From contig JADLGO010000023.1 in assembly GCA_020849275.1 (NCBI GenBank), positions 1 to 64,000 of the forward strand: DNA of 64,000 nt, written 5' to 3'. Made by a program: the position numbers and the translations under genes. The notes beneath the pieces are model-generated. The model was not told the DNA's origin and made no database searches. It saw only the letters and a list, made by a program, of their open reading frames with translations. This DNA is from Chthonomonadales bacterium (lineage in GTDB: Bacteria; Armatimonadota; Chthonomonadetes; Chthonomonadales; CAJBBX01). How positions within the stretch are numbered: position 1 is the first letter of the stretch; each line of letters begins with the position of its first letter. Of this stretch, positions 1-64,000 are shown piece after piece.

Positions 1-3000
1 GTTTCAATCCTCACCGGCCCCGAAGGGCCGGTGCAACCATGCCCCGCCAAGGAGAGGAGAGAGATGAGAGCAGTTTCAATCCTCACCGGCCCCGAAGGGC
101 CGGTGCACCTGGGGGGGGAGGAGCCCGTACTCGGCGAGCCCCGAGCGTTTCAATCCTCACCGGCCCCGAAGGGCCGGTGCACCATGCCTCCGCGCAGAAG
201 GATCTCCTCGATTTCCTGTTTCAATCCTCACCGGCCCCGAAGGGCCGGTGCAACTGGACCGGCGGGGCGCCACTGGGCAACAGCGACGAGTTTCAATCCT
301 CACCGGCCCCGAAGGGCCGGTGCAACTTCACGGTCGAAGTCCCGCTGCCGCCAACCGATAATGTTTCAATCCTCACCGGCCCCGAAGGGCCGGTGCAACA
401 TGGATGTTGGCGGTGCTGCTCGCCAGCGGTCGAGTTTCAATCCTCACCGGCCCCGAAGGGCCGGTGCAACCCTCTCGCAGGTCGGCCAGTTGCAGGTCCG
501 CCACCTGTTTCAATCCTCACCGGCCCCGAAGGGCCGGTGCAACTACGACGGCGTGAGCGACTGGGCCGCAGGCTCCGCGTTTCAATCCTCACCGGCCCCG
601 AAGGGCCGGTGCAACCGCCGGCACGACCCACGCGCCGACCCCCGCTTCGGCGTTTCAATCCTCACCGGCCCCGAAGGGCCGGTGCAACCATACGCCAGAT
701 CTGGATCGCGATGCCAACGGAGAACGTTTCAATCCTCACCGGCCCCGAAGGGCCGGTGCAACCCGGCTGGCCGTGACGCCCGCGTCCGCCAAACACAAGT
801 TTCAATCCTCACCGGCCCCGAAGGGCCGGTGCAACGCGTACGCGCATCTCGCGGAGGCGTTGCGCGCGGGCGTTTCAATCCTCACCGGCCCCGAAGGGCC
901 GGTGCACCCGGCCCACCAACAGACGCCTGGCTCCACGTCGCCATGTTTCAATCCTCACCGGCCCCGAAGGGCCGGTGCAACTGCCCGGGTTGGTTCGTCC
1001 CCGCCGCGCCCCCGACAACGTTTCAATCCTCACCGGCCCCGAAGGGCCGGTGCAACGGAACTCCTCCAACGGATCCAGTCCTTTTCACAGGTTTCAATCC
1101 TCACCGGCCCCGAAGGGCCGGTGCAACTTCGGCGTGGAGCCGCGAAGGCGCTCGCCCTCCTCGCCGGTTTCAATCCTCACCGGCCCCGAAGGGCCGGTGC
1201 AACTCCGCCACCCGGCGCAGATGCCGCGCGTGGCAGCGGTTTCAATCCTCACCGGCCCCGAAGGGCCGGTGCAACCCCACACCTGGGTGCCGTCCTGCGT
1301 CCGCCCGAAGTTTCAATCCTCACCGGCCCCGAAGGGCCGGTGCAACCTTTCGGGTACCGCATCTGGATCTCGGGCGCGCTGTCGTTTCAATCCTCACCGG
1401 CCCCGAAGGGCCGGTGCAACCTGGGCTATGCGGGTCGCTGTGGCGTGTCCAGACCGCGTTTCAATCCTCACCGGCCCCGAAGGGCCGGTGCAACGGGCTC
1501 GAGGCTCGCGTTCGGCAGTCGATGTCGTGGCCGTTTCAATCCTCACCGGCCCCGAAGGGCCGGTGCAACGCCATGCGGGAGCCATGCGATCCCATGAGGG
1601 AGCCGTGTTTCAATCCTCACCGGCCCCGAAGGGCCGGTGCAACCTCCGAGTTCGATGTCCACGTTGTTCGTGCCGTCGCCTCGTTTCAATCCTCACCGGC
1701 CCCGAAGGGCCGGTGCAACGGGATTCTGTATCGGTGGGTGAGGCGGAAGCGTGAGGTTTCAATCCTCACCGGCCCCGAAGGGCCGGTGCAACCACGCTCG
1801 CGGACGAGTGGCGCATGCTCTACACCGGCAAGTTTCAATCCTCACCGGCCCCGAAGGGCCGGTGCACCCCGGGATAATCCTCGCGGATCTCGGGTTCGGC
1901 GCCGTTTCAATCCTCACCGGCCCCGAAGGGCCGGTGCAACACGGATACGCAGGAGGACGACATCGAGAGCCTGGGGGTTTCAATCCTCACCGGCCCCGAA
2001 GGGCCGGTGCAACGAGCGCCGGGAGGCCGCCCGTCTCGCGGACATGGGCCGTTTCAATCCTCACCGGCCCCGAAGGGCCGGTGCAACCCCCGGATAGGGC
2101 GCCCACGTAAGGAGGGAACCCCATGTTTCAATCCTCACCGGCCCCGAAGGGCCGGTGCAACCTCTTCCAGTCCACGCAGCACGCGTCGCGAGTGAGCGCG
2201 TTTCAATCCTCACCGGCCCCGAAGGGCCGGTGCAACGCGCGCGGCATCCCGGTCGCGCGGGACGGAACATTCGTTTCAATCCTCACCGGCCCCGAAGGGC
2301 CGGTGCAACCCGCCACGCTCCTCAACGGATGGTTCGGTCTGCCGCGTTTCAATCCTCACCGGCCCCGAAGGGCCGGTGCAACGGCGCCGCCCACACCGCG
2401 CCCGCCGCCGCATCGACGTTTCAATCCTCACCGGCCCCGAAGGGCCGGTGCAACGCTCGTTGGGGAGGCCCTCGAACTGCTCCGGCCACGTTTCAATCCT
2501 CACCGGCCCCGAAGGGCCGGTGCAACGGCCGCCACCCGGCACCTGCTTATGATCGGAGACACGTTTCAATCCTCACCGGCCCCGAAGGGCCGGTGCAACG
2601 CCGGATCATCGGGAAGACGTCGTCGGCCCCGCCGTAGTTTCAATCCTCACCGGCCCCGAAGGGCCGGTGCAACTGGCGGGTATGTGCTCAGACGGCGAGT
2701 GCCACGCGTTTCAATCCTCACCGGCCCCGAAGGGCCGGTGCAACTATCGACCGCGTGAATCGCCAGCATACCCTGCAGAGTTTCAATCCTCACCGGCCCC
2801 GAAGGGCCGGTGCAACGAAGCGGTTGGTGCAGGCGGGCCAGGCCGATCTCGAGGTTTCAATCCTCACCGGCCCCGAAGGGCCGGTGCAACCGGGGCATCA
2901 TTCGCCCGCCGAGGAGCCAACAAGCGCGGTTTCAATCCTCACCGGCCCCGAAGGGCCGGTGCAACTGGTAGCACTCGGCCTCGCACACGCGGCCCAGCGA

Positions 3001-6000
3001 CCGTTTCAATCCTCACCGGCCCCGAAGGGCCGGTGCAACGGTCGCGGCGGCCAACCAGTTCGTGCGCTAGATATCCGTTTCAATCCTCACCGGCCCCGAA
3101 GGGCCGGTGCAACCTGGGTGAGGCCCAGATCGGGCTCGCCAGCGCGACGTTTCAATCCTCACCGGCCCCGAAGGGCCGGTGCAACCGGGACTCGACTCCC
3201 GCTGGTCGACGCTCTCAGAGTTTCAATCCTCACCGGCCCCGAAGGGCCGGTGCAACCTGGAACGCCAAGGGCGCGCCCCCGGCGGCCGCCCCAGGTTTCA
3301 ATCCTCACCGGCCCCGAAGGGCCGGTGCAACCCCGGATAGGTCCCTACAGCGCGGTCACGCGGTAGGGTTTCAATCCTCACCGGCCCCGAAGGGCCGGTG
3401 CAACGCGGGTGTTTCCCCTCGGCTCGTGATCCTCAGTGACAGGTTTCAATCCTCACCGGCCCCGAAGGGCCGGTGCACCGGCCTCGGTCGTCGGGGGCTC
3501 GGCGGCGGGGCTCGGTTTCAATCCTCACCGGCCCCGAAGGGCCGGTGCAACGACCTGGCGATGTCGCCAGACGCAGGCTCGTGGGCGAGTTTCAATCCTC
3601 ACCGGCCCCGAAGGGCCGGTGCAACCGGGCACATCCTCCGGGAGGTTGCCCGCCTCCCGGATGTTTCAATCCTCACCGGCCCCGAAGGGCCGGTGCACCC
3701 GTACAGGGTCCCTACAGCGCGATCACGCGGTAGGGTTTCAATCCTCACCGGCCCCGAAGGGCCGGGGCCACGGGCGTCGGACGTGACCGCCCTCGAGGAC
3801 GCATGGCGTTTCAATCCTCACCGGCCCCGAAGGGCCGGTGCAACGGGCGCAGCGCCCATAGGGGGCGCACCGAGAGCGGGCGTTTCAATCCTCACCGGCC
3901 CCGAAGGGCCGGTGCAACGACAGTTCGACGCGCACAGTGTACGGGAGAGGTTGCGGTTTCAATCCTCACCGGCCCCGAAGGGCCGGTGCAACCTGGAAGA
4001 CCACGTCGGGGCGGGTGCGCATGGCGGCGTTTCAATCCTCACCGGCCCCGAAGGGCCGGTGCAACCCGACGCAAGGCGGGCAGGGACGGGGCGAGCGGGC
4101 TGTTTCAATCCTCACCGGCCCCGAAGGGCCGGTGCAACCGGCGGCGGCGGTGACCCGACATGGCCGAGAATGAAAAAGTTTCAATCCTCACCGGCCCCGA
4201 AGGGCCGGTGCAACGGCGTATCTCGACAGGCTGTCTCGGCCAGAGTGAGGAGAGGTTTCAGTCCTCACCGGCCCCGAAGGGCCGGTGCAACCGGTCAGCC
4301 GCCGGGATCGCCGCGCCCGGCGGCGGCGGTGTTTCAATCCTCACCGGCCCCGAAGGGCCGGTGCAACGGCGGGACCCAGCTCCCGCTGGGGGACGCTCTC
4401 AGAGTTTCAATCCTCACCGGCCCCGAAGGGCCGGTGCAACGCCCGCGAGTCGGGCCTGCCGCAGCTGGAGGGTACGCTCGTTTCAATCCTCACCGGCCCC
4501 GAAGGGCCGGTGCAACTATACTACCAATGTAGTTAGGCACGAACGTTGAATAGTTTCAATCCTCACCGGCCCCGAAGGGCCGGTGCAACGTGCGCCCCCC
4601 ATGGGCGCTGCGCCCCACGCCGCGCGGTTTCAAGCCTCACCGGCCCCGAAGGGCCGGTGCAACCGCTTTGCGGAGAACGGCCTGATGCGCGGCCAGAATG
4701 TTTCAATCCTCACCGGCCCCGAAGGGCCGGTGCAACCGCCGTCACACGGCATGTGGATGGTAATCCATGCCTTGTTTCAATCCTCACCGGCCCCGAAGGG
4801 CCGGTGCAACGCCTTCCCTGTCGCCACGCTGCGATGGAGAACGTGTTGGTTTCAATCCTCACCGGCCCCGAAGGGCCGGTGCAACGGCGGGCGATCCGCC
4901 CGCCGAATCGCGGGAGAGGACGTTTCAATCCTCACCGGCCCCGAAGGGCCGGTGCACCGCGCGCACTGCTCGGCATCTAGTCGCGGAGTGAAGGGAGGTT
5001 TCAATCCTCACCGGCCCCGAAGGGCCGGTGCAACCTCGGCAGAGCCTGCCGATTCTCTGCGCGACGCGCAGGTTTCAATCCTCACCGGCCCCGAAGGGCC
5101 GGTGCACCGCTCTTCAACAAGGCGGTGGCCGACTACAACAATCTGTTTCAATCCTCACCGGCCCCGAAGGGCCGGTGCAACCCGCATGGCGCTTATCGCG
5201 TCTTCGGGCAACTCGATGTTTCAATCCTCACCGGCCCCGAAGGGCCGGTGCAACCCGATGCGCACGGCCGCAATCAAGCGGCACACGCGCGTTTCAATCC
5301 TCACCGGCCCCGAAGGGCCGGTGCAACGGCGAGGGCCTTCCCTGTCGCCACGCCGCGATTGATGTTTCAATCCTCACCGGCCCCGAAGGGCCGGTGCAAC
5401 GCGCGGGCTGGGTCCCCGAAGCGAGGGCGCTTCGGGGTTTCAATCCTCACCGGCCCCGAAGGGCCGGTGCAACCTCGGCGGGCAACAACCACACGCTGTC
5501 GGGCGCGTCGTTTCAATCCTCACCGGCCCCGAAGGGCCGGTGCAACATTCCCGCCGACATTTCCGTCGACCTCAGCGGGACCGTTTCAATCCTCACCGGC
5601 CCCGAAGGGCCGGTGCAACATCAGCAGTTGATGAAACGCGCGCACCGGATCGGGCGTGTTTCAATCCTCACCGGCCCCGAAGGGCCGGTGCAACTGCGAT
5701 TATGCACCAGGCGCGCCGCGTGGGCGACGTGTTTCAATCCTCACCGGCCCCGAAGGGCCGGTGCAACACCCGCTGCACGCGGGCGGGAAGATGCGCGGCA
5801 CCGTGTTTCAATCCTCACCGGCCCCGAAGGGCCGGTGCAACATGCCGATCCGGATGAGGTGTCGGTGGATTACACATCCGTTTCAATCCTCACCGGCCCC
5901 GAAGGGCCGGTGCAACGGTCCGCCACGTGCTCAGCCCGCGCGCCCGCCGGCTGTTTCAATCCTCACCGGCCCCGAAGGGCCGGTGCAACCCACGCTGGGG

Positions 6001-8560
6001 GAGAACCCCCCGTACCTGGCGTTGTTTCAATCCTCACCGGCCCCGAAGGGCCGGTGCAACCGCGTCGATCGACTCGGGCGCCGCGTAGCGGTGCCAGGTT
6101 TCAATCCTCACCGGCCCCGAAGGGCCGGTGCAACCTCCCAGGATGCACGCGCAAGGCACACCAGCTCCGTTTCAATCCTCACCGGCCCCGAAGGGCCGGT
6201 GCAACGGGAGCGTCCCCGTACACGGGGGCGCTTGTACGAGAAGTTTCAATCCTCACCGGCCCCGAAGGGCCGGTGCAACATGGCCTCGTACGAGGGCGCG
6301 GCCGCGAGCCTTCGTTTCAATCCTCACCGGCCCCGAAGGGCCGGTGCAACGAGGACGGGCGTCCCGTCCTGGACGCCCGACGCTACGTTTCAATCCTCAC
6401 CGGCCCCGAAGGGCCGGTGCAACAACATAGAGATGATCGGGGGCGTCAACTGCAATACAGTTTCAATCCTCACCGGCCCCGAAGGGCCGGTGCAACAGGG
6501 CGGCGAGCGCGCGCCAGCGCCTTCGGTTCCGTCGTTTCAATCCTCACCGGCCCCGAAGGGCCGGTGCAACCTCCGCCAGCCGGTGGACCACGCCGGATCC
6601 GATGCCGATGTTTCAATCCTCACCGGCCCCGAAGGGCCGGTGCAACTATGGGAGTGCAACCCGATTCTAGCGTGGGAACATGGTTTCAATCCTCACCGGC
6701 CCCGAAGGGCCGGTGCAACCATGGAGGCCTTGGAAGCGCTCCGCCGTGTTCGTCGCGTTTCAATCCTCACCGGCCCCGAAGGGCCGGTGCAACCATGGAG
6801 GCCTTGGAAGCGCTCCGCCGTGTTCGTCGCGTTTCAATCCTCACCGGCCCCGAAGGGCCGGTGCAACTTACGGCCGGCTTCGCGCCACCGGTTCTGCAGC
6901 TCCCGGTTTCAATCCTCACCGGCCCCGAAGGGCCGGTGCAACCGTTCGCGCCATCAAGGCGGTGCTCATCCGCTACATGTTTCAATCCTCACCGGCCCCG
7001 AAGGGCCGGTGCAACTGGCCAAATATTCATGTAGGCGGCGGAATCTATTCGTTTCAATCCTCACCGGCCCCGAAGGGCCGGTGCAACGACAGTCAACGCG
7101 CGTGATGAGTATTACACACAGGACGTTTCAATCCTCACCGGCCCCGAAGGGCCGGTGCAACACCCTGGTCGGCGACGACCAGAGCTACGCCGTAACGCGT
7201 TTCAATCCTCACCGGCCCCGAAGGGCCGGTGCAACTGGCCTGAAACGGCTGTCCGTGGCTGCAGTGCGTCAGGTTTCAATCCTCACCGGCCCCGAAGGGC
7301 CGGTGCAACTTCGACTGGGCGCGCACATTCGGCGAGGAGATGGCCAACGTTTCAATCCTCACCGGCCCCGAAGGGCCGGTGCAACCGCGACGGGCAGACG
7401 GCGAACCCTAAGCACCTGACGTTTCAATCCTCACCGGCCCCGAAGGGCCGGTGCAACGTGGACGACGGGCAGACGGCGACGTGCCGACTGGAGTTTCAAT
7501 CCTCACCGGCCCCGAAGGGCCGGTGCACCGAGGGGGTCGTCACGGACGCGCTTCGCCGCCTGGAGCGGTTTCAATCCTCACCGGCCCCGAAGGGCCGGTG
7601 CAACCATCATGGAGGAGCTCCAGGACGTGCGGACGCTCCCCATGTTTCAATCCTCACCGGCCCCGAAGGGCCGGTGCAACGACCAGTTGTTCCCGCGGTC
7701 GTGGTTGAGGTGATACGTTTCAATCCTCACCGGCCCCGAAGGGCCGGTGCAACCAGCTCCGCACCATCGTATACGCCAACTCGCTCGTCAAGTTTCAATC
7801 CTCACCGGCCCCGAAGGGCCGGTGCACCGGGACATAACCCTCCAACCAAGCCACGTTATCACGCAGTTTCAATCCTCACCGGCCCCGAAGGGCCGGTGCA
7901 ACGGGGCTGGTGTACCGCGTGTACAACGCGACCGCGCAGTTTCAATCCTCACCGGCCCCGAAGGGCCGGTGCAACACGCCCGACCTTGCGATCCGGCATC
8001 CGCGCTGGGCGGTTTCAATCCTCACCGGCCCCGAAGGGCCGGTGCAACCTGCTCAAGGCCGGAGCGCTGGTCTGTCCAGTGGCGTTTCAATCCTCACCGG
8101 CCCCGAAGGGCCGGTGCAACCGGCAGCACGATCGCCTGCTCCGCGACGGGCAGCGACGTTTCAATCCTCACCGGCCCCGAAGGGCCGGTGCAACGTCGGG
8201 ATGAGCGAGGACCAGACGCAAGCCAGGGCCGTTTCAATCCTCACCGGCCCCGAAGGGCCGGTGCAACTTGGAGTAACACAGGGAGCGACTCCCTGGCATC
8301 GAGTTTCAATCCTCACCGGCCCCGAAGGGCCGGTGCAACGCACGCTCCTGACGCTCGGCGATGATTACTGGCTGGTTTCAATCCTCACCGGCCCCGAAGG
8401 GCCGGTGCAACCTGCCCCTCGTACTCATGCGTGCGGCAGGCGAGCAGCCGTTTCAATCCTCACCGGCCCCGAAGGGCCGGTGCAACGCGTGCAGCGGTGG
8501 TCCGACCTGCTTACGCCGGAGAAGTTTCAATCCTCACCGGCCCCGAAGGGCCGGTGCAAC
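1..8560 (-). CRISPR. CRISPR array, 117 repeats, type I-C-like repeat, truncated at window start
   Basis: I located 117 copies of a 37-nt repeat (first at 1, last at 8524-8560) with 116 complete spacers; unit length is 71-76 nt and spacers average about 36-37 nt. On the plus strand each copy begins GTTTCAATCC and ends GGTGCAAC. On the minus strand it begins GTTGCACC, forms a 9-bp stem (CACCGGCCC pairing with GGGCCGGTG) closed by TTCG, and ends AGGATTGAAAC, which is the usual 3' end and so sets transcription leftward. Cas2 and the leader lie on the right, so the newest spacers are near 8524 and the oldest are at or beyond position 1. Ten copies end GTGCACC (73, 147, 872, 1832, 3443, 3663, 4922, 5072, 7493, 7792). 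Copies at 3735, 4255 and 4627 carry other changes. Cleavage at the stem base by Cas5c would leave the 11-nt 5' handle known for type I-C. Confidence 0.99.
6683..6830 (-). repeat. Tandem duplication of one repeat-spacer unit
   Basis: The 37-nt spacers at 6720-6756 and 6794-6830 are identical (both start CATGGAGGCC and end GTTCGTCGC), and the intervening repeat is consensus. The unit of 74 nt has therefore been duplicated in tandem, by recombination between repeats or by double capture of one protospacer. It is the only exact spacer duplication I noticed. Confidence 0.95.
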
Positions 8561-8699
8561 CCCCCCACATGAGCGTGGAATCGGGCCGAATGCCGGGCCC
8601 TCGCCACGGCAGTCGGCCGGCGCAACCCACGTCCCGCGAAGGAGCACGACCGCGAACCCCACGCTCAGCGCGCCAGAGCTTGCGGTTCGCGCACCCCGA
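8561..8699 (-). promoter_or_regulatory. CRISPR leader between cas2 and the first repeat
   Basis: These 139 nt lie between the cas2 stop codon and the leader-proximal repeat. Read on the minus strand they contain GCGAACC and, about 25 nt later, GGTTCGC (plus-strand positions 8684-8690 and 8652-8658). Such GCGAACC-type blocks are often seen in I-C and III leaders. A C6 run (8561-8566) abuts the repeat. I found no convincing -35/-10 pair, so the array may be transcribed by read-through from cas2 or from an unrecognised GC-rich promoter. The leader role is inferred from position and repeat orientation. Confidence 0.75.
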
Positions 8700-8990
8700 T
8701 CATACCACCAGCGGGGCCCGGAAGTCGACGTACCCGTCCCGGCCCCACACCCGCACCACCTCCTCGCGGCGCCCACGGAGCGTGTAGATCCGCAGGCTGT
8801 CCTCGTCCGTGTCGATCAGGCCCACCAGCTTGCGTCGAAACCGCTCGAAGTCCGTATCGGCCAGCGAGCACTCGAACACCGAGTACTGCACCCGCTGGCC
8901 AAACCCCTCGCAGGCCTTCGCCACTTTCCGAAGCCGCCGCCGACCCTCGCGTGTCTCCGTGTTCACGTCGTAGGCCACCACGATGTTCAT
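8700..8990 (-). CDS. cas2: CRISPR-associated endonuclease Cas2
   Basis: A 96-aa protein of normal Cas2 length. It opens MNIVVAYDVNTETREGRRRL, giving the beta-1 strand with the conserved Asp of the ferredoxin-like Cas2 fold, and continues with the usual QYSVFEC strand. Cas2 is the dimeric core of the Cas1-Cas2 integrase that inserts new spacers at the leader end. The ATG lies 10 nt after the cas1 stop and is preceded by GGAGCGGCGA. It is the last cas gene before the leader, the normal I-C arrangement, and must serve both effector modules because no second cas2 is present. Confidence 0.97.
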   Translation of the reverse strand: MNIVVAYDVNTETREGRRRLRKVAKACEGFGQRVQYSVFECSLADTDFERFRRKLVGLIDTDEDSLRIYTLRGRREEVVRVWGRDGYVDFRAPLVV

Positions 8991-9000
8991 TCGCCGCTCC

Positions 9001-10038
9001 TCACTGCCGCGCCACGTAGGGCAGGTACGAGGGCAGGTCGCCGCGCAGGTGCCGCGCCAGCAGCCGCGCCTGCAGGTGCGGGAGCAGCCCCACCGGGGCG
9101 CGCTCCTTCAGAAACGGGTGCACCACCTCCTCCTGCTTGTGCTCCTGGTAGGCGCGCAGCACCAGGCGCCGCCCGTCGTCCGTCATCATCACGCTGCCGC
9201 CCGGCCGCTCCTCGAAGTGCTCGGGGCGCACCTGCCGCCGATTGATGAGCCCGAGCACCACCCGGTCCACAAGCGGCGCGCGAAACTCCTCCATCAGGTC
9301 CAGCGCCAGCGACGGCCGGCCAGGCCGGATGGCGTGCAGGAAGCCCACCTGCGGGTCCAGCCCCACGCCCTCCGCCGCGCCCACGCAGTCCGAGGTCAGG
9401 ATGGCGTAGAGGAACGAGAGCAGCGCGTTCACCCGGTCGCGCGGCGGCCGGCGCGTCCGCGCGCGGAAGGCGAACTCGGCCGGCGGGCGGGAGATGACGT
9501 GGCCGAGCACCGCGAAGTAGAGCGCGGCCGCCTGCCCCTCCACCCCGCGCACCACCTCAAGGCTGTCCGCGCCCGGCAGCGCGGTCAGCAGCACCGCCAT
9601 GGAGGAGCAGGCCTCACGCAGCGCCTCGCGCCCCTCCTCGCTCCGGCAGTCGCGCGCTCCACGCAGCAGCAACGAGCGCCCGTTGCGCAGCTTCGCCGCC
9701 ACCATCGCGCGGGCCACGTCGGCGCACCGGCCCGCGTCCGCCCCGGCCTCGTACTGCGCCGTCCGCAGCAGCACGTTGCCGCCCGTGGGACCGACCACCC
9801 GCGCCTGGAAGCGCCCGGCCCCGTCCAGGAAGGTGATTCCCCGCCCGTCGCGCGCGCAGCGCTCCATCAGCGGCGCCGAGGGCGTGGCCCCGCCGAAGAA
9901 GACGAGCGAGCCCAGATGCAGCAGCGGCGCCTGCAGCAGCCGCTCGCCCTGCGCCTCCACGCGCACCGTGTCACCGTCCAGGCGCGCGTAGGCGCCCGGC
10001 GTCAGCACGAAGAGCGTGTTGAGCAGCTCACGGCTCAT
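9001..10038 (-). CDS. cas1: CRISPR-associated integrase Cas1 (type I-C)
   Basis: A 345-aa protein, the normal length for type I-C Cas1. Its N-terminal beta domain starts MSRELLNTLFVLTPGAYARL. The C-terminal helical catalytic domain carries VNALLSFLYAILTSD, then GLDPQVGFLHAIRPGRPSLA with the metal-binding His, and LDLMEEFR with the acidic ligand. It is the metal-dependent integrase that joins prespacers to the leader-side repeat. The ATG overlaps the stop of the CARF-RelE gene as ATGA (10035-10038), so it is translationally coupled to a type III accessory gene rather than to cas4, its usual I-C neighbour. Starts further upstream would run into that gene, so the ATG at 10038 was chosen. Confidence 0.97.
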   Translation of the reverse strand: MSRELLNTLFVLTPGAYARLDGDTVRVEAQGERLLQAPLLHLGSLVFFGGATPSAPLMERCARDGRGITFLDGAGRFQARVVGPTGGNVLLRTAQYEAGADAGRCADVARAMVAAKLRNGRSLLLRGARDCRSEEGREALREACSSMAVLLTALPGADSLEVVRGVEGQAAALYFAVLGHVISRPPAEFAFRARTRRPPRDRVNALLSFLYAILTSDCVGAAEGVGLDPQVGFLHAIRPGRPSLALDLMEEFRAPLVDRVVLGLINRRQVRPEHFEERPGGSVMMTDDGRRLVLRAYQEHKQEEVVHPFLKERAPVGLLPHLQARLLARHLRGDLPSYLPYVARQ

Positions 10039-11084
10039 GGCCCCTCCCACTCGCTGAAGCGCTCGCCCGGCGCGGGGGCCCGCACCGCCGACCGGCGCTG
10101 CTCGTAGGAGCCGTCGCTGTGGCGCGTCAGGCCGAGTACCCGCACCTCCCCGCCGTCGCCCTCGACCAGGAAGATCCGCTCGTTCGTGTCGCCACGCGGG
10201 TACACGCGCACGCCGCCCGCCCCCACGGTCTCGCACTGGCCGATCCAGAGCTCCCGCGCGCGCAGGCTGGCCAGACGCCGGTCGAAGGCCGCCCGCGTGG
10301 TGGGGTCCAGGGCCTCGTGGTCGCGCCGGGCGGCCTCCGAGAGCAGGACGCGCGCGCGCCCGGCCCGCTCACTTCGCTCCCGGTAGGCCTCCCAGAAGGC
10401 GACGCCCGCCGCGCTCAGGTACTGCCGTCCCTCCTCGGGCTCGTCCACGAGCATCCCCAGCGCCGGGGGCAGCTCCCGCAGCCGCTCGCGCACCTGCCCG
10501 CTCGGCCGCGGCTCCTCCTCGATCCACTGGAAAAAGCCCTCGTGAAGCGCCATCAGGCCCAGGTCCCAGGCCACCGGCAGCGGAGGAAGCTCCACGATCT
10601 GCTGGAAGGTTTCGTAGATGTAGTACACCGGCACCTCCAGCAGCAGGCCCAGCAGCGTGGCGTAGGCGATCTCCGCCTTGAAGCCGCCGGTGGCGTTGAG
10701 AAGCACCTCGCGGCCGTCGTGGCGCTGGCGGCGGACCTCCCCGGCGAGGACCGACACCAGGTCGCGCAGGCCCCGCCGCGCGAACCCCTTCTCGCTGGCC
10801 GTCAGCCCCGGCACCTCCACGCAGCGCGCCCCGACGCCCCGATTGGCGTGGTGCGAGCGCAGGGCCTCCGCCGCCGCGCGGCAGGCGTCGTCGGCGGAGT
10901 GGATGAACACGAGGCGATCGTCGCCGCCGGCCCCCAGCCGGAAGAGGGCGTGCGCCTCCGCGGAGGCCAGGACGGGGTCGGTGTGGGCGAGGAACGCGGC
11001 GAGGCTGGCGGGCGTCGTGGCCTGGCCGGCGCGCTTCGCGTTGCCCGGCAGCGAGGTGCCGACGGTGGAGAGGATGGCCCTCAT
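10035..11084 (-). CDS. CARF-RelE type III CRISPR effector (Cami1-like mRNA interferase)
   Basis: A 349-aa protein. Residues 1 to about 180 are a CARF domain: MRAILSTVGTSL supplies the Rossmann-like first strand and NATGGFKAE (130-138) is the ligand-binding signature of APE2256-type CARF proteins. After a helical linker, residues of about 265-335 look like a RelE toxin core; ERIFLVEGDGGEVRVLGLTR (302-321) followed by HSDGSYEQ matches the last strands of RelE/HigB-like ribosome-dependent mRNA endonucleases. I see no R-X4-6-H HEPN motif. CARF-RelE proteins (Cami1) are known cyclic-oligoadenylate-activated mRNA interferases. The ATG overlaps the preceding CARF-HEPN stop and the stop overlaps the cas1 ATG, both by ATGA. 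The CARF call is strong; the RelE call rests on strand pattern and length. Confidence 0.8.
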   Translation of the reverse strand: MRAILSTVGTSLPGNAKRAGQATTPASLAAFLAHTDPVLASAEAHALFRLGAGGDDRLVFIHSADDACRAAAEALRSHHANRGVGARCVEVPGLTASEKGFARRGLRDLVSVLAGEVRRQRHDGREVLLNATGGFKAEIAYATLLGLLLEVPVYYIYETFQQIVELPPLPVAWDLGLMALHEGFFQWIEEEPRPSGQVRERLRELPPALGMLVDEPEEGRQYLSAAGVAFWEAYRERSERAGRARVLLSEAARRDHEALDPTTRAAFDRRLASLRARELWIGQCETVGAGGVRVYPRGDTNERIFLVEGDGGEVRVLGLTRHSDGSYEQRRSAVRAPAPGERFSEWEGP

Positions 11085-12304
11085 GTCGTTGTCTCCTTTC
11101 GGCCGTAGCGGGCGAGCAGCGGAGCCAGGCTGTTGTACAGCTTGCCTGCCTCTTTCATGATCGTGTCCGTGGTGCGCGCGCTCGCGCGGTACCCGCAGTG
11201 GGCCACGTCGTTGCGCAGGTCGTGGATCCTCTCCCACCAGTCCACGAGCTCCCGCCACTCCTCGTCCTCGAACGTGGGGCAGGCGCGCGCCGGGGGCAAC
11301 GGCCCGGCCTCCCCCGGCTCCTCGGCCCTCGGGCGGCGCGCCGCGACGGCGGCCCCCAGGGCGTGCTCGACCGCGTCGCGGTCGGCGATCCCCGCAGCCT
11401 CGCCGGCCAGCGAGACGGTCCACTCGCGCGCCAGGAGGATGGCCTCCATCGCGCGGTTGCGCTCCGCGTACCACGCCACGAGGCGGCTCGCGCCCTCCAG
11501 GTCCGCTGCGTCCAGCCCCTCGTAGATCCCGCGCAGGGAGGAGCTCGCGGCGGCGAAAGGGGCGGACCGCGCGCTGAGCCCGGCGGGCGCCTCGCCGAGC
11601 AGCCGGAGGGCCTTACCGGCCTCTTCGCGCACCTCGCGCGGACGAGCGACCGCCAGCGCCGCCGAGAGGCGCGCGAGCGACTTGCCTGCGCTCCTGAGCT
11701 CGGGCTCATGGCGGCTATGCCCGGCCGGGCGGTCGTACTCCTTGAGCAGCGCGGTCAGCGGCCGCGCGTCGCCGCCGTCGGCGAGCACGCGGGCGGCGTG
11801 CGTCCAGCCCAGCACGCGCAGGAACGGCGTCAGGTCGAACGTCGGCGACCGGTCGGTCGCCGTGTCGCGCGCCTCGTAGGCGCCGTAGAGCACGTGGCCG
11901 ATCGTCGGCCCGTTGTGGATGGCGCCGAGGAAGGCGGCCGAGAGCAGCGCGACCATCGGGCCGGTGCGGAAGCCGTGCGTCACGTCCAGCGCCAGCGTCT
12001 CGCCATCCGCCGCGCAGTGGCGGATGGCGTCCATCGTGCTCCAGAGCTCGTCCTCCGAGCGGCCGTCGGGGACCTCCACGTCCGCTACCTCCGCGGTGCC
12101 CTCGAGGGCCGCCTGGAGGTCGGCCCAGTTCTCGTTTGCCCGCGCCTTCTCCGTCAGCAGCACGCTCACGCGGCGCGGCTGCAGCCATCGGCACGCGGCC
12201 ACCGGGAAAAGCCGCGCCCGCACGGGCTCGCGCTCGCCCCAGACGTAGGTGGTCTCCTCGTACCTGCCGGTGCCGAGCTGCGTGATGAGATGGTCAACCC
12301 CCAT
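11081..12304 (-). CDS. csx1: CARF-HEPN ribonuclease, Csx1/TM1812 type
   Basis: A 407-aa protein. The N-terminal CARF domain resembles the TM1812 (Csx2) family: it opens MGVDHLITQLGTGRYEETTY, and LALDVTHGFRTGP (104-116) is the D-x-T-H-G-F-R signature. A long helical region follows. The C-terminal HEPN domain holds RNDVAH (364-369), the R-X4-H RNase motif. The expected role is a sequence-nonspecific RNase switched on by cyclic oligoadenylate from Cmr2. The start lies 3 nt after the cmr6 stop and the stop overlaps the CARF-RelE ATG, so it belongs to the cmr transcript. The subfamily name among Csx1/Csx2/Csm6-like proteins is approximate. Confidence 0.88.
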   Translation of the reverse strand: MGVDHLITQLGTGRYEETTYVWGEREPVRARLFPVAACRWLQPRRVSVLLTEKARANENWADLQAALEGTAEVADVEVPDGRSEDELWSTMDAIRHCAADGETLALDVTHGFRTGPMVALLSAAFLGAIHNGPTIGHVLYGAYEARDTATDRSPTFDLTPFLRVLGWTHAARVLADGGDARPLTALLKEYDRPAGHSRHEPELRSAGKSLARLSAALAVARPREVREEAGKALRLLGEAPAGLSARSAPFAAASSSLRGIYEGLDAADLEGASRLVAWYAERNRAMEAILLAREWTVSLAGEAAGIADRDAVEHALGAAVAARRPRAEEPGEAGPLPPARACPTFEDEEWRELVDWWERIHDLRNDVAHCGYRASARTTDTIMKEAGKLYNSLAPLLARYGRKETTT

Positions 12305-12307
12305 GGC

Positions 12308-13330
12308 TCACTCCTCCTCCGTGTACAGGGAGACGATCTCCCATACCTTTCCCCCGCCCGTGACCTCCACGACGAGGCGGGCCACCTTCTTCTTGCCCTT
12401 GAGCGCTTGCCTGGCGGGCTCGGGGAGCTTCTCGAACAGCTCCTGCGCGCGCTTGCCGTGCGCGTGCGCCGTTCTGCCCTGGAAGCTCGCCCTCAGCTCC
12501 CCGCTGCCGGGGTCCCTGCGCACCTCCGTCGCCGGCCAGCGGTCGGGCGGCGGCGGAGCCGCGGGCGGCCGCTCGACGCGGAAACGGCCGTAGCCGGCGT
12601 TGGTCTTGCCCCCCGCGCCCAGGTTCTCCAGCGCCCAGGTCAGCAGGTTGCGGGCGTAGAGAGCCCAGGCTTCGCTCGGGCACTCCAGCGTGAAGAGGAA
12701 GCGCGTTTCGGGCGCCACCACGAGGAAGGGCACGGGCGTGGGGTCGTCGAAGTCGGTGGGCCAGACTCCCTTCCCGCGCGCGCGGTAGTAGTCGCGATGG
12801 TGAACGGTGATGACGTCGCGATGGAACGGCTTCCCCTCGCCCGGTCCGGGGTCGTACCAGGTGTCGAGGTAGGCGATGCGCGCCTGCTGCTCCGTGTCGC
12901 CAAAGAGAGCCACAAACGGCGGGGTGCCGCTCGCGACGCCGGCTCGCGCGGCCGCGCGCCGGCAGAGGCCCTTGATGGCGGAGCCGGGGATGACGGGCAT
13001 CCCGTAGGTGTGGTGGATTGCGAGGCCGACCTCCAGCGGCGTCTCGCCGCCGAGGCCGACGGCGAGGGGCCCGGCGGTGGTCGCCGCGAGCGTGAGCCAC
13101 CCGCGCTCCGCCGCCAGGCCCTTCCAGCGCTCGAGCGCCGCCCGGTAGGCCGGCCCGGCGGCGACGCCCGCCGCGGCCTGGAGCAGCTCCTCCTCGGGCT
13201 TCGGGGCCCGCTCGTTGCGCTCCTGCTCCATCTCCTTGTGCGCGACGAGGTACCGCTGCGTCAGGAGGCCGGCATGGCCGCACTCCTCCCGCGGCAGGTC
13301 GCTCAGCGCGGTTCGGCACGCCGTGCTCAT
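12308..13330 (-). CDS. cmr6: Type III-B RAMP protein Cmr6
   Basis: A 340-aa RAMP-fold protein. The RAMP signature is IHHTYGMPVIPGSAIKGLCR (about residues 115-135), with the usual ITVHHRDYY and TPVPFLVVAPET strands and a glycine-rich AGYGRF segment characteristic of Cmr6. Cmr6 caps the backbone of the Cmr complex near the spacer 3' end. It opens MSTACRTALSDLPREE. The ATG overlaps the cmr5 stop (13327-13330). The C-terminal tail of about 80 residues (FQGRTAHAHGKRAQE onward, Lys-rich KGKKKVARL) is an extension to the RAMP core that I do not recognise. Confidence 0.93.
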   Translation of the reverse strand: MSTACRTALSDLPREECGHAGLLTQRYLVAHKEMEQERNERAPKPEEELLQAAAGVAAGPAYRAALERWKGLAAERGWLTLAATTAGPLAVGLGGETPLEVGLAIHHTYGMPVIPGSAIKGLCRRAAARAGVASGTPPFVALFGDTEQQARIAYLDTWYDPGPGEGKPFHRDVITVHHRDYYRARGKGVWPTDFDDPTPVPFLVVAPETRFLFTLECPSEAWALYARNLLTWALENLGAGGKTNAGYGRFRVERPPAAPPPPDRWPATEVRRDPGSGELRASFQGRTAHAHGKRAQELFEKLPEPARQALKGKKKVARLVVEVTGGGKVWEIVSLYTEEE

Positions 13331-13710
13331 TCGGTCCCCTCCTCCTGCTCCTGCGTGACCTTCAGGATCGAGACGGCGAAGCGCTTGTAGAACACCCAGG
13401 CGGCGAGCACGCGCCGCGTATAGAGCATGTAGGTCCCCACGTCCGCCCTGGCGATCTCGCCGATGTCGACGCCCAGGCAGTCGCGCAGGTCCTCCAGCAC
13501 GCGCTGGTGCGCGCGCGCGAGGTCGCCGGAGCCGCCGGCGGCCTTGGCGGCGCTGAAGGCGACGGCCTGGCAGAGGCCGCAGGTTCGCGCCATCACGGGG
13601 AAGCGATGGCAGAGGACGCCGTACGGGCCCGCCCAGGGCTCGCCCTTGACGGCCGCGACGCGCTCGGCGGCCCTCGCCATGTCTTTCTGCGTCGCCGTCT
13701 GAACGCTCAT
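13327..13710 (-). CDS. cmr5: Type III-B small subunit Cmr5
   Basis: A 127-aa, mostly helical protein of normal Cmr5 length. It opens MSVQTATQKDMARAAERVAA, the expected N-terminal helix, and includes ARTCGLCQAVAF and YMLYTRRVLAAWVFYKRFAV. Cmr5 forms the minor filament of the Cmr complex along the target RNA. It overlaps cmr4 upstream and cmr6 downstream by ATGA, which indicates strict translational coupling and balanced production of subunits. Confidence 0.94.
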   Translation of the reverse strand: MSVQTATQKDMARAAERVAAVKGEPWAGPYGVLCHRFPVMARTCGLCQAVAFSAAKAAGGSGDLARAHQRVLEDLRDCLGVDIGEIARADVGTYMLYTRRVLAAWVFYKRFAVSILKVTQEQEEGTE

Positions 13711-14564
13711 GGCGCCACCGCCAGCCGGCACAGGCCGCGCCCGACGGAGCCATCGCCGCCGACGCGCAGCGGACCATCGGAGCGGATGGCCCCGGCGAGC
13801 GCGGCGCGGCCCTCGCCGCGCCCGGTGTCCGCCAGAAAGCCGCAGAAGAGGGCCTCCGCCGGCACGGCCTCCTCGTACCACAGGCCGCGCTGGCGTACGG
13901 TCTTCTCGTCCTCTTTGAGCGCGACGCGCGCGGCGACCTCCAGGCCGTTCTCGCACAGGAAGTCGAACACGCCGTCGGGCAGGACGGCGAGACGCTCGAC
14001 CAGGCATCCGGCCATCGGCCCGACGAGCGCCGCCGCGCCGATGGCGTCCGCGATCCGCGCGGCGAGCTCGTCGTGCCGCGCGGGCAGGTCCAGGTCCTCC
14101 AGGTAGATTCGGCCGCCCTTGAGCAGCGTCTGGGCGCTGAGCAGGGCGGCCTCGTCGGCGGGCGGGGCCTCGAAGCCGGGGGCGACGCCGAGGGCGTCGG
14201 CGTCGCGCAGGAAGCGACGGAGCGCCAGGCGGGAGGTGACCCAGGCGAAGGTCCCATGGAAGCTGCGCACGGGCAGGAGCAGCAGCCGCATATCGGAGAT
14301 CGTCACGTTCCCGGCGATGCTATCGCGCTTCCCCTCGCCGGTCTCGTCCGGCGCCGGCGGGGCGCCGAAGGCGCGCTCGGCCCACTCCTCGGCGCGGTAG
14401 CGGTCGTGCAGCACGCCCTTGAGGCTGCTGCCGGGAATCACGGGCCAGCCGGTCGCCTTCTCGCGGGCAACCGGCAGGTCCACGATGGAGGACGCCTGTC
14501 CCACGCCGCAGTGCACCGGCGTGAGGGCGTGCAGGTACAGAAGGCTTGCCGTACGGGATCCCAT
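13707..14564 (-). CDS. cmr4: Type III-B backbone RNase Cmr4
   Basis: A 285-aa RAMP protein of the usual Cmr4 length. The N-terminal segment reads LHALTPVHCGVGQASSIVDL, then PVAREKATGWPVIPGSSLKG. The Asp of SSIVDLP (residue 29) matches the catalytic Asp that cuts target RNA at 6-nt intervals in characterised Cmr4 proteins. The ATG at 14564 is preceded at 10 nt by AGGAGG; the in-frame GTG three codons earlier is too close to that ribosome-binding site. It follows cmr3 with a 5-nt gap and overlaps cmr5 by ATGA. The intact Asp implies an active target-RNA slicer. Confidence 0.95.
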   Translation of the reverse strand: MGSRTASLLYLHALTPVHCGVGQASSIVDLPVAREKATGWPVIPGSSLKGVLHDRYRAEEWAERAFGAPPAPDETGEGKRDSIAGNVTISDMRLLLLPVRSFHGTFAWVTSRLALRRFLRDADALGVAPGFEAPPADEAALLSAQTLLKGGRIYLEDLDLPARHDELAARIADAIGAAALVGPMAGCLVERLAVLPDGVFDFLCENGLEVAARVALKEDEKTVRQRGLWYEEAVPAEALFCGFLADTGRGEGRAALAGAIRSDGPLRVGGDGSVGRGLCRLAVAP

Positions 14565-14569
14565 GGATG

Positions 14570-15790
14570 TCACTCCTCCTCGTTCCAGGCGCCCCACAGG
14601 GCGAGGCCGAACCCGTCGTCGCGGTTGTTGGCGCGCCGTCGTCCCGGCACGCTCGTCTCCTCGAGGTCGCTGACCGGGGCGAGCCAGCCCCCCTCCTCTC
14701 CCTCCGTGGCCAGGCAGGCGGCGTCGCCGTCGACCTTCTCGAAGAAGTACACGGCGCCGGCCGGCGCGCAGTAGCGCAGGGGCTTCGGGCCGCCGTGCGT
14801 CAGGTCCCAGCCGCTCAGGGGCTGGCGGCGCGGCACGGCGGCGGCCACGAGGCGCAGCCTCACGCCGAGCGGCTTGCCGTTCGGACCGGGCGGGGCGCCC
14901 TCGCGGGTCGTCCTGTCGATCCAGCCGGGCTTCCAGCCATGAGTGAAGACGGCGGGCGTGGCCAGGAGCAGGCGCACGCGGCGCGCGCCGGCCACAGCGC
15001 GGGCGAGCTCCGCCGGGCATCGCGGCCACGCGTCGGGCTCCGCGCCGGCGACCAGCGCGAGGCGGCTCTCGCCGCCGAGCGTGCCCGCTCCGCGCGCCAC
15101 GTCGGCCTTGGTCAGGCCCGCCGCGCGGCACAGCAGGGAGTACTCGACGGTCGGCGCGCCGTGCTCGTCGGCCTCGCGGCGCTCGAACGCGACCATCCTC
15201 GTGCTGAAAAGCGCGTGCTCGGCGGCCGCGCCGCGCTCGTGGTCCATCTGGATGTGCACCCGCTCGTCGACGAGAGGCGCGAGGTCGGGCACCAGGTCGG
15301 CGGTCCCGGGCAGGTCTCCGCGGAGCCAGCGCTCCACGTTCGCCCAGGTCCAGTGGCCGTACCCGCGCGCGGGCTTCGCGTCGGCGGTGATTCGCATCGG
15401 GCGCATGCCGCCGGGAATGTCGGTTCCGGCCTGTCCGAGCGCGGCCGCGCTCCACGGGCGGAGCGGGATCGGGTCGCCGATCGCGCCGCCGTCGTCGCCG
15501 CCGCCGCCGCGCCTCGGCACGAGGACGTCGGCCGGCGCGGGGAGGATGGGCTCGTCTTCGCGGCAGAGGAGCGGCCCGCGGATCGCGACGCTGGCCGACA
15601 GATCGGCCCACTCCGCTGCGCTGGCGCACCCGCGCGCGTATCCGGCCAGCGTGCGCAGGAAGCCGGCCAGGGTGGAGGGCATCGGGACGGGCAGCGTGTC
15701 GGCGCGGGCCCCGGCCTCTGCGCCGAAGGGCCGCCCGTCGCGGAAGAGGAGCGTGTCCAGCCCGCGGACACGCAGGGTCATGTCGCTCAT
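14570..15790 (-). CDS. cmr3: Type III-B Cmr3 (Cas5-group RAMP)
   Basis: A 406-aa protein. It opens MSDMTLRVRGLDTLLFRDGR, the usual Cmr3 beginning (a FRDGRPF-type motif), then PMPSTLAGFLRTLAGY. Cmr3 binds the crRNA 5' handle and pairs with Cmr2 in the head of the Cmr complex. The ATG overlaps the cmr2 stop (15787-15790); a second ATG three codons later could also serve. The poly-Gly insert RRGGGGDDGG around residue 95 is probably a flexible loop. Confidence 0.94.
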   Translation of the reverse strand: MSDMTLRVRGLDTLLFRDGRPFGAEAGARADTLPVPMPSTLAGFLRTLAGYARGCASAAEWADLSASVAIRGPLLCREDEPILPAPADVLVPRRGGGGDDGGAIGDPIPLRPWSAAALGQAGTDIPGGMRPMRITADAKPARGYGHWTWANVERWLRGDLPGTADLVPDLAPLVDERVHIQMDHERGAAAEHALFSTRMVAFERREADEHGAPTVEYSLLCRAAGLTKADVARGAGTLGGESRLALVAGAEPDAWPRCPAELARAVAGARRVRLLLATPAVFTHGWKPGWIDRTTREGAPPGPNGKPLGVRLRLVAAAVPRRQPLSGWDLTHGGPKPLRYCAPAGAVYFFEKVDGDAACLATEGEEGGWLAPVSDLEETSVPGRRRANNRDDGFGLALWGAWNEEE

Positions 15791-17337
15791 GTGCTCGCTC
15801 CCTCGCCGGAGACCCCCGCGTTGGCCAGCCATCGAAGCACGATCAGGCGCTCGGCCAGCTTGCGCAGGTCCTCGGGCGTGCTCACCTCGCCAAGCTCGTC
15901 GGCCATTTCGCCGACCGCCTGCTTGCCCTCGGACTCGTCCTTGCGCCTCAGCACGCGCTCGGCCTCGGCGCGCACGACGTCCGGGGCGAGCGCCGCGCAC
16001 TTCATCTCGCGGGCCAGCGTGCCGAGCTCGTAGGGAAAGCCGGCGGAGAGGCCGGCCTCGAAGGCGTGGATCCAGCGTCGCCAACCGTCGAGGCCGTCTT
16101 CCCACGCGACCCGCGCGGCCCGCGCCTCGCCGCCGCGCAGGTGCAGCGCCAGGTGCAGGCACTTTCCACCCGCCCTCTTGGCCTCGGCCTCCGCGGCGCG
16201 GGCGAAGCCGAGGCTCACCCAGAGCGGCTCGTGGAAGTGCGCCACGGCGACGCCCACCGAGAGCGTGCACCCGGTCGGCTCGAACGCCCGGGCGAGCTCG
16301 GCGGCGCAGTCCAGCGCGGTGTGGACGGGGAGGAACGCGAGCACGTCGTCGCCGCCGCTGTAGACGGGATGGCCGTCGTGGCGTCTCACGATCCCGTCGG
16401 TGCTCTGGGCGAAGGCGGCCAGCCGCTCCGAGAACTCCCGGTGCTCGCGCGGGGTCGTCAGGGCGTCGATGTGCTTGCCGATGCCATCGCCATCGGCCTG
16501 CAGGATCGCCAGGTACGGGCAGGGCTCGGCGCGGCCGACGGCCCGGGCGATGCGCGCCGCGTCCTCGGGGCTCAGGTCGCCCTCGTCGACGAGCTCCTGC
16601 CGGCGCTCGGCGAAGACGGCGCCGGCGGGCAGCTTGCCGAGGACCTCGCGCACGTTCGGACGCGTCGCCAGGAAGGCGCGAGCGGCGATGTCGGCCGTGG
16701 ACGGGGCGGGCCGACGCCGGCCCTGGACGCGCTTGAGGAGCGAGACGGCGTCGAGGTGCTCGCCCTCCTTCAGCCGCAGCGCGGACCGGGCGTCCTTGCC
16801 GGGATCGGAGATCACGCTGTCGCGCGAGGGGTCGAGCGGGCTCTTGACGACCGGGCGTTTCTTCTGCGGCTGCGCGAAGTCGCGCAGCGCCTTGCGCCCG
16901 GCCAGCAGGCGCTCCACCTGGCGCCGGGCCTCCCGGTACGTGGCGTCGGCGCCATCCCAGGGCCACCAGGCGGAGTAGAACTCGAGGAAGGTATCGATCT
17001 GTTGCCGGGCGGGCTCCAGCGCGAGACCGACTTCGCGGGGAACGTCGCCTTGCGCGTCGTCCCATCGTCCCCGCAGGTGCGCCTTCGCCGCGGCCTCGGC
17101 AGCCCGCGCGATGGCGGCCGGGTCGCCCGCCTTCACGATGGCCAGGATCTTGTTGGCGGCGCCCTTCTGGGGGTCGGCGGGAAAGATGAGCTCCGCGTCT
17201 GCCCCGATGGCCTCGGCGGCCTCCCGGGCAATGCGCGCGACGAGCTCGGAGCCGGCGTAGAGGTCGCTCGTTCGGCGGCCGGCGGCGATGAACTCCTGCA
17301 CGGGGCCGATCGAGATCGCGAGGAGGTAGGCGGTCAT
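15787..17337 (-). CDS. cmr2: Type III-B Cas10 (Cmr2), GGDD cyclase, no HD domain
   Basis: A 516-aa protein, much shorter than Cas10/Cmr2 proteins of about 800 residues or more. It begins MTAYLLAISIGPVQEFIAAG, the motif that opens the first Palm region in Cmr2, so no N-terminal HD nuclease domain precedes it. The second Palm has LQADGDGIGKH (279-289) and YSGGDDVLAF with GGDD at 328-331, the cyclic-oligoadenylate synthase motif. I see no C-x2-C zinc-ribbon pair. The ATG at 17337 overlaps the cmr1 stop; longer in-frame extensions upstream lie inside cmr1. Expected activity: target-RNA-triggered synthesis of cyclic oligoadenylate for the two CARF proteins downstream, without ssDNA cutting. Confidence 0.95.
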   Translation of the reverse strand: MTAYLLAISIGPVQEFIAAGRRTSDLYAGSELVARIAREAAEAIGADAELIFPADPQKGAANKILAIVKAGDPAAIARAAEAAAKAHLRGRWDDAQGDVPREVGLALEPARQQIDTFLEFYSAWWPWDGADATYREARRQVERLLAGRKALRDFAQPQKKRPVVKSPLDPSRDSVISDPGKDARSALRLKEGEHLDAVSLLKRVQGRRRPAPSTADIAARAFLATRPNVREVLGKLPAGAVFAERRQELVDEGDLSPEDAARIARAVGRAEPCPYLAILQADGDGIGKHIDALTTPREHREFSERLAAFAQSTDGIVRRHDGHPVYSGGDDVLAFLPVHTALDCAAELARAFEPTGCTLSVGVAVAHFHEPLWVSLGFARAAEAEAKRAGGKCLHLALHLRGGEARAARVAWEDGLDGWRRWIHAFEAGLSAGFPYELGTLAREMKCAALAPDVVRAEAERVLRRKDESEGKQAVGEMADELGEVSTPEDLRKLAERLIVLRWLANAGVSGEGAST

Positions 17338-18539
17338 GGCTGAGCTCCAATGGAGATCGGCTCCGCGCCCCACCGGAGCTTGATGGCCGCCCTCACGGCG
17401 GCGAGCGGGTCGTTCACCCCGAGGTCGCGGAGCACGGGCTCGTTCGGCGGCACGCGAAGGGAGACGGCGCGGGCCTCCTTCTTCACGCGAACCCCGGCCG
17501 GCGCGGGGGCTCGCAGGGCGAGCACCACGGGCCGGACCTCGCCATCGTCGAAGGCGACCGGCCGGAGGATCACGGGCGAGGCCATCCGCCCGGTCTTCTC
17601 GGACACGATCTCTCCGAAGAACGGGGCGGAGGGGAGCCGTTGGTAGTTCAGCGGGAGCCCGAGGAAGGGCTTGCAGAGCTCCACCGGGTCGTCGGAGGGC
17701 CGCCAGCGAACCAGGGTCTGCCGGTAGTCCGACCACTTGCCTCCGGACATGGGCTCGTAGGAGACGCTCCCGACGTGGCCCTTGCGGAAGGCTGCCCAGA
17801 ACTCGGCGAGCTCGCGCCACGCGTCATTTACCGGTGAGCTCGTTCGGGCGAGCCAGCCGCCGCTGAGCGTGGGGTGTTGCGGAGGGCCCGGGGCCGCCTG
17901 CCCGGCCAGCTCGTCGAGCCACCCGGCGAGGTCGGGCTCACCCGGCGGCGGCGCGAACCTCGCCGGCGGCTCCTCCATGCGGAGCGCCCCGCAGCCGCGC
18001 CGCGTTCGGGCTCCGATTCCCCCGAGCGTCAGCCACGCCTTCAGCGCGCGCCGAACGCCGGCAACGGCGTCGTCGTCCGGATCGCGCAGCGCCACCCCGA
18101 GGGTGAACTCCACGCCCGTCCGCGCCGCCGCCTCCGGGATGCCCGCCTGCTGCGCCTGGAACGGCCAGACGAAGTACCCGATGCCGGGGCCGGTCCCGGG
18201 TCGCGCTCGCCCGGCGATCTGGCCCGCAACCTGCTCCTTGCCGGGCTCCACGTCCGTCACCGTGATCGCTACGCGCCCCGGCGTCCCCGTGTCGCCCCAG
18301 AGGGCGGCCTCGTGCTCGTGCAGCTTCTCCGGCGTGGCGAACGCCCCGCCCGCGGTCGCTCGCCACCAGAAGCGCAGGTGGCCGCGGATGGCGGCCGGAC
18401 GGATGGTGCAGACGCGGTCCACCTCGCGCGTCGCGAACCCCCCGCCGAACATCGCCGTGATCACCTTGACGCGATAGGTGTCCACCCGATCCCCCTCCGG
18501 CTCGCGCCAGTCCGGGGGGTCAACCAGCTTCCGGCTCAT
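17334..18539 (-). CDS. cmr1: Type III-B RAMP protein Cmr1
   Basis: A 401-aa RAMP protein. The N-terminus holds YRVKVITAMFGGGFATREVD and IRPAAIRGHLRFWWRATAGG, the typical Cmr1 signature. RTRRGCGAL near residue 180 is the glycine-rich RAMP loop. The second RAMP half includes FLGLPLNYQ and SPVILRPV. Cmr1 sits at the 3' end of the crRNA in the Cmr complex. Its ATG overlaps the cas4 stop as ATGA (18536-18539), which ties the first cmr gene to the last I-C-specific gene. It overlaps cmr2 by ATGA at the other end. Confidence 0.94.
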   Translation of the reverse strand: MSRKLVDPPDWREPEGDRVDTYRVKVITAMFGGGFATREVDRVCTIRPAAIRGHLRFWWRATAGGAFATPEKLHEHEAALWGDTGTPGRVAITVTDVEPGKEQVAGQIAGRARPGTGPGIGYFVWPFQAQQAGIPEAAARTGVEFTLGVALRDPDDDAVAGVRRALKAWLTLGGIGARTRRGCGALRMEEPPARFAPPPGEPDLAGWLDELAGQAAPGPPQHPTLSGGWLARTSSPVNDAWRELAEFWAAFRKGHVGSVSYEPMSGGKWSDYRQTLVRWRPSDDPVELCKPFLGLPLNYQRLPSAPFFGEIVSEKTGRMASPVILRPVAFDDGEVRPVVLALRAPAPAGVRVKKEARAVSLRVPPNEPVLRDLGVNDPLAAVRAAIKLRWGAEPISIGAQP

Positions 18540-19174
18540 GGCCCCTCCTCGTCGTTCACCTCATACAGGTCGCGCACGTGCCAGTCGAGCCGTGCCTGCG
18601 CCAGCACCTCCGGCACGCAGGCGTCGGCCAGCGAGCAGTTGCGGCAGCGCGCGTCGGCGACGGGCGCCGGAAGCTCGCCGGTTCGGAGCATCGCGCGCAC
18701 GGCCGCCACGCATGTCAGCATGGCGGAACGAAGCGGCTCCGTCAGAAGCACTTCGCGCCGCCGCCGCGTCGAGATGTGGTAGACCGCGCCTGACTCCACG
18801 CGGCGGCCGAGCATCTCCTCCAGGCAGACCGCCTGCGCGCAGAGTTGCAGGTCGTCGTGGATCCTCTGGCGCCGCGGACCATGCTTGTACTCCACGGGAT
18901 AGACCGTTCCGTCGGCCCGGAACTCGACGACATCGGCGCGGCCGATCAGCCCGACGGCGTCGGACCAGACCGGCAGCGCTCGTTCGAGGCGCGCACCGTC
19001 GGCACACTCCCAGCTCACCGTGTCGGCCCGCTCGTGCGCGGCCGCTCCCCGCAGAGTGAAGACGTTGTCATCGAACACCTGCTCCACGTGGATCAGCCCG
19101 CACTGCCGCGGGCAATACGAGTAGTGCTCGATCGCCGATATGGGCACGGCGTCGTCGTCAGCGGTCACAGTCAT
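18536..19174 (-). CDS. cas4: CRISPR-associated exonuclease Cas4
   Basis: A 212-aa RecB-like nuclease. ISAIEHYSYCPRQCGLIHVE gives the first Fe-S cysteine, GRADVVEF and PVEYKHG are the PD-(D/E)XK acidic and Lys residues, and CRNCSLADAC supplies the other three cysteines of the 4Fe-4S cluster. In I-C systems Cas4 trims prespacers and selects those with a PAM. It starts 70 nt after cas7, with AAGGGGG upstream of the ATG, and is coupled to cmr1 downstream. Its normal partner cas1 is displaced by about 8.5 kb. Confidence 0.96.
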   Translation of the reverse strand: MTVTADDDAVPISAIEHYSYCPRQCGLIHVEQVFDDNVFTLRGAAAHERADTVSWECADGARLERALPVWSDAVGLIGRADVVEFRADGTVYPVEYKHGPRRQRIHDDLQLCAQAVCLEEMLGRRVESGAVYHISTRRRREVLLTEPLRSAMLTCVAAVRAMLRTGELPAPVADARCRNCSLADACVPEVLAQARLDWHVRDLYEVNDEEGP

Positions 19175-19244
19175 GGAAGCCCCCTTCGACCGGGACGAGA
19201 CCGGCCGGTCGCATCGCGGCGCCCGGCCGGCCGCCGTCGCGGCG

Positions 19245-20168
19245 CTAGCCGGCGAGCCGGCTCAGCGTAACGCCCCGGGGCATGTCCGCGTCGTCCACCG
19301 TGACCTGGTAGTCCTCGAAGCGGCGCGGCGCCGCCGCGCCCGGCCGCGCCGACACCCCGATGCGCGCGAAGAGCTCGTGGGCGGCGGCACTCCCCAGCGC
19401 GTCCTCGTGCGAGAACACGTAGAGCCCCCGGCAGGCCATCATTCCCCGGCTCGCGGAGCGGTCCAGATCCCACATGCCCAGGAGCGCCTTCCAGAAGAGC
19501 TCCAGGTCCTCTCGCCTGACGCCCGTCTTCCGGGCGAAAGGCGCCGAGTAGAACCCGTGGCCCACGTAGAGGCCATAGGGCACCAGCGGCTTGCTGCCCA
19601 TCTCCGTCCGCTTGCCCTTGCCCCGCGCCTCTTCGCCCGCCTCCACCTCCACCACCTCGGCGTCCTCGGGCTTGGTGATCGCCACGCGCGTGATGCCCAC
19701 GTCCATAGGGAAGACCGGCGACACCGACCGCGCGAACGTGAGCTGGATCGGGCCGCGGACCTGCCCCGCGTTCACGCCGGTGGTCATCACCGCGCCGAAC
19801 ATGCGGATGTCGTAGTAGGTCGCGCACATGCGCTGGCGCACCCTGTCCACGTCCTCGCGCTTCTGCTTGCTGCCGGTCGACTTGATCTTCTCGTCGTCGT
19901 AGGCCCGCTGGTGGAGCGTGTTCAGCGCGAGGCCCTCGTCGTTGACGTAGATGGCGTAGCCGTCCTCGCCCCCGCGCGTCAGCGCGACCATGTTGCGCAC
20001 CTTGCGCTTGAGGCAGACGTCCGTCACAAGGCCCTGCATCGTCTCCGGGTCGACGCGCGGCATGTTGCCGGCGTCGGGGTCGCCGTTGGGATTGCCGTCG
20101 GCCACGTCGAACACCAGCACGAAGTCGTGCCGGCGCTCGGCGTCGGCGCACGCCGTGAAGTCAGGCAT
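19245..20168 (-). CDS. cas7: Type I-C Cascade backbone Cas7 (Csd2)
   Basis: A 307-aa protein. FVLVFDVADGNPNGDPDAGN (residues about 16-35) followed by MPRVDPETMQG is the canonical Csd2/Cas7 motif, and VSPVFPMDVGITRVAI is typical of the family. Cas7 copies form the crRNA-binding backbone of the I-C Cascade. The ATG overlaps the cas8c stop by 8 nt, so the two are coupled. Confidence 0.97.
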   Translation of the reverse strand: MPDFTACADAERRHDFVLVFDVADGNPNGDPDAGNMPRVDPETMQGLVTDVCLKRKVRNMVALTRGGEDGYAIYVNDEGLALNTLHQRAYDDEKIKSTGSKQKREDVDRVRQRMCATYYDIRMFGAVMTTGVNAGQVRGPIQLTFARSVSPVFPMDVGITRVAITKPEDAEVVEVEAGEEARGKGKRTEMGSKPLVPYGLYVGHGFYSAPFARKTGVRREDLELFWKALLGMWDLDRSASRGMMACRGLYVFSHEDALGSAAAHELFARIGVSARPGAAAPRRFEDYQVTVDDADMPRGVTLSRLAG

Positions 20169-21924
20169 CGGTGTCCTCCGTATTGTCGGTGTCGGCCAGC
20201 GCCTCGGCCACCGCCGCGTCCTCCGCCGTCGCGGCGCCGCGAGCGCGGCGCTCCACGGCCTCCTTCGCGGCGAGGCGGTCCGCCGCGCGCTGGTGGTAGT
20301 AGCCGAGTGAGAAGAGGCCCTGCTCGCGCAGGTTCAGCGAGGTGGGAAAGGCCTTCAGCGGCGCCGCGATCTCCGCCAGGCGGTTCTGCAGCGCGTTGTA
20401 GGCCGGCTCGCTCTTCTTGCGGATCTTGGGCAGGTGGGCCTTGTTGGCGTGCGCCAGCAGCACGCCGAACGCGACGGCCGGTGCCGAGGAGGCGGCGCCA
20501 TAGTAGCGGCCCACGATCGTGACGTTCGTCTTGCCCAGGGCGGTGCGCTGCACCGCCTCGAGCTCCGCCAGCAGCCGCCCGCAGAGGTACGCGGGCGCGG
20601 CGCTGGCCTCATCCAGCTCAGCCATCGGTCTGGGTTCCTCCGTCCGGTGCAGGGAGAGCACGGCCTTGATCAGGGCCGCGCGGGGATAGGTAACGCGCCC
20701 CTCGGCGCGGTTGCGCTGCACGGCGCGCTCCAGGAGCGCCATGGGCAGCGGCTCGCGGTGCAGCGCGGCGAGCAGCAGGTCGCGCGGCACCGTGGGGCGC
20801 ATCTCTTTGCGCGCGTCGCGGTAGAGGCTGGCGGCGAGGGGATAGACGCCGAAGAACCGCTCCTCGCGGCCTTCCGGGCTCACCACGCGCTGTGCGTCGA
20901 ACCAGGCGGCCAGGCTCCGGCGGGCCTCGCCCACCGTCGTCGACAGCCAGTCGCGCACGACGGCCCGCCCGGCGCTGCCGGAGAGGGCGAACGCGTGGAA
21001 CGGATCGTCGTCGCGCACCGTCAGGCGGCGCCCGGTGCGCAACGAATCGAGCATGTCGCGGACGCGCGCCTCGTCCGGCATGTCGAGAAGGTCCGCCGTC
21101 TCGTCGTCGGCCCCCTGGCTGGTCCAGAACACGTAGACCAGGCTCTGGCCGAGGGTGATGTGCGTGCGCCTGCCGGCGATGAGGCGGTTGAGCGCCTTGG
21201 TGAAGCGCTCGGCCGCTTCGGCGGAGATCGGCGAGGTTTCGGCCCGCTCGAGCCCGTACGACTCGAACGCTTCGCAGTTCGCCGAGACCAGCGCGACCCC
21301 GCTGCTCTTCCCGCCGGGTACGCCCTTGACCATGCCCGGCATGCTCTGGACGACGGGCCCGAAGCGGCCCGTCACCAGGCACTGGCTCACCATCGCCTGG
21401 CCGGCGGCCGGCTCCGGGCGGGCCGCGCCCGCCCAGAAGTCGCGCACCGCCGGCAGGTCCGCGGGCCACGTATCGCCCACGTGAAAGACGACGAGGTCGG
21501 AGTCGCCCATGTCCTCGGGCAGCGGATGCGTCTCGGGCGACCACGCGTCGAGGAACGCGAGGACGGCGCGCACGGCCGCCTCGCCGGTGTCGTCGACACA
21601 CCGCGCGACCAGGTCACGGAACGCGGCGCGCTTGGCGGCCACGTTCCGGTCGACCCTCGGCGGCGCGGCCGGCTTGCCGAACACGTAGGCGGGCGTGTCG
21701 GCCAGGAGGATCGCGCGCACGCCCGAGGTGCGGCCCACGTAGGGAACGAGCCGATCGATGCCCTTGCGCTTCGCCGCGTCGCCGCCGAGGGACGTGAACC
21801 CCAGGAATCCGCCCGCGTCGTCCAGCTCGACCACCCAGCGGACAGGGCGGCGGTCGTACATGGGCGGCGGGAGCTCCTCGCCAAGGATTGCCGGCGCGTC
21901 CTTATACAACTGCTGCAGGATCAT
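20161..21924 (-). CDS. cas8c: Type I-C large subunit Cas8c (Csd1)
   Basis: A 587-aa protein from the ATG at 21924 (MILQQLYKDAPAILGEELPP), which fits the usual Csd1 start; an ATG four codons upstream is also in frame. Other features are VRWVVELDDAGGFLGF near the N-terminus and the GKSSGVALVSANCEAFESYG segment around residue 200. Cas8c recognises the PAM and provides internal small-subunit copies; I did not try to place the internal start. It overlaps cas5c by 23 nt and cas7 by 8 nt. Confidence 0.95.
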   Translation of the reverse strand: MILQQLYKDAPAILGEELPPPMYDRRPVRWVVELDDAGGFLGFTSLGGDAAKRKGIDRLVPYVGRTSGVRAILLADTPAYVFGKPAAPPRVDRNVAAKRAAFRDLVARCVDDTGEAAVRAVLAFLDAWSPETHPLPEDMGDSDLVVFHVGDTWPADLPAVRDFWAGAARPEPAAGQAMVSQCLVTGRFGPVVQSMPGMVKGVPGGKSSGVALVSANCEAFESYGLERAETSPISAEAAERFTKALNRLIAGRRTHITLGQSLVYVFWTSQGADDETADLLDMPDEARVRDMLDSLRTGRRLTVRDDDPFHAFALSGSAGRAVVRDWLSTTVGEARRSLAAWFDAQRVVSPEGREERFFGVYPLAASLYRDARKEMRPTVPRDLLLAALHREPLPMALLERAVQRNRAEGRVTYPRAALIKAVLSLHRTEEPRPMAELDEASAAPAYLCGRLLAELEAVQRTALGKTNVTIVGRYYGAASSAPAVAFGVLLAHANKAHLPKIRKKSEPAYNALQNRLAEIAAPLKAFPTSLNLREQGLFSLGYYHQRAADRLAAKEAVERRARGAATAEDAAVAEALADTDNTEDTDA

Positions 21925-22561
21925 CGGCTCCCCCATACAGGTCGTCGTAGAGCTCGGGCGGCACGCGCAGCACGCCGCGGTCCAGCCGCGCCTCGAAGAA
22001 GCGCGGCCGGTTGCCGGCGCCGCCGGCTCCGTAGGCGATGTCGAACAGCATGAGGCCCAGGTCGGAGCTCACATCGACGGGCTTCTCCGAACCGTCGACG
22101 GGAGCGAAGTGGGCTGCGAACTCGCGGCAGCCCAGGTACGGCCGGTGGAAGCACTGGCCGTCGCTGACGCGGCGGCGGAACTGGTCGCGGTACTTGGCGG
22201 GGTCGTCCGGCGAGCCGGGCGGGACCCACACGTCGGCGCGGATGACGTACGCGACGTCGCGCAGGCCGAGCGTGTGGCGCTGCGCGCGGTCCTCGCCGAT
22301 GCGCAGGCCGGCGACGCGGGGCGAGGCCCGCGCCGTCACCTCGTTGCGCAGGATGGAGAAGTGCCGGATGCGCTCGAGGACGGCGATCTCGCGGATCTGC
22401 CAGCGCATGGGCTTGTGGAAGCAAATGGCCTCGAGGATGCCGCGGGCTGCCGACGGTGTCGGCACCTCGTAGGACACCCGTTCGACCTTGGCCTCGGGCC
22501 GGGTGAAGCAGGCGTACTCACCCCAGACCTTGACCGCGACAGGCGGGTAGCGTCCGCTCAA
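21902..22561 (-). CDS. cas5c: Type I-C Cas5c, pre-crRNA endoribonuclease
   Basis: A 219-aa protein, normal for Cas5c/Cas5d. VKVWGEYACFTRPEAKVERV and YEVPTPSAARGILEAICFHK are the family motifs. In I-C systems Cas5 replaces Cas6 and cuts each repeat at the base of its hairpin. Here it is the only candidate processing enzyme for both modules. The reading frame has no suitable ATG and starts with TTG at 22561, with GGAAGGAG 9 nt upstream. The start lies 81 nt after the frameshifted gene at 22643. Confidence 0.95.
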   Translation of the reverse strand: MSGRYPPVAVKVWGEYACFTRPEAKVERVSYEVPTPSAARGILEAICFHKPMRWQIREIAVLERIRHFSILRNEVTARASPRVAGLRIGEDRAQRHTLGLRDVAYVIRADVWVPPGSPDDPAKYRDQFRRRVSDGQCFHRPYLGCREFAAHFAPVDGSEKPVDVSSDLGLMLFDIAYGAGGAGNRPRFFEARLDRGVLRVPPELYDDLYGGADDPAAVV

Positions 22562-22642
22562 GGGCGTCTACTCCTTCCTCGGTGTGCGATGCGCGGCGAC
22601 AGGAGGGGAGCGGCGGGCGCCGCGGCCCGCCGCTCCCGGGGG

Positions 22643-23007
22643 TTAGAACGGCCAGAGAACCGCGTTCTGGGCCGCTCCGGCGATCTGCCGCAGGAGCCGC
22701 GTGCCGGCGTCGCGGTCCCTGGCGGCGACAACGGCGACGAACACGCCCCCGACGGGGGCGGCCTCACGGTAGAACGCGCGCCACTGGTCGTGGGTGTGCT
22801 GCTCCGTGAGGCTGTCGGAGGTCTCGGCCTCTGCGATGAGGAAGCACCCATTGCGGCTGCTCGTCGCATCCGGGATGTAGCCGGCGATGGGGTCGGGCGG
22901 CGTGTAGCCGGGCAGGTGGCCGCGGCAGTCGCCGAGCAGCCGCGTCGGCTCATCTCGGCGACTGCCGCGGCCACGAGTCGATCGTGGCCGGGACGCGAGG
23001 AACTCAT
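22643..23007 (-). pseudogene. Small nuclease-like hypothetical protein, frameshifted
   Basis: A strong ribosome-binding site (AAGGAGGAG) and ATG at 23007 begin MSSSRPGHDRLVAAAVAEMS, but that frame loses similarity after residue about 22. The conserved-looking remainder is in another frame: HLPGYTPPDPIAGYIPDATS, then FLIAEAETSDSLTEQHTHDQW, ending AVLWPF at the stop at 22643. The span is 365 nt, one base short of 122 codons, so a single-base loss explains the break. The second part resembles small restriction-endonuclease-fold proteins with an acidic E-x-E-T-x-D core; the fold is my inference. It is the first gene after the operon promoter and lies directly before cas5c. The break coincides with a perfect 21-bp inverted repeat. 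Confidence 0.6.
22916..22974. repeat. Perfect 21-bp inverted repeat, 17-nt loop
   Basis: Arms at 22916-22936 and 22954-22974 are exact reverse complements over 21 bp (the left arm starts GTGGCCGCGG and ends GTCGCCGAG), separated by 17 nt. It lies inside the frameshifted gene, between its intact N-terminal codons and its intact C-terminal codons. A perfect hairpin of this size in coding sequence is unusual and may mark a templated quasipalindrome mutation or an assembly artefact. Confidence 0.97.
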
Positions 23008-23263
23008 CTGCTCCTCCTTGCCGTTTCCGGCGGACAGGAGGGCCGTGGTATACTTGGCTGTAGCCCGCGTTCCGACGGCCCTCGTTGGTTCGCGCCGGGG
23101 CAGGTGAGTTGCCGCTCACCTGCCCCTCTCGGCTTCTGCCCGGCGTTCGGGTTCAGCCGAGCCGCTAGCATGTTGCAACGCTCATCGAGCCCGCTCCCGG
23201 CGCCGCCGCTTGTGCGGCGGACGGTGACTGACTCGATGCACCTGTGCCCGCTTCAAACAGGCA
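23008..23263 (-). other. Structured 5' untranslated region of the Cascade/Cmr operon
   Basis: No gene is visible in this stretch. If transcription starts near 23263 it becomes a leader of about 255 nt. It has two perfect stems: 12 bp at 23097-23108 with 23115-23126 (loop 6 nt) and 9 bp at 23038-23046 with 23075-23083. Neither is followed by a U-run, so they do not look like ordinary terminators. They could be a regulatory leader; the function is unknown. Confidence 0.45.
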
Positions 23264-23270
23264 CGCGTCA

Positions 23271-23300
23271 ATTGTACACCGCCGTGCGCCATTATGTCAA
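23271..23300 (-). promoter_or_regulatory. Sigma70-like promoter for the Cascade/Cmr/adaptation operon
   Basis: On the minus strand TTGACA (23300-23295) and TACAAT (23276-23271) are separated by 18 nt. This is close to the bacterial consensus and stands out in such GC-rich DNA. It lies between cas3 and the next gene, so it would drive the nuclease-like gene, cas5c through cas2, and possibly the array, separately from cas3. Confidence 0.7.
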
Positions 23301-23373
23301 CACGTGGATTGAGCCGCGCAGGCAGCATAAACTTGGATGTGCCGCGCTGGGAGCATGAACGGCCTGCGGTTCG

Positions 23374-25680
23374 TCACGGCATCAGATCCGCCGGGTCGCG
23401 GGCGACGGCGCCGCCGATGCCCCGCACCCGGTGGTAGGGCCCGCGCCACACGTAGAGCTCGTCCGGCACCAGCGCCTCGACCAGGGCGCCCTGCGCCTCG
23501 AGGTCGCGGCGATAGACCGATACGGAAAGCGGCTGGATGCGCTGCCAGAGGTCGCGCGTCATGAGCCGGGCTTCCGCCGCGCGGCGGATCGCCGTGATGA
23601 GCGCGTCGAAGCCCTCCTTGTCGAGGGAGGCGTCCGCGCAGCCGGGACGGTGGTAGGGCACGAGCACAGGCACGGTGTCGTTGGCGATCAGGCGCATCCT
23701 GGCGGCGACCTCGGGGAAGTCACCGCGCGCGCGCAGGTCCTGCACACCCTCGCGGTCGAGCCCCGCCGCGCCAAGGCGCTCGTAGAGGTCGGCGAAGTAG
23801 CGCGTCGCCACGTCGGGCGCGTCGAGATCCAGGTCAGGCTGCGCGGCGAGCCGCCTGCGGGCCACTTCGAGCGCTGTGCGGTACTCGCCCGGCGGAACGG
23901 ACCCCTCCTCCGGTTGGAAGACGACGACCTCGCTCTCGCCCCTCTCGCGGCGCCCCTCGCGGTTGCACCGGCCCGCCGCCTGGACGATGCGGTCCAGCGG
24001 GCCCATGGCGCGGTAGGCGAACGGGAAGTCAAGGTCCACGCCGCACTCGATCACCTGCGTCGCGACCAGGAGCACCGGCGGACCGCCGGCCTCTCGCTCC
24101 GCCTTGAGCGCGGCCCCCACCGCCTCGATCACCTGGCGCCGGTGCGAGCCGCACAGCAGTGTCGAGAGGTGGCGCACGTCGCCGCCCAGGGCATCCACCA
24201 CGGCGAGGGCGTCCTTCTTCGTGTTGAGGACCGCGACGCAGGAGCGGTCCCTCGCCCGCATGTGGTCCGCCAGGCGCCGCCAGTCCCACGGGTCCGGCTC
24301 CACGCGATAGGTGACGCGGCGCAGCGCGCGGAAGTGCGAGGCGGCCTCGGGCACGATGGGCACGACCGCCGACAGGCCGCGCAGGTACGGGCTATCGCCC
24401 TCCAGCGCCGGCAGCGTTGCGGTGCAGAGGACGACCGTCGCGCCGTAGTGCTGCACGAGCTCGCGCAGGCCGCTGACGATGGGCGCGAGCAGCGCCGCCG
24501 GCAGCGTCTGGACCTCGTCGAGCACGATCACGCTCTGCGCCAGGTTGTGCAGCTTGCGGCAGCGGGCCGTGCGGTTCGCGAAGAGGCTCTCGAAGAGCTG
24601 GACGGTGGTCGTGACCACGAGAGGCGCGTCCCAGTTCTGGGCCGCCATGCGCCGCGCGCGCTCGCGCTCGTCGTCGTCGGCGCCGCCGGCGCGCGGCTCC
24701 ATCGCGGACTGGTGCTCGAGGATCCCCTCGTCCCCCAGGATGTCTCGGAACACGCCCGCCGTCTGGTCGATGATGCTGGTGTAGGGGATAGCGTAGACGA
24801 TCCGCTCCCGGCGGCGGACCGCGGCGTGCTCCAGCGCGAACGCCAGCGACGAGCGCGTCTTTCCGCCTCCCGTGGGAACCACCAGCGCGAAGAAGCCCGG
24901 ATCGCGGCCGCCCGCCTCGACGCAGGCCTCGTAGACCTCGCGACGGACCCGGTTGACGGCGGAGTCATCGGCGCGCGCGGTCTCGGCGTCCGCGCTGGTC
25001 CGGATCCGGAGGGCCTCGCGCCAGCGCTCGAGGACGTTGCGCAGGGCGAGAGGTGCCCTCGTGGCGGCTTGCGCAGGCCAGAAGTGCCGCTCCGTGTCCA
25101 GGCAGTCCGCGTCGACCAGGCAGGAGAAGAGCCAGCGCGTCCGCATCTCCAGGAACCGCGCCCGCTCGCCCCTCTCCCCGGCAACGGCCTCGATTCCCGG
25201 CACGCCGGCCGGCGGCGGCTGCGAGAGAGCGGTCAGCTTCTCGCGGGCGCGCCGGATGGCGGCGGCGACCTCGGCGCGGCCGTCGGCCTCTGCCAGCGCC
25301 TCTTTCAGCCGGTGGGTGGCGGTCAGGCCGCCGTGGTGCCCCTGAACGCAGGCCGCGATCAGGCCGCGCGGACCCGCGGGCAGCGCCTCCAGCGCGAGCA
25401 CGGCGCCGGCCGCCCGGTGCTCCGCGGAGCCCGGCCGCGGGCCGGGACGTCCGGCCCGCCGCGCCTCGTCGCATCGGTGGAGGTAATCCTGGAAGGCGTC
25501 GGAGAACTTGCCGACGTCGTGAAGCCACCCGCACCAGGCGCCGAGGTCTACGGCGCCGAACGTGGCGGCGAAGCCGGCGGCAAGGTCCGCGACGGCCTGG
25601 GCGTGTTGGCTCAGGCCGTGCCACCGCCGGGGCTCGGCGTCGGGCGGCGTGTGGGCATAGTACTCGCGCCGATCGCTCAT
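23374..25680 (-). CDS. cas3: Cas3 nuclease-helicase (HD domain fused to SF2 helicase)
   Basis: A 768-aa protein. The N-terminal HD nuclease has GLSQHAQAV, WLHDVGKFSDAF and VQGHHGGL (residues about 20-140). The helicase has Walker A VVPTGGGKTRSSLAF, DEVQ box VIVLDEVQTLPA, SAT-like LCTATLP, and QVIECGVDLDFPFAYR plus QAAGRCNREGRR for motifs V and VI. Cas3 is recruited by the I-C Cascade and degrades target DNA. The ATG at 25680 has AGGAG 5 nt upstream. It is the first gene of the locus and is separated from the rest by a 366-nt gap that holds a strong promoter. Confidence 0.97.
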   Translation of the reverse strand: MSDRREYYAHTPPDAEPRRWHGLSQHAQAVADLAAGFAATFGAVDLGAWCGWLHDVGKFSDAFQDYLHRCDEARRAGRPGPRPGSAEHRAAGAVLALEALPAGPRGLIAACVQGHHGGLTATHRLKEALAEADGRAEVAAAIRRAREKLTALSQPPPAGVPGIEAVAGERGERARFLEMRTRWLFSCLVDADCLDTERHFWPAQAATRAPLALRNVLERWREALRIRTSADAETARADDSAVNRVRREVYEACVEAGGRDPGFFALVVPTGGGKTRSSLAFALEHAAVRRRERIVYAIPYTSIIDQTAGVFRDILGDEGILEHQSAMEPRAGGADDDERERARRMAAQNWDAPLVVTTTVQLFESLFANRTARCRKLHNLAQSVIVLDEVQTLPAALLAPIVSGLRELVQHYGATVVLCTATLPALEGDSPYLRGLSAVVPIVPEAASHFRALRRVTYRVEPDPWDWRRLADHMRARDRSCVAVLNTKKDALAVVDALGGDVRHLSTLLCGSHRRQVIEAVGAALKAEREAGGPPVLLVATQVIECGVDLDFPFAYRAMGPLDRIVQAAGRCNREGRRERGESEVVVFQPEEGSVPPGEYRTALEVARRRLAAQPDLDLDAPDVATRYFADLYERLGAAGLDREGVQDLRARGDFPEVAARMRLIANDTVPVLVPYHRPGCADASLDKEGFDALITAIRRAAEARLMTRDLWQRIQPLSVSVYRRDLEAQGALVEALVPDELYVWRGPYHRVRGIGGAVARDPADLMP

Positions 25681-25811
25681 AGGGGCTCCTCCCTCCTCGT
25701 GATGACTACCCGTGTACTCGCCGCAGAGTCCGGTATGCGGAAAGCTTCGCGGGCCATCGCGCGAGATCCTGGCCAGACCGCGGGGGAGCGCCTCGGCGAC
25801 ACCGCGCCGGG

Positions 25812-25823
25812 TATGCTACAGGC
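25812..25823 (+). promoter_or_regulatory. Possible -10 element for a leaderless permease transcript
   Basis: TATGCT (25812-25817) ends 6 nt before the ATG at 25824, and no Shine-Dalgarno fits in between. If this is the -10 box, transcription would begin at or next to the start codon. I see no clear -35. The 143-nt region also separates this operon from divergent cas3. Confidence 0.35.
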
Positions 25824-26765
25824 ATGCTGCCCTACGTCCGCGCGCGCCTGTTCCTGGCGCTGCCCACCCTCCTCGCCGTCACGCTCGTCACCTTCTTCCT
25901 CGGCTACCTGGCGCCCGGCAGCCCCATCGACCTGCTCGTCGGCCAGCACGCGGACCCCGCCGTTCGTGCCCGGCTCGAGCACGAGTACGGCCTCGACCGC
26001 CCGCCCCTCGTCCGCTACCTCGACTTCCTGCGCGGAGCCCTCCACGGCGACCTCGGCCGCTCCTTCTCCAACGCCGGCCGCCCCGTCTCCGAGCTCATCG
26101 CCGAGCAGTTTCCCGTCACCGCCTTCATCGCGTGCGCCGCCGTGCTCCTCGCCGTGATGCTCGGCGTGCCCGCCGGAGCCCTGGCCGCACTCCACCACAA
26201 CCGCCCCGCCGACCGCGCCGTGATGGGCCTGGTCCTTCTCTTCGTCTCCATGCCCGCCTTCGTCCTCGCTCCCATCCTCATGCTCCTCTTCGCCCTCCGC
26301 CTCAACTGGCTGCCCGCCTCCGGCTGGGAGGGCGTCGCCCGGCCGGCCTTCTATCTGCTGCCCGTCGCGGTCCTGGCCGCCCGGCCCGCCGCCCTCTTCG
26401 CGCGCATCATGCGCGCCTCCATGCTCGAGGTCGTCCGCCAGGACTACATCCGAACCGCGCTCGCCAAGGGGCTCACCCACGGCGCCGCCATTCGCCGCCA
26501 CGCGCTCAAGAACGCCTTCCTGCCCGTCCTCACCGTCATCGGCAGCAGCTTCGGCTACCTGCTCACCGGCTCGTTCGTCGTGGAGAACATCTTCAGCATC
26601 CCGGGCATCGGCTACGAGTCTGTCCAGTCCATCCTCCGGCGCGACTACCCGGTCATCCAGGGAGTCGCGCTGCTCGTGGCCGTCGTCTTCATCGCGCTCA
26701 ACCTGGCGGTCGACCTCCTCTACGCCGCCGTGGACCCGCGCGTGCGGCTGCAGGGCGCGCGATGA
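25824..26765 (+). CDS. Peptide/nickel-type ABC transporter permease (DppB-like)
   Basis: A 313-aa inner-membrane protein. It opens MLPYVRARLFLALPTLLAVT with the first transmembrane helix, then the family motif HEYGLDRPPLVRYLDF. The EAA coupling loop is DYIRTALAKGLTHGAAIRRH, and SFVVENIFSIPGIGYESVQS is the C-terminal signature of DppB/OppB proteins. It would import oligopeptides or similar solutes with the next gene, which overlaps it by ATGA. No binding protein or ATPase for the system is nearby, so substrate is unknown. Confidence 0.93.
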   Translation: MLPYVRARLFLALPTLLAVTLVTFFLGYLAPGSPIDLLVGQHADPAVRARLEHEYGLDRPPLVRYLDFLRGALHGDLGRSFSNAGRPVSELIAEQFPVTAFIACAAVLLAVMLGVPAGALAALHHNRPADRAVMGLVLLFVSMPAFVLAPILMLLFALRLNWLPASGWEGVARPAFYLLPVAVLAARPAALFARIMRASMLEVVRQDYIRTALAKGLTHGAAIRRHALKNAFLPVLTVIGSSFGYLLTGSFVVENIFSIPGIGYESVQSILRRDYPVIQGVALLVAVVFIALNLAVDLLYAAVDPRVRLQGAR

Positions 26766-27643
26766 TCGAGGCCTTCGCCGCGCGCTCCGGCAGTCCGTCC
26801 GCCGAGGCCTGGCGCCGTCTGCGCCGCAACCCGGTCGCCGTGGCCAGCGGCACGCTCATCGTGCTGCTCGTGCTGCTCGCCCTCCTCGCCCCGCTCGTCG
26901 CCCCCTACGCCTACGACGCCGAGGACCGTGACAGCGCGCTCTCCGGCCCCACGGCGCGCCACCCCCTGGGCACCGACAACCTGGGCCACGACGTGCTCAG
27001 CCGCGTGCTCTACGGCGCGCGTGTCTCCCTGGCGGTGGGCCTGCTCGTGGAGGCCATTGAGGTGCTCATCGGGGTCTCGCTGGGGCTGCTGGCGGCCTAC
27101 AAGGGCGGAGTGTGGGACACGATCCTGATGCGAGTGACCGACGCCATGTTCGCCTTCCCGGACCTGCTCTTCGCCATCCTGCTCGTGGGCATACTCCGAC
27201 CGGAGTCCGCCGCCGCCAGCTTCCTGACGGTCTTCGTGGCCCTGGCGCTCGCCAACTGGCCCTCGATGGCCCGGTTGGTGCGCGGCCAGGCGCTTGCCGT
27301 GCGCGAGAAGGAGTTCGTGGAGGCGGCCCGCGCCATCGGTGTCAGCGACCGCGGCATCGTCCTGCGGCATATCCTGCCGAGCATGCTCGGCCCCATCATC
27401 GTGGCCGCCACGGTCGACATCGCCAACGTGATGCTCGCCGAGGCCACCCTGAGCTTCCTGGGCATCGGCATCCAGCCGCCCTACCCGAGCTGGGGTCGCA
27501 TGATCAACGACGCTCTGCCCTACCTGCGCTCTGCTCCCGCCCTGCTCTTCTACCCTGCCGCCATGCTCGGCCTCGTGGTCCTCTCCTTCAACTTCCTCGG
27601 CGACGCCCTGCGCGACGCAGTGGACCCTCGTCTGCGCCGGTAG
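26762..27643 (+). CDS. Peptide/nickel-type ABC transporter permease (DppC-like)
   Basis: A 293-aa partner of the preceding permease. RRNPVAVASGTLIVLLVLLA is the N-terminal OppC segment, ARHPLGTDNLGHDVLSRVLY is the family hallmark, and FVEAARAIGVSDRGIVLRHI is the EAA loop that contacts the ATPase. ATLSFLGIGIQPPYPSWGRM is also characteristic. The ATG overlaps the upstream stop by ATGA, so the two are made together. Confidence 0.94.
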   Translation: MIEAFAARSGSPSAEAWRRLRRNPVAVASGTLIVLLVLLALLAPLVAPYAYDAEDRDSALSGPTARHPLGTDNLGHDVLSRVLYGARVSLAVGLLVEAIEVLIGVSLGLLAAYKGGVWDTILMRVTDAMFAFPDLLFAILLVGILRPESAAASFLTVFVALALANWPSMARLVRGQALAVREKEFVEAARAIGVSDRGIVLRHILPSMLGPIIVAATVDIANVMLAEATLSFLGIGIQPPYPSWGRMINDALPYLRSAPALLFYPAAMLGLVVLSFNFLGDALRDAVDPRLRR

Positions 27644-27743
27644 GCCGTGCCCGCGGCCGTGGCGCGCACCGGAGAGCCTCTGGTATCATAAGCCGCTCCC
27701 GGCGGCTGCCTCGCGGCTCTCCGCCCGACGGGGTGAACGCGGC

Positions 27744-29405
27744 ATGCTCCGACTGCTCATCTGGACCCGTGTGCGGATGCTCTGGAACACGGCGCGCGCC
27801 AGCGCGCCGCGTCACCGCCTGCTGGCCGCGGGGCTCGGCCTCCTCGGCCTGCTCCTCTTCGCCGGCCTCTACCTCACCTTCCGCGGCGCGCTCGCCCTGG
27901 CGCCGCCCGGCCCCCCGGCCGCCGGCCTCGTACGCCAGATCTTCTTCCTCCTCTTTCTCTTCCTGCTGGCCGGCGCGGTCCCGTTCGTCGCCTCCACCCT
28001 GCTGCACTCCGCCGACTACGCGCTCCTCGGCGCTGCCCCGGTCTCGCCGCGCGTTGTGGTGGCCGCCAAACTGCTTGACGCCACGGTCACCAACGCCACG
28101 CAGTTCCTGGTCATCGGCCTGCCAGCCATCCTGGCCGCCGGAAGCGCGCTGCTGCTGCCCGCCCCCGCCTGGGCCGCGCTGCCTCCGCTCGTGCTGCTCT
28201 TCGTGTTGCTCCCCTCACTGCTCACGGCGCTGCTGCTGATGGCGGCGCTCTCCGCGCTGGGCATGCGCCGCGTGCGCGCCGCCATCGCCGCCGTCAATGG
28301 CGTGATGGCGCTCACCGTTTGCCTCACCATCGTCGCGCAGACGAGCGAGCTCGGCCTGGTTGGCGGCCTGGCGGCGATGCACGGGCACGCGCCGCTGGCC
28401 ATGAGCGGGCACCCACCGTTGACGCCGGGCACGACCGCCAGCCTGTCGCCATCCACCTGGTTCGCCGACGTGCTGGTGGCCCTTGCGGGGCCCTCGCCGG
28501 CGGGCGCCGCCGCGCCGGCCGCGGCCATCCTGCTGACGGTCGCCGGGCTCCTCGCTGCCTGCCTGGCGCTGGGCGACCGTCTGCTGCACGCCGCAGCGCT
28601 CGCGGAGGAGGGGGCCGGCCGGGTGGTGATGGGCGCGCGCTGGACCGCCAGGAGCGCCAAGCTCCTGGCGCCCCTGGCGCCCCCGATCGCCGGACTGATC
28701 CGCAAGGACGTCCGCTACATCCTGCGCGATAGCGTCCTGATGGGCCAGCTCGCCATGCCGCTCATCCTCTTCTGCGTGCCCTTCCTGCTCGGCGTTCAGT
28801 CGCCCTACCACCGCGCGCTCATCGCCGGCGAGCTCTACCCCTTCGCCGCCATGATGGTCGCCACCATCCTCTTCATGCAGTCCTCCATCCTGGCGCTCTC
28901 CATCCTCGGCCTGGAGGGCCGCGCCTTCTGGCTGCTCCTCACCTCGCCCAATGGCGGAGCGGCCGTGCTCTGGTCAAAGTGGCTGGCGGCCTCCGCCGTC
29001 TCGGGCGCGGCGGCGATCGCGCTGACAACCGCGGCCGCCTTCGCCTTCCGCGGGAGCGCACCGCAAGCGGCGGCGCACGCCGCCATCCTCGCGCTGGCCT
29101 CCACGGGCCTCTGCGGCATCGGTGTCGGCATCTCGGCGGCCCTACCGCGCTTCATCTACGAGAACCCGGCGCACCGCGTGAGCGCGTGGGCGCTCATACT
29201 CGGCTTCTGCGGCAGCGTGCTCTACGTGGGCCTCGGCGGCGGCGTGCTTGGCGCCGCCGCCCTCGCCGCGGCGCGGGCGCCGGAGCAGGCGGCGGCCATC
29301 TGGGCCGCCGGCGCGGCGCTGTTCGCCCTGCTGACCGCGGTAGCGGCCGTGGCGCCGATGGTCGTGGGCGCGGCCCGCATCTCCCGCTACCAGTGGCGGC
29401 ACTGA
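27744..29405 (+). CDS. ABC-2 type exporter membrane protein
   Basis: A 553-aa protein with many hydrophobic segments (around residues 27-50, 65-87, 120-180, 235-260, 330-400 and 430-530), mostly Ala/Leu/Val. It resembles the 'putative ABC exporter' membrane family. The loop STLLHSADYALLGAAPVSPR is the kind of SADxELLLxxPVS segment seen in ABC-2 exporters. No ATPase is adjacent; the nearest is at 33999-34934 on the opposite strand. A TATCAT box lies at 27684-27689. The substrate is unknown. Confidence 0.7.
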   Translation: MLRLLIWTRVRMLWNTARASAPRHRLLAAGLGLLGLLLFAGLYLTFRGALALAPPGPPAAGLVRQIFFLLFLFLLAGAVPFVASTLLHSADYALLGAAPVSPRVVVAAKLLDATVTNATQFLVIGLPAILAAGSALLLPAPAWAALPPLVLLFVLLPSLLTALLLMAALSALGMRRVRAAIAAVNGVMALTVCLTIVAQTSELGLVGGLAAMHGHAPLAMSGHPPLTPGTTASLSPSTWFADVLVALAGPSPAGAAAPAAAILLTVAGLLAACLALGDRLLHAAALAEEGAGRVVMGARWTARSAKLLAPLAPPIAGLIRKDVRYILRDSVLMGQLAMPLILFCVPFLLGVQSPYHRALIAGELYPFAAMMVATILFMQSSILALSILGLEGRAFWLLLTSPNGGAAVLWSKWLAASAVSGAAAIALTTAAAFAFRGSAPQAAAHAAILALASTGLCGIGVGISAALPRFIYENPAHRVSAWALILGFCGSVLYVGLGGGVLGAAALAAARAPEQAAAIWAAGAALFALLTAVAAVAPMVVGAARISRYQWRH

Positions 29406-29502
29406 CGGGCAGGGAACGCTGCCCCGCGCCCCGAACCCTGCTCCGGGTACGGCAGAGTTCGGCGCAAGCGGTGCCGGCCCGCAACGAATGCGGAGGGGCG
29501 GC

Positions 29503-31623
29503 ATGTCAGCTGAGGTGAACCGGAGGCAGTTGCTGCAGCTGGGCGCCGCGGCGGCGGCGAGCCTTGCGGCCGGCGGAGCCGGCGCGGCGCCGCCGGGCAG
29601 CGCATCGATCATCGAGGGCGTCGGCCACTACCAGGTGATGGACCCGCTCTTCGAGGCGGTGCGCGTGGCGCTGGCGCACCGCGGGGACACGTACCCGCCC
29701 GAGTACGTGCAGGGCATCTCGGGCTCGGCCTTCCGGATGGGCGGTGTCTGCCCATGCGCCCCAACGTCCTCCTACGCCACCTGGCCAGACGAGCTCGCGC
29801 GCACGCTTGGGTACGAGGCCGACTGGCTCAAGGGGTGGGGCCCGGGCGTCGACCAGCGCCGCCGCATGCTCGAGGTGCTGGAGCGCGTGCGCGCCGAGGT
29901 GCGCGCTGGCCGCCCGGCGCTCGTGTGGCACGCCTTCTCGAGCTATGAATGGGACGTGGTGTGCGGCTTTGACGACGCCGAGCGGCTCGTAGGGCGCGGC
30001 TCCCACGCCGGGGCCCAGGAGTACGCCGCAGCGCCCCAGGAGCGCCCGGCCGCCTGCGACATCATCCCCGGGGCGATCGTGATCGGCCGCAAGGTGGGCA
30101 CGCTCGACCGCCGCCGGGCGGAGCTGGACGCGCTCGAGGAGGCGGTGCGCCACGCGCGTTCTCCTCGCGACTGCTTCCTGGCGGAGGGGGGCGATCGCGC
30201 CATCCCCTGGTGCTTCCGCGAGGGCCTGGCCTGCTATGACGCCTGGATCCGCGGTTTCCACGCCGACCCCGAGCGCGTGCCGGGGGCCGGCGACCGCTAC
30301 TGCGCCGGCGTCTACGCGAGCACGCGGAGCGCCGCGCCCGCCTTCCTTCGTGAGTTGGCGGGGCGCTACCCGGCTGCGCGCGAGCACCTGGAGCGCGCCG
30401 CCGAGCGATTCGCCGAGGACGCCGCCGCGCTGCGCGAGGGCCGCGACGCGCTGCTGGAGGGCTGGGACGGCTGGAGGCAACCGGACCGACGCAAGGCGCG
30501 GCGCATGCTCGCCCTGCTGCGCCGCGCGCGTGGGGCCCACGCGGCGGCGATGCGCGAGCTGGAGGGCGCGCTGAGGATCCTGGCGCCCGAGCGCGCGCAG
30601 GCGGCGCGGCGGCCCGCGCGCGTGGAGCGCGGCGAGGGGCGGGCGGTGGTCCGCGGCATGGGCGCGCTCGAGCGGGGCCGCGGAGAGGCCTGCACCTTCG
30701 TCGGCGCGCTGGCGAGCGCGCTGAAGACCACGGAGCACCCCTATCGCTACGTCGACCTGATGGGCCTCTCTGGCCTGGCGTTCCGCGCGCGATGGTCGAA
30801 CGACGACACCGCCACGAAGTGGTGTCCCTCCTGCGCGGTCGGCGAGATGCCGGACGAGATGGACGCGCTGTCCCGGCTCACAGGATGGGAGTTGCGCGTC
30901 GAGACCCATGCCAACTCCACCGCGCCGGACCCCACCCGCGCGGAACGCTTGCGCGCGGCGCTGGAGGCCGGGAGGCCCGTCCTGACCTACGCGGGCTCGA
31001 CCGACGTGGCCCTGGCCTGCGGCTTCGAGGACGGGGGGCGCACCCTGCTGGTGTGGAGGTATGGCTCCGGCGACGCGCCGACACGACTCCCCGCCGAGCG
31101 GCTCGGCCCCATGCAGGTCTACCTGGGGCGCTGGCGGCGGCCCCCCGGCCTGGCCACCGCTCTGCGCGAGGCGCTGTGCCTGGCGGTGCGCAACGCGCGG
31201 CGGGAGCGCCACGACGGCGGCATCGCCGGCCGCGAGTACTGGTACGGCGACGCAGCGCTGGCGGCCTGGATCCGCGACCTGGAGCGCTGGGATGGGCTCG
31301 CCGAGGCGTCGCGCCAGGCGCTGCGAGGGCTGCACCGGTGGGTGCTCGGCTCGCTCTACGACGCGCGAAAGGCGGCCGTGAGCTTCCTGCGCGACTGGAG
31401 CCTGGCCACGGACGGAGCGCCGCGCGCCGCATTGACGCGGGCGGCGGACCGGTATGCCGCGGAGGTCACGCTGCTGGAGAGCGTGCTGCCGCCGCCCGGC
31501 GATGAGCCCGACTGGGGCCTGGCGGGCCGCGCGGACGCGGTGAGCGCGCTGCGACGGACCCGGAGGATGGAGGTGGAGGCCGTTGGCGACCTCTCCCGCG
31601 CGGCGGAGGGGATGGCCGGGTAG
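29503..31623 (+). CDS. Secreted protein with two copies of a cysteine-peptidase-like (BtrH/C39-like) domain
   Basis: From the ATG at 29503 (GGAGGGG 4 nt upstream) the protein is 706 aa. The N-terminus (NRRQLLQLGAAAAASLAAGG) looks like a Tat-type signal. The mature part is two homologous halves. GISGSAFRMGG and LGYEADW in the first match GLSGLAFRARW and LTGWELR in the second. RPALVWHAFSSYEWDVVCGF matches RPVLTYAGSTDVALACGF. Each half ends with a GLACYDAWIRG / AALAAWIRDLE helix and a long alpha-helical tail. The fold resembles BtrH N-terminal or C39-like domains; catalytic residues are not clear. Function unknown. Confidence 0.65.
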   Translation: MSAEVNRRQLLQLGAAAAASLAAGGAGAAPPGSASIIEGVGHYQVMDPLFEAVRVALAHRGDTYPPEYVQGISGSAFRMGGVCPCAPTSSYATWPDELARTLGYEADWLKGWGPGVDQRRRMLEVLERVRAEVRAGRPALVWHAFSSYEWDVVCGFDDAERLVGRGSHAGAQEYAAAPQERPAACDIIPGAIVIGRKVGTLDRRRAELDALEEAVRHARSPRDCFLAEGGDRAIPWCFREGLACYDAWIRGFHADPERVPGAGDRYCAGVYASTRSAAPAFLRELAGRYPAAREHLERAAERFAEDAAALREGRDALLEGWDGWRQPDRRKARRMLALLRRARGAHAAAMRELEGALRILAPERAQAARRPARVERGEGRAVVRGMGALERGRGEACTFVGALASALKTTEHPYRYVDLMGLSGLAFRARWSNDDTATKWCPSCAVGEMPDEMDALSRLTGWELRVETHANSTAPDPTRAERLRAALEAGRPVLTYAGSTDVALACGFEDGGRTLLVWRYGSGDAPTRLPAERLGPMQVYLGRWRRPPGLATALREALCLAVRNARRERHDGGIAGREYWYGDAALAAWIRDLERWDGLAEASRQALRGLHRWVLGSLYDARKAAVSFLRDWSLATDGAPRAALTRAADRYAAEVTLLESVLPPPGDEPDWGLAGRADAVSALRRTRRMEVEAVGDLSRAAEGMAG

Positions 31624-31662
31624 GCGGCCCCGAGCCTCGCGGTGGCCAGGCCTCGGGGGCGG

Positions 31663-31698
31663 GCGGACCCGCCCCGCCTCGCGGCGGCGCGGGTCCGC
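31663..31698. terminator. Hairpin between convergent genes
   Basis: A perfect 10-bp inverted repeat (31663-31672 with 31689-31698, loop 16 nt) lies between the end of the two-domain protein (31623, plus) and the end of the isomerase (31722, minus). It has no T-run. Position suggests a bidirectional terminator. Confidence 0.45.
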
Positions 31699-31721
31699 TG
31701 ATGCGCGCGGCCGCCGGCGGC

Positions 31722-32729
31722 CTACTCCTTGGCGAACGCCGCGTCGAAGGCCAGCTTCGAGGGCTCAAAGTCCAGCGTCCGCACGAAGCCGCAGGCCTCC
31801 GCGGCGCCGTGCTCCCGGTCCATGCCGCTGTCCTCCCACTCCACCGACAGCGGACCCTGGTAGTTGATCTGGTTGAGGGCGCGGACGATCTCCTCGAAGT
31901 CGATGGAGCCGCGACCCAGCGAGCGGAAGTCCCAGTAGCGGTCGCGGTTGCCGAAGTCCAGGTGGCCGCCGAAGACGCCGCTCGGCTTCGGCACGGGCGA
32001 CCAGTAGACGTCCTTCATGTGCACGTGCACGATGTGGTCGGCGAACTCGTAGAGGAACTGCACGTAGTCGACCCCCTGGTAGCCCAGGTGGCTCGGGTCG
32101 TAGTTGAAGCCGAAGGCCGGGTGGTTGTCGAGCGCCTGGAGCGTCCGCCGGGCGCTGGCGATGTCGAAGGCGATCTCGGTGGGGTGCACCTCCAGGGCGA
32201 ACCGGACGCCACACTCCTGGAAGACGTCGAGGATCGGCGTCCAGCGCTCCTTGAGGAGCGCGTAACCCGCGTCGATCTGGCCGGGCACGTTCGGCGGGAA
32301 CGAGTAGAGCAGATGCCAGATGGAGGAGCCGGTGAAGCCGTTGACGATCCGAACGCCCAGGTTCCTGGCGGCGCGGGCGGTCCGCTTCATCTCCTCGGCC
32401 GCGCGCGCGTTGACTCCGGCGGGATCACCGTCGCCCCAGACGGCCGGGGGCACGATGGATTGGTGCCGCTCGTCGATGCGGTCCAGCACGGCCTGCCCCA
32501 CCAGGTGCGCCGCGATCGCCCACACGTTCAGGCCGCTCCGGGCCAGGATCTCGTGGCGAGAGCGGCAGTAGGCGTCGGCGTCGGGGCCGGCGGCCTGGCT
32601 CACATCGAAGTGGTCGCCCCAGCAGGCCAGCTCCAGCCCGTCGTAGCCGAACTCCCGGGCCTTTGGCGCCAGCGTGGCGAGGGGCAGGTCCGCCCACTGG
32701 CCGGTGACGAGGGTGATAGGTCGAGCCAT
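31722..32729 (-). CDS. Sugar phosphate isomerase/epimerase (AP-endonuclease-2-like TIM barrel)
   Basis: A 335-aa TIM-barrel protein. It opens [68 protein letters not shown] and HVHMKDVYW carry the metal-binding Glu, His and Asp residues of the family. It probably isomerises or epimerises a sugar or inositol-type intermediate. It follows a Gfo/Idh/MocA oxidoreductase by 62 nt, a pairing typical of polyol or keto-sugar pathways. The substrate cannot be told. Confidence 0.9.
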
Positions 32730-32791
32730 GTCATCGATCTCCTCTGCGGGATTCGCGCCCGCGGCGCCCGGCCCCGCCGGACGCCCGGGCG

Positions 32792-33850
32792 TCACTTGAC
32801 GGCCACCGACGCGCCGGTACGCGCCGACTCGTAGATGCCGTCCAGGATCTTCATCACGTCCTGCGCCTGCTCCACGGTGGCAAGGGGCTGTCTGCCCTGC
32901 ACGATGCAGTCCACGAAGTGCGCCACCTCCGCCTCGTGGCCGTTCACCTCGGGATGCTGTGGCAGGATGTCGACGGGCTTGCCGTGGTGCTCGGTGAACA
33001 CGCGCAGCGGCTCCAGCGTCGCGCCGCCCTGGGTGCCGTAGACCTCGCTGTAGAGCCGCTCCCCCGCGCAGTGCTGCGCCCACGAGGCCTCCAGCGTCAG
33101 CGTAGCGCCGTTGTCGAAGCGCACCTGCGCGGCGGCCAGGTCCTCCACATCGAACGCGCCGCCCTTCACCGGCACGCCCCAACCGCCCATGCCCTTGCCC
33201 TCCGGGCCGAACTTGGCGTAGGTCGCGCCGAACACCGAGGCCGGCCGCGGGCTGCCCATCAGGTAGAGCGTGAGGTCCAGCGCGTGCACGCCGATGTCGA
33301 TGAGCGAGCCGCCGCCGGACGTCGCCTTGCGCGTGAACCAGCCTCCCATGCCGGGGATCCCGTAGCGGCGGACCCAGCCGCACCGCGCGTAGTAGATCTC
33401 GCCAAGCTCGCCGCCCTCCGCATACCCCTTCAGCACCTGCGTGTCGCCGCGAAACCGGTTGTTCATGCCGACCATGAACAGCGCCTTCGACTTGCGCGCC
33501 GCCTCGACGATCTTCGCCCCCTCCGCCGCGCTGGAGGCAAGCGGCTTCTCGCAGAGCACGTGGATCCCGGCGCCGAGCGCGGCAACCGCCACGGGCGCGT
33601 GCAGGGCGTTGGGTGTGCAGACGGAGAGGGCGTCCAGGCTCGCCTCGGCGATCATAGTCTCATAGTCACTGTAGACGCTGGCTACGCCGAACTCGTCGGC
33701 CACGCGGCGGGCACGGTCCGCGTCAATATCGCACAACGCCACAAGCTGGGCGTTGGGGCACTTGCCGTATCCACGCGCGTGGACGCGACCTATCCCCACG
33801 CCCACGATGCCGACACGCACGACGTCCGACTTCTTCGATCTTCTGGCCAA
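32792..33850 (-). CDS. Gfo/Idh/MocA family oxidoreductase
   Basis: A 352-aa NAD(P)-dependent dehydrogenase. The Rossmann motif is [18 protein letters not shown] (residues 11-28), [15 protein letters not shown] is the EKP motif, and [15 protein letters not shown] carries the catalytic-region His. It oxidises a sugar or cyclitol hydroxyl. It sits just upstream of a TIM-barrel isomerase in the same direction. A weak minus-strand TAGAAT box lies at 33950-33955. Confidence 0.94.
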
Positions 33851-33998
33851 GGCGGATCTCCTCTAGCGGCCTGAGTGGGGGCTCGGCGGGCAGACAATGG
33901 GCGGGGGCACCCGCACCCGATCGGGGAGGCCGCCGCCGCTCCAGCGCCCATTCTATCACACCGCCCGCCGGCTGTACAGGGGCGCGGCGCTCGCCGGA

Positions 33999-34934
33999 TC
34001 AGCCACGCAGCTTCTCGTGGACCTCCCACAGTGAGGGCCGGCGCAGGTAGACCGCGCGGATGCCGCCCGCCGGGTGGCGGAAGAGGTGCGCGGCGGTCGC
34101 CACGCCGTCCGCGGCCGAGAAGCGCAGCCCCTCGCCCGTCTCCATGATCTCCACGTCGAAGATGCCGCGCAGCGTGCGCTGGACCGCCTCCGGGTCGGCG
34201 GCCTCCACACACATGCGCTCCGGAGCATGACGCGCCAGCAGCTCGGACGGCGGGGCGAGGGCCAGCGCGTGGCCCCGCGCGAGCATGAGCACGCGGTCGG
34301 CGCGCTCGGCCTCCGCACTGCTCGTGGTGGCGTGCACCACCGCCATGCCCTCGCGCTCGCGGCAAGCGTCCAGGTAGGCGAACAGGCGGGCGGTAACCGG
34401 CTCCGGCAGGCGGGCGGTGAGGTTGTCGAGCAACACGAGCGAGGGACGGTGCACGATGGCGGCGGCCAGCGTAAGGGCATCTTGCGCGCCCCGGCTCAGC
34501 TCATGCACGTGGCGGTCGCGGTCGCGGTAGAGGTCGAGCGCCTCGAGCGCGTCGGCGAGCCAGCGCCGCCGGTGCACGGTGGGAACGTCGCTGCGCGCGA
34601 GTTGGAGCCCGAGCTTCTGCCGCACCGTGAGCAGGCGTGACAGGCGGTTCTCCTCGGCGGCGTAGCCCACCGCGCGCGCGGCGGAGCGCCGCGGCGAGCG
34701 GACGTAGACCTCGCCGGCCTCGGGCTCCTGCCTGCCGGCGAGCAGGCGCAGCACGGTCGTCTTGCCGCTTCCGGAGGGGCCGAAGAGCGCGAGCCACTCG
34801 CCGCGCGAGACGGCGAGGGACAGGTCCGCCACGCCGCCTCCTCGGCGGTAGCGCGCGGTGACGTCGCGCAGCTCCGCCACCAGGTCGGCGGGCCGCGGGT
34901 CGGCCTCGGACTGCGCGCGCGGTCGGCGGCTCAT
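33999..34934 (-). CDS. ABC transporter ATP-binding protein with degenerate Walker B
   Basis: From the ATG at 34934 the protein is 311 aa. Walker A is FGPSGSGKTTVLRLLAG. The signature is HELSRGAQDALTLAAA rather than LSGGQ. Walker B is PSLVLLDNLTARLP, in which the Asp is followed by Asn-Leu instead of Glu-Pro, so the catalytic Glu is missing. The H-loop is replaced by VVHATTSSAEAERAD. The C-terminal 90 residues end in VYLRRPSLWEVHEKL, a DUF4162-like tail. It could partner the ABC-2 exporter at 27744, but nothing links them physically. ATP hydrolysis may be weak. Confidence 0.85.
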   Translation of the reverse strand: MSRRPRAQSEADPRPADLVAELRDVTARYRRGGGVADLSLAVSRGEWLALFGPSGSGKTTVLRLLAGRQEPEAGEVYVRSPRRSAARAVGYAAEENRLSRLLTVRQKLGLQLARSDVPTVHRRRWLADALEALDLYRDRDRHVHELSRGAQDALTLAAAIVHRPSLVLLDNLTARLPEPVTARLFAYLDACREREGMAVVHATTSSAEAERADRVLMLARGHALALAPPSELLARHAPERMCVEAADPEAVQRTLRGIFDVEIMETGEGLRFSAADGVATAAHLFRHPAGGIRAVYLRRPSLWEVHEKLRG

Positions 34935-35096
34935 GCGTTCGTCCGTATCTCCCGGAGCGGCGCGAAGCCGACCGGGGCCGTGGGAGGCACCGGGCGCGAC
35001 AGCCTGCTGGGGCCGGCGCCCCTCCCTCGGCGCCGCCATACTGCCGTGCGTCGGGCGGCGCGGCAAGGGGCCGGTCGCGGGCCCGGCGACCCGGCG

Positions 35097-35852
35097 CTAC
35101 ACGCGCCCGCCGTTCACCCGCACCACCTGCCCCGTCACAAAACCCGCCAGGTCGCTGACGAGCAGCAGCACGGCCCCCGCCACGTCCTCCGGCGTGCCGA
35201 CCCGGCGCAGCGCCGTCTCCGCCACGATCCGCCGCTGCCCGTCCGAGAGATGCTCGTAGCCGACCGGCGTCGTCGCCGTGTGGCCCGGCGAGACAACGTT
35301 GACGCGCACGCCCTCGGGGCCCCACTCCTGCGCCAGCACGCGGGCCAGGTGATTCACGGCGGCCTTGCTCGCGCCGTAGGCGCCGAGCCCCGCGATAGGG
35401 TCATGGCCGGCGCCGGAGGAAACGAAGACGACGCTGCCGCCCCGGCGCATCGCGCCGTGGACCGCCTGAGCCACGTAGACGTGGCCGTGCACATTGACGT
35501 CGAACGGACGCCTCCAGTCGGTCGGGGCGGCCTGCGCGATCGGGCCGGAGGAGCCCGCCGCCGCGTCCAGCACGAGCACATCCAGCCCGTCGCCAAGGCG
35601 CTTCAGGGCGGAGGCGCACGCCCGACTGGCCTCCTCCGGCACGGCAATGTCGGCGCGCACGGCGAAGTGGCCTCCGGGCCCCACGCTGCTCAGGACCTCC
35701 TCCGCCTCGCGAGCGGCGTCGTCGTCGACGCAATACATCATCGCCACGCGCGCGCCGGCCTCCGCCAGCCGCCGCGAGATGGCCCGCCCGATTCCGCGCG
35801 TGCCTCCCGTCACCAGCGCGCTCCGGCCGGTAAGGTCGATGGTCACGGCCAC
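35097..35852 (-). CDS. Short-chain dehydrogenase/reductase (FabG-like)
   Basis: A 251-aa classical SDR. ALVTGGTRGIGRAISRRLAE is the TGxxxGxG cofactor motif, VVFVSSGAG carries the catalytic Ser, and YGASKAAVNHLARVLAQEWG the YxxxK pair. VNVVSPGHTATTP and FVTGQVVRVNGGRV are standard. I chose the GTG at 35852, with GAGGAGG 7 nt upstream, over longer starts inside the previous gene. It overlaps that gene's stop by 10 nt. Substrate unknown. Confidence 0.92.
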   Translation of the reverse strand: MAVTIDLTGRSALVTGGTRGIGRAISRRLAEAGARVAMMYCVDDDAAREAEEVLSSVGPGGHFAVRADIAVPEEASRACASALKRLGDGLDVLVLDAAAGSSGPIAQAAPTDWRRPFDVNVHGHVYVAQAVHGAMRRGGSVVFVSSGAGHDPIAGLGAYGASKAAVNHLARVLAQEWGPEGVRVNVVSPGHTATTPVGYEHLSDGQRRIVAETALRRVGTPEDVAGAVLLLVSDLAGFVTGQVVRVNGGRV

Positions 35853-37249
35853 GTCGGCGCCTCCTCGCGCGGGCAGGCCGGCTTCAACGTCCAGCACTGC
35901 AAGCGCGTCTGTTCCAGCAGGCCACTCAGGTCCATGCTCCTCGGGTGGATCACCCAGCCCGGGATCATGCGCGCCACGCAGTCGGCCACGGCCTCGGCCT
36001 CCGGCGGCCAGGGCGCGTCGGCCGGAGTCGCGACCTCCGGATGGCCCGCGAGCAGGCCGGCAAGCGCCACGAAGAGCGTCCCGATCCCCACCGCCTGCCC
36101 CTCGATGGCGACCGACGGGGGCAGCCATCCGTCGCTCGCCGCGTGCAGGAGCTCCGCGGCGGCCGCCTGGAGGGTCGGCTGCGCGAAGCGCGTGCGCGCG
36201 GAGGCCGGCGGCCGGCGCAGCGGCCCGTACGCGAAGGGACGGGTATATGCCGCCGCCGGGCGCGCCGCCGCCTCGGCGAACATGAGCAGCAACTCGGCGG
36301 CGGAGAAGTGCTCCGTGAACAGCACCGCGCCGCGCTCGGCGGCCGCCCGCGCGGCCTCAAGGAGCTCGGCGTGCGCCGCGAAGGGGCGCTGACCGTCGAA
36401 CCGCCGCACGAGCGCGCTCCATGGCACGATCTCCAGCCGCTCGTCGCGGGACAGCCAGGCGCAAAGGCGGGCGTAGTTGCGGCGCATCGTCGGCAGGCGA
36501 GAGGGGTCGTGCAGCGGCGCCGGCCGCCACTCGGCGCGGGGCGGGTTGGCGCCGTACGCGAAGTTCACCGCGTCCCAGAAGGCCTCGTGCACCACGCGCG
36601 TCGGGTGGCCAAGGAACAGGCAGAGCCATTCGGCGCCCCGGCGCTCCTGGCGCGCCCGAGCTTCGATGGCGGCGTCCGCCTCCGCGAGCCGCTGCTCGAA
36701 CAGCGCGTCGTCCGCCAGACTCTGATCGAAGCCGCCCACGCCGTCGTCGCAGAAGCCCAGACACCCGGCATACCAGCAGACGTTGTGTCCCGGCAGACGG
36801 ACGGGGCTGTAGGCGTAGGCGCGGCCCATGCGGCCCATCACGCCCATCACGGAGGGCGCCCAGCTCGACCCGGTGCGTCCCCACCCCACGAGCGGGCGTC
36901 CGAGGACCCGTTCCGCGGCACCCCATCCCTCGCTGTCCCACTCCCAGAGCGCGTCCATGCCGTCGCGGAAGTCGCGATCCAGGCAGAGCTCGGTGGTCGT
37001 GGGGTGCAGGGAGTGCCAGGTGGAGTGAAAGCCGAGGTCGTGGCGCTTCAGCGCCTCGACCACGTCGCGGCGGCCGCGCGCTTCCCACAGCCGGGCCAGC
37101 TCGCCCATCACCATGAAGCTGCCGATCAGCCCGTGCGCCGCCAGGATCTCGGCCATCCAGAGCGCGGCGTCATCGGCCTCTGGCGCCACGATGTCCTCCA
37201 CGTCGAGGCAGAGGACGGCCGGGATGCGGCCGCGGCCCGATGTCGTCAT
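35843..37249 (-). CDS. Polysaccharide deacetylase-like protein
   Basis: A 468-aa protein. The N-terminal half looks like a NodB-type deacetylase: PAVLCLDVEDIVAPEADDAA carries the Asp motif and GFHSTWHS the His-x3-His pair. No signal peptide is visible. The C-terminal part (residues about 330-460) is not recognised; it contains VAIEGQAVGIGTLFVALAGL and ends in AREEAPTWP-like sequence. It is coupled to the SDR gene downstream, which suggests a carbohydrate- or envelope-related pair. The deacetylase assignment is moderate. Confidence 0.65.
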   Translation of the reverse strand: MTTSGRGRIPAVLCLDVEDIVAPEADDAALWMAEILAAHGLIGSFMVMGELARLWEARGRRDVVEALKRHDLGFHSTWHSLHPTTTELCLDRDFRDGMDALWEWDSEGWGAAERVLGRPLVGWGRTGSSWAPSVMGVMGRMGRAYAYSPVRLPGHNVCWYAGCLGFCDDGVGGFDQSLADDALFEQRLAEADAAIEARARQERRGAEWLCLFLGHPTRVVHEAFWDAVNFAYGANPPRAEWRPAPLHDPSRLPTMRRNYARLCAWLSRDERLEIVPWSALVRRFDGQRPFAAHAELLEAARAAAERGAVLFTEHFSAAELLLMFAEAAARPAAAYTRPFAYGPLRRPPASARTRFAQPTLQAAAAELLHAASDGWLPPSVAIEGQAVGIGTLFVALAGLLAGHPEVATPADAPWPPEAEAVADCVARMIPGWVIHPRSMDLSGLLEQTRLQCWTLKPACPREEAPTWP

Positions 37250-37398
37250 GCGCGGTGCCCTCCGCGGAGCAGATGCGACCTCGTTTCGCGCTCGGGCGCG
37301 CGCCTTCCTCCGGCCGCAACCGCGCGCCAGGTGTGCGCGCCAGGTGTTTGCGCCAGGGCCGCGTGCCGGCGCGCAGGCGCAGGGGAGGCGAACCCTCG

Positions 37399-37560
37399 AT
37401 GGCGCGATCGTACATGGCCGAGAGCCCGGGCGCTCTGGCGAGAAGCAGCACAGCGCCGCAGCGCGTGCTCGTCACCGGCGCGGCGGGCTACATCGGCTCC
37501 TACTTCGCGGAGCACGCCGCTGCCCACCACGACCTGCGCCTGGGCGAGACGGTGGGCGCA
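37399..37560 (+). pseudogene. Truncated NAD-dependent epimerase/dehydratase remnant
   Basis: From an ATG at 37399 the frame gives RVLVTGAAGYIGSYFAEHAA, an exact extended-SDR start with the GxxGxxG cofactor motif, then HHDLRLGE. After about residue 54 the similarity stops and the frame runs on as unrelated sequence into the 3' end of the gene on the other strand. This 415-nt stretch between two minus-strand genes thus keeps only the first 150 or so bases of an epimerase gene. It is a deletion remnant. Confidence 0.6.
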
Positions 37561-37664
37561 CGCAGTCTGAGCGACGGCGGGCAGCAGTCTGGCCTGCCAG
37601 AGGAACTCGGACCGCCCCGGCAGGGGTGCCACCCGTCGGAGCAGGCTCCGCCTGGCGCGCCGGG

Positions 37665-39296
37665 TCACTGCCTCCTGCCGTCGACCTCCACCGCGACCTC
37701 GTTGTCCGTGATACGCCGCAGCACCACGGTGTGCTCACCGAACCGGTAGCGGATCTCGTCGGGCCGGCCGATGAGGCCGGCGATCTCCCGGAACACCCCG
37801 TCCTGGCCGAAATCGTCGGTCAGCACCCACCGCCCCTTGCCCTCCGGCCTCACCAGCACGCCCTCGCGCCACTCGTCGAACCCTTTGCGCCGCATCAGCG
37901 GCCCCCAGCCTACGCACACCGCGCCCTCGCGCACGCAGCGGCGCAGGGCCTCTATCGTCTCGGCGCTCAGATCGACCCCCGTGGCGAACAGGAGCGGGAT
38001 GCCCTTGAGGAGCGCGTAGTCGGCCGTGTGGTCGTAGACGACGACCCCGTTGAGCGGCGTCCAGAAGGTGTGGATGCCCGACTGCACCGGGCGGGCGTGC
38101 AGGTTGAGCGCCACGCCGGGCCGCGGCGGACGGCCCTGGCCGGCCAGGGCGTGGTAGCCCTTGAACCAGGAGATGCCGTCGGCGCCGGTCCGGCCCATCG
38201 TCAGCAGGTTCCAGATGCCGAACCAGGCCTCCGTGTCCGGCGTGGAGGGCAGCGTCTCCGAGCCGAACAGGCCGCGCGTGAACCCGGGAGCGTGCCGCTG
38301 GCCCCAGCAGGTGTCGTCCAGTCGCACGATGGCGGCGTTGGGCCGCACGTCGCGGAAGGTCCACGCGCGCGGGTGCGCCGGCAGGTACTCGCGCGTGAAC
38401 CAGCGCAGCACCTCGCCGTGCGCGGTGAGCTGGTAGACCTCCGGCGTGATCTGGGTCATCAGCGAAAACGGGATGCCCTGGCCACCCGCCGGGTAGAGGT
38501 TGAACCCGGCGCCCTCCACGTACACAAGGTCGACCCCGAGCCAGTAGGCGAGCAGCAGGTTGCTGCGGAACTCCTCGGGGGTGTGGCCCGGCACCAGGTC
38601 GTAGAACCAGAGGTCGCAATCGGCCCAGAGGTCGCGGCCGTACTGCCGCGCGGCCCCCATGCCGATAGCCAGGCTGACGGGCGAGTAGAACTCCTTGCAG
38701 ATCTTCGGGCAGGGCGTGAAGCCGGCGCGCGCCGCCACGTGCAACAGCACGGGGAACACGTGCGTGGCGACACAGGGGCTCCCGAGCGCCTCGTAGCGAT
38801 GGCGCAGGCGCTCGTAGCCGGCCAGTGTCTGGTCGTAGGCCTCGGCGACGCTGCGAAAGGAGCGGTAGTCGGCAAGCGGGTTCGCCCGCTCGAAGTTAAG
38901 CAGCCGAATGTGGGCGAGCTCGTCGAACACCATCCCGCGAAACCGCCCCCGGCGGCCTGGCTCGCGGCCGGCCTCCGCCGCCGCGCGCACGGCGTCCTCG
39001 GGCGGGTCGGCCTCGTAGGTCGCGATGGAGTAGTCGGCGCCGAGCCGGCCGGCCAGGGCGATCATCGCCGGGTTCGTCTCGGAGGCCGGGCGGTCAGTCG
39101 ACTTAACGAAGGTCTGAAGGTAGTAGCTGAAGTAACCCACGCCCATGTCGCGCAGGGCGTTCTGGACGGCGGGCGTCACGGGCACCTGGTTGGGCAGCTC
39201 GATGCCGACGGTGAACGGCCGGGCCGGCCCCGCCCCGGCCGGAGCGAGCACCAGGGCGAGCGCGGCGGCGAGCGCCCAGGACAGCGCGAAGCACAC
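37665..39296 (-). CDS. Secreted glycoside-hydrolase-like protein of unknown family
   Basis: From a GTG at 39296 (GGAG 7 nt upstream) the protein is 543 aa and starts with a signal peptide: CFALSWALAAALALVLAPAG. The body reads like a TIM-barrel glycosidase: GVGYFSYYLQTFVKSTDRPA, GMVFDELAHIRLLNFE, WADCDLWFYDLVPGHT, VDLVYVEGAGFNLYPAGG and GISWFKGYHALAG. A C-terminal domain (FATGVDLSAETIEALRRCVR onward) looks like the trimerisation or glutamine-amidotransferase-like domain of beta-galactosidases. I could not assign a GH family. Confidence 0.6.
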   Translation of the reverse strand: MCFALSWALAAALALVLAPAGAGPARPFTVGIELPNQVPVTPAVQNALRDMGVGYFSYYLQTFVKSTDRPASETNPAMIALAGRLGADYSIATYEADPPEDAVRAAAEAGREPGRRGRFRGMVFDELAHIRLLNFERANPLADYRSFRSVAEAYDQTLAGYERLRHRYEALGSPCVATHVFPVLLHVAARAGFTPCPKICKEFYSPVSLAIGMGAARQYGRDLWADCDLWFYDLVPGHTPEEFRSNLLLAYWLGVDLVYVEGAGFNLYPAGGQGIPFSLMTQITPEVYQLTAHGEVLRWFTREYLPAHPRAWTFRDVRPNAAIVRLDDTCWGQRHAPGFTRGLFGSETLPSTPDTEAWFGIWNLLTMGRTGADGISWFKGYHALAGQGRPPRPGVALNLHARPVQSGIHTFWTPLNGVVVYDHTADYALLKGIPLLFATGVDLSAETIEALRRCVREGAVCVGWGPLMRRKGFDEWREGVLVRPEGKGRWVLTDDFGQDGVFREIAGLIGRPDEIRYRFGEHTVVLRRITDNEVAVEVDGRRQ

Positions 39297-39480
39297 GGCA
39301 CGACTCCAGAGCGTGGTGGGCGGCCCCGACAGCCGCCCACCACGGAGTACGCGGCGCCGCGGGGCGGTTCCTGCCGCCGCCCGCGCATCGCCGGGCAGTG
39401 GCGCAGCAGGCCGCACCCGGCCATCGGGGTGCACCCCACCGCCGCGGCCGGCGGGGCCGCCGGCGGCCCCGCCAGCCCCG

Positions 39481-39536
39481 GCGGTGCTCCGCCGCGCGGC
39501 GTCAGGGTCCCGTTTGCGTTCACCCGGGAGCCCGTG
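39481..39536 (-). repeat. Duplicated 3'-end fragment of the lipoprotein gene
   Basis: 56 nt at 39481-39536 match 39680-39735, the 3' end of the next gene, with about 5 mismatches, and encode the same VNANGTLTP motif. The two copies are 199 nt apart. The rest of the 39297-39686 gap holds a run of 12 C (39665-39676) and nothing else that I recognise. Confidence 0.85.
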
Positions 39537-39686
39537 GAAGCCCCGTCCCGGCGCGACGAGCGCGCCTCGCCACTGTTCCGTCAGCGAACCCTGCGAGGAA
39601 CCACCGGGGCGCGCTCTGCGCCGGGCCGGACAGGCTCCATGCGCGGTCCGGAAGTCCGCCGGCGCCCCCCCCCCCCGCGGCGGTGC

Positions 39687-41492
39687 TCAGCCGAGCGGAG
39701 TCAGGGTCCCGTTTGCGTTCACACGGTAGCCCGTGATCGTATTGCCCAGTTGGTTCGCCGCGTAGGCCCATCTGCCGTCCGGCGAGACGGCAATCGCCAC
39801 CGGCGTGTTGCCGGCCGCAACGCTGGCCGGCGAGAGCGGCGTCAGCGTGCCGTTGGCGCTAACGCGGTACTGCAGGATCGTGCCGCTCGCCACGGCGTTC
39901 GTCACATAGACGTACGGCGCCGCCGGGTGGGCGATGATTCCGTACACGGAGTCGCCCGCGGCCACGCTCGCCGGGCTCAGGGCCGTCAGCGTGCCGTCGA
40001 TGTTGATGCGGTACTGCTGCACCGCGCTCACCGTGCCGATGCCGAAGGCGGGCGACTCCGTGGCGTACAGGTAGGAGCCAGTGGAGTCGATCGCGTTGCG
40101 GATCAGCGCGCCGCTGCCGGCGGTGCCAACGGACGTGAGGGAGCCGCCCGCCTCGATCCGGTAGGCACGAATGGCGCCCCCAGGGTTCGCTTGCGAGCCG
40201 ACCGCGTAGACGAATTGCCCGTCCGGGCGCACGGCTACCCCGTTCGTGTGAGCCGGCGCGAACATCCCGCCGACGGAGTCCAGCGTGCCATCGGCTCCCA
40301 CGGCGAAGGCGGAGACGCCGTTGCCGCCATTCGCGGTGTAGACGTAGCGTCCCAGGGGATCGGCGGCAATCCAGTTCGGCGTGGTCACCCGGTACTCGGT
40401 GATCGATGAGACGTTGGGTGGTGAGAGCGGCGTCAGCGCGCCGGTGGCGATGTCGAACTGGTAGACCAGATTGTCGGAAGCGCTCGTCACGTAGGCGGTC
40501 GTCTTGCCCGCGAGAGTGGCGATGGAGGAGGTGCTGCCGCCGGTCGGCACGCTGAAGGGCGTGAGCGGCGTCAGCGATCCGTCGGCGTTCACGGCGTACT
40601 GGGCGGTGAAGCCGGGGGATCCGAAGCCGAGGCCGCCCTGATTGGTGACATACAGCCGCTTGCCATCCGGGCTGAACGCCAGAGCGCTGGGCGTGTTGAG
40701 CAGGCTCGGACCACCCCCCGAGGTCACGGTGAGCGCCACCTGCGCCATCTGGCTGACTCCGGCCGCGCTGCCCCCGATCGTCAGCGTGAACGCGGCGACT
40801 GGCGTGGACGAGGCCGTCGAAACGGTGAGCGTGCCGGCGGCGCCAGCGACCGTCGGCACGACGGAGGCCGGGCTGACGACGGCGGTTGCGCCGGAGGGGA
40901 GGCCGGAGACCTGAAGGGGAACGGCGCTGGAGAAGCCGTTGATCGCGGTGAGCGTTACCGAGTAGATGGCCTGCTCGCCCTGCGCCACCGTGCGGGCCGC
41001 GGGCGAGACGCCGATGGAGAAGCTCGGCGCGCCGCCGCTCTGCACGACGAGTGTGACGGCGGCCTCGCGGGTGACTCCGCCGCCCGTGCCGCGCACGGTG
41101 AGCGGATAGCTGCCGTCGGGCGTGGCGGCCCGAACACGGCCCGACCGCGCCACCGCGCCGGAGCGAGGCACATCGCCGGCGGTCACCGTGAGCGTGCTCG
41201 TGACGCCGCCGGACGTCGGGGTCGCCGCGGCCGGCGCGAAGTGGGCGGTGGCGCCCGAGGGAAGGCCCGTGACGCTGAGCGCGACCTGGCTGGCGAAGCC
41301 CTTGACCGCGGTCAGCGTGACCGAGTAGGTGGCCGGCTGACCGGGCGCCACCGTGCGCGTCGCCGGCGAGACCGCCAGATCGAAGCTCGCGCCGCCCCCA
41401 ACCACCGTAGGGCTGTACGCGTCATTGCCGCCGCAGCCTGCGAGTAGGGCGGCCGCCGCGCCTGCGGCGAGAACTGCCAACCAGCGTCTCAT
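39687..41492 (-). CDS. Lipoprotein with tandem Ig-like domains and a lactonase-type beta-propeller
   Basis: A 601-aa protein. MRRWLAVLAAGAAAALLAGC ends in a lipobox (LLAGC). Two similar Ig-like repeats follow (each with SPATRTVAPGQPATYSVTLT / SPAARTVAQGEQAIYSVTLT and GLPSGAT), at residues about 35-130 and 140-235. From about 245 a seven-bladed beta-propeller of the 6-phosphogluconolactonase/YVTN type begins (LAFSPDGKRLYVTNQGG), with repeated NGTLTPLSPASVAAG motifs. It is probably surface-anchored and may bind or sense ligand; enzymatic activity is not supported. It is divergent from the BTAD regulator gene. Confidence 0.85.
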   Translation of the reverse strand: MRRWLAVLAAGAAAALLAGCGGNDAYSPTVVGGGASFDLAVSPATRTVAPGQPATYSVTLTAVKGFASQVALSVTGLPSGATAHFAPAAATPTSGGVTSTLTVTAGDVPRSGAVARSGRVRAATPDGSYPLTVRGTGGGVTREAAVTLVVQSGGAPSFSIGVSPAARTVAQGEQAIYSVTLTAINGFSSAVPLQVSGLPSGATAVVSPASVVPTVAGAAGTLTVSTASSTPVAAFTLTIGGSAAGVSQMAQVALTVTSGGGPSLLNTPSALAFSPDGKRLYVTNQGGLGFGSPGFTAQYAVNADGSLTPLTPFSVPTGGSTSSIATLAGKTTAYVTSASDNLVYQFDIATGALTPLSPPNVSSITEYRVTTPNWIAADPLGRYVYTANGGNGVSAFAVGADGTLDSVGGMFAPAHTNGVAVRPDGQFVYAVGSQANPGGAIRAYRIEAGGSLTSVGTAGSGALIRNAIDSTGSYLYATESPAFGIGTVSAVQQYRINIDGTLTALSPASVAAGDSVYGIIAHPAAPYVYVTNAVASGTILQYRVSANGTLTPLSPASVAAGNTPVAIAVSPDGRWAYAANQLGNTITGYRVNANGTLTPLG

Positions 41493-41693
41493 CGCGGTTC
41501 CCCCCCCCGAGGGCGGCGCATCGCGGCCGCCCGGTCCTCGTCGCGCGCTTCGCAACGCGCGCCAGGTTAGCGCCACTATAACGGTCGCCCGTTGCCGAGA
41601 TCGTTGCCGAAGCGACAGGAGATTCGCCGGGCTGGCGCGAACAGCAGCGTCGACGGCCCGCGGCACGATGCCCTGCGGCTGGAGACCTTCACG

Positions 41694-42407
41694 TTGACCA
41701 CGACCAGCCTGCAACTGCGTCTCTACGGCCCCCTGGAGATTCGCGTGGCCGGCGTTACGCCACCCGCCCCGCGTGCACGCGTCGTCCACTGGCTGCTCGG
41801 CCTGCTCGCCCTTCGCGCCGACCGCCCCACCGACCGGGCCTGGCTCGCCTCCCTACTCTGGCCCGACAGCTCGGACGGCCAGGCCCTCTACAACCTGCGC
41901 CGGAACCTGACCGAGCTCCGAGCCATCCTCGGCACGGAGGCTTGCCGCCTCGCGTCGCCGGACCCTCGCTCCATCCGGCTCGACCTGCGGGACGCCCACT
42001 GCGATGCCCTCGCGTTCGACGACTGCATGTCTCGCCCCGACCGCCCCTCACTCGAGCGCGCGATCGGCCTGTACCGTGGACCGCTGCTGGAGGCCTGCAC
42101 CGCCGACTGGGTGCTGCCCGAGCGGCACGCGCGCGAGCAGGTGTACCTGCGGGCGCTCGAGATGCTCGCGGCGCGCTCGGAGCCGCGTGAGGCCGCCGCG
42201 CTCCTGCGGCGCGCTCTGGTGGCCGACCCGACTCGCGAGTCCGTCGTGTGTGCGCTGATGCAGGCGTTGGCCGACGCCGGCGACGCCGCGGCCGTCACCG
42301 CCGCCTACCGCGACTTCCGGCTGCGCCTGCACCGCGAGATGCGCCTCGAGCCGGCGTCGCAGACCACGGAGGCGTTCGAGCGCCTGCGCTCACGGGGCCC
42401 TAGGTAG
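41694..42407 (+). CDS. BTAD-domain (SARP-like) transcriptional regulator
   Basis: From a TTG at 41694, with GGAG 9 nt upstream, the protein is 237 aa. The N-terminal winged helix has LQLRLYGPLEIRVAG and LLGLLALRADRPTDRAWLAS, LLWPDSSDGQALYNLRRNLT. The C-terminal bacterial transcriptional activation domain reads DWVLPERHAREQVYLRALEM and AVTAAYRDFRLRLHREMRLE. It is the DNA-binding plus BTAD core with no ATPase or TPR domain. It is divergent from the lipoprotein gene (about 200 nt) and may regulate it. Confidence 0.85.
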   Translation: MTTTSLQLRLYGPLEIRVAGVTPPAPRARVVHWLLGLLALRADRPTDRAWLASLLWPDSSDGQALYNLRRNLTELRAILGTEACRLASPDPRSIRLDLRDAHCDALAFDDCMSRPDRPSLERAIGLYRGPLLEACTADWVLPERHAREQVYLRALEMLAARSEPREAAALLRRALVADPTRESVVCALMQALADAGDAAAVTAAYRDFRLRLHREMRLEPASQTTEAFERLRSRGPR

Positions 42408-42598
42408 GGTCGCGGCCCCCCCCGCGCAGCGCCGTGTGCGCCACGCGCCGATGGAGGAGGGCCGCGGCGAGCGACGACCGCCGGAACGGGTCCACCCCTA
42501 CGACCGGGCCGTACGGCGAGACGACTCGCGCGGCGCGGTAAACTATCGACGGAGGACCAGGGTGGACCCGCCGGCCGCCCGGGCTGCTCGCTTGGCGT

Positions 42599-44251
42599 AT
42601 GAACATCCTGCAAGCCATCTCACGCTCGCGCACCTCCGGAGCCGATCAGGCAAGCGCTCGAGCTCCGCGGTCGCCGGTGAGCGTCGCGCCCACCCTGGCC
42701 GACCGGTCCTCGGCGCCGCCGGCACGCCGCGAGACCGCCGCCGCCCTCCTCCTGCTCGGCGCGGCGTTCGTCGTCCATCTCTGGCTGGCGGCCACCATGC
42801 CGCTGGCGCCGGACGAGACCTACTACTGGGAGTGGAGCCGCCGCCCGGCGCTCGGCTACTACGACCAGGGGCCCATGATCGCCTGGTGGATCCGCGCCAG
42901 CACCGCGCTGCTCGGCGCCACGCCGCTCGGCGTGCGCCTGGGAGTGGTGGTGGCCGCGCTCGCCACGCAGGCGCTCGCCTACCTCCTCGGGCGCGACCTG
43001 TTCGGCCCGCGCGCCGGCCTGCTCGGGCTCGTGTTCCTCACCGTCACCCCGCTCTCGCAGGTCGGCGCGACCATCGCCACCTACGATCCCCTGCAGGTGC
43101 TCTTCTGGGTGGCCGCGACCTGGCTCGCCGCCCGCGCGGCCATCGGAGGCCGGCGATGGGCATGGATCGGCATGGGTGTCGCCGTGGGGCTCGGGACGCT
43201 CAGCAAACACACCATGGTGCTCTTCGCGCCGTGCCTGCTGCTATTCCTGGCTCTGCCCGCGCAGCGGACCTGGCTGCGGCGGCCGGAGCCCTACCTGGCC
43301 GTCCTGGCGGCGCTGGCGGTCTTTGCGCCGAACCTCTGGTGGCAGGCCCAGCACGGCTGGATGACCTTCGAGCACCTGGTGGTGCTCACAGCAAAGGGCG
43401 CCGACCAGAGCGCGCTGCGGCGCTTCGGCGACTTCGTCGGGTCCCAGGCCGCGCTCGTCTCGCCCCCCTTGTTCTTCGGCTTTCTGGCCGCGCTCCGCCA
43501 CGCCGCGCGCGTGCGGCGCGATCCGGGAGGCGATCGCTGGTGGCTTCTCTTCTGCCTGAGCCTTCCGGTGCTCCTGTTCTTCACGGCGATGACGCTGAAG
43601 GCGAAGGCGCAGGCGAACTGGGCGGCGGCGGCCTGGGTGACGCCCGCAGTGGCGTATGGCGCGTGGCTGGCGGCCCCCGGGCGCCGCGTCAGCCGGGCCG
43701 CGCGTGCCTGGACGTGGGCGGCCGGCCTGTTCGCCCTGGGACTCTCCGTGCTGCTGGCGGTGCCGGGCACGCGCCTCCTGCTGCCCGTGCGGTTTCCCGC
43801 GCGCTGGGACCAGGGGAACAAGCTCTACGGCGGGCCGGAAGTCGCGGCGGCGGCCGACCGCGAGGCCGCGGCCATGCGCGCCGAGGGGAGCCGCCACGTG
43901 GTGCCCGGCGCCGCCACCTACGACATCGCCAGCCGCCTCGCCTTCTACATGCGCGGCCAGCCTCGCACACGCTGCCTTTTCCTCAACACGCGACTCAACA
44001 GCTACGTCGCCTGGAACGACGAGGCCGGCCTTCGCCCCGGCGACGACGCGATCCTCGTGGACGGCAAGGGGCCGGACGACCCGGAGCTGCCGGCCTTCGC
44101 GGCGGACTTCGACCGCGTCGTGCCGGTGCCGAAGCCGGTGGAGGTCTGGCGGCGCGGGCTCTACGACAGCCCGGTGCGCGTCTACTTCCTCTATCGCTGC
44201 TACGGCTACCGGCAGAACCCGGCCGCCGAGCACCCGGCGGAGGGCAAGTAA
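42599..44251 (+). CDS. GT-C glycosyltransferase (ArnT/PMT-like, family 39/83)
   Basis: A 550-aa integral membrane protein from the ATG at 42599; the first 40 residues are polar and a later start is possible. LAPDETYYWEWSRRPALGYY holds the Asp-Glu motif of polyprenyl-phosphate-sugar-dependent GT-C enzymes, followed by QGPMIAWWIR. About ten transmembrane segments follow, up to residue about 400. The last 140 residues form a soluble domain (ATYDIASRLAFYMRGQ, FLNTRLNSYVAWNDE). It probably transfers a sugar from a lipid carrier on the outer face of the membrane. The 191 nt upstream hold no clear promoter. Confidence 0.88.
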   Translation: MNILQAISRSRTSGADQASARAPRSPVSVAPTLADRSSAPPARRETAAALLLLGAAFVVHLWLAATMPLAPDETYYWEWSRRPALGYYDQGPMIAWWIRASTALLGATPLGVRLGVVVAALATQALAYLLGRDLFGPRAGLLGLVFLTVTPLSQVGATIATYDPLQVLFWVAATWLAARAAIGGRRWAWIGMGVAVGLGTLSKHTMVLFAPCLLLFLALPAQRTWLRRPEPYLAVLAALAVFAPNLWWQAQHGWMTFEHLVVLTAKGADQSALRRFGDFVGSQAALVSPPLFFGFLAALRHAARVRRDPGGDRWWLLFCLSLPVLLFFTAMTLKAKAQANWAAAAWVTPAVAYGAWLAAPGRRVSRAARAWTWAAGLFALGLSVLLAVPGTRLLLPVRFPARWDQGNKLYGGPEVAAAADREAAAMRAEGSRHVVPGAATYDIASRLAFYMRGQPRTRCLFLNTRLNSYVAWNDEAGLRPGDDAILVDGKGPDDPELPAFAADFDRVVPVPKPVEVWRRGLYDSPVRVYFLYRCYGYRQNPAAEHPAEGK

Positions 44252-44271
44252 ACGCCCGGCCCCGACAGAGA

Positions 44272-45291
44272 TCAGGCCACGGGAGGAACCGGCACCCGCC
44301 GGCCCGTTGAGGCCGACTCGATCGCCCCGAACACCATCGCCAGGCTCTTGATGTTGTCGTGGCACTCGCCCATCGGCGCCGCGCCGGTCTCCAGCGCGCG
44401 CAGGAAGTCGCGGAGCGAGCCGGCGATGCCGCCCGCAACTCCCTCCTCCGCCTCCTCGGTACGCCGCTCGACCTCGGAGTGAAAGCCGGCCGCGGCCGTG
44501 ACGGTTTCGGCGACGGGAGCGCCGTGCCCGTCCCAGGTGGCCGTTCCGCGAGGCCCCACGGCGCGCCACTCCGAATCCCACGACGTGTGCCGACCCTCGC
44601 CGCACCAGGATCCGCGGTAGGTGTACCGGAGGCCCCCGCTCATCTCGAACACGGCGGTGGCGCACGCGTTGCCCCGGTACCAGCTCCAGGGGGGGTTGAA
44701 CTCCTCGCAGTAGACGGCGACCGGGTCGGCGTCGCAGAGGAAGCGCGCCGCATCGAAGGTGTGGATCGCCATGTCAAGCACGAGCGGGCTGACCATCTCG
44801 TCGCGGAAGCCGCCGAAGTGCGCCCCGACGTAGAAGTCCGAGTTGAGGATCGCCAGCGGGCCGACGTGAGCCCGGATGAGGCGGCGAAGCGCGTGGATGC
44901 GCGCGTCGTAGCGGCGGCTCTGGCTCACCATGTAGAGCTTGCCGGCCTGCTCGCTGGCGGCGACCATCTGGCGCGCCTCCGCCATGCTGGAGGCCATCGG
45001 CTTCTCGCCCAGCACGGGCAGCCCGGCGCCAAGCGACTGCACGGTGACGTCGTGGTGCGCCTCCGGCACCGTCACGTCCACAACGAAGTCGGGCCGTGCC
45101 TCGGCGATGGCCCGACCCAGGTCGGCCCCGGTGTGCACGTCCACGAAACCGAGCTCCGCGGCGGCCCGCGCGGCCACCTCGGAGCGAAGGTCGACCCACC
45201 CGACGACCAGGACGTCGGGATGCTCCTTCAGGTTGCGGCCCCAGGCGCGGCCCATCCCTCCCGCGCCGACGATGAGTGCCCTGTACGCCAC
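44272..45291 (-). CDS. Gfo/Idh/MocA family oxidoreductase
   Basis: A 339-aa protein. ALIVGAGGMGRAWGRNLKEH is the nucleotide-binding motif, VLGEKPMASSMAEARQMV carries the EKP motif, and LVLDMAIHTFDAARFL the His region. It ends 20 nt from the convergent glycosyltransferase gene and is divergent from the GH51-like gene. Such proteins often act with glycosidases to process released sugars; the substrate is unknown. Confidence 0.93.
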   Translation of the reverse strand: MAYRALIVGAGGMGRAWGRNLKEHPDVLVVGWVDLRSEVAARAAAELGFVDVHTGADLGRAIAEARPDFVVDVTVPEAHHDVTVQSLGAGLPVLGEKPMASSMAEARQMVAASEQAGKLYMVSQSRRYDARIHALRRLIRAHVGPLAILNSDFYVGAHFGGFRDEMVSPLVLDMAIHTFDAARFLCDADPVAVYCEEFNPPWSWYRGNACATAVFEMSGGLRYTYRGSWCGEGRHTSWDSEWRAVGPRGTATWDGHGAPVAETVTAAAGFHSEVERRTEEAEEGVAGGIAGSLRDFLRALETGAAPMGECHDNIKSLAMVFGAIESASTGRRVPVPPVA

Positions 45292-45479
45292 GGCCTTCCT
45301 CCTCGCGCCCGGTCGGCGCGCCGCGCTCGATGCCCGCCGCCGGTTCGTTCGCCGCGGCCGGCCCGGCCTCCTGTGGGCGATGTGCGCCGGGAGGTGCCGC
45401 GCGGACCGCCGCCGAAGCTAATCTGCGAGGGGCTGCGACCACGGCGGCCCCACGCGATGGAAGGGCCTAGCTTGCCGCC

Positions 45480-47579
45480 ATGAATCCGCTCCTGCCCCTC
45501 GCCGCCGCGTTGGCGCTCGCGCTCCCCGCCCGCGCCGCGCCGGGCATCGAGCGCGCCGCCGTCGTGGTCGACGCGGCGCGAAGCGTGGGCCGCGTCAACC
45601 CCTGGGTCATCGGCGGCCACAACCTGGTCGGCTACCAGAAGGGTGTGTACGGCGGCGACTGGATCGGCGCGACCGACTATGGTCACGGCATGTGGGACCC
45701 AAAGGCTCGGCGACCGGAACCCGGCATGGTCGCCCTGGCGCGCGAGGCCGGCATGCGAGTGGCGCGATGGCCCGGCGGCTGCGGCGTGCACGCGTTCGAC
45801 TGGAAGAAGACCGTCGGCCCCCCGGAAGCGCGCCCCGGCCAGGCCTTCGGGCTCCCGGAGTACCTGCGCGTGTGCGAGGCCATCGGCGCGATGCCCATCA
45901 TCACGCTCAGCGACTACCGCGGAGACGCGCGCGACGCCGCCGACCTGGTCGAGTATCTGAACGCTCCCGCCGACGGCAGTCACCCGTGGGCGGCCCGGCG
46001 CGCCGCCGACGGTCACCCGAAGCCCTGGGGCGTCGAGTGGTTCGAGTACGGCAACGAAAGCGAGCACGGACTCCACTACGGAAATGACGACATCGGCAAG
46101 CACCGCCGCTTCACGCCGGACGAGTACGCGCGCAACTACCTGGCCTACCGCGCGGCCATGCGCCGCGTTGACCCGCGCGTCCGCCTGGGCGCCGTGGTGG
46201 CCACCGGATTCCCCGGCCTGCGCGACTGGGCCGAGCCTGTCTGCCGCCGCATCGGCGCTCGCATGGACTTCGCCATCCATCACTGCTATATCCCGTCCTA
46301 CTCCGGCTCCGACGGCGTGCCCGACGCGCCCACCCTCTTCGCCGCTGCCTGGGCCGCGCCCGACCAGATACAGGACTACTACGATCTCCTGAACGCCCTC
46401 CTGCGTGAGACGACAGGCCGGCCGGACACGCCTATCGCAGTGACGGAGTTCAACGAGGGCTTCGTGCAGGAGAAGCCGGTGCCCTACCGGCATACCCTGG
46501 GCAACGCGATCGCCGTGGCCGAGATGGTACGCGTCTTCCTGCGCCCGGCCAACCACATCGTGATGGCGAACTTCTGGGAGTTCCCGAACGAGTACTGGGG
46601 CGCCGTGCGCGGCTATCCGTGGATGGGCCAGCCGCTTGTACGGCGCCCGCAGTTTTACCCGTTCGCGCTCTACCACGCGCACTTCGGCCGCGAGCTGCTG
46701 GGCGCGAAGGTGACCTGCGCCGGCTACGCCACAGGGGGCGGCTGGGGAGTGGCGCCGGCCGCCGGGAGCGGGAGCCGGCTCAGGATCGACGCGACGGCGA
46801 TCCGGCCCTCGGCTCCGTGGCACCTCTCGGAGGCGCCCGGCGTCGAGCAGCGACTGGCGGGCCGCACCGTCGAGGCGATCTTCGGCGCGGCGGCTGGCGA
46901 CGTGAACTACTACCATGCGCGGGTGCTGATTCCGGCTCGCCCCCTCACCACCTACCGTCTGAGCGGGTGGGTGCGCACGGAGGCGCTGAGCGGCGGAAGA
47001 GGAGCCGGCTTCCAGGTGGGCGACGCGCGCGGGTGGGTAGTGACCCGGTCCGCAGCCGTCACGCCGGACATCGCCGGCACCCATGGATGGACGCGCGTGG
47101 AGGCCGACTACACCACGCTGCCCGACACCCGCTCACTGGAGGTGTTGGCTCGCCGGCTGGAGGGCGGCGGGCCGGTGACCGGCCGGGCATGGTACCGGGA
47201 CGTGGAGGTGCACCGCATGACGCCGCGCCGTTACCCGGCGGTGCCGATCGTCAGCGCCGTGGCGTCGCGCAGCGCCGACGGGCGCCGCGTGAGCGTCGTG
47301 CTCGTCAACAAGCGGATGGAGACCATCGTCGAGGCGACGGTCACGCTGCGAGGCTTCCGGCCGGCCCGAGCCCGCTGCTGGACGCTGGAGGGCGACGCCG
47401 TAGACGCAACCAACGAGGAGCGTCGCGACCGCGTGGGCGTTCGGCAGCGCGATCTGGGGGCCGTCGCCGGCGTCGTTCGCGTCGCGCTGCCGCCGCATTC
47501 ACTCACCGCGCTCGAGGTGAGCGGCGTTCCGGCGGCGCGCGCCGACACGCGCGGCGGCGCTTCGCGCAGACAACGGTGA
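45480..47579 (+). CDS. Secreted alpha-L-arabinofuranosidase-like glycosidase (GH51-like)
   Basis: A 699-aa protein with a signal peptide (MNPLLPLAAALALALPARAA). The TIM barrel has MRVARWPGGCGVHAFDWKKT, WFEYGNESEHGLHYGN (general acid/base Glu in the GNE motif), IHHCYIPSY and PIAVTEFNEGFVQEKP (nucleophile Glu). A C-terminal carbohydrate-binding-like segment (YYHARVLIPARPLTTYRLSG) follows, inserted before the final beta domain. It likely releases arabinose or a related pentose from plant or algal polysaccharide. Confidence 0.82.
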   Translation: MNPLLPLAAALALALPARAAPGIERAAVVVDAARSVGRVNPWVIGGHNLVGYQKGVYGGDWIGATDYGHGMWDPKARRPEPGMVALAREAGMRVARWPGGCGVHAFDWKKTVGPPEARPGQAFGLPEYLRVCEAIGAMPIITLSDYRGDARDAADLVEYLNAPADGSHPWAARRAADGHPKPWGVEWFEYGNESEHGLHYGNDDIGKHRRFTPDEYARNYLAYRAAMRRVDPRVRLGAVVATGFPGLRDWAEPVCRRIGARMDFAIHHCYIPSYSGSDGVPDAPTLFAAAWAAPDQIQDYYDLLNALLRETTGRPDTPIAVTEFNEGFVQEKPVPYRHTLGNAIAVAEMVRVFLRPANHIVMANFWEFPNEYWGAVRGYPWMGQPLVRRPQFYPFALYHAHFGRELLGAKVTCAGYATGGGWGVAPAAGSGSRLRIDATAIRPSAPWHLSEAPGVEQRLAGRTVEAIFGAAAGDVNYYHARVLIPARPLTTYRLSGWVRTEALSGGRGAGFQVGDARGWVVTRSAAVTPDIAGTHGWTRVEADYTTLPDTRSLEVLARRLEGGGPVTGRAWYRDVEVHRMTPRRYPAVPIVSAVASRSADGRRVSVVLVNKRMETIVEATVTLRGFRPARARCWTLEGDAVDATNEERRDRVGVRQRDLGAVAGVVRVALPPHSLTALEVSGVPAARADTRGGASRRQR

Positions 47580-47637
47580 CGCGGCCGGCGCGGCCGTGAC
47601 CGGCCGGCGCCACACAGTGCGCGCGAGGAGACATGCA

Positions 47638-48549
47638 TTGACCACGGGCAGGGCGGCCGACGAGGCCGACTTCCAACGCCGATACGACGCCTCGGTGGGC
47701 GGCACGCCTCTGCCGGGCACCGCCATCGAGGTCGTGCGCGAGCCGGCCGGCCGCGGCCGCTACCGGCATGTGCTGTTCGACTTTGACGGCACCCTCAGCC
47801 TCATCCGCGAGGGCTGGCCCAACGTGATGATCGGGATGATGGTCGAGTTCCTGTCGGAGACAGGCACCGCCGAGAGCCCCGACGAGCTGACGGCGCTCGT
47901 GCGCGACTACGTGGCGCGTCTGACGGGCAAGCAGACGATCTACCAGATGATCCGGCTCGCCGACGAGGTTCGCGCGCGCGGCGGCTCGCCCCGAGAGCCG
48001 CTCGAGTACAAGCGCATCTACCTGGACCGCCTGATGCAGGTGATCCATGGGCGCCGCGAGGCGCTGCGCTCCGGGACGGCCTCGCCGCGCGACTGGCTCG
48101 TGCCGTGTGCGCTGGAGCTACTGGAGGGGCTGCGCGCCCGCGGCCTGACGCTCTACCTCGCCAGCGGGACCGACGAGCCGTACGTGCGGGAGGAGGCGGA
48201 GCTCCTCGGCCTCACGCCCTACTTTGGGCGGCACGTCTATGGGGCGCTCGACGACTACCGCGGCACGTCGAAGGCCATGGTCATCCATCGCCTGCTTCGG
48301 GAGAACGCGGTCCATGGGAGCCTGCTGCTTGGCTTCGGCGACGCCTACGTGGAGATCGACAACGTGAAGGCCGTGGGTGGCGGCGCCGTGGGCGTCGCGA
48401 CCGACGAGGCGGGACGCAGCGGACGGTGCGACGACTGGAAGCGCGATCGCCTGCTGGCCGTGGGCGCCGACCTCATCATCGCCGACTTCCGCGAGCACGA
48501 CGCGCTGCTCGGCTACCTCCTCTCCGCGAGCACGGGAGCGCGGCGATGA
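47638..48549 (+). CDS. HAD-superfamily phosphatase
   Basis: A 303-aa protein from a TTG at 47638, with AGGAG 7 nt upstream; a GTG 14 codons earlier is possible. The HAD motifs are HVLFDFDGTLSLIREGW (nucleophile and acid Asp), LYLASGTDEPYV (motif II), GTSKAMVI (Lys, motif III) and LGFGDAYVEID (motif IV). It dephosphorylates a small metabolite or acts as a beta-phosphoglucomutase-like enzyme. It overlaps the next gene by ATGA. Confidence 0.88.
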   Translation: MTTGRAADEADFQRRYDASVGGTPLPGTAIEVVREPAGRGRYRHVLFDFDGTLSLIREGWPNVMIGMMVEFLSETGTAESPDELTALVRDYVARLTGKQTIYQMIRLADEVRARGGSPREPLEYKRIYLDRLMQVIHGRREALRSGTASPRDWLVPCALELLEGLRARGLTLYLASGTDEPYVREEAELLGLTPYFGRHVYGALDDYRGTSKAMVIHRLLRENAVHGSLLLGFGDAYVEIDNVKAVGGGAVGVATDEAGRSGRCDDWKRDRLLAVGADLIIADFREHDALLGYLLSASTGARR

Positions 48550-49670
48550 GGATGCTGGACCGCGGCCGCCTGCGCATGCTGCCGCTCGCGGAGCGTCGGC
48601 ACAAACTGAACATCGAGGTGATCGCCGTGCGGCCCGGCGACCCGGCCGGGCCGCTCTCGCCGGCGCTCCAGGCGCAGGTAGCCCGCTGCGCCGAGCACAT
48701 CCGGCAGGCGCGCGCGGGCGAGCGACCCGTGATGCTTACCTACGGCGGCCACCTGGTTAAGAACGGACTGGGACCGACCGTCATCCGCCTGCTCGAGGAG
48801 GGCTGGGTGACCCACGTGGCCACCAACGGCGCCGGCTCGATCCACGACTGGGAGTTCGCCTCGATCGGCCGCAGCACCGAGGATGTGCGCGAGAACACGG
48901 CCCGCGGCTGCTTTGGAACGTGGGAGGAGACCGGCCGCTGGCTCAACCTGGCGGTCGCGGTGGGCGGACTGGAGGGCCTGGGCTGCGGCGCCGCCGTCGG
49001 GCGCATGGTCGCCGAGGACGGGCTGAGCGTGCCGGACGCCGCGGCCCTGCGCGCGCGCCTGGCAGAGCTCGCCGCGCGGCCGGAGCCCCCGGAGACCCTG
49101 GGCGCCGTCGCGGACCTGTTGCAGCTCGTGGAGCGCTTCGCCATCGCGCCGGGGCGCCACCGCGTCGCGCACCCCTGGCGCGCCACCAGCGTGCAGGAGG
49201 CCGCGTGGCGCCTCGGCCGGCCCTTCACGGTGCACCCGGGCGTCGGCTACGACATCATCTACAGCCATCCGCTCAACTGTGGGGGCGCCATCGGGCGAGG
49301 CGCCACCTGGGACTTCCTCGCCTACGCGGAGAGCGTGAGCCGGCTGGAGGGAGGCGTGCACCTGAGCGTGGGCTCGGCCGTAATGGCGCCGATGATCTTC
49401 GAGAAGTCGCTCTCGATGGCGAACAACCTGGCCCTGGCCGAGGGCCGCCCGCCACTCTCGCGCCACTACATGGCCGTGGTGGACATCCAGGAGGGCGGCG
49501 ACTGGGACTGGCGCTCCGGAGAGCCGCCGATGGACCACCCGGCCTACTACCTGCGCTTCTGCAAGTCCTTCTACCGCATGGGCGGCACGCTGGACTACCT
49601 CTGCGTGGACAACCGCGAGTTTCTCCTGCACCTGTGCGCCGCCCTCGGCGTGGGCCCCGTCCCGGCTTGA
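48546..49670 (+). CDS. Deoxyhypusine synthase-like protein
   Basis: A 374-aa protein. MLTYGGHLVKNGLGPTVIRL, LEEGWVTHVATNGAGSIHDW, EFASIGRSTEDV and HPGVGYDIIYSHPLNCGGAI, then LEGGVHLSVGSAVMAPMIFE resemble bacterial proteins related to deoxyhypusine synthase, an NAD-dependent spermidine-using enzyme. Bacteria lack the eIF5A substrate and I do not see the catalytic WGK-type segment, so the activity is unknown. The ATG overlaps the stop of the HAD phosphatase gene, which suggests a joint pathway. Confidence 0.65.
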   Translation: MRMLDRGRLRMLPLAERRHKLNIEVIAVRPGDPAGPLSPALQAQVARCAEHIRQARAGERPVMLTYGGHLVKNGLGPTVIRLLEEGWVTHVATNGAGSIHDWEFASIGRSTEDVRENTARGCFGTWEETGRWLNLAVAVGGLEGLGCGAAVGRMVAEDGLSVPDAAALRARLAELAARPEPPETLGAVADLLQLVERFAIAPGRHRVAHPWRATSVQEAAWRLGRPFTVHPGVGYDIIYSHPLNCGGAIGRGATWDFLAYAESVSRLEGGVHLSVGSAVMAPMIFEKSLSMANNLALAEGRPPLSRHYMAVVDIQEGGDWDWRSGEPPMDHPAYYLRFCKSFYRMGGTLDYLCVDNREFLLHLCAALGVGPVPA

Positions 49671-49720
49671 CGGCAAGCGCCGCCGCGCGGACCGTCACGC
49701 CTCCCACACCGTCTTCACGT

Positions 49721-51058
49721 TCACGAACTCTCGCAGCCCCTCGACGGCGAGCTCACGCCCGTAGCCGGAGCGCTGACGCCGCCGAAGGGCAGGCGGGGGT
49801 CCGAGGCCACCATCGCGTTAACAAAGACGAGTCCGGCCTCCAGCTCCTCCACGAACCGCGCGCGCTCCCCCTCGTCGCGTGTCCAGACGCTGCTGGCCAG
49901 GCCGAAGCGGGTGTCGTTGGCCAGGTCGATGGCCTCGTCGACATCTCGCACGACGAATAGTGCCGCCACCGGGCCGAACAGCTCCTCGCGGGCCGCGGGC
50001 GAGTCGCGCGGGACGTCGACCAGCACGGTCGGCACGTAGTAGTAGCCGGCGCGGCCGGCGCGCGCGCCGCCCGTCAGGACGCGCGCGCCCGCCTCCACCG
50101 TCTCGCGCACTTGCCGCTCCAGCGTCTCCAGCAGGGCCTCGCTCGCGAGCGGCCCGACCTCGGTGGCCGGGTCGCGCGGATCGCCCAGAATGAGCTCGGT
50201 CATGTGGGCTACGAAGCGGCGCTTGAACGCCCGGGCCACCGCCTCGTGCACGATGAAGCGCTTGGCCGCGATGCAGGACTGCCCGCTGTTGATGCAGCGG
50301 GCGCGCGCGGCCACACGGGCGGCCTCGGCCACATCGGCGCTCGGCATCACGATGAAGGGGTCGCTGCCTCCGAGCTCGAGCACAGTCTTCTTCAGGTGGC
50401 CGCCGGCCTCGCGGGCCACCTGCGCGCCGGCTCCCTCGCTGCCGGTCAGCGTGACCGCCGCCACGCGCGAGTCCGCGATCACGCGGGCCACCTGCCCGGA
50501 CTCGATCAGCAGCGCCTGGAACACGCCCTCGGGGAAGCCGGCCTCGCGCAGGATCTGCTCGATGAGCAATGCGCACTGCGGCACATTGGAGGCGTGCTTC
50601 AGCAGGCCGACGTTGCCCGCGGCGAGCGCGGGCGCGGCGAACCGAAACACCTGCCAGAACGGGAAGTTCCAGGGCATGATCGCGAGGACCGGCCCGAGCG
50701 GGTCGAAGCGCACGGTGCTGCGGCGAGCGTCCGTCGGCACCTCGCGCGGCGCAAGCAGCCGCTCGCCGTGCTCGGCGTAGAAGCGGCACACCCGGGCGCA
50801 CTTGGCCGCCTCCTCGGCGCCCGCGCGCGCCAGCTTGCCCATCTCCAGCGCCATCAACTGGCCCAGGCCCACCGCGCGCTCCTCCAGCAGCTCCGCCGCG
50901 CGCAGCAGCCACGCCGCGCGAGCCGCCGGTCGCGTGCGCCGGTACACACGGAAGGCGGCGGCGGCGCGCGCCACCCGCTCCTCGATGCCCGCCTCGTCTA
51001 GCGGCTCGAACGTGCGCTCGGTCTGTCCCGTCGCCGGATTGTGCGTGGCGATAGCCAT
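49721..51058 (-). CDS. Aldehyde dehydrogenase, succinate-semialdehyde type, 3' frameshift
   Basis: The intact frame gives 445 aa from the ATG at 51058 (MAIATHNPATGQTERTFEPL). The family motifs are PWNFPFWQVFRFAAPALAAG, VLELGGSDPF (Glu) and INSGQSCIAAKRF (catalytic Cys). The C-terminus departs from the family after LPFGGV at about 49775. One missing base there would restore RSGYGRELAVEGLREFVNVK and TVWEA with a stop at 49695-49697, the normal end of this family. The gene may be functional with a sequencing error, or damaged at its tail, which contributes to oligomerisation in this family. Confidence 0.85.
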   Translation of the reverse strand: MAIATHNPATGQTERTFEPLDEAGIEERVARAAAAFRVYRRTRPAARAAWLLRAAELLEERAVGLGQLMALEMGKLARAGAEEAAKCARVCRFYAEHGERLLAPREVPTDARRSTVRFDPLGPVLAIMPWNFPFWQVFRFAAPALAAGNVGLLKHASNVPQCALLIEQILREAGFPEGVFQALLIESGQVARVIADSRVAAVTLTGSEGAGAQVAREAGGHLKKTVLELGGSDPFIVMPSADVAEAARVAARARCINSGQSCIAAKRFIVHEAVARAFKRRFVAHMTELILGDPRDPATEVGPLASEALLETLERQVRETVEAGARVLTGGARAGRAGYYYVPTVLVDVPRDSPAAREELFGPVAALFVVRDVDEAIDLANDTRFGLASSVWTRDEGERARFVEELEAGLVFVNAMVASDPRLPFGGVSAPATGVSSPSRGCESS

Positions 51059-51221
51059 CGTGCTTCCCTCCTTGCCAGCCGCCGGGCCGGCGCGCTCCGC
51101 ACATGCAGTACGTTCGACGCCGCCCGGCCGTTCGGCTGCGAGCCACAAGGAGAAGCGCGCGCCGGCACGGAAAGGGCTGCCGGCGGGGCGCCCCCAGGGC
51201 CACGCCGCGGGAGGGGACGAC

Positions 51222-52055
51222 GTGAGACTGGGAGGACCTGTGTTCGGCGACTGCACCAGTCCCGACGGCTGGGCGAGCGCCGTGCGGCGCCACGGCTACC
51301 GCGCCGCCTACTGCCCGCTGGACGCCTCGGCCGACGACGCCACCGTGAGCGCCTGGGCCGCCGCCGCCCGCGAGGCCGACATCGTGATCGCCGAGGTCGG
51401 CGCGTGGAGCAACCCGCTCAGCCCGGACGAAGCCACACGGCGCGCCGCCCGCGACGTCTGCTGCCGCCAGCTCGACCTGGCCGACCGCGTTGGCGCCCGC
51501 TGCTGCGTCAACATCGCCGGGTCGCTCGGTGAGCAGTGGGACGGCCCGCACCCGGCCAACCTGACTGCCGACACCTTCGACCGCATCGTCGAGTGCGTGC
51601 GCGCGGTCATCGACGCCGTCCGGCCCACGCGCACCTACTACACCCTCGAGACGATGCCCTGGATGTACCCGGACTCGCCGCGGAGCTACCTCCGCCTGCT
51701 GGAGGCCATCGACCGGCCCCGCTTCGCCGTGCACCTGGACCCCGTGAACCTGATCTGCAGCCCGCGGCTCTACTACGCCAACGGCGACCTCATTCGCGAG
51801 TGCTTCGCGCTGCTCGGCCCGCACATCCGCAGCTGCCACGCCAAGGACGTCGTGCTGGCAAGCCGCCTGACCACCCACCTGGACGAGGCCCGCCCCGGCC
51901 TGGGCGGCCTGGACTACGCCGCCTTCCTGACGGAGCTCGCGCGGCTCGACCCCGACACCCCTCTGATGCTCGAGCACCTGAGCGCCGAGGAGGAGTACGC
52001 GGCGGCGGCCGAGCATATCCGCGGCGTGGCGCGCAGCGTGGGAGCGACGCCGTGA
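51222..52055 (+). CDS. TIM-barrel sugar isomerase/epimerase-like protein
   Basis: From a GTG at 51222 (GAGGGG upstream) the protein is 277 aa. ADIVIAEVGAWSNPLS, YYTLETMPWMYPDSPRSYLR, FAVHLDPVNLICSPR and IRSCHAKDVVL carry the metal ligands of the AP-endonuclease-2 fold. It overlaps the next gene by GTGA. Divergent from the aldehyde dehydrogenase gene. Likely part of a sugar or polyol pathway. Confidence 0.86.
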   Translation: MRLGGPVFGDCTSPDGWASAVRRHGYRAAYCPLDASADDATVSAWAAAAREADIVIAEVGAWSNPLSPDEATRRAARDVCCRQLDLADRVGARCCVNIAGSLGEQWDGPHPANLTADTFDRIVECVRAVIDAVRPTRTYYTLETMPWMYPDSPRSYLRLLEAIDRPRFAVHLDPVNLICSPRLYYANGDLIRECFALLGPHIRSCHAKDVVLASRLTTHLDEARPGLGGLDYAAFLTELARLDPDTPLMLEHLSAEEEYAAAAEHIRGVARSVGATP

Positions 52056-53026
52056 CGGCGCGGCCGGAGCGCGCGGTAGTCATTGCCGCGCGGGAGCAGG
52101 CCGGGCTCGTCGACGCGCCCCGCGACCCCACCCCGCTCGGGCCGCGCGAGGTGGAGGGGCGCACGCTCGCCACGCTCATCAGCACCGGCACCGAGCTCAA
52201 CGCGGCCTATCTGGGCAGCCACTTCCCGGCGACACCCGGCTATGCGGCCGTGTTCGAGGTGGAGCGCGCCGGCGCCGGGGCAGGCCTGGCGCCCGGGGAG
52301 GTCGCGTTCTGCATGGGGCCGCACCGGAGCTGGCAACGCGCCTCGGTGGAGGACGCGCTGCCGGTGCCGCCCGGCCTGGACCCCCTATGGGCCTCCTTCG
52401 CGCGGTTGATGAACGTGGCGATGAGCACGCTCACCACCACGACGGCGCGACCGCCACAGACGGTGCTGGTGACCGGGCTGGGGCCGGTGGGCCACCTGGC
52501 CGCCCGCGTCTTCATGCTCTGCGGCTACGAGGTGGTGGCCTGCGACCCGGACCCCGCCCGCCGGGCGGCCGCGGAGCGGGCCGGCCTGCCGCGTGTGCTA
52601 GAGAGCGTGCCGCTGCGCGACCCGGCGGTGACCGGCCGCGTGGCGCTCGCGCTCGAGTGCTCCGGCGCCGAGGCCGCCGCGCTGGACTGCTGCCGGGCCG
52701 TGCGCAAGCGCGGCGAGGTCGTGCTCGTGGGCGTCCCCTGGCGCCGCGGCTCCGACCTCTCGGCCCACGAGCTCCTGCACGGCATCTTCCACCACTATGC
52801 GGTCGTGCGCAGCGGGTGGGAGTGGGAGGTCCCGCGGCAGCCTGCGGAGTTCGTCACGGGCAGTATGCGGGAGAACCTGGGGGCCGCGCTCCGCTGGCTC
52901 GCCGACGGCCGCGTCAGCGTCGCCGAGCTCTACGCCCCCGCGCGCCCGGACGAGATCCAGGCGGTCTACCAGGCGCTGCTGGGCAGAACGTGGCCGCGCC
53001 CGGCGGCCGTGATCGACTGGCGCTGA
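52052..53026 (+). CDS. Zinc-type alcohol dehydrogenase-like (MDR) protein
   Basis: A 324-aa medium-chain dehydrogenase from a GTG at 52052 that overlaps the previous stop. The cofactor domain has TVLVTGLGPVGHLAARVFML and EVVACDPDPARRAAAERAGL. Early residues (ISTGTELNAAYLGSHFPATP) are the bacteriochlorophyllide or sorbitol-dehydrogenase-like N-terminus. The catalytic domain is short, about 120 residues, and the usual Cys-His zinc ligands are not evident, so a zinc-independent reductase is possible. Confidence 0.82.
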   Translation: MTARPERAVVIAAREQAGLVDAPRDPTPLGPREVEGRTLATLISTGTELNAAYLGSHFPATPGYAAVFEVERAGAGAGLAPGEVAFCMGPHRSWQRASVEDALPVPPGLDPLWASFARLMNVAMSTLTTTTARPPQTVLVTGLGPVGHLAARVFMLCGYEVVACDPDPARRAAAERAGLPRVLESVPLRDPAVTGRVALALECSGAEAAALDCCRAVRKRGEVVLVGVPWRRGSDLSAHELLHGIFHHYAVVRSGWEWEVPRQPAEFVTGSMRENLGAALRWLADGRVSVAELYAPARPDEIQAVYQALLGRTWPRPAAVIDWR

Positions 53027-53081
53027 GAGCCCCACCGGGCCGGCCACGATGTTCCCGTTCGCCGATCGTGTACGGAGGTTG

Positions 53082-53342
53082 CGCTCCGTGCAAGGGCCGT
53101 ACGGAGCGGGGCATCGGCTAGGGCGCGTGGGGGGAGGTCCTCGGGTAACTCGCTCGCCCGGTGGCCCGCCGCAAGCACATTCGGGACCCGCGCCGAGGGC
53201 AGCGGGTCAGTCCGAGCCGCACTCGCCCCCGCGTCGGAGGGCCCCTTGCGCGCCTCTCCGAGCGCGCCGGCCCCCTCCCCCCGGTCGCCGGGAGTGGCAC
53301 GCATAAGCCGGCGTTGCGCTCCCGCGCGGCGGGTGCTATAAT
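53082..53342 (+). promoter_or_regulatory. Intergenic hairpin and near-consensus promoter of the cytochrome-like gene
   Basis: The 325-nt gap 53027-53351 has an 8-bp hairpin (53082-53089 with 53101-53108), a likely terminator of the upstream dehydrogenase. TTGCGC (53314-53319) and TATAAT (53337-53342) are spaced 17 nt apart. The -10 box ends 9 nt before the ATG at 53352, so the transcript would have almost no leader and there is no Shine-Dalgarno. Confidence 0.6.
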
Positions 53343-53351
53343 GCGCGCATA

Positions 53352-56300
53352 ATGTTAGCCAGGTTAAGGGTCCTGACGCCCACCGCCTTGCTGCCCTTCT
53401 TCTGCGCCCTCGGCCTCATCGCCCTGGCGGCGCCGGCCGCCCTCGTGCGGCAGCCCCCGAAGCCGCGACGCATCGACTTCGACCGCGACATTCGGCCCAT
53501 CCTTTCCGACAACTGCTTCGCGTGCCACGGCAACGACGCCAGCAGCCGCCAGGCCGGCCTGCGGCTGGACCTTGCCGAGGGCGCCCTGGGCCAGCTCCCC
53601 ACGGGCCACCGCGCCGTGGTGCCCGGCAACGCCGACGAGAGCATGCTGGTCGTCCGCACCGCGGCCGCCGGCCCCATGCGGATGCCGCCTGTCGACAGCG
53701 GCAAGACGCTGACGCCCGCCCAGATCGCCACGCTGCGCGCCTGGGTCGAGCAGGGCGGGGTCTACACGGCGCACTGGGCGTTCGTCGCGCCAAGGCGGCC
53801 GCCGGTCCCCGACGGCCCGCCCGCGGGCGCCGCCGACGGTCTGCGTGGCCTCTGGACGTCCTGGCCGGTCAACCCGATCGACCGCTTCGTGCTCGCGCGA
53901 CTCCGGCGCGAGGGACTCAAGCCCTCGGCGGTCGCCGACCGCCCCACGCTCATCCGGCGCGTGAGCCTGGACCTGACCGGGCTCCCCCCGACGCCCGAGG
54001 AGGTCGACGCCTTCCTGGCCGACCGCAGACCCGGCGCCTACGAGCGAATCGTCGACCGGCTACTGGCCTCCCCGCACTACGGCGAGCGCATGGCGCTGAA
54101 GTGGCTGGACCTGAGCCGCTACGCCGACACCCACGGCTACCACATCGACAGCCAGCGCGACATGTGGCGCTGGCGCGACTGGGTGATCGGCGCTTTCAAC
54201 CGCAACCTGCCCTATGACCGCTTCGTCGTGCAGCAGATCGCCGGCGACCTCCTGCCCGGCGCCACGCTCGATCAGCGCATTGCGACCGGCTTCAACCGCA
54301 ACCACCCGATCAACTTCGAGGGCGGCGCAATCCCCGAGGAGTACGCAGCCGCCTACGTCTTCGACCGCGTGGACACGACGGCCACCGCCTTCCTGGGGCT
54401 GACGGTGCGCTGCGCCCAGTGCCACGACCACAAGTACGACCCCATCTCGCAGCGCGAGTACTACCGCTTCTTCGCCTACTTCAACACAGTGGACGAGCAG
54501 GGGCTCGACGGCCAGAAAGGGAACGCCGCGCCGTTCATCCGGGCGCCGCTGCCCGGCCAGCAGGAGCTCCTGGACGCCTGCGACCGCAAGCTCGCCGAGC
54601 TCGACTCCGCCCTCAAGGCCCGCGCGCAGGCCGCCGCCGCGGCGCTGGCCGGCTGGGAGCGGACCGCCGCGCTGGACCTGGCCAGGGCGCCCGCGACGGC
54701 CGCCGGGCTGGTCGCCTACCTCGCGCTGGACGAGGGCCAGGGCGACGCGACGCGCAACGCCGCGCCACAGGCCGCCGACGCGAGGGTCGAGGGAAAGGCT
54801 GACTGGCAGGACGGGCGCAGCGGCAAGGCGCTCGCGTTCGACGGCTCGACCTACCTGCGCGTGGGCGCTCGCCCGGCCTTCGACCGCGCCGACGCCTTCT
54901 CGATGGGCGCCTGGGTGAACCCGGCGAGCACCGAGCACATGGCCGTCCTCTCCCGCATGGACGACTCGGCTGCCTTCCGCGGGTGGGACCTCTACCTGGG
55001 CGATGGCAAGGTCTACGTCCACCTCATCCACCAGTGGGAGAAGAACGCGATCCGCGTGATGTCGAAGGACTCCGTCAAGCCGGGCAAGTGGACCCACGTC
55101 CTCGCCACGTACGACGGGTCCGGCAAGGCCGCCGGCGTCAAGGTGTACCTCGACGGCAAGCCCGCCGCCGTGGAGGTCACGCACGACACGTTGGCGGGCG
55201 CCATCCTCGTCGACAAGCCCTTGCTCATCGGCCGCCGCAACCCGGCCGCGCCGTTCAAGGGCCGCATCGACGAGGTGCGAGTCTACGCCCGCGCGCTGGC
55301 GCCCGCCGAGGTGGAGCGCCTTGTCGGCAGCGACGCCGTGCGCGACATCCTGGCGGCTCCACCCGACAAGCGCACGCCCGAGCAGCGCGAAGAGCTTGCC
55401 CGATTCTACTTCGAGACCGAGGATGAGCCCTACCGAGAGCTGCTCGGCGAGCAGGCCCAATGGCGCGCGAAGCGCGCCGAGGCCGACGCGGCAATCCCGA
55501 CCACGATGGTGATGCGGGAGATGGAGAAGCCACGGGCGACCCACGTCCTTGAGCGCGGGCAGTACGACCGGCCCGGCGAGACGGTGACGCCCGGCACGCC
55601 GGCTTGCCTGCCCCCGCTGCCCGCGGGCGCCCCGCCGAACCGTCTCTCCCTGGCGCGCTGGCTCGTATCGCCGCGCAACCCGCTCACCGCCCGCGTCGCG
55701 GTCAACCGCTTCTGGGAGATGTGCTTCGGCACCGGCCTGGTGAAGACCTCGGAGGACTTCGGCACGCAGGGCGAGGCGCCCAGCCACCCGGAACTGCTCG
55801 ATTGGCTCGCCACCGAGCTCGAGCGCACGGGCTGGGACGTGAAGCGCATGGAGCGCCTGATCGTCACCTCCGCCACCTACCGTCAGCGGTCGTCCGTGAG
55901 CCCCGAGCTGCTCAGGAGGGATCCCGAGAACCGTCTGCTGGCCCGTGGTCCGCGCTTCCGGCTTGCCGCCGAGATCGTGCGCGACCAGGCGCTGGCCGTC
56001 AGCGGCCTGCTCGTGCCGGCGATCGGCGGCCCCTCCGTGAAGCCCTACCAGCCGGCCGGGCTCTGGGAGGAGATGGCGTTCGGCCAGGGCTTCTCGGCGC
56101 AGCGCTACGAGCAGGATCACGGCGACAAGCTCTACCGCCGCAGCCTGTACACCTTCTGGAAGCGCACGGTGCCGCCACCATCCCTTCAGGTCTTCGACGC
56201 GCCGGAGCGCGAGTACTGCGTGGTGCGCCGCCTGGTGACGAACACTCCGCTGCAGGCGCTGGTGCTGATGAACGACCCGACCTACGTGGAGGCGGCCCGC

Positions 56301-56588
56301 CGCATGGCGGAGCGCGCGCTCGCGGCCGCGCCAGCCGACGAGGCTCGCCTCATCTACGCCTTCCGGCTGGCCACGGCACGGCCGCCCCGCCCGGCCGAGG
56401 CGGCCGTGCTGCTTCGCGTGCTGCGCGCCGCACGGGCGCGCTACGCCGCCGACGCGGCGGCCGCCCGCAAGCTGCTGGCGGTGGGCGAGTCGCCGCGCAA
56501 CACACGGATCGCCCCGGCGGAGCTGGCGGCCTGGACGAGCGTGTCCAGCGTAATACTGAACCTGGACGAGACGGTGACGAAGGGCTGA
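53352..56588 (+). CDS. PSCyt1/DUF1549-LamG-DUF1553 'planctomycete cytochrome' protein
   Basis: A 1078-aa secreted protein. After a signal or anchor ([20 protein letters not shown]) comes a cytochrome-like domain with [20 protein letters not shown] (the CxxCH haem site). DUF1549 spans residues of about 165-400 ([40 protein letters not shown], a second CxxCH). A concanavalin/LamG domain covers residues of about 450-650 ([12 protein letters not shown]). DUF1553 follows ([40 protein letters not shown]). It acts with DUF1501 proteins in degradation of complex carbohydrate in Planctomycetes-type bacteria; the precise reaction is unknown. Confidence 0.93.
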
Positions 56589-56601
56589 CGGGGGAGCGGG
56601 C

Positions 56602-58068
56602 ATGGGAACCAGACGCGAGCTCGAGCTGCTGATGACGCGGCGGCAGTTGTTCGGCAGAACGATGGCCGGCATCGGCACGGCGGCCCTCGCCGGCCTGCTG
56701 TCCGACGAGGGAAGGGCGGCCACCACGGCCGCCGAGCGCGGCGGCTACGGCGGCGTGCTGGGCCGGCCGCACTTCCCGGCGAAGGCGAAGCGCGTCATTT
56801 ACCTTTTCCAGTCCGGCGCGCCCTCCCACATCGACCTGTTCGACCACAAGCCGGCCCTTCGCAAGCACCACGCCGAGGAGCTCCCGGCATCCGTACGCAT
56901 GGGCCAGCGCATCACGGGCATGACCTCCGGCCAGAAGGCGTTTCCCTGTGTCGCGCCGATGTTCACCTTCCAGCAGCACGGCAAGAGCGGCCTGTGGCTC
57001 AGCGAGCTGCTGCCGCACACCGGCGAGGTGGCCGACGACATCTGCCTGGTCAAGACGGTGAACACGGAGGCCATCAACCACGACCCGGCGATCACCTTCA
57101 TCCAGACCGGCTCGCAGCAGCCCGGCCGCGCGAGCATCGGCGCCTGGGTCTCGTACGGCATCGGCAGCGAGAACCACGACCTGCCCGCCTACATCGTGCT
57201 GATCTCGCAGGGCACCGGCAACCCCAACGACCAGCCGCTCTTCGGGCGCCTGTGGGGCAGCGGCTTCCTGCCAAGCGTCCATCAGGGCGTGAAGCTGCGC
57301 TCGAAGGGCGACCCCGTGCTCTACCTCTCCGACCCACCCGGCGTGGAGCGCGCGGACCGCCGCCGCATGCTGGACGGCGTGGAGGCGCTCAATCGCATCG
57401 CCGAGGAGTCGTTTGGCGACCCGGAGATCAACACGCGCATCGCCCAGTACGAGATGGCCTACCGCATGCAGGCCTCCGTTCCCGGCCTCATGGACCTCTC
57501 GAAGGAGCCGGAGTCGACCTTCGCCATGTACGGCCCCGAGTCGCGCAAGCCCGGCACCTACGCCGCCAACTGCCTGCTGGCGCGCCGGTTGATCGAGCGC
57601 GGCGTGCGGTTCGTGCAGCTCTTCCACCGTGGCTGGGACCAGCACGGCAACCTGCCCACGCAGATCCGAGGCCAGTGCCGCGACACCGACCAGCCCTCCG
57701 CCGCCCTCGTGAAGGACCTCAAGCAGCGCGGCCTGCTGGACGACACGCTGGTGATCTGGGGCGGCGAGTTCGGCCGCACCGTCTACAGCCAGGGCCCGCT
57801 GACCAGCGACAACTACGGGCGTGACCACCATGGCCGGTGCTTCAGCGTGTGGATGGCCGGGGGCGGCGTCAGGCCCGGCATGACGCTGGGCGAGACGGAC
57901 GACTACTGCTACAACATCGTGCAAGATCCGGTCCACGTGCACGACCTTGCGGCCACCGTCCTTCATTGCCTTGGCATCGACCACGAGCGGCTGACGTTCC
58001 GCTACCAGGGCCGCGACTTCCGCCTTACCGACGTGGCCGGCAGTGTGGTGAGCCGCGTGCTGGCCTGA
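56602..58068 (+). CDS. DUF1501 sulfatase-like protein, Tat-exported
   Basis: A 488-aa protein. [20 protein letters not shown] is a twin-arginine signal. [36 protein letters not shown]-like text (here [10 protein letters not shown]), [16 protein letters not shown] and [14 protein letters not shown] are typical of DUF1501, a relative of the alkaline-phosphatase/sulfatase fold. [16 protein letters not shown] carries metal-site His residues. It starts 13 nt after the DUF1549/1553 gene and forms a standard pair with it. Confidence 0.93.
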
Positions 58069-58353
58069 CCATCGCTCTCGCGTACCGACGGCCGTCTGCC
58101 GGGCCCACGCCATGGCGAGCGGCCGGTTTCCTTCCGCTGTTGACCGAACGGCGCGACCGCTCTGGACTGGTCAGCGATCCGGCGACATCGCGCGCCAGTC
58201 GCTCCGAGCGGCCGCGTACGAGCCACTCGGACCGGCCGCGCCCGCGGACTCGCGGCCGTGTGGTCGCGGCGTCCGCGTGCGGTCAACGACGCGATTGGGC
58301 GGGGCGTGCGCCGCGCGTCCCGCGAACCGGGTCCACAGAGGAGCGGAGCGGGC

Positions 58354-58614
58354 GTGGCGGACGGCATGGCGCAGGTGTTTCCCCGCGGCCTCATGGACGG
58401 CCACCCCAAGTACGTGCAGGGCGGCCACCTCCGCCAGGCCCGCGTGATCGGCCCCTCCAACAACGCGCCATACGGCAGCCCGCCGGGCGTGCTGGACCTG
58501 AACTGGCTCGTGAGGGACGATGGCAACCGGGCCTGGGACCCCTCCGACGAGAACGCGCGTGACACAAACTGGCCTCCGCGTGACGGCCAGGATCTGGATG
58601 GGCGGCAGGGATGA
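58354..58614 (+). CDS. Small hypothetical protein (86 aa)
   Basis: From a GTG at 58354 with AGGAG 10 nt upstream. The product is 86 aa, rich in Gly, Pro, Asp and Asn, with no membrane segment: ADGMAQVFPRGLMDGHPKYV, then QARVIGPSNNAPYGSPPGVL. The stop overlaps the ATG of the next gene by ATGA, which supports it as a real gene. Function unknown. The 285 nt before it, after the DUF1501 gene, show nothing I recognise. Confidence 0.5.
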   Translation: MADGMAQVFPRGLMDGHPKYVQGGHLRQARVIGPSNNAPYGSPPGVLDLNWLVRDDGNRAWDPSDENARDTNWPPRDGQDLDGRQG

Positions 58615-58898
58615 AAGGCGGAATCCGCCCGGTCGTGGCGGGGGCCGTCGTCGGCGCCGCCGTGATACTCATCGTGGTCGGCGCCGTGAGGTACTCGTCC
58701 AGCAGCGGCAGCGCGGCGATGGAGCCATCCGCCATGCTCCCGGTGCAGTTCGGGACCATGGGCACCAAGGTGCGCGGCGCCGGTTCGCAGGCGGCTCAGC
58801 CCTCCGCCAGGCAGATTCCCCCGCAGGTGCCAGGAGGAGGCGGACCCGCGCCGGGGTACTCCACGTCAACGCAGTCGGGCGCCACCGCGACGCCCTGA
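58611..58898 (+). CDS. Small single-pass membrane protein (95 aa)
   Basis: A 95-aa protein. MKGGIRPVVAGAVVGAAVIL then IVVGAVRY is one N-terminal transmembrane helix (residues about 8-27), followed by a Ser/Gly/Pro-rich, probably unstructured external tail (PPQVPGGGGPAPGYSTSTQS). It overlaps the 86-aa gene by ATGA. It could anchor or accompany the small protein or the DUF1549/DUF1501 pair; the role is unknown. Confidence 0.6.
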   Translation: MKGGIRPVVAGAVVGAAVILIVVGAVRYSSSSGSAAMEPSAMLPVQFGTMGTKVRGAGSQAAQPSARQIPPQVPGGGGPAPGYSTSTQSGATATP

Positions 58899-58932
58899 GG
58901 GGTCACGCCCCGCGCCCACGGATTCGCGGACG

Positions 58933-58967
58933 GCGCGGCGGCCCACCTTCCCGGTGGGCCGCCGCGC
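58933..58967. terminator. Strong 15-bp hairpin between convergent genes
   Basis: Perfect 15-bp arms (58933-58947 with 58953-58967) around a 5-nt loop, lying between the end of the membrane protein (58898) and the end of the cupin gene (59019). No T-run follows. Position and strength suggest a bidirectional terminator. Confidence 0.7.
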
Positions 58968-59018
58968 TACCGAGCACGCCAGCGGCCGTCCGCCCGGGCG
59001 CCGACCGGCCCGCGGCAA

Positions 59019-59420
59019 TCACTCGTACGTCGATGGGTCGTCCTCGGGCACGAAGGGCGGCTCGATCACCATGTCGCGCACCGCCGTGGGATAGGCCACC
59101 ACCATCTCGGCGCTCTCCGCGCCGGTGCTCGTGGCGTTGTGGAAAACACCCGCCGGGATGGTGAGCGTGTCGCCAGCGGCAAGATCGACGGCCTCGTCGC
59201 CGAGCGTATGGTGCAGCGAGCCCCGCAGCAGGTGCAGCACCTCCTCGCACTGGAAGTGCGCGTGGCGCGGGTTGGCGTGCCCCGGCTGAATGGTGACCAG
59301 CCCGAGCGTCATGGCCTGGCTGTTGCCCAGCCGCCCGGCGGCGAGCCACGTCAGGGTTCCCCACTCCTCCCGCACGATGGCCGCGGCGGCGTTTGCCCGT
59401 CTATTCACATGTGGTTGCAT
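59019..59420 (-). CDS. Cupin-domain protein
   Basis: A 133-aa single-domain cupin. PGHANPRHAHFQCEEVLHLL is the metal-binding motif 1 with two His and a Glu, and AAGDTLTIPAGVFHNATSTG is motif 2 with the third His. It could be a sugar isomerase, a dioxygenase-type enzyme or a sensor. It starts 98 nt downstream of where transcription of the adjacent oxidoreductase gene would end, in the same direction. Confidence 0.88.
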   Translation of the reverse strand: MQPHVNRRANAAAAIVREEWGTLTWLAAGRLGNSQAMTLGLVTIQPGHANPRHAHFQCEEVLHLLRGSLHHTLGDEAVDLAAGDTLTIPAGVFHNATSTGAESAEMVVAYPTAVRDMVIEPPFVPEDDPSTYE

Positions 59421-59456
59421 TCCGATCGACCCCGCCCCGCCTGTACGGCGCGCCGA

Positions 59457-60539
59457 CTACCCGTCTGTTGTTTCCACAAGCTGGCCATCCGAACGCACAA
59501 ACGCTTCGTAGAGTTTCATCACCTCGAGCGCGTCGTCGAGGCCGCCGGGCGAGGGCGCGCGGCGCTCCAGCACGCCCGCGCAGAACTCCAGGATCTCCGG
59601 CACGTAGCCCAGCAGGAAAAGCGCCTTGTTGTAGAGTTGGCCGAGCGAGAACTCGGGTTCCCAGCAGAGCGGCGCGCTGGCGTCCTCACCGTAGAAGGTC
59701 CCTTCCCGCCCGTAGCCGGCCCGGGGCGCGCCGGGTCGGTAGTAGGTGAGCCGGATGTTGTTGTCCACCACCAGGCTGGCGCCTTGCCCCACCACCTCGA
59801 GCCGCTCCAGCGGCGCCATGCCAGACTGGCCGGCGCTCAGGTGTAGCGCTCCCGCGGCTCCCGAGCGAAACCGCAGCGCCGCGACGGCGCCGCCTGTCGC
59901 CGCGCACCGCTCCACCCAGAGCGCGGCCACCGGGCCGGCCAGCGCCACGAGCACGGAGGCCGGGTGAACGATGTGGTCCAGGAAGCCGAGCAGGGCGCGC
60001 GGATCCCCCCGCGCCCCGGGCGCGGGCAGCGACTGCGGGTAGCGCGCCGACAGGGTGGAGATGGGGCCGAACTCGGCGCGCATCGCGATCTCGCGCGCCT
60101 TGACGGCCGCCGGCGCGAACGCCTTCTTGAAGCCGACGCCGACGATGCGCCCTGTTGAGCGGCTCGCCTCCGCCAGCGCGCGGATCTCGTCGCTGGAGAC
60201 GGCCGGTGGCTTCTCGATCCAGGCGTCGGCGCCGGCGTGCATGGCATCCGTCGCGATGCGGGGGTACCGCGGCCGGCCGCGTTCGTCAAAGCTCGTCACG
60301 ACGAACACGGCCTCCGGCGCCTCCCGAGCGAGCATCTCGCGGTAGTCCGCGTAGAAGGCGCGCGCCCCGAACAGGCCTCCGACCGCGCGGGCACGCCCGG
60401 CGTCGAGGTCACAGGCCGCGCAGAGGTCGATCGGGGCGTACTGGAACGCCGGCAGGATGTTGCGCTGGGCGTGCCCCCCACACCCGATCATGGCGGCGCG
60501 AATGCGGCGCGGGTACTCATGGTTGTAGGTGACTCGCAT
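59457..60539 (-). CDS. Gfo/Idh/MocA family oxidoreductase
   Basis: A 360-aa protein. RIRAAMIGCGGHAQRNILPA is the dinucleotide-binding start, ADAWIEKPPAVSSDEIRALA the EKP region, and GFLDHIVHPASVLVALAG carries the catalytic-site His. It is the third oxidoreductase of this family in the window. It precedes the cupin gene by 36 nt in the same direction, so the two are probably co-transcribed. Confidence 0.93.
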   Translation of the reverse strand: MRVTYNHEYPRRIRAAMIGCGGHAQRNILPAFQYAPIDLCAACDLDAGRARAVGGLFGARAFYADYREMLAREAPEAVFVVTSFDERGRPRYPRIATDAMHAGADAWIEKPPAVSSDEIRALAEASRSTGRIVGVGFKKAFAPAAVKAREIAMRAEFGPISTLSARYPQSLPAPGARGDPRALLGFLDHIVHPASVLVALAGPVAALWVERCAATGGAVAALRFRSGAAGALHLSAGQSGMAPLERLEVVGQGASLVVDNNIRLTYYRPGAPRAGYGREGTFYGEDASAPLCWEPEFSLGQLYNKALFLLGYVPEILEFCAGVLERRAPSPGGLDDALEVMKLYEAFVRSDGQLVETTDG

Positions 60540-60550
60540 GGCGCGCTCCC

Positions 60551-60562
60551 GCCACTATGATA
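60551..60562 (-). promoter_or_regulatory. Possible -10 and ribosome-binding site for the oxidoreductase
   Basis: On the minus strand TATCAT occupies 60562-60557 and a GGGAG follows before the ATG at 60539. No clear -35 was seen. The leader would be about 12 nt. Confidence 0.35.
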
Positions 60563-60668
60563 CCCCGGCCCCACGCGCAAGGCCGGGGGGCAGGACATCG
60601 CGCCGCGCGCCCGGTATTCCGGAGAGACGCCCCGGCGGGGCGAACCGAACGCGGCAGGGAGCGAGGAC

Positions 60669-63600
60669 ATGCGGGTGGGATGGCTCGCCGCGGCGCTGGC
60701 CGCCGCGACGTGCGGTGCGAGGGTGTGCGCCGCCGACACGACGCAGCTCCTACGCAACGGCGGCTTCGAGAGCGCGGCAGGATGGAGCCTGGGGAGCGGC
60801 ATCCGCCTCGACGCCGCGAGCCCGCGCACCGGTCGGCGGGCGCTGCGCGTCGACGCGACGCTCGGCGCGCAGGCAGAGCAGATCGTCCACGCCGTGCGGC
60901 CCGCGGGGCGCTACACGCTGAGCGGCTGGGTGCGAACCCGGGACGTGGCGCCGCGCGAGGGCGGCGGCTTCGCCTACCTGGCCGTCTATGAGATCGACGC
61001 CGAGGGTCGCAACGTCTGGTACGCGGACATTGCCCAGTTCCGGGGAACGCGGGACTGGACGCGCGTCGAGCGGACCTTCACCGTGGAACCGGGCACCGAG
61101 TACGTCTCGATCCGCGCCGGCATCCACAGCGCGACGGGCACGGCCTGGTTCGACGACGTGAGTCTGGCGCCCGGCGAGGCCGCCGCTCCCTGGCGCGAGC
61201 CCGCGCGCGGCCTTGCCCGCGCCACCGCTTACCGCGCAGCCATCCTGCACGAGCCGGGCTTTCCGGTGCGCGGAGCCGCGACCCCGCTCCCGACAGTCGC
61301 GCGGGCGTTCGGCCGCGAGCGTATCCCGCTCACTCCGCTCTCCGCCACGGCGCTGGCCGACCCGGCGCGTTTCAGCGCGGACCGCTACGATCTGCTCGTC
61401 ATCCCAACCGGGGCGACCTTCCCTCTGGCCGCCCGCCGCGGCCTTCTCGACTTCTTGATGCGCGGCGGCGACCTCCTCTGTACGGGCGGTTACGCCTTCG
61501 ACGACCTGCAGGTGCGCGAGGCCAGGGGCTGGCTCTCCTATCGGCGCTACCTGCAGCGCGAGGCCGCGCGCGCGCGGGACCCGCGGAGGCGCCTGCTGCC
61601 CAACGGCGGCTTCGAGGACGGCCTGGCCGAATGGTCCGCCGACAACGCAGCCCGCTGCCGCGCGGTGGAGGAGGATCCGTTCGCCGGCAGACTCTGCGCG
61701 CGGGTGCAGGTCGGCTCGCCGGCGGACGGCGCGCGCATCTCCGCCGAGTTGCCGGTGAAGCCCGGCCGGGGCTACCTGGTGGGCGCCCGGGTCCGCACGC
61801 GCGACGTGAAGGGCTCCGGATTCGCCTTCCTGGCGGTCTACCAGTACGACCGCGATGGCAAGCTCGTCACCTTCCGCGACTTCGTGCAGCGCGCCGGCAC
61901 CACCGGCTGGCGCCGCGACGAGTACCACTTCGACGTGGCGCCGGGCGCCGCGCGGGTCGTGCTCAACGCCGGCCTGTACCTGGCGTCCGGCACCCTCTGG
62001 GTCGACGAGGCCACCCTCGCGCCCATGCCGCGCGAGGAGCGCATCAACGCCCACTACGGTGAGCCGGCCGACGGACTGGTGATCGCCCCGACGCAGCTCA
62101 CCATCTTCAGCCCCGACCAGCCGCTCGCGGGGGCCTCCCTCGCGCCGGCGCTCGCGCGCCCGCCCGACCTGCCCACGCGCCCGGAGCGCGCCTCCGCCGC
62201 GACCCGCGTGGCCGGCTTCGAGGCCACGGCCCAGCTCCGCCAGAATGCCCGCTGGCTGCCGCTCCTGGAGTGTCGAGACCGCCACGGACGGCCCGCCGGC
62301 GCGGCCGGCGCCCTCGTGACTCACTACGCCGGCCCGTTCGCCGGGGGCAACTGGGCCATCTTCGGTGTCACGAGCCGCGACGTGTTCGCCGGCCCCGAGG
62401 GCGAGCGCCGCCTGCGCCGGGCCGCGCGGCTCCTGCGGCTTGGCGTGCGGGCCGAGCGCCTGGAGCCGGGGCTGAGCATCTACCGCGCGGGCGAGACGGC
62501 GCGCCTGCGCCTGGAGGTGGCGAACGCCTCGCGGGCCCGCCGCACGGCGCGCGTCGTGCTCACGCTGTTCGCCCCGGAGCGGCCAGACCGTCCGCTGCGC
62601 CGGGAGACGCGGTTGGCGACGCTCGCACCGGCGAGCCGCGCATCGATTGAGCTGGCCTGGCAGGTCCCGGCCGGCGCGCCAGACTTCGTACAGGCGCGGG
62701 CCGACATCGCCGTCGACGGCACCCCCGTCGATCTTGCGGAGACCGGATTCTGCGTCTACAACGCCCGCGTGATGCAGGGCGGACCGCGCGTCGTGTTCCG
62801 CCGCAATGCCTTCGAGGTGACGCGGACGGGGAGCGGGCGGACGGAGCGTCGCATGCTCTTCGGCACCGACACCTACGGCAACATGTTCGGCTCGCGCTCG
62901 GCCAGCCCGCTCACCTGGTTCCGCGACCTGCGGATGATGCGCGACAACGGCCTGCACATGTTCGAGAACCTGCAGTACACCCCCCCACTCTACAGCTTCA
63001 CGGAGCCGCAGTGGCGGCAGTTTGACGCCCTGATCCAGCTCTCGCAGCGGTTCGGCCTGCCCTACATGGCGGGCCTGTTGATCGGGCACGACGTGGCCGT
63101 GGACGACGACGTGCTGGCGCAGCAGGCCACCATGTGCCGCGAGTTCGCGCGCCGCTATCGCGACGTGCCCGGGCTCATCTACTACCTCAACGGCGACTTC
63201 CAGCTCGCCTTGAAGGACACGCCGGACATCCGGCGCCTCTGGAACGAGTTCCTGACCGCGCGCCACGGCACCGACGCCGCGCTTCGGCGCGCCTGGGCCC
63301 CCGCCGATCCGGGTGGCCCGCTCGGGCAGGTGCCGGTGCGCGCGGCGCCCTCGTCGGGATGGCTGGACGCCCGGGCCCGCGACCTGACCGCCTTCCGCGC
63401 GGCGCTCGTGACGCGCTGGGTGAGCGCCCTCCGCGCAGCGATCCGCTCGGTCGATCGCCTCCACCCCATCACGAGCGAGTACTATCAGCGGCCCATCGAC
63501 GGCATCGACCTGCGCCTGACGATGGACGGCATGGACGCCGCCAACTATGGCTACTTCGGGCCTCAGCCGCTGGACACCGCGCAAATGCTGGCCACCATCA

Positions 63601-64000
63601 AGTGGAACGACATGCGCCTGGTCGGCAAGAGCGTCAACATCGGCGAGTTCGGAGTCAAGACGCACGATGCCTGGGCGCGCGACCGCGGGCCGGGCGGCTA
63701 CCTGATCATGCGGACCGAGCCGGAGCAGCGTCGTCTGTTCTGGAACGTGGTGCACGTCGGACTGGGCTGGGACGTCACCAAGATCCAGAACTGGTGCTGG
63801 AGCGACGATCCCGACAGCGTTTTCCCGTGGGGCATCGCCTGGAACAACCCGCTGCGGCCCAAGCCCGTGCTCAGGCTCTACCGCAACCTGCGGGCCCTCT
63901 CGGACCTGGTGCGGCGCGACGACCGCGCTCCATCCGTCGTGCTTGTGATGCCGGACACCCTGCGCCAGAGCGCGCCGGACGCGCTGCAGCAGGCCGCGCT
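60669..64000 (+). CDS. Secreted beta-galactosidase-like glycosidase with tandem carbohydrate-binding modules, cut by window end
   Basis: The frame is open from the ATG at 60669 to the window edge, at least 1110 aa. A signal peptide (VGWLAAALAAATCGARVCAA) is followed by two similar beta-sandwich modules, each starting LRNGGFES / LPNGGFED and containing GFAYLAVYEIDAEG / GFAFLAVYQYDRDG (residues about 35-165 and 315-440). Between them lies a Rossmann-like beta-galactosidase trimerisation-type segment. After a bare beta domain comes a TIM barrel (FGTDTYGNMFGSRSASPLTW, GLIYYLNGDFQLALKD, VNIGEFGVKTHDAWARD), whose NGDF and GEFG motifs are candidate acid/base and nucleophile sites of a GH42-like enzyme. 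Confidence 0.78.
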   Translation, partial: MRVGWLAAALAAATCGARVCAADTTQLLRNGGFESAAGWSLGSGIRLDAASPRTGRRALRVDATLGAQAEQIVHAVRPAGRYTLSGWVRTRDVAPREGGGFAYLAVYEIDAEGRNVWYADIAQFRGTRDWTRVERTFTVEPGTEYVSIRAGIHSATGTAWFDDVSLAPGEAAAPWREPARGLARATAYRAAILHEPGFPVRGAATPLPTVARAFGRERIPLTPLSATALADPARFSADRYDLLVIPTGATFPLAARRGLLDFLMRGGDLLCTGGYAFDDLQVREARGWLSYRRYLQREAARARDPRRRLLPNGGFEDGLAEWSADNAARCRAVEEDPFAGRLCARVQVGSPADGARISAELPVKPGRGYLVGARVRTRDVKGSGFAFLAVYQYDRDGKLVTFRDFVQRAGTTGWRRDEYHFDVAPGAARVVLNAGLYLASGTLWVDEATLAPMPREERINAHYGEPADGLVIAPTQLTIFSPDQPLAGASLAPALARPPDLPTRPERASAATRVAGFEATAQLRQNARWLPLLECRDRHGRPAGAAGALVTHYAGPFAGGNWAIFGVTSRDVFAGPEGERRLRRAARLLRLGVRAERLEPGLSIYRAGETARLRLEVANASRARRTARVVLTLFAPERPDRPLRRETRLATLAPASRASIELAWQVPAGAPDFVQARADIAVDGTPVDLAETGFCVYNARVMQGGPRVVFRRNAFEVTRTGSGRTERRMLFGTDTYGNMFGSRSASPLTWFRDLRMMRDNGLHMFENLQYTPPLYSFTEPQWRQFDALIQLSQRFGLPYMAGLLIGHDVAVDDDVLAQQATMCREFARRYRDVPGLIYYLNGDFQLALKDTPDIRRLWNEFLTARHGTDAALRRAWAPADPGGPLGQVPVRAAPSSGWLDARARDLTAFRAALVTRWVSALRAAIRSVDRLHPITSEYYQRPIDGIDLRLTMDGMDAANYGYFGPQPLDTAQMLATIKWNDMRLVGKSVNIGEFGVKTHDAWARDRGPGGYLIMRTEPEQRRLFWNVVHVGLGWDVTKIQNWCWSDDPDSVFPWGIAWNNPLRPKPVLRLYRNLRALSDLVRRDDRAPSVVLVMPDTLRQSAPDALQQAA

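Follow-up and report, generated by a model that had tools for sequence, protein, structure and literature searches.

A type III-B CRISPR module nested in a type I-C operon of a Chthonomonadales bacterium, with one array that probably serves both effector complexes

The DNA analysed, here called the window, is a stretch of 64,000 nt from the genome of an uncultured bacterium that by kinship belongs to Armatimonadota, order Chthonomonadales. Its CRISPR genes are all coded on the minus strand, in the order cas3-cas5c-cas8c-cas7c-cas4-[cmr1-6, Csx1, Cami1]-cas1-cas2, and are followed by an array of 117 repeats. The sequence-only reading had placed a complete III-B module within an I-C operon, and each gene it named was found, intact and in the order claimed. 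Of the span it gave, 8524-25680, the gene content stands; the start does not, as position 8524 falls in the CRISPR array and cas2 ends at 8700. Profile E-values of the named genes range from 5e-5 for Cmr5 (6.6e-21 with Pfam) to 6.6e-142 for Cas1c, so the matches are not due to chance.

The I-C part opens with cas3 (23374..25680), which codes for an HD nuclease and helicase of 768 aa (TIGR01587, TIGR01596) with the motifs HDVGK, GGGKT (Walker A), and DEVQ. The presumed crRNA-processing nuclease cas5c (21902..22561; TIGR01876, 145 bits) has an uncertain TTG start and is followed by cas8c/csd1 (20161..21936; TIGR01863, 342 bits), cas7c/csd2 (19245..20168; TIGR02589, 311 bits), and cas4 (18536..19174; TIGR00372), the product of which has the expected cysteines and a RecB motif, EYKHG. 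Beyond the insert lie cas1 of I-C type (9001..10038; TIGR03640, 473 bits) and cas2 (8700..8990; TIGR01573). The set of cas3, cas5c, cas8c, and cas7c with cas4-cas1-cas2, and with no cas6, is that of type I-C, and adaptation genes of I-C type are the only ones in the composite operon. The insert between cas4 and cas1 is 8.5 kb long, and the uninterrupted order cas7-cas4-cas1-cas2 is absent in the window. In the gap between cas3 and cas5c (22562-23373), a possibly frame-shifted small ORF ends at 22643, downstream of the promoter described below; it had no family match, and no significant similarity to the gaps in relatives.

The insert encodes all six III-B proteins, including Cas10/Cmr2 with its palm domain: cmr1 (17334..18539; TIGR01894, PF03787), cmr2/cas10 (15787..17337; TIGR02577, PF22335), cmr3 (14570..15790; TIGR01888, E 2.5e-28), cmr4 (13707..14564; TIGR02580), cmr5 (13327..13710; PF09701, E 6.6e-21), and cmr6 (12308..13330; TIGR01898). 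Cmr2 is 516 aa long and has the cyclase motif GGDD at residue 328; no HD nuclease was found in it, and the protein starts at the Cmr2_N domain. The catalytic Asp region of Cmr4 is DLPVAR at residue 29. Two CARF effectors follow. The first is a Csx1-type CARF-HEPN ribonuclease (11081..12304; PADLOC CARF_HEPN, E 3.9e-79) with the motifs DVTHG and RNDVAH. The second is Cami1, or CARF-RelE (10035..11084; PADLOC CARF7-CARF_RelE, E 1.5e-100), which matched PDB 8phb/8phj by sequence. Its structural model is confident (mean pLDDT 87), has both the CARF and the RelE fold, and resembles Cami1 first and RelE toxins as well. All active-site motifs checked are intact, and by their sequences the parts look functional. 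Csx1 and Cami1 are a known pairing, recorded in 54 loci, and the Cami1 family is activated by cA4 and cleaves mRNA in a ribosome-dependent manner (PMC11229360). A search of viral contigs for an effector found none.

Both outer junctions of the insert, cas4/cmr1 (18536-18539) and Cami1/cas1 (10035-10038), are ATGA overlaps as previously described, and so are five of the seven inner ones; a 5-nt gap separates cmr3 from cmr4 and a 3-nt gap cmr6 from csx1. The proposal of one fused, translationally coupled unit holds as far as the genes are tightly packed and co-directional, but coupling is incomplete in the I-C part, with gaps of 812 nt from cas3 to cas5c and 70 nt from cas7 to cas4. The tetranucleotide distance of the insert is 0.081, slightly beyond that of neighbouring host DNA (at most 0.067 for host pieces of 8.5 kb), and the make-up of the I-C effector part is inside the host range. 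The argument that the overlaps speak against a recent insertion was not upheld, as near-identical 24-nt copies lie at both outer junctions and can be read as a trace of recombination, and as the junctions of a related locus, in Chthonomonas sp. bin-3721, are gapped. The left copy, GGAGGGGCCATGAGCCGGAAGCTG (cas4/cmr1, 18525..18548, minus strand), differs by two mismatches from the right one, GGAGGGGCCATGAGCCGTGAGCTG (cami1/cas1, 10024..10047, minus strand). With up to three mismatches allowed, these are the only two sites in the genome (4.8 Mb; control 0), and GGAGGNNNNATGAGC occurs in it just five times. As cmr1 and cas1 have similar starts, the repeat may be the mark of a recombination between these; independent similarity is also possible, and Cas1 of the window's group also begins with MSR. 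A target duplication was considered as well and demoted to a possibility, because MSR-type starts are also present in Cmr1 of relatives outside such junctions. The repeat is absent in the bin-3721 locus.

The array (1..8560, minus strand) consists of 117 repeats GTTGCACCGGCCCTTCGGGGCCGGTGAGGATTGAAAC with spacers of 34-40 nt and extends past the contig end; its leader is at 8561..8699 on the same strand. Folded, the repeat has a 9-bp hairpin and, after it, the 11-nt tail AGGATTGAAAC; a hairpin with an 11-nt 3' tail ending in ATTGAAAC is characteristic of I-C repeats. Such a hairpin and tail form the shape known to be processed by Cas5c, and ATTGAAAC at the 3' end is similar to the 8-nt tag used by Cmr complexes. 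The Thermus I-C repeat differs from that of the window in the loop only (PMC6452258). Ten of the 117 repeats, scattered through the array, carry one common variant (GGTGCACC... in place of GTTGCACC...). In the window, the two final spacers of the array (window 1-190) recur as spacers 24 and 25 of 29 in an array piece on contig C61 (L174, 46000-56965), the 23 preceding spacers of which are absent from the window array; either two versions of the array coexist in the population, or the end of the array was duplicated. None of the 116 spacers in the window matched any of 50,697 phages, and for spacers of relatives the 16-mer matches were dispersed and pointed to no convincing protospacer.

A promoter scan over 18 kb recognized two sites where 0.3 were expected. 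The sole strong match, a sigma-70-like promoter TTGACA-18-TACAAT with 11 of 12 consensus positions (23271..23300, minus strand), lies upstream of cas5c, and a weak promoter-like site on the same strand lies ahead of the array, where cas2 ends (8728-8699). Terminator-like sites in the 18-kb region were no more frequent than in shuffled sequences. The positions of the predicted promoters would fit a single transcript from cas5c to cas2.

Cas6 is a usual, though not universal, companion of III-B. It was not found in the window genome with PF10040, TIGR01877, and PF01881, nor in the bin-3721 genome with PF10040 and TIGR01877, while among 16 Armatimonadota genomes with III-B elsewhere it was detected in 14 and undetected in the other two. 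Our own estimate for nested loci versus III-B elsewhere is a Fisher p of about 0.04, uncorrected for kinship and based on only two nested genomes, both drafts; a tie between Cas6 absence and nesting is thus suggestive. The nested III-B module has neither processing nor memory genes of its own and probably borrows those of the host operon.

Gene-order searches and tree comparisons, as the sequence-only reading had proposed, revealed that the nesting is not singular but recurrent. Among 13 I-C loci of Armatimonadota, including that of the window, cas4 adjoins cas1 in 11, and cmr genes lie between them in the window and in bin-3721 (L016/L079). The latter comes from an unrelated assembly and has the same order and the same cas4/cas1 insertion point; the arrangement is therefore stable and not the misassembly that had been named as a possible refutation. 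Its cas4-cas1-cas2 and Cmr2-4 are related to those of the window, but the I-C effector is of a different clade, cmr1 is of another group, and the junctions have gaps. It has one CARF-RelE effector (Cami1) of another subfamily, and no Csx1 was found, whereas the window has both. In a contig of Planctomycetaceae (L119), cmr is between cas4 and cas1 beside a diverged I-C-like effector; there, in the region 1153-4860, Cas5c and Cas7 are below the cutoff and an unrecognised 717-aa protein is in the place of Cas8. Seven draft loci of Thermaceae have the order cas7-[cmr1-6 + effectors]-cas4-cas1-cas2, with the insert one gene earlier, and the same arrangement, annotated gene by gene, is present in a closed plasmid, pMESIL01 of Allomeiothermus silvanus. 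The Thermaceae I-C/III-B loci considered are L093-L096, L099-L101, and L175. As in the window, cmr1-6 are inside a complete I-C operon, in most cases with Csx1 and/or Cami1 (L095 had no match to either), and the array repeats end in GGATTGAAAC where they were read; unlike in the window, the insertion point is cas7/cas4, the Cmr proteins are of another lineage, and no insert splits the adaptation genes. An IS3-like element is inserted between Csx1 and Cami1 in the composite operon of A. silvanus (L175, 16890-18013). In Thermus caliditerrae, cmr is placed after cas2.

The locus is probably a composite I-C/III-B immune operon in which one array serves both complexes. Cas4, Cas1, and Cas2 would insert spacers into the single array, and Cas5c would cleave its transcript at the hairpin base of the repeats, giving crRNAs with the 5' handle AGGAUUGAAAC; the handle expected of crRNAs from a I-C array is AGGAUUGAAAC or AUUGAAAC. 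Loaded into the I-C complex (Cas5c-Cas8c-Cas7c with Cas3), these crRNAs would direct the destruction of PAM-adjacent DNA, and loaded into the Cmr complex, the same crRNAs would recognise transcripts with no need of a PAM. Because Cmr2 is without an HD nuclease and its cyclase motif is intact, the III-B arm would act by cutting target RNA with Cmr4 and by making cyclic oligoadenylate, which would activate Csx1, an RNase, and Cami1, with ribosome-dependent mRNA cleavage. The III-B arm would then be a second line of defence against phages escaping I-C.

One precedent is Marinomonas mediterranea, where III-B counters PAM escape with I-F crRNAs and requires the processing enzyme of I-F, a PAM-independent backup with type I crRNAs as proposed here; there, however, the systems are in two separate loci and III-B owns adaptation and processing genes (PMC5576922). 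In the III-B/I-F hybrids of Marinomonas MWYL1 and Vibrio, a III-B effector is likewise combined with the array and processing enzyme of a type I system, but just cas6f and the array are kept of type I, while in the window the I-C effector is complete and the adaptation genes are present as well (PMC5576922, PMC6360697). Where type III arrays have no adaptation genes to themselves, 95% of clusters show type I PAMs (PMC8482600), and hybrid loci of the CCTyper style are a recognised class (PMC11229360). No description of the I-C/III-B nesting was found in the literature searched; the novel element is a complete I-C system that encloses III-B, recurs, and is without detectable Cas6 in two Armatimonadota genomes. 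Spacer sharing between types I and III has so far been deduced mostly from separate loci that co-occur. Here both effectors belong to the same operon, built around a single adaptation module and a single array, and the processing enzyme of III-B is missing; sharing thereby becomes a direct prediction, which is testable in cultured Thermaceae.

The III-B genes could instead be mere neighbours that landed in the I-C operon and use its promoter and adaptation genes, while their crRNAs come from elsewhere or the complex rarely acts, so that linkage would not mean function. It is common for III-B modules to have no adaptation genes, and many Armatimonadota genomes contain stand-alone cmr1-6-csx1 loci; we nevertheless regard such an explanation as unlikely, given that no Cas6 was detected in the genome, the repeat beside the operon is of I-C type, such a union has formed repeatedly, in lineages far apart, and the checked active-site motifs are all intact. 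A chimeric contig joining two loci might be suspected in a draft genome of 73 contigs, but it is extremely improbable: it would need two misjoins, both of them falling right on a start codon that has an ATGA overlap, and the same order is present in an unrelated assembly and a closely similar one in a closed plasmid.

How the composite operon with a shared array came about is a separate matter. In the cas4-cas1-cas2 tree, the window and bin-3721 form a clade with locus L017 (support 98/95), which has no insert, so that loss or independent gain must be assumed; the window and bin-3721 alone as a pair are not rejected (AU p 0.286). They are sisters in Cmr2 and Cmr3 (SH-aLRT 100 and 97; 79 for Cmr4), in concatenated Cmr2-3-4-6 (support 100), and with all six Cmr proteins (92/97), while the placement of cmr6 is not resolved. 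Their I-C effector genes fall into two clades far apart in the tree, the joining of which is rejected (AU p=2.6e-46), and the CARF effectors of the two loci are not closest to one another. The Cmr core and the adaptation genes therefore seem to travel together, the rest being exchanged: cas4-[cmr core]-cas1-cas2 would have stayed a unit, and what was swapped would be cmr1, the CARF effectors, and the upstream I-C effector genes. That the window and bin-3721 gained cmr at cas4/cas1 separately, the adaptation module being a favoured landing place, is a rather unlikely history, and is compatible with the shared-array mechanism. It agrees with the different cmr1 and effector lineages, with a junction repeat in the window only, and with the clearly separate nestings of Thermaceae and Planctomycetaceae, but not with Cmr2-4 and cas4-cas1-cas2 both pairing the two loci. 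As the Cmr proteins of Thermaceae form a separate clade, there were at least two origins of the nesting, with L119 suggesting one more. It is quite improbable that cas4-[cmr]-cas1-cas2 is a lasting unit tying III-B sensing to spacer acquisition, for example with Cmr steering or boosting Cas4-Cas1-Cas2, and with the I-C effectors as exchangeable attachments. The locus shows that the Cmr core and adaptation genes can stay joined while the DNA-cutting module is replaced. The cmr1 tree departs from those of cmr2-4, with the window and bin-3721 (L016, 7614-8660) in two cmr1 groups and the Thermaceae loci L093 and L101 also split; from these sequences, cmr1 seems to have been exchanged on its own.

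What the first reader, a model, noticed from the sequence alone, without database searches (positions are those of the whole stretch)
22643..23007. Unnamed nuclease-like gene at the head of the operon, broken at a perfect palindrome
A good ribosome-binding site and N-terminus are separated from a conserved-looking C-terminus by a frameshift, exactly where a perfect 21-bp inverted repeat lies (22916-22974). Quasipalindrome correction by template switching can create both a perfect hairpin and a frameshift. If the gene is intact in relatives it may be an accessory of this hybrid system.
Basis: partly seen in the sequence, partly recalled or inferred. Interest (0 to 1): 0.65.

Follow-up and report, generated by a model that had tools for sequence, protein, structure and literature searches.

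The report
Broken CRISPR accessory gene beside self-targeting guide
A small nuclease-like gene at the head of a CRISPR operon has been broken where one half of a DNA hairpin was apparently copied from the other, and beside it lies something more informative: a worn-down CRISPR guide that appears to steer the CRISPR complex onto this operon's own promoter, a way of self-control not previously listed for type I-C systems.

Summary
Both arms of a perfect 21-bp inverted repeat (22916-22936/22954-22974) are present. It is by far the longest in 64 kb, and the gene is out of frame exactly across the second arm. Only one other copy was found among 291 Armatimonadota genomes: G113, contig JANXNV010000262.1. 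It is intact, 41% identical, and sits at the same place between cas3 and cas5c. Profile comparison links both to a small PD-(D/E)XK-type family with the catalytic Lys replaced (IPD...EAE). So this is a real but rare CRISPR accessory gene, inactivated here (or misassembled) by a quasipalindrome/template-switch event.

The unexpected part is the 366 bp before the gene. In the window and in eight other Armatimonadota type I-C loci, this cas3-cas5c gap carries a degenerate CRISPR-repeat tail and a pseudo-spacer that matches a PAM-flanked site in the same gap, usually at a promoter. Mismatches fall on positions 6 and 12, the signature of Cascade pairing. This matches published CreA/CreR guides. CreR autorepression is listed for I-B, I-E and V-A; I did not find I-C. 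The downstream cargo gene varies: this gene, an HNH, an HTH, others, or none. Most likely the gene is cargo in a guide-autorepressed effector operon. Whether it is a toxin is open.

The parts
23374..25680 (-). cas3 (type I-C), upstream neighbour
   Evidence: PADLOC Cas3c E=3e-185
23323..23359 (-). target site 1: TTC PAM (23359-23357) + protospacer starting ATGCT, in tandem 28-bp repeat 23305-23360
23295..23331 (-). target site 2: TTT PAM (23331-23329) + protospacer starting ATGCT; its far end overlaps the -35 hexamer
   Evidence: most of the first 23 positions match the pseudo-spacer, mismatches include positions 6, 12 and 18; 1/500 shuffles as good
23271..23300 (-). sigma-70 type promoter TTGACA-18-TACAAT (11/12)
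   Evidence: 0.0 expected in shuffles; homologous TTGACA-17-TATACT in L014
23172..23208 (-). degenerate CRISPR repeat (psi-R1); 3' tail ...GATGAGCGTTGCAAC matches the crRNA 5' handle of the array repeat imperfectly
   Evidence: alone not significant in the window (p 0.12), significant in L014 (0/1000 shuffles) at the aligned position
23136..23171 (-). pseudo-spacer (psi-S) ATGCTAGCGGCTCGGCTGAACCCG...
23097..23126 (-). 12-bp hairpin with CGGCAA loop, same loop and place in L014 with different stem
23039..23084 (-). second leader stem (GAGGGCCGT...ACGGCCCTC), stem changed but kept in L014
22937..23007 (-). gene X, 5' part (N-frame) with RBS AAGGAGGAG just upstream
22954..22974 (-). palindrome arm 1 (coding in frame, probable template)
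22916..22936 (-). palindrome arm 2 (frame breaks here, probable copied arm)
22643..22936 (-). gene X, 3' part (C-frame): GYIPD...LIAEAET...LTEQHT..QW..F, conserved with L014
22606..22637 (-). 13-bp G+C hairpin after the X stop codon
21902..22561 (-). cas5c
20161..21936 (-). cas8c
19245..20168 (-). cas7c
1..8560 (-). CRISPR array, 117 repeats GTTGCACCGGCCCTTCGGGGCCGGTGAGGATTGAAAC (source of the handle comparison)

Best explanation
Gene X encodes a ~120-aa PD-(D/E)XK-type nuclease relative that is optional cargo, inserted between cas3 and cas5c of an Armatimonadota type I-C locus. It lies in a transcription unit whose promoter is apparently silenced by the locus's own effector. A degenerate repeat plus pseudo-spacer just upstream of X would yield a crRNA-like RNA; Cascade loaded with it would bind PAM-flanked, partly matching sites at the unit's promoter and repress it (CreR-like autorepression of X-cas5c-cas8c-cas7c...). 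When effector is scarce, or occupied by ordinary crRNAs or anti-CRISPRs, repression lifts. In this genome X itself has been inactivated: one arm of an imperfect inverted repeat inside the gene was rewritten from the other by a template switch, leaving a perfect 21-bp palindrome and a shifted frame. Shown: palindrome, frame break, intact homologue in the same place, promoter, guide and target matches across nine loci. Inferred: RNA production, repression, nuclease activity, mutational mechanism.
For: Intact homologue between cas3 and cas5c. Motif and profile link to small proteins with canonical GYVPD...GEAKT (probability 97.7, E 2.5e-12). Palindrome statistics and 104 vs 105 nt. Of 49 other cas5c loci with cas3 directly upstream, 32 have gaps under 40 bp and 11 have gaps >=160 bp. 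A perfect GGATTGAAAC handle upstream of cas5c occurs in 8 loci, all among the >=160-bp ones. In nine loci (window, L107/L014, L076, L093, L113, L119, L121, L126, L129) the pseudo-spacer's best PAM-flanked match is equalled by only 0 to 4 of 500 shuffles. In seven of them no other start position in the gap does as well. Matches per position over the nine: 1-5 and 7-11 in 7-9 of 9, position 6 in 1 of 9, position 12 in 3 of 9. Published CreA pairs through nt 1-5 and 7-11 with a TTC PAM; positions 6 and 12 do not pair (PMC8501985). L093 has guide and promoter directly before cas5c without any cargo ORF, pointing to autorepression of the effector genes.
Against: In the window the handle is degenerate (GTTGCAAC vs ATTGAAAC; p 0.12 alone) and the seed has extra mismatches at 7 and 9, so the guide may be decaying here. 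When CTC/CTT are also allowed as PAM, 6 other starts in the window gap score as well, all with CTC/CTT. No clear second pseudo-repeat. No RNA data. Two long-gap loci have a handle but no convincing target (L102, L077) and one has neither (L097, with undetermined bases). The AF2 model is weak (pLDDT 60) and the fold search empty. The catalytic Lys is Glu in both X proteins.
Confidence: 0.68

Rival explanations
1. CrePA-like reading: the guide represses X (and the HNH, HTH or other cargo in relatives) because the cargo is a protein toxin that is released when Cascade is inhibited; X was then inactivated in this lineage.
For: Cargo genes come first after the guide and differ between loci: an HNH nuclease (PF01844, E 3.5e-7) and an HTH protein with a weak YdaS-toxin match. 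In L119 a second promoter-like site precedes cas5c, and in L014 a terminator-like hairpin follows X. Protein-toxin modules of this logic exist (CrePA; PMC12737573).
Against: The guide occurs without cargo in L093. No KilA-N domain, the described CreP type, was found. The L014 terminator-like site is no more than shuffles give. No toxicity evidence for X; its active site lacks the Lys.
Confidence: 0.2
2. CreTA-like reading: a small RNA toxin lies between promoter and pseudo-repeat; X is incidental.
For: In the window, L014 and L076 there is room for a short element between the promoter and the pseudo-repeat.
Against: In L113 and L121 the pseudo-repeat begins close to the promoter, leaving little room. 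No convincing mini-ORF with RBS was seen by eye.
Confidence: 0.06
3. The palindrome and frameshift are a sequencing or assembly artefact (fold-back during library amplification of a G+C-rich hairpin); the gene is intact in the organism.
For: Very strong hairpin; draft assembly of 73 contigs; the neighbouring cas genes examined have open frames.
Against: Sequence continues normally on both sides with only one nt net difference from the homologue, unlike most chimeras. No reads to decide.
Confidence: 0.35
4. The hairpin stimulates a programmed -1 frameshift that joins the two frames.
For: The needed direction is -1 and a strong hairpin is present.
Against: The N-frame homology runs through arm 1 to the loop, so the change must come after the hairpin's 5' arm, not before it. 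No slippery heptamer seen upstream. The homologue is in one frame.
Confidence: 0.02

Closest known systems
CreR (cas-regulating RNA) autorepression, types I-B, I-E, V-A (PMC13131331, PMC12737573)
   Same: Degenerate mini-CRISPR next to cas genes, PAM-flanked partial match at the promoter of the effector genes
   Different: Type I-C in Armatimonadota, not in the subtypes listed; clear second pseudo-repeat not found; often followed by a cargo gene inside the repressed unit
CreA/CreTA (PMC8501985, PMC10097628)
   Same: Seed pairing at nt 1-5 and 7-11, TTC PAM, degenerate repeat; in Acinetobacter I-F it also lies in a ~400-bp gap after cas3
   Different: No RNA toxin recognised
CrePA (protein toxin repressed by CreA; PMC12737573)
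   Same: A protein gene directly downstream of a crRNA-like guide
   Different: No KilA-N protein; here PD-(D/E)XK-like, HNH, HTH or unknown proteins, co-directional with cas5c
Small PD-(D/E)XK-type proteins of rhizobial plasmids (WP_183596153.1, WP_172235216.1)
   Same: GY(I/V)PD...EA(E/K)T...L..HT..Q..AF motif and similar size; next to defence-like genes (DEAD/DEAH helicase, ParB-N, DGQHR)
   Different: Canonical E-A-K there, E-A-E in X; no CRISPR context there
Quasipalindrome template-switch mutation (PMC7202029, PMC8604942)
   Same: One arm made complementary to the other, frameshift result
   Different: Ancestor not available, so the tract of changes cannot be listed

Membership tests
CreR/CreA guide | degenerate CRISPR repeat outside the array keeping the crRNA 5' handle | tested here: met
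   8 loci with perfect GGATTGAAAC handle plus L107 with one mismatch; own arrays with that handle confirmed in 6 of 8 genomes. In the window itself degenerate (p 0.12)
CreR/CreA guide | pseudo-spacer with seed match at nt 1-5 and 7-11 to a PAM-flanked site, positions 6/12 free | tested here: met
   position profile over nine loci, shuffles; the window has extra mismatches at 7 and 9
CreR/CreA guide | target lies in a promoter of cas or toxin gene | tested here: met
   sites overlap or flank promoter-like sequences in window, L107, L093, L113, L119; promoters not mapped by experiment
CreR/CreA guide | second pseudo-repeat giving the 3' handle | tested here: inconclusive
   hairpins follow the pseudo-spacer but do not match the repeat
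CreR/CreA guide | RNA made and repression dependent on Cascade | not testable with these tools
   needs RNA data and genetics
CreTA | small RNA toxin between promoter and creA | tested here: inconclusive
   little room in L113 and L121; not excluded in window, L107, L076
CrePA | KilA-N protein toxin | tested here: not met
   no KilA-N in cargo proteins
PD-(D/E)XK nuclease | sequence or profile relationship to members | tested here: met
   hhalign probability 97.7, E 2.5e-12 to the GYVPD...GEAKT family; that family's own membership is inferred from its motif, not from a Pfam hit
PD-(D/E)XK nuclease | catalytic D...E-x-K | tested here: not met
   D...E-A-E in both X proteins
PD-(D/E)XK nuclease | alpha-beta core fold | tested here: inconclusive
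   secondary structure order fits, but pLDDT 60 and no PDB match
Quasipalindrome mutation | perfect inverted repeat coincident with the mutation, one arm ancestral | tested here: met
   the event itself is inferred

The most novel reading that the evidence does not exclude
The site between cas3 and cas5c in these I-C systems is a cassette where different nuclease-type and other proteins (PD-(D/E)XK-like, HNH, HTH, others) are kept silent by the effector's own crRNA-like guide and released when anti-CRISPRs disable the effector: a family of CRISPR-guarded protein effectors beyond the KilA-N type, with the window showing an inactivated member.
Probability: 0.2. Interest if true: 0.82.

Novelty: new variant of a known kind. 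Interest (0 to 1): 0.62.

Why it matters
It gives nine sequence-level examples of crRNA-like self-targeting guides in type I-C, each with its own pseudo-spacer and target, in a phylum not mentioned in the reviews read here. The shared position profile (1-5 and 7-11 match, 6 and 12 free) makes the claim easy to test. The cargo genes after the guide offer a direct way to ask whether CRISPR systems guard other protein toxins or simply carry accessory genes in an autorepressed operon. The broken gene shows how a template switch can silence such cargo in one step, if the assembly is right.

Tried and rejected
Pfam, NCBIfam and PADLOC on X: nothing. Weak hits in G000:C44 and other Armatimonadota genomes are short or have stops; treated as chance. 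Plasmid and phage tblastn with X and L014 X, viral contigs: nothing. Genome collection scan found only L014. A consensus probe written from memory was used only to find candidates; the claim rests on the real proteins it found. Foldseek: uninformative because the model is weak. Rfam: no family; the weak CRISPR-DR9 match in L014 (E 1.1) drew attention to the repeat tail. Programmed frameshift: rejected by homology through arm 1. First array pattern had a wrong length and found nothing; corrected.

Full report
What was claimed and whether it is there. The repeat is exact. It is the longest perfect inverted repeat with a loop up to 60 nt in the window, 21 bp against 15 bp for the next, and simulated sequences of the same dinucleotide make-up reach 12-14 bp. 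The loop adds five more pairs, and the structure is far more stable than shuffled sequence. The start codon has a good ribosome-binding site. The N-terminal and C-terminal halves are in different frames.

An intact copy exists. Searching 291 genomes of the same phylum gave one real homologue besides the window: G113:C144, full length, 41% identical, E 5e-22. It is a single open frame. The same locus came up from the GTDB contig collection as L014, contig JANXNV010000262.1, named Armatimonadetes bacterium. It lies between cas3 and cas5c of a type I-C locus, exactly as in the window. A profile of the enlarged family still finds only these two convincing members in the phylum. The distance from the conserved His codon to the GYIPD motif is 104 nt in the window and 105 nt in L014. 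The N-frame aligns through arm 1 up to the loop and the C-frame aligns from within arm 2 on, so arm 2 is where the frame is lost. This is what a template switch that rewrites arm 2 from arm 1 would leave (quasipalindrome mutation, PMC7202029). It also excludes a frameshift programmed at the 5' side of the hairpin. Without reads, a fold-back artefact of library preparation cannot be excluded.

What the gene encodes. No curated family matches. The two proteins share YIPD-x-T...IAEAE(T/S)...LTE.HT..QW..F...VGG.FVAVV. Two rhizobial plasmid proteins carry the same motif row with the canonical E-A-K: GYVPD...LIGEAKTR..L..AHT.DQI.AF. Profile-profile comparison with these and a haloarchaeal relative gives probability 97.7 and E 2.5e-12 over 107 columns. 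Pairwise BLAST to L132 shows nothing and to L134 E 6e-4, so the link rests on the profile. The AF2 model of the L014 protein has the right order of elements but low confidence, and the fold search found nothing. I call it a PD-(D/E)XK-type relative with the lysine replaced by glutamate; activity is unknown.

The surroundings. In 49 other Armatimonadota cas5c loci with cas3 directly upstream, 32 have a gap under 40 bp, 6 have 70-135 bp and 11 have 160 bp or more. The window and L014 have long gaps. Both gaps carry a strong sigma-70-type promoter, TTGACA-18-TACAAT and TTGACA-17-TATACT, and a leader in which hairpins are kept with changed stems. L014's leader also contains CGGTGAGGATTGAAA, identical to the 3' end of the array repeat of the window and of G113 (0 of 1000 shuffles as good). 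That 3' end is what becomes the 5' handle of a crRNA (established knowledge of type I-C processing).

The guide pattern is general. A perfect GGATTGAAAC handle upstream of cas5c occurs in eight of these loci, all of them with long gaps, and in none of the short-gap loci. Taking the sequence after the handle as a pseudo-spacer, nine loci (window, L107/L014, L076, L093, L113, L119, L121, L126, L129) have a match flanked by TTC or TTT in the same gap, equalled by 0 to 4 of 500 shuffles. In seven of the nine no other start position in the gap does as well, in L113 one does, and in the window six do, all with the laxer CTC/CTT flank. Across the nine, positions 1-5 and 7-11 match in 7 to 9 loci, position 6 in one and position 12 in three. 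Published CreA guides pair at nucleotides 1-5 and 7-11 beside a TTC PAM, and positions 6 and 12 do not take part (PMC8501985). In Acinetobacter I-F a creTA was found in a ~400-bp gap after cas3 (PMC10097628), the same kind of place. That TTC is also the type I-C PAM is from my own knowledge.

The window's own guide. By alignment with L014 it is at 23179-23136. Its handle is degenerate and not significant alone. Its pseudo-spacer ATGCTAGCGGCTCGGC matches two tandem 28-bp repeats upstream of the promoter (23305-23360), beside TTC and TTT. The second match agrees at most of the first 23 positions, with 6, 12 and 18 among the mismatches, and reaches into the -35 box. With extra mismatches at 7 and 9 the guide may be weaker or decaying here.

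Cargo. Behind the guide lie different small genes: X in the window and L014, an HTH protein in L076, an HNH protein in L113 (PF01844), a small protein of shared sequence (PGIV...) in L121, L126 and L129, another in L119, none in L093. G113 has both a locus with X (C144) and one with the guide directly before cas5c (C145 = L093). The L093 case favours CreR-type autorepression of the effector genes as the common function, with the cargo as passengers under the same control. The alternative, that the cargo is the guarded toxin (CrePA-like), is not excluded, and I put it at about 0.2.

Novelty. Reviews read here list CreR for I-B, I-E and V-A (PMC13131331) and 'Type I and V-A' in general (PMC12737573), and ask whether CrePA-like systems with other targets exist. 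I found no I-C case in the held library, which lacks most subscription papers. I therefore file the guide element as a new variant of a known kind, the X gene as a rare accessory, and the palindrome as an ordinary if striking mutation or an artefact.

Noticed in passing
window 1-8560: CRISPR array with 117 repeats at the window edge; two neighbouring spacers (between repeats at 6683, 6757 and 6831) are identical.
   Followed up: no
window 14570-19174 (- strand): Cas4, Cmr1, Cas10 and Cmr3 follow cas7c, so I-C and III-B genes run in one direction.
   Followed up: partly
window 23305-23360: Tandem 28-bp repeat just upstream of the promoter; each copy carries one PAM-flanked match to the pseudo-spacer, like a double operator.
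   Followed up: yes
window 23039-23126; L014 2490-2600: Leader hairpins conserved with changed stems between the two X-bearing loci (CGGCAA loop kept); L076 has a similar layout and shares TTTACGCCC with L014. Possible structured RNA with its own function.
   Followed up: partly
L113 (G073:C171), L076 (G055:C34), L121, L126, L129, L119: Other small genes at the same cas3-cas5c site: HNH, HTH (weak YdaS toxin match), a PGIV family, an unknown protein.
   Followed up: partly
L132 3968-4387, L133 3962-4381: Rhizobial plasmid relatives of X sit in a conserved row with DEAD/DEAH helicase, ParB-N, DGQHR and radical SAM genes that looks like a defence cluster.
   Followed up: no
L093 (G113:C145): Second I-C locus in the same genome has a guide and promoter directly before cas5c with no cargo gene.
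   Followed up: yes
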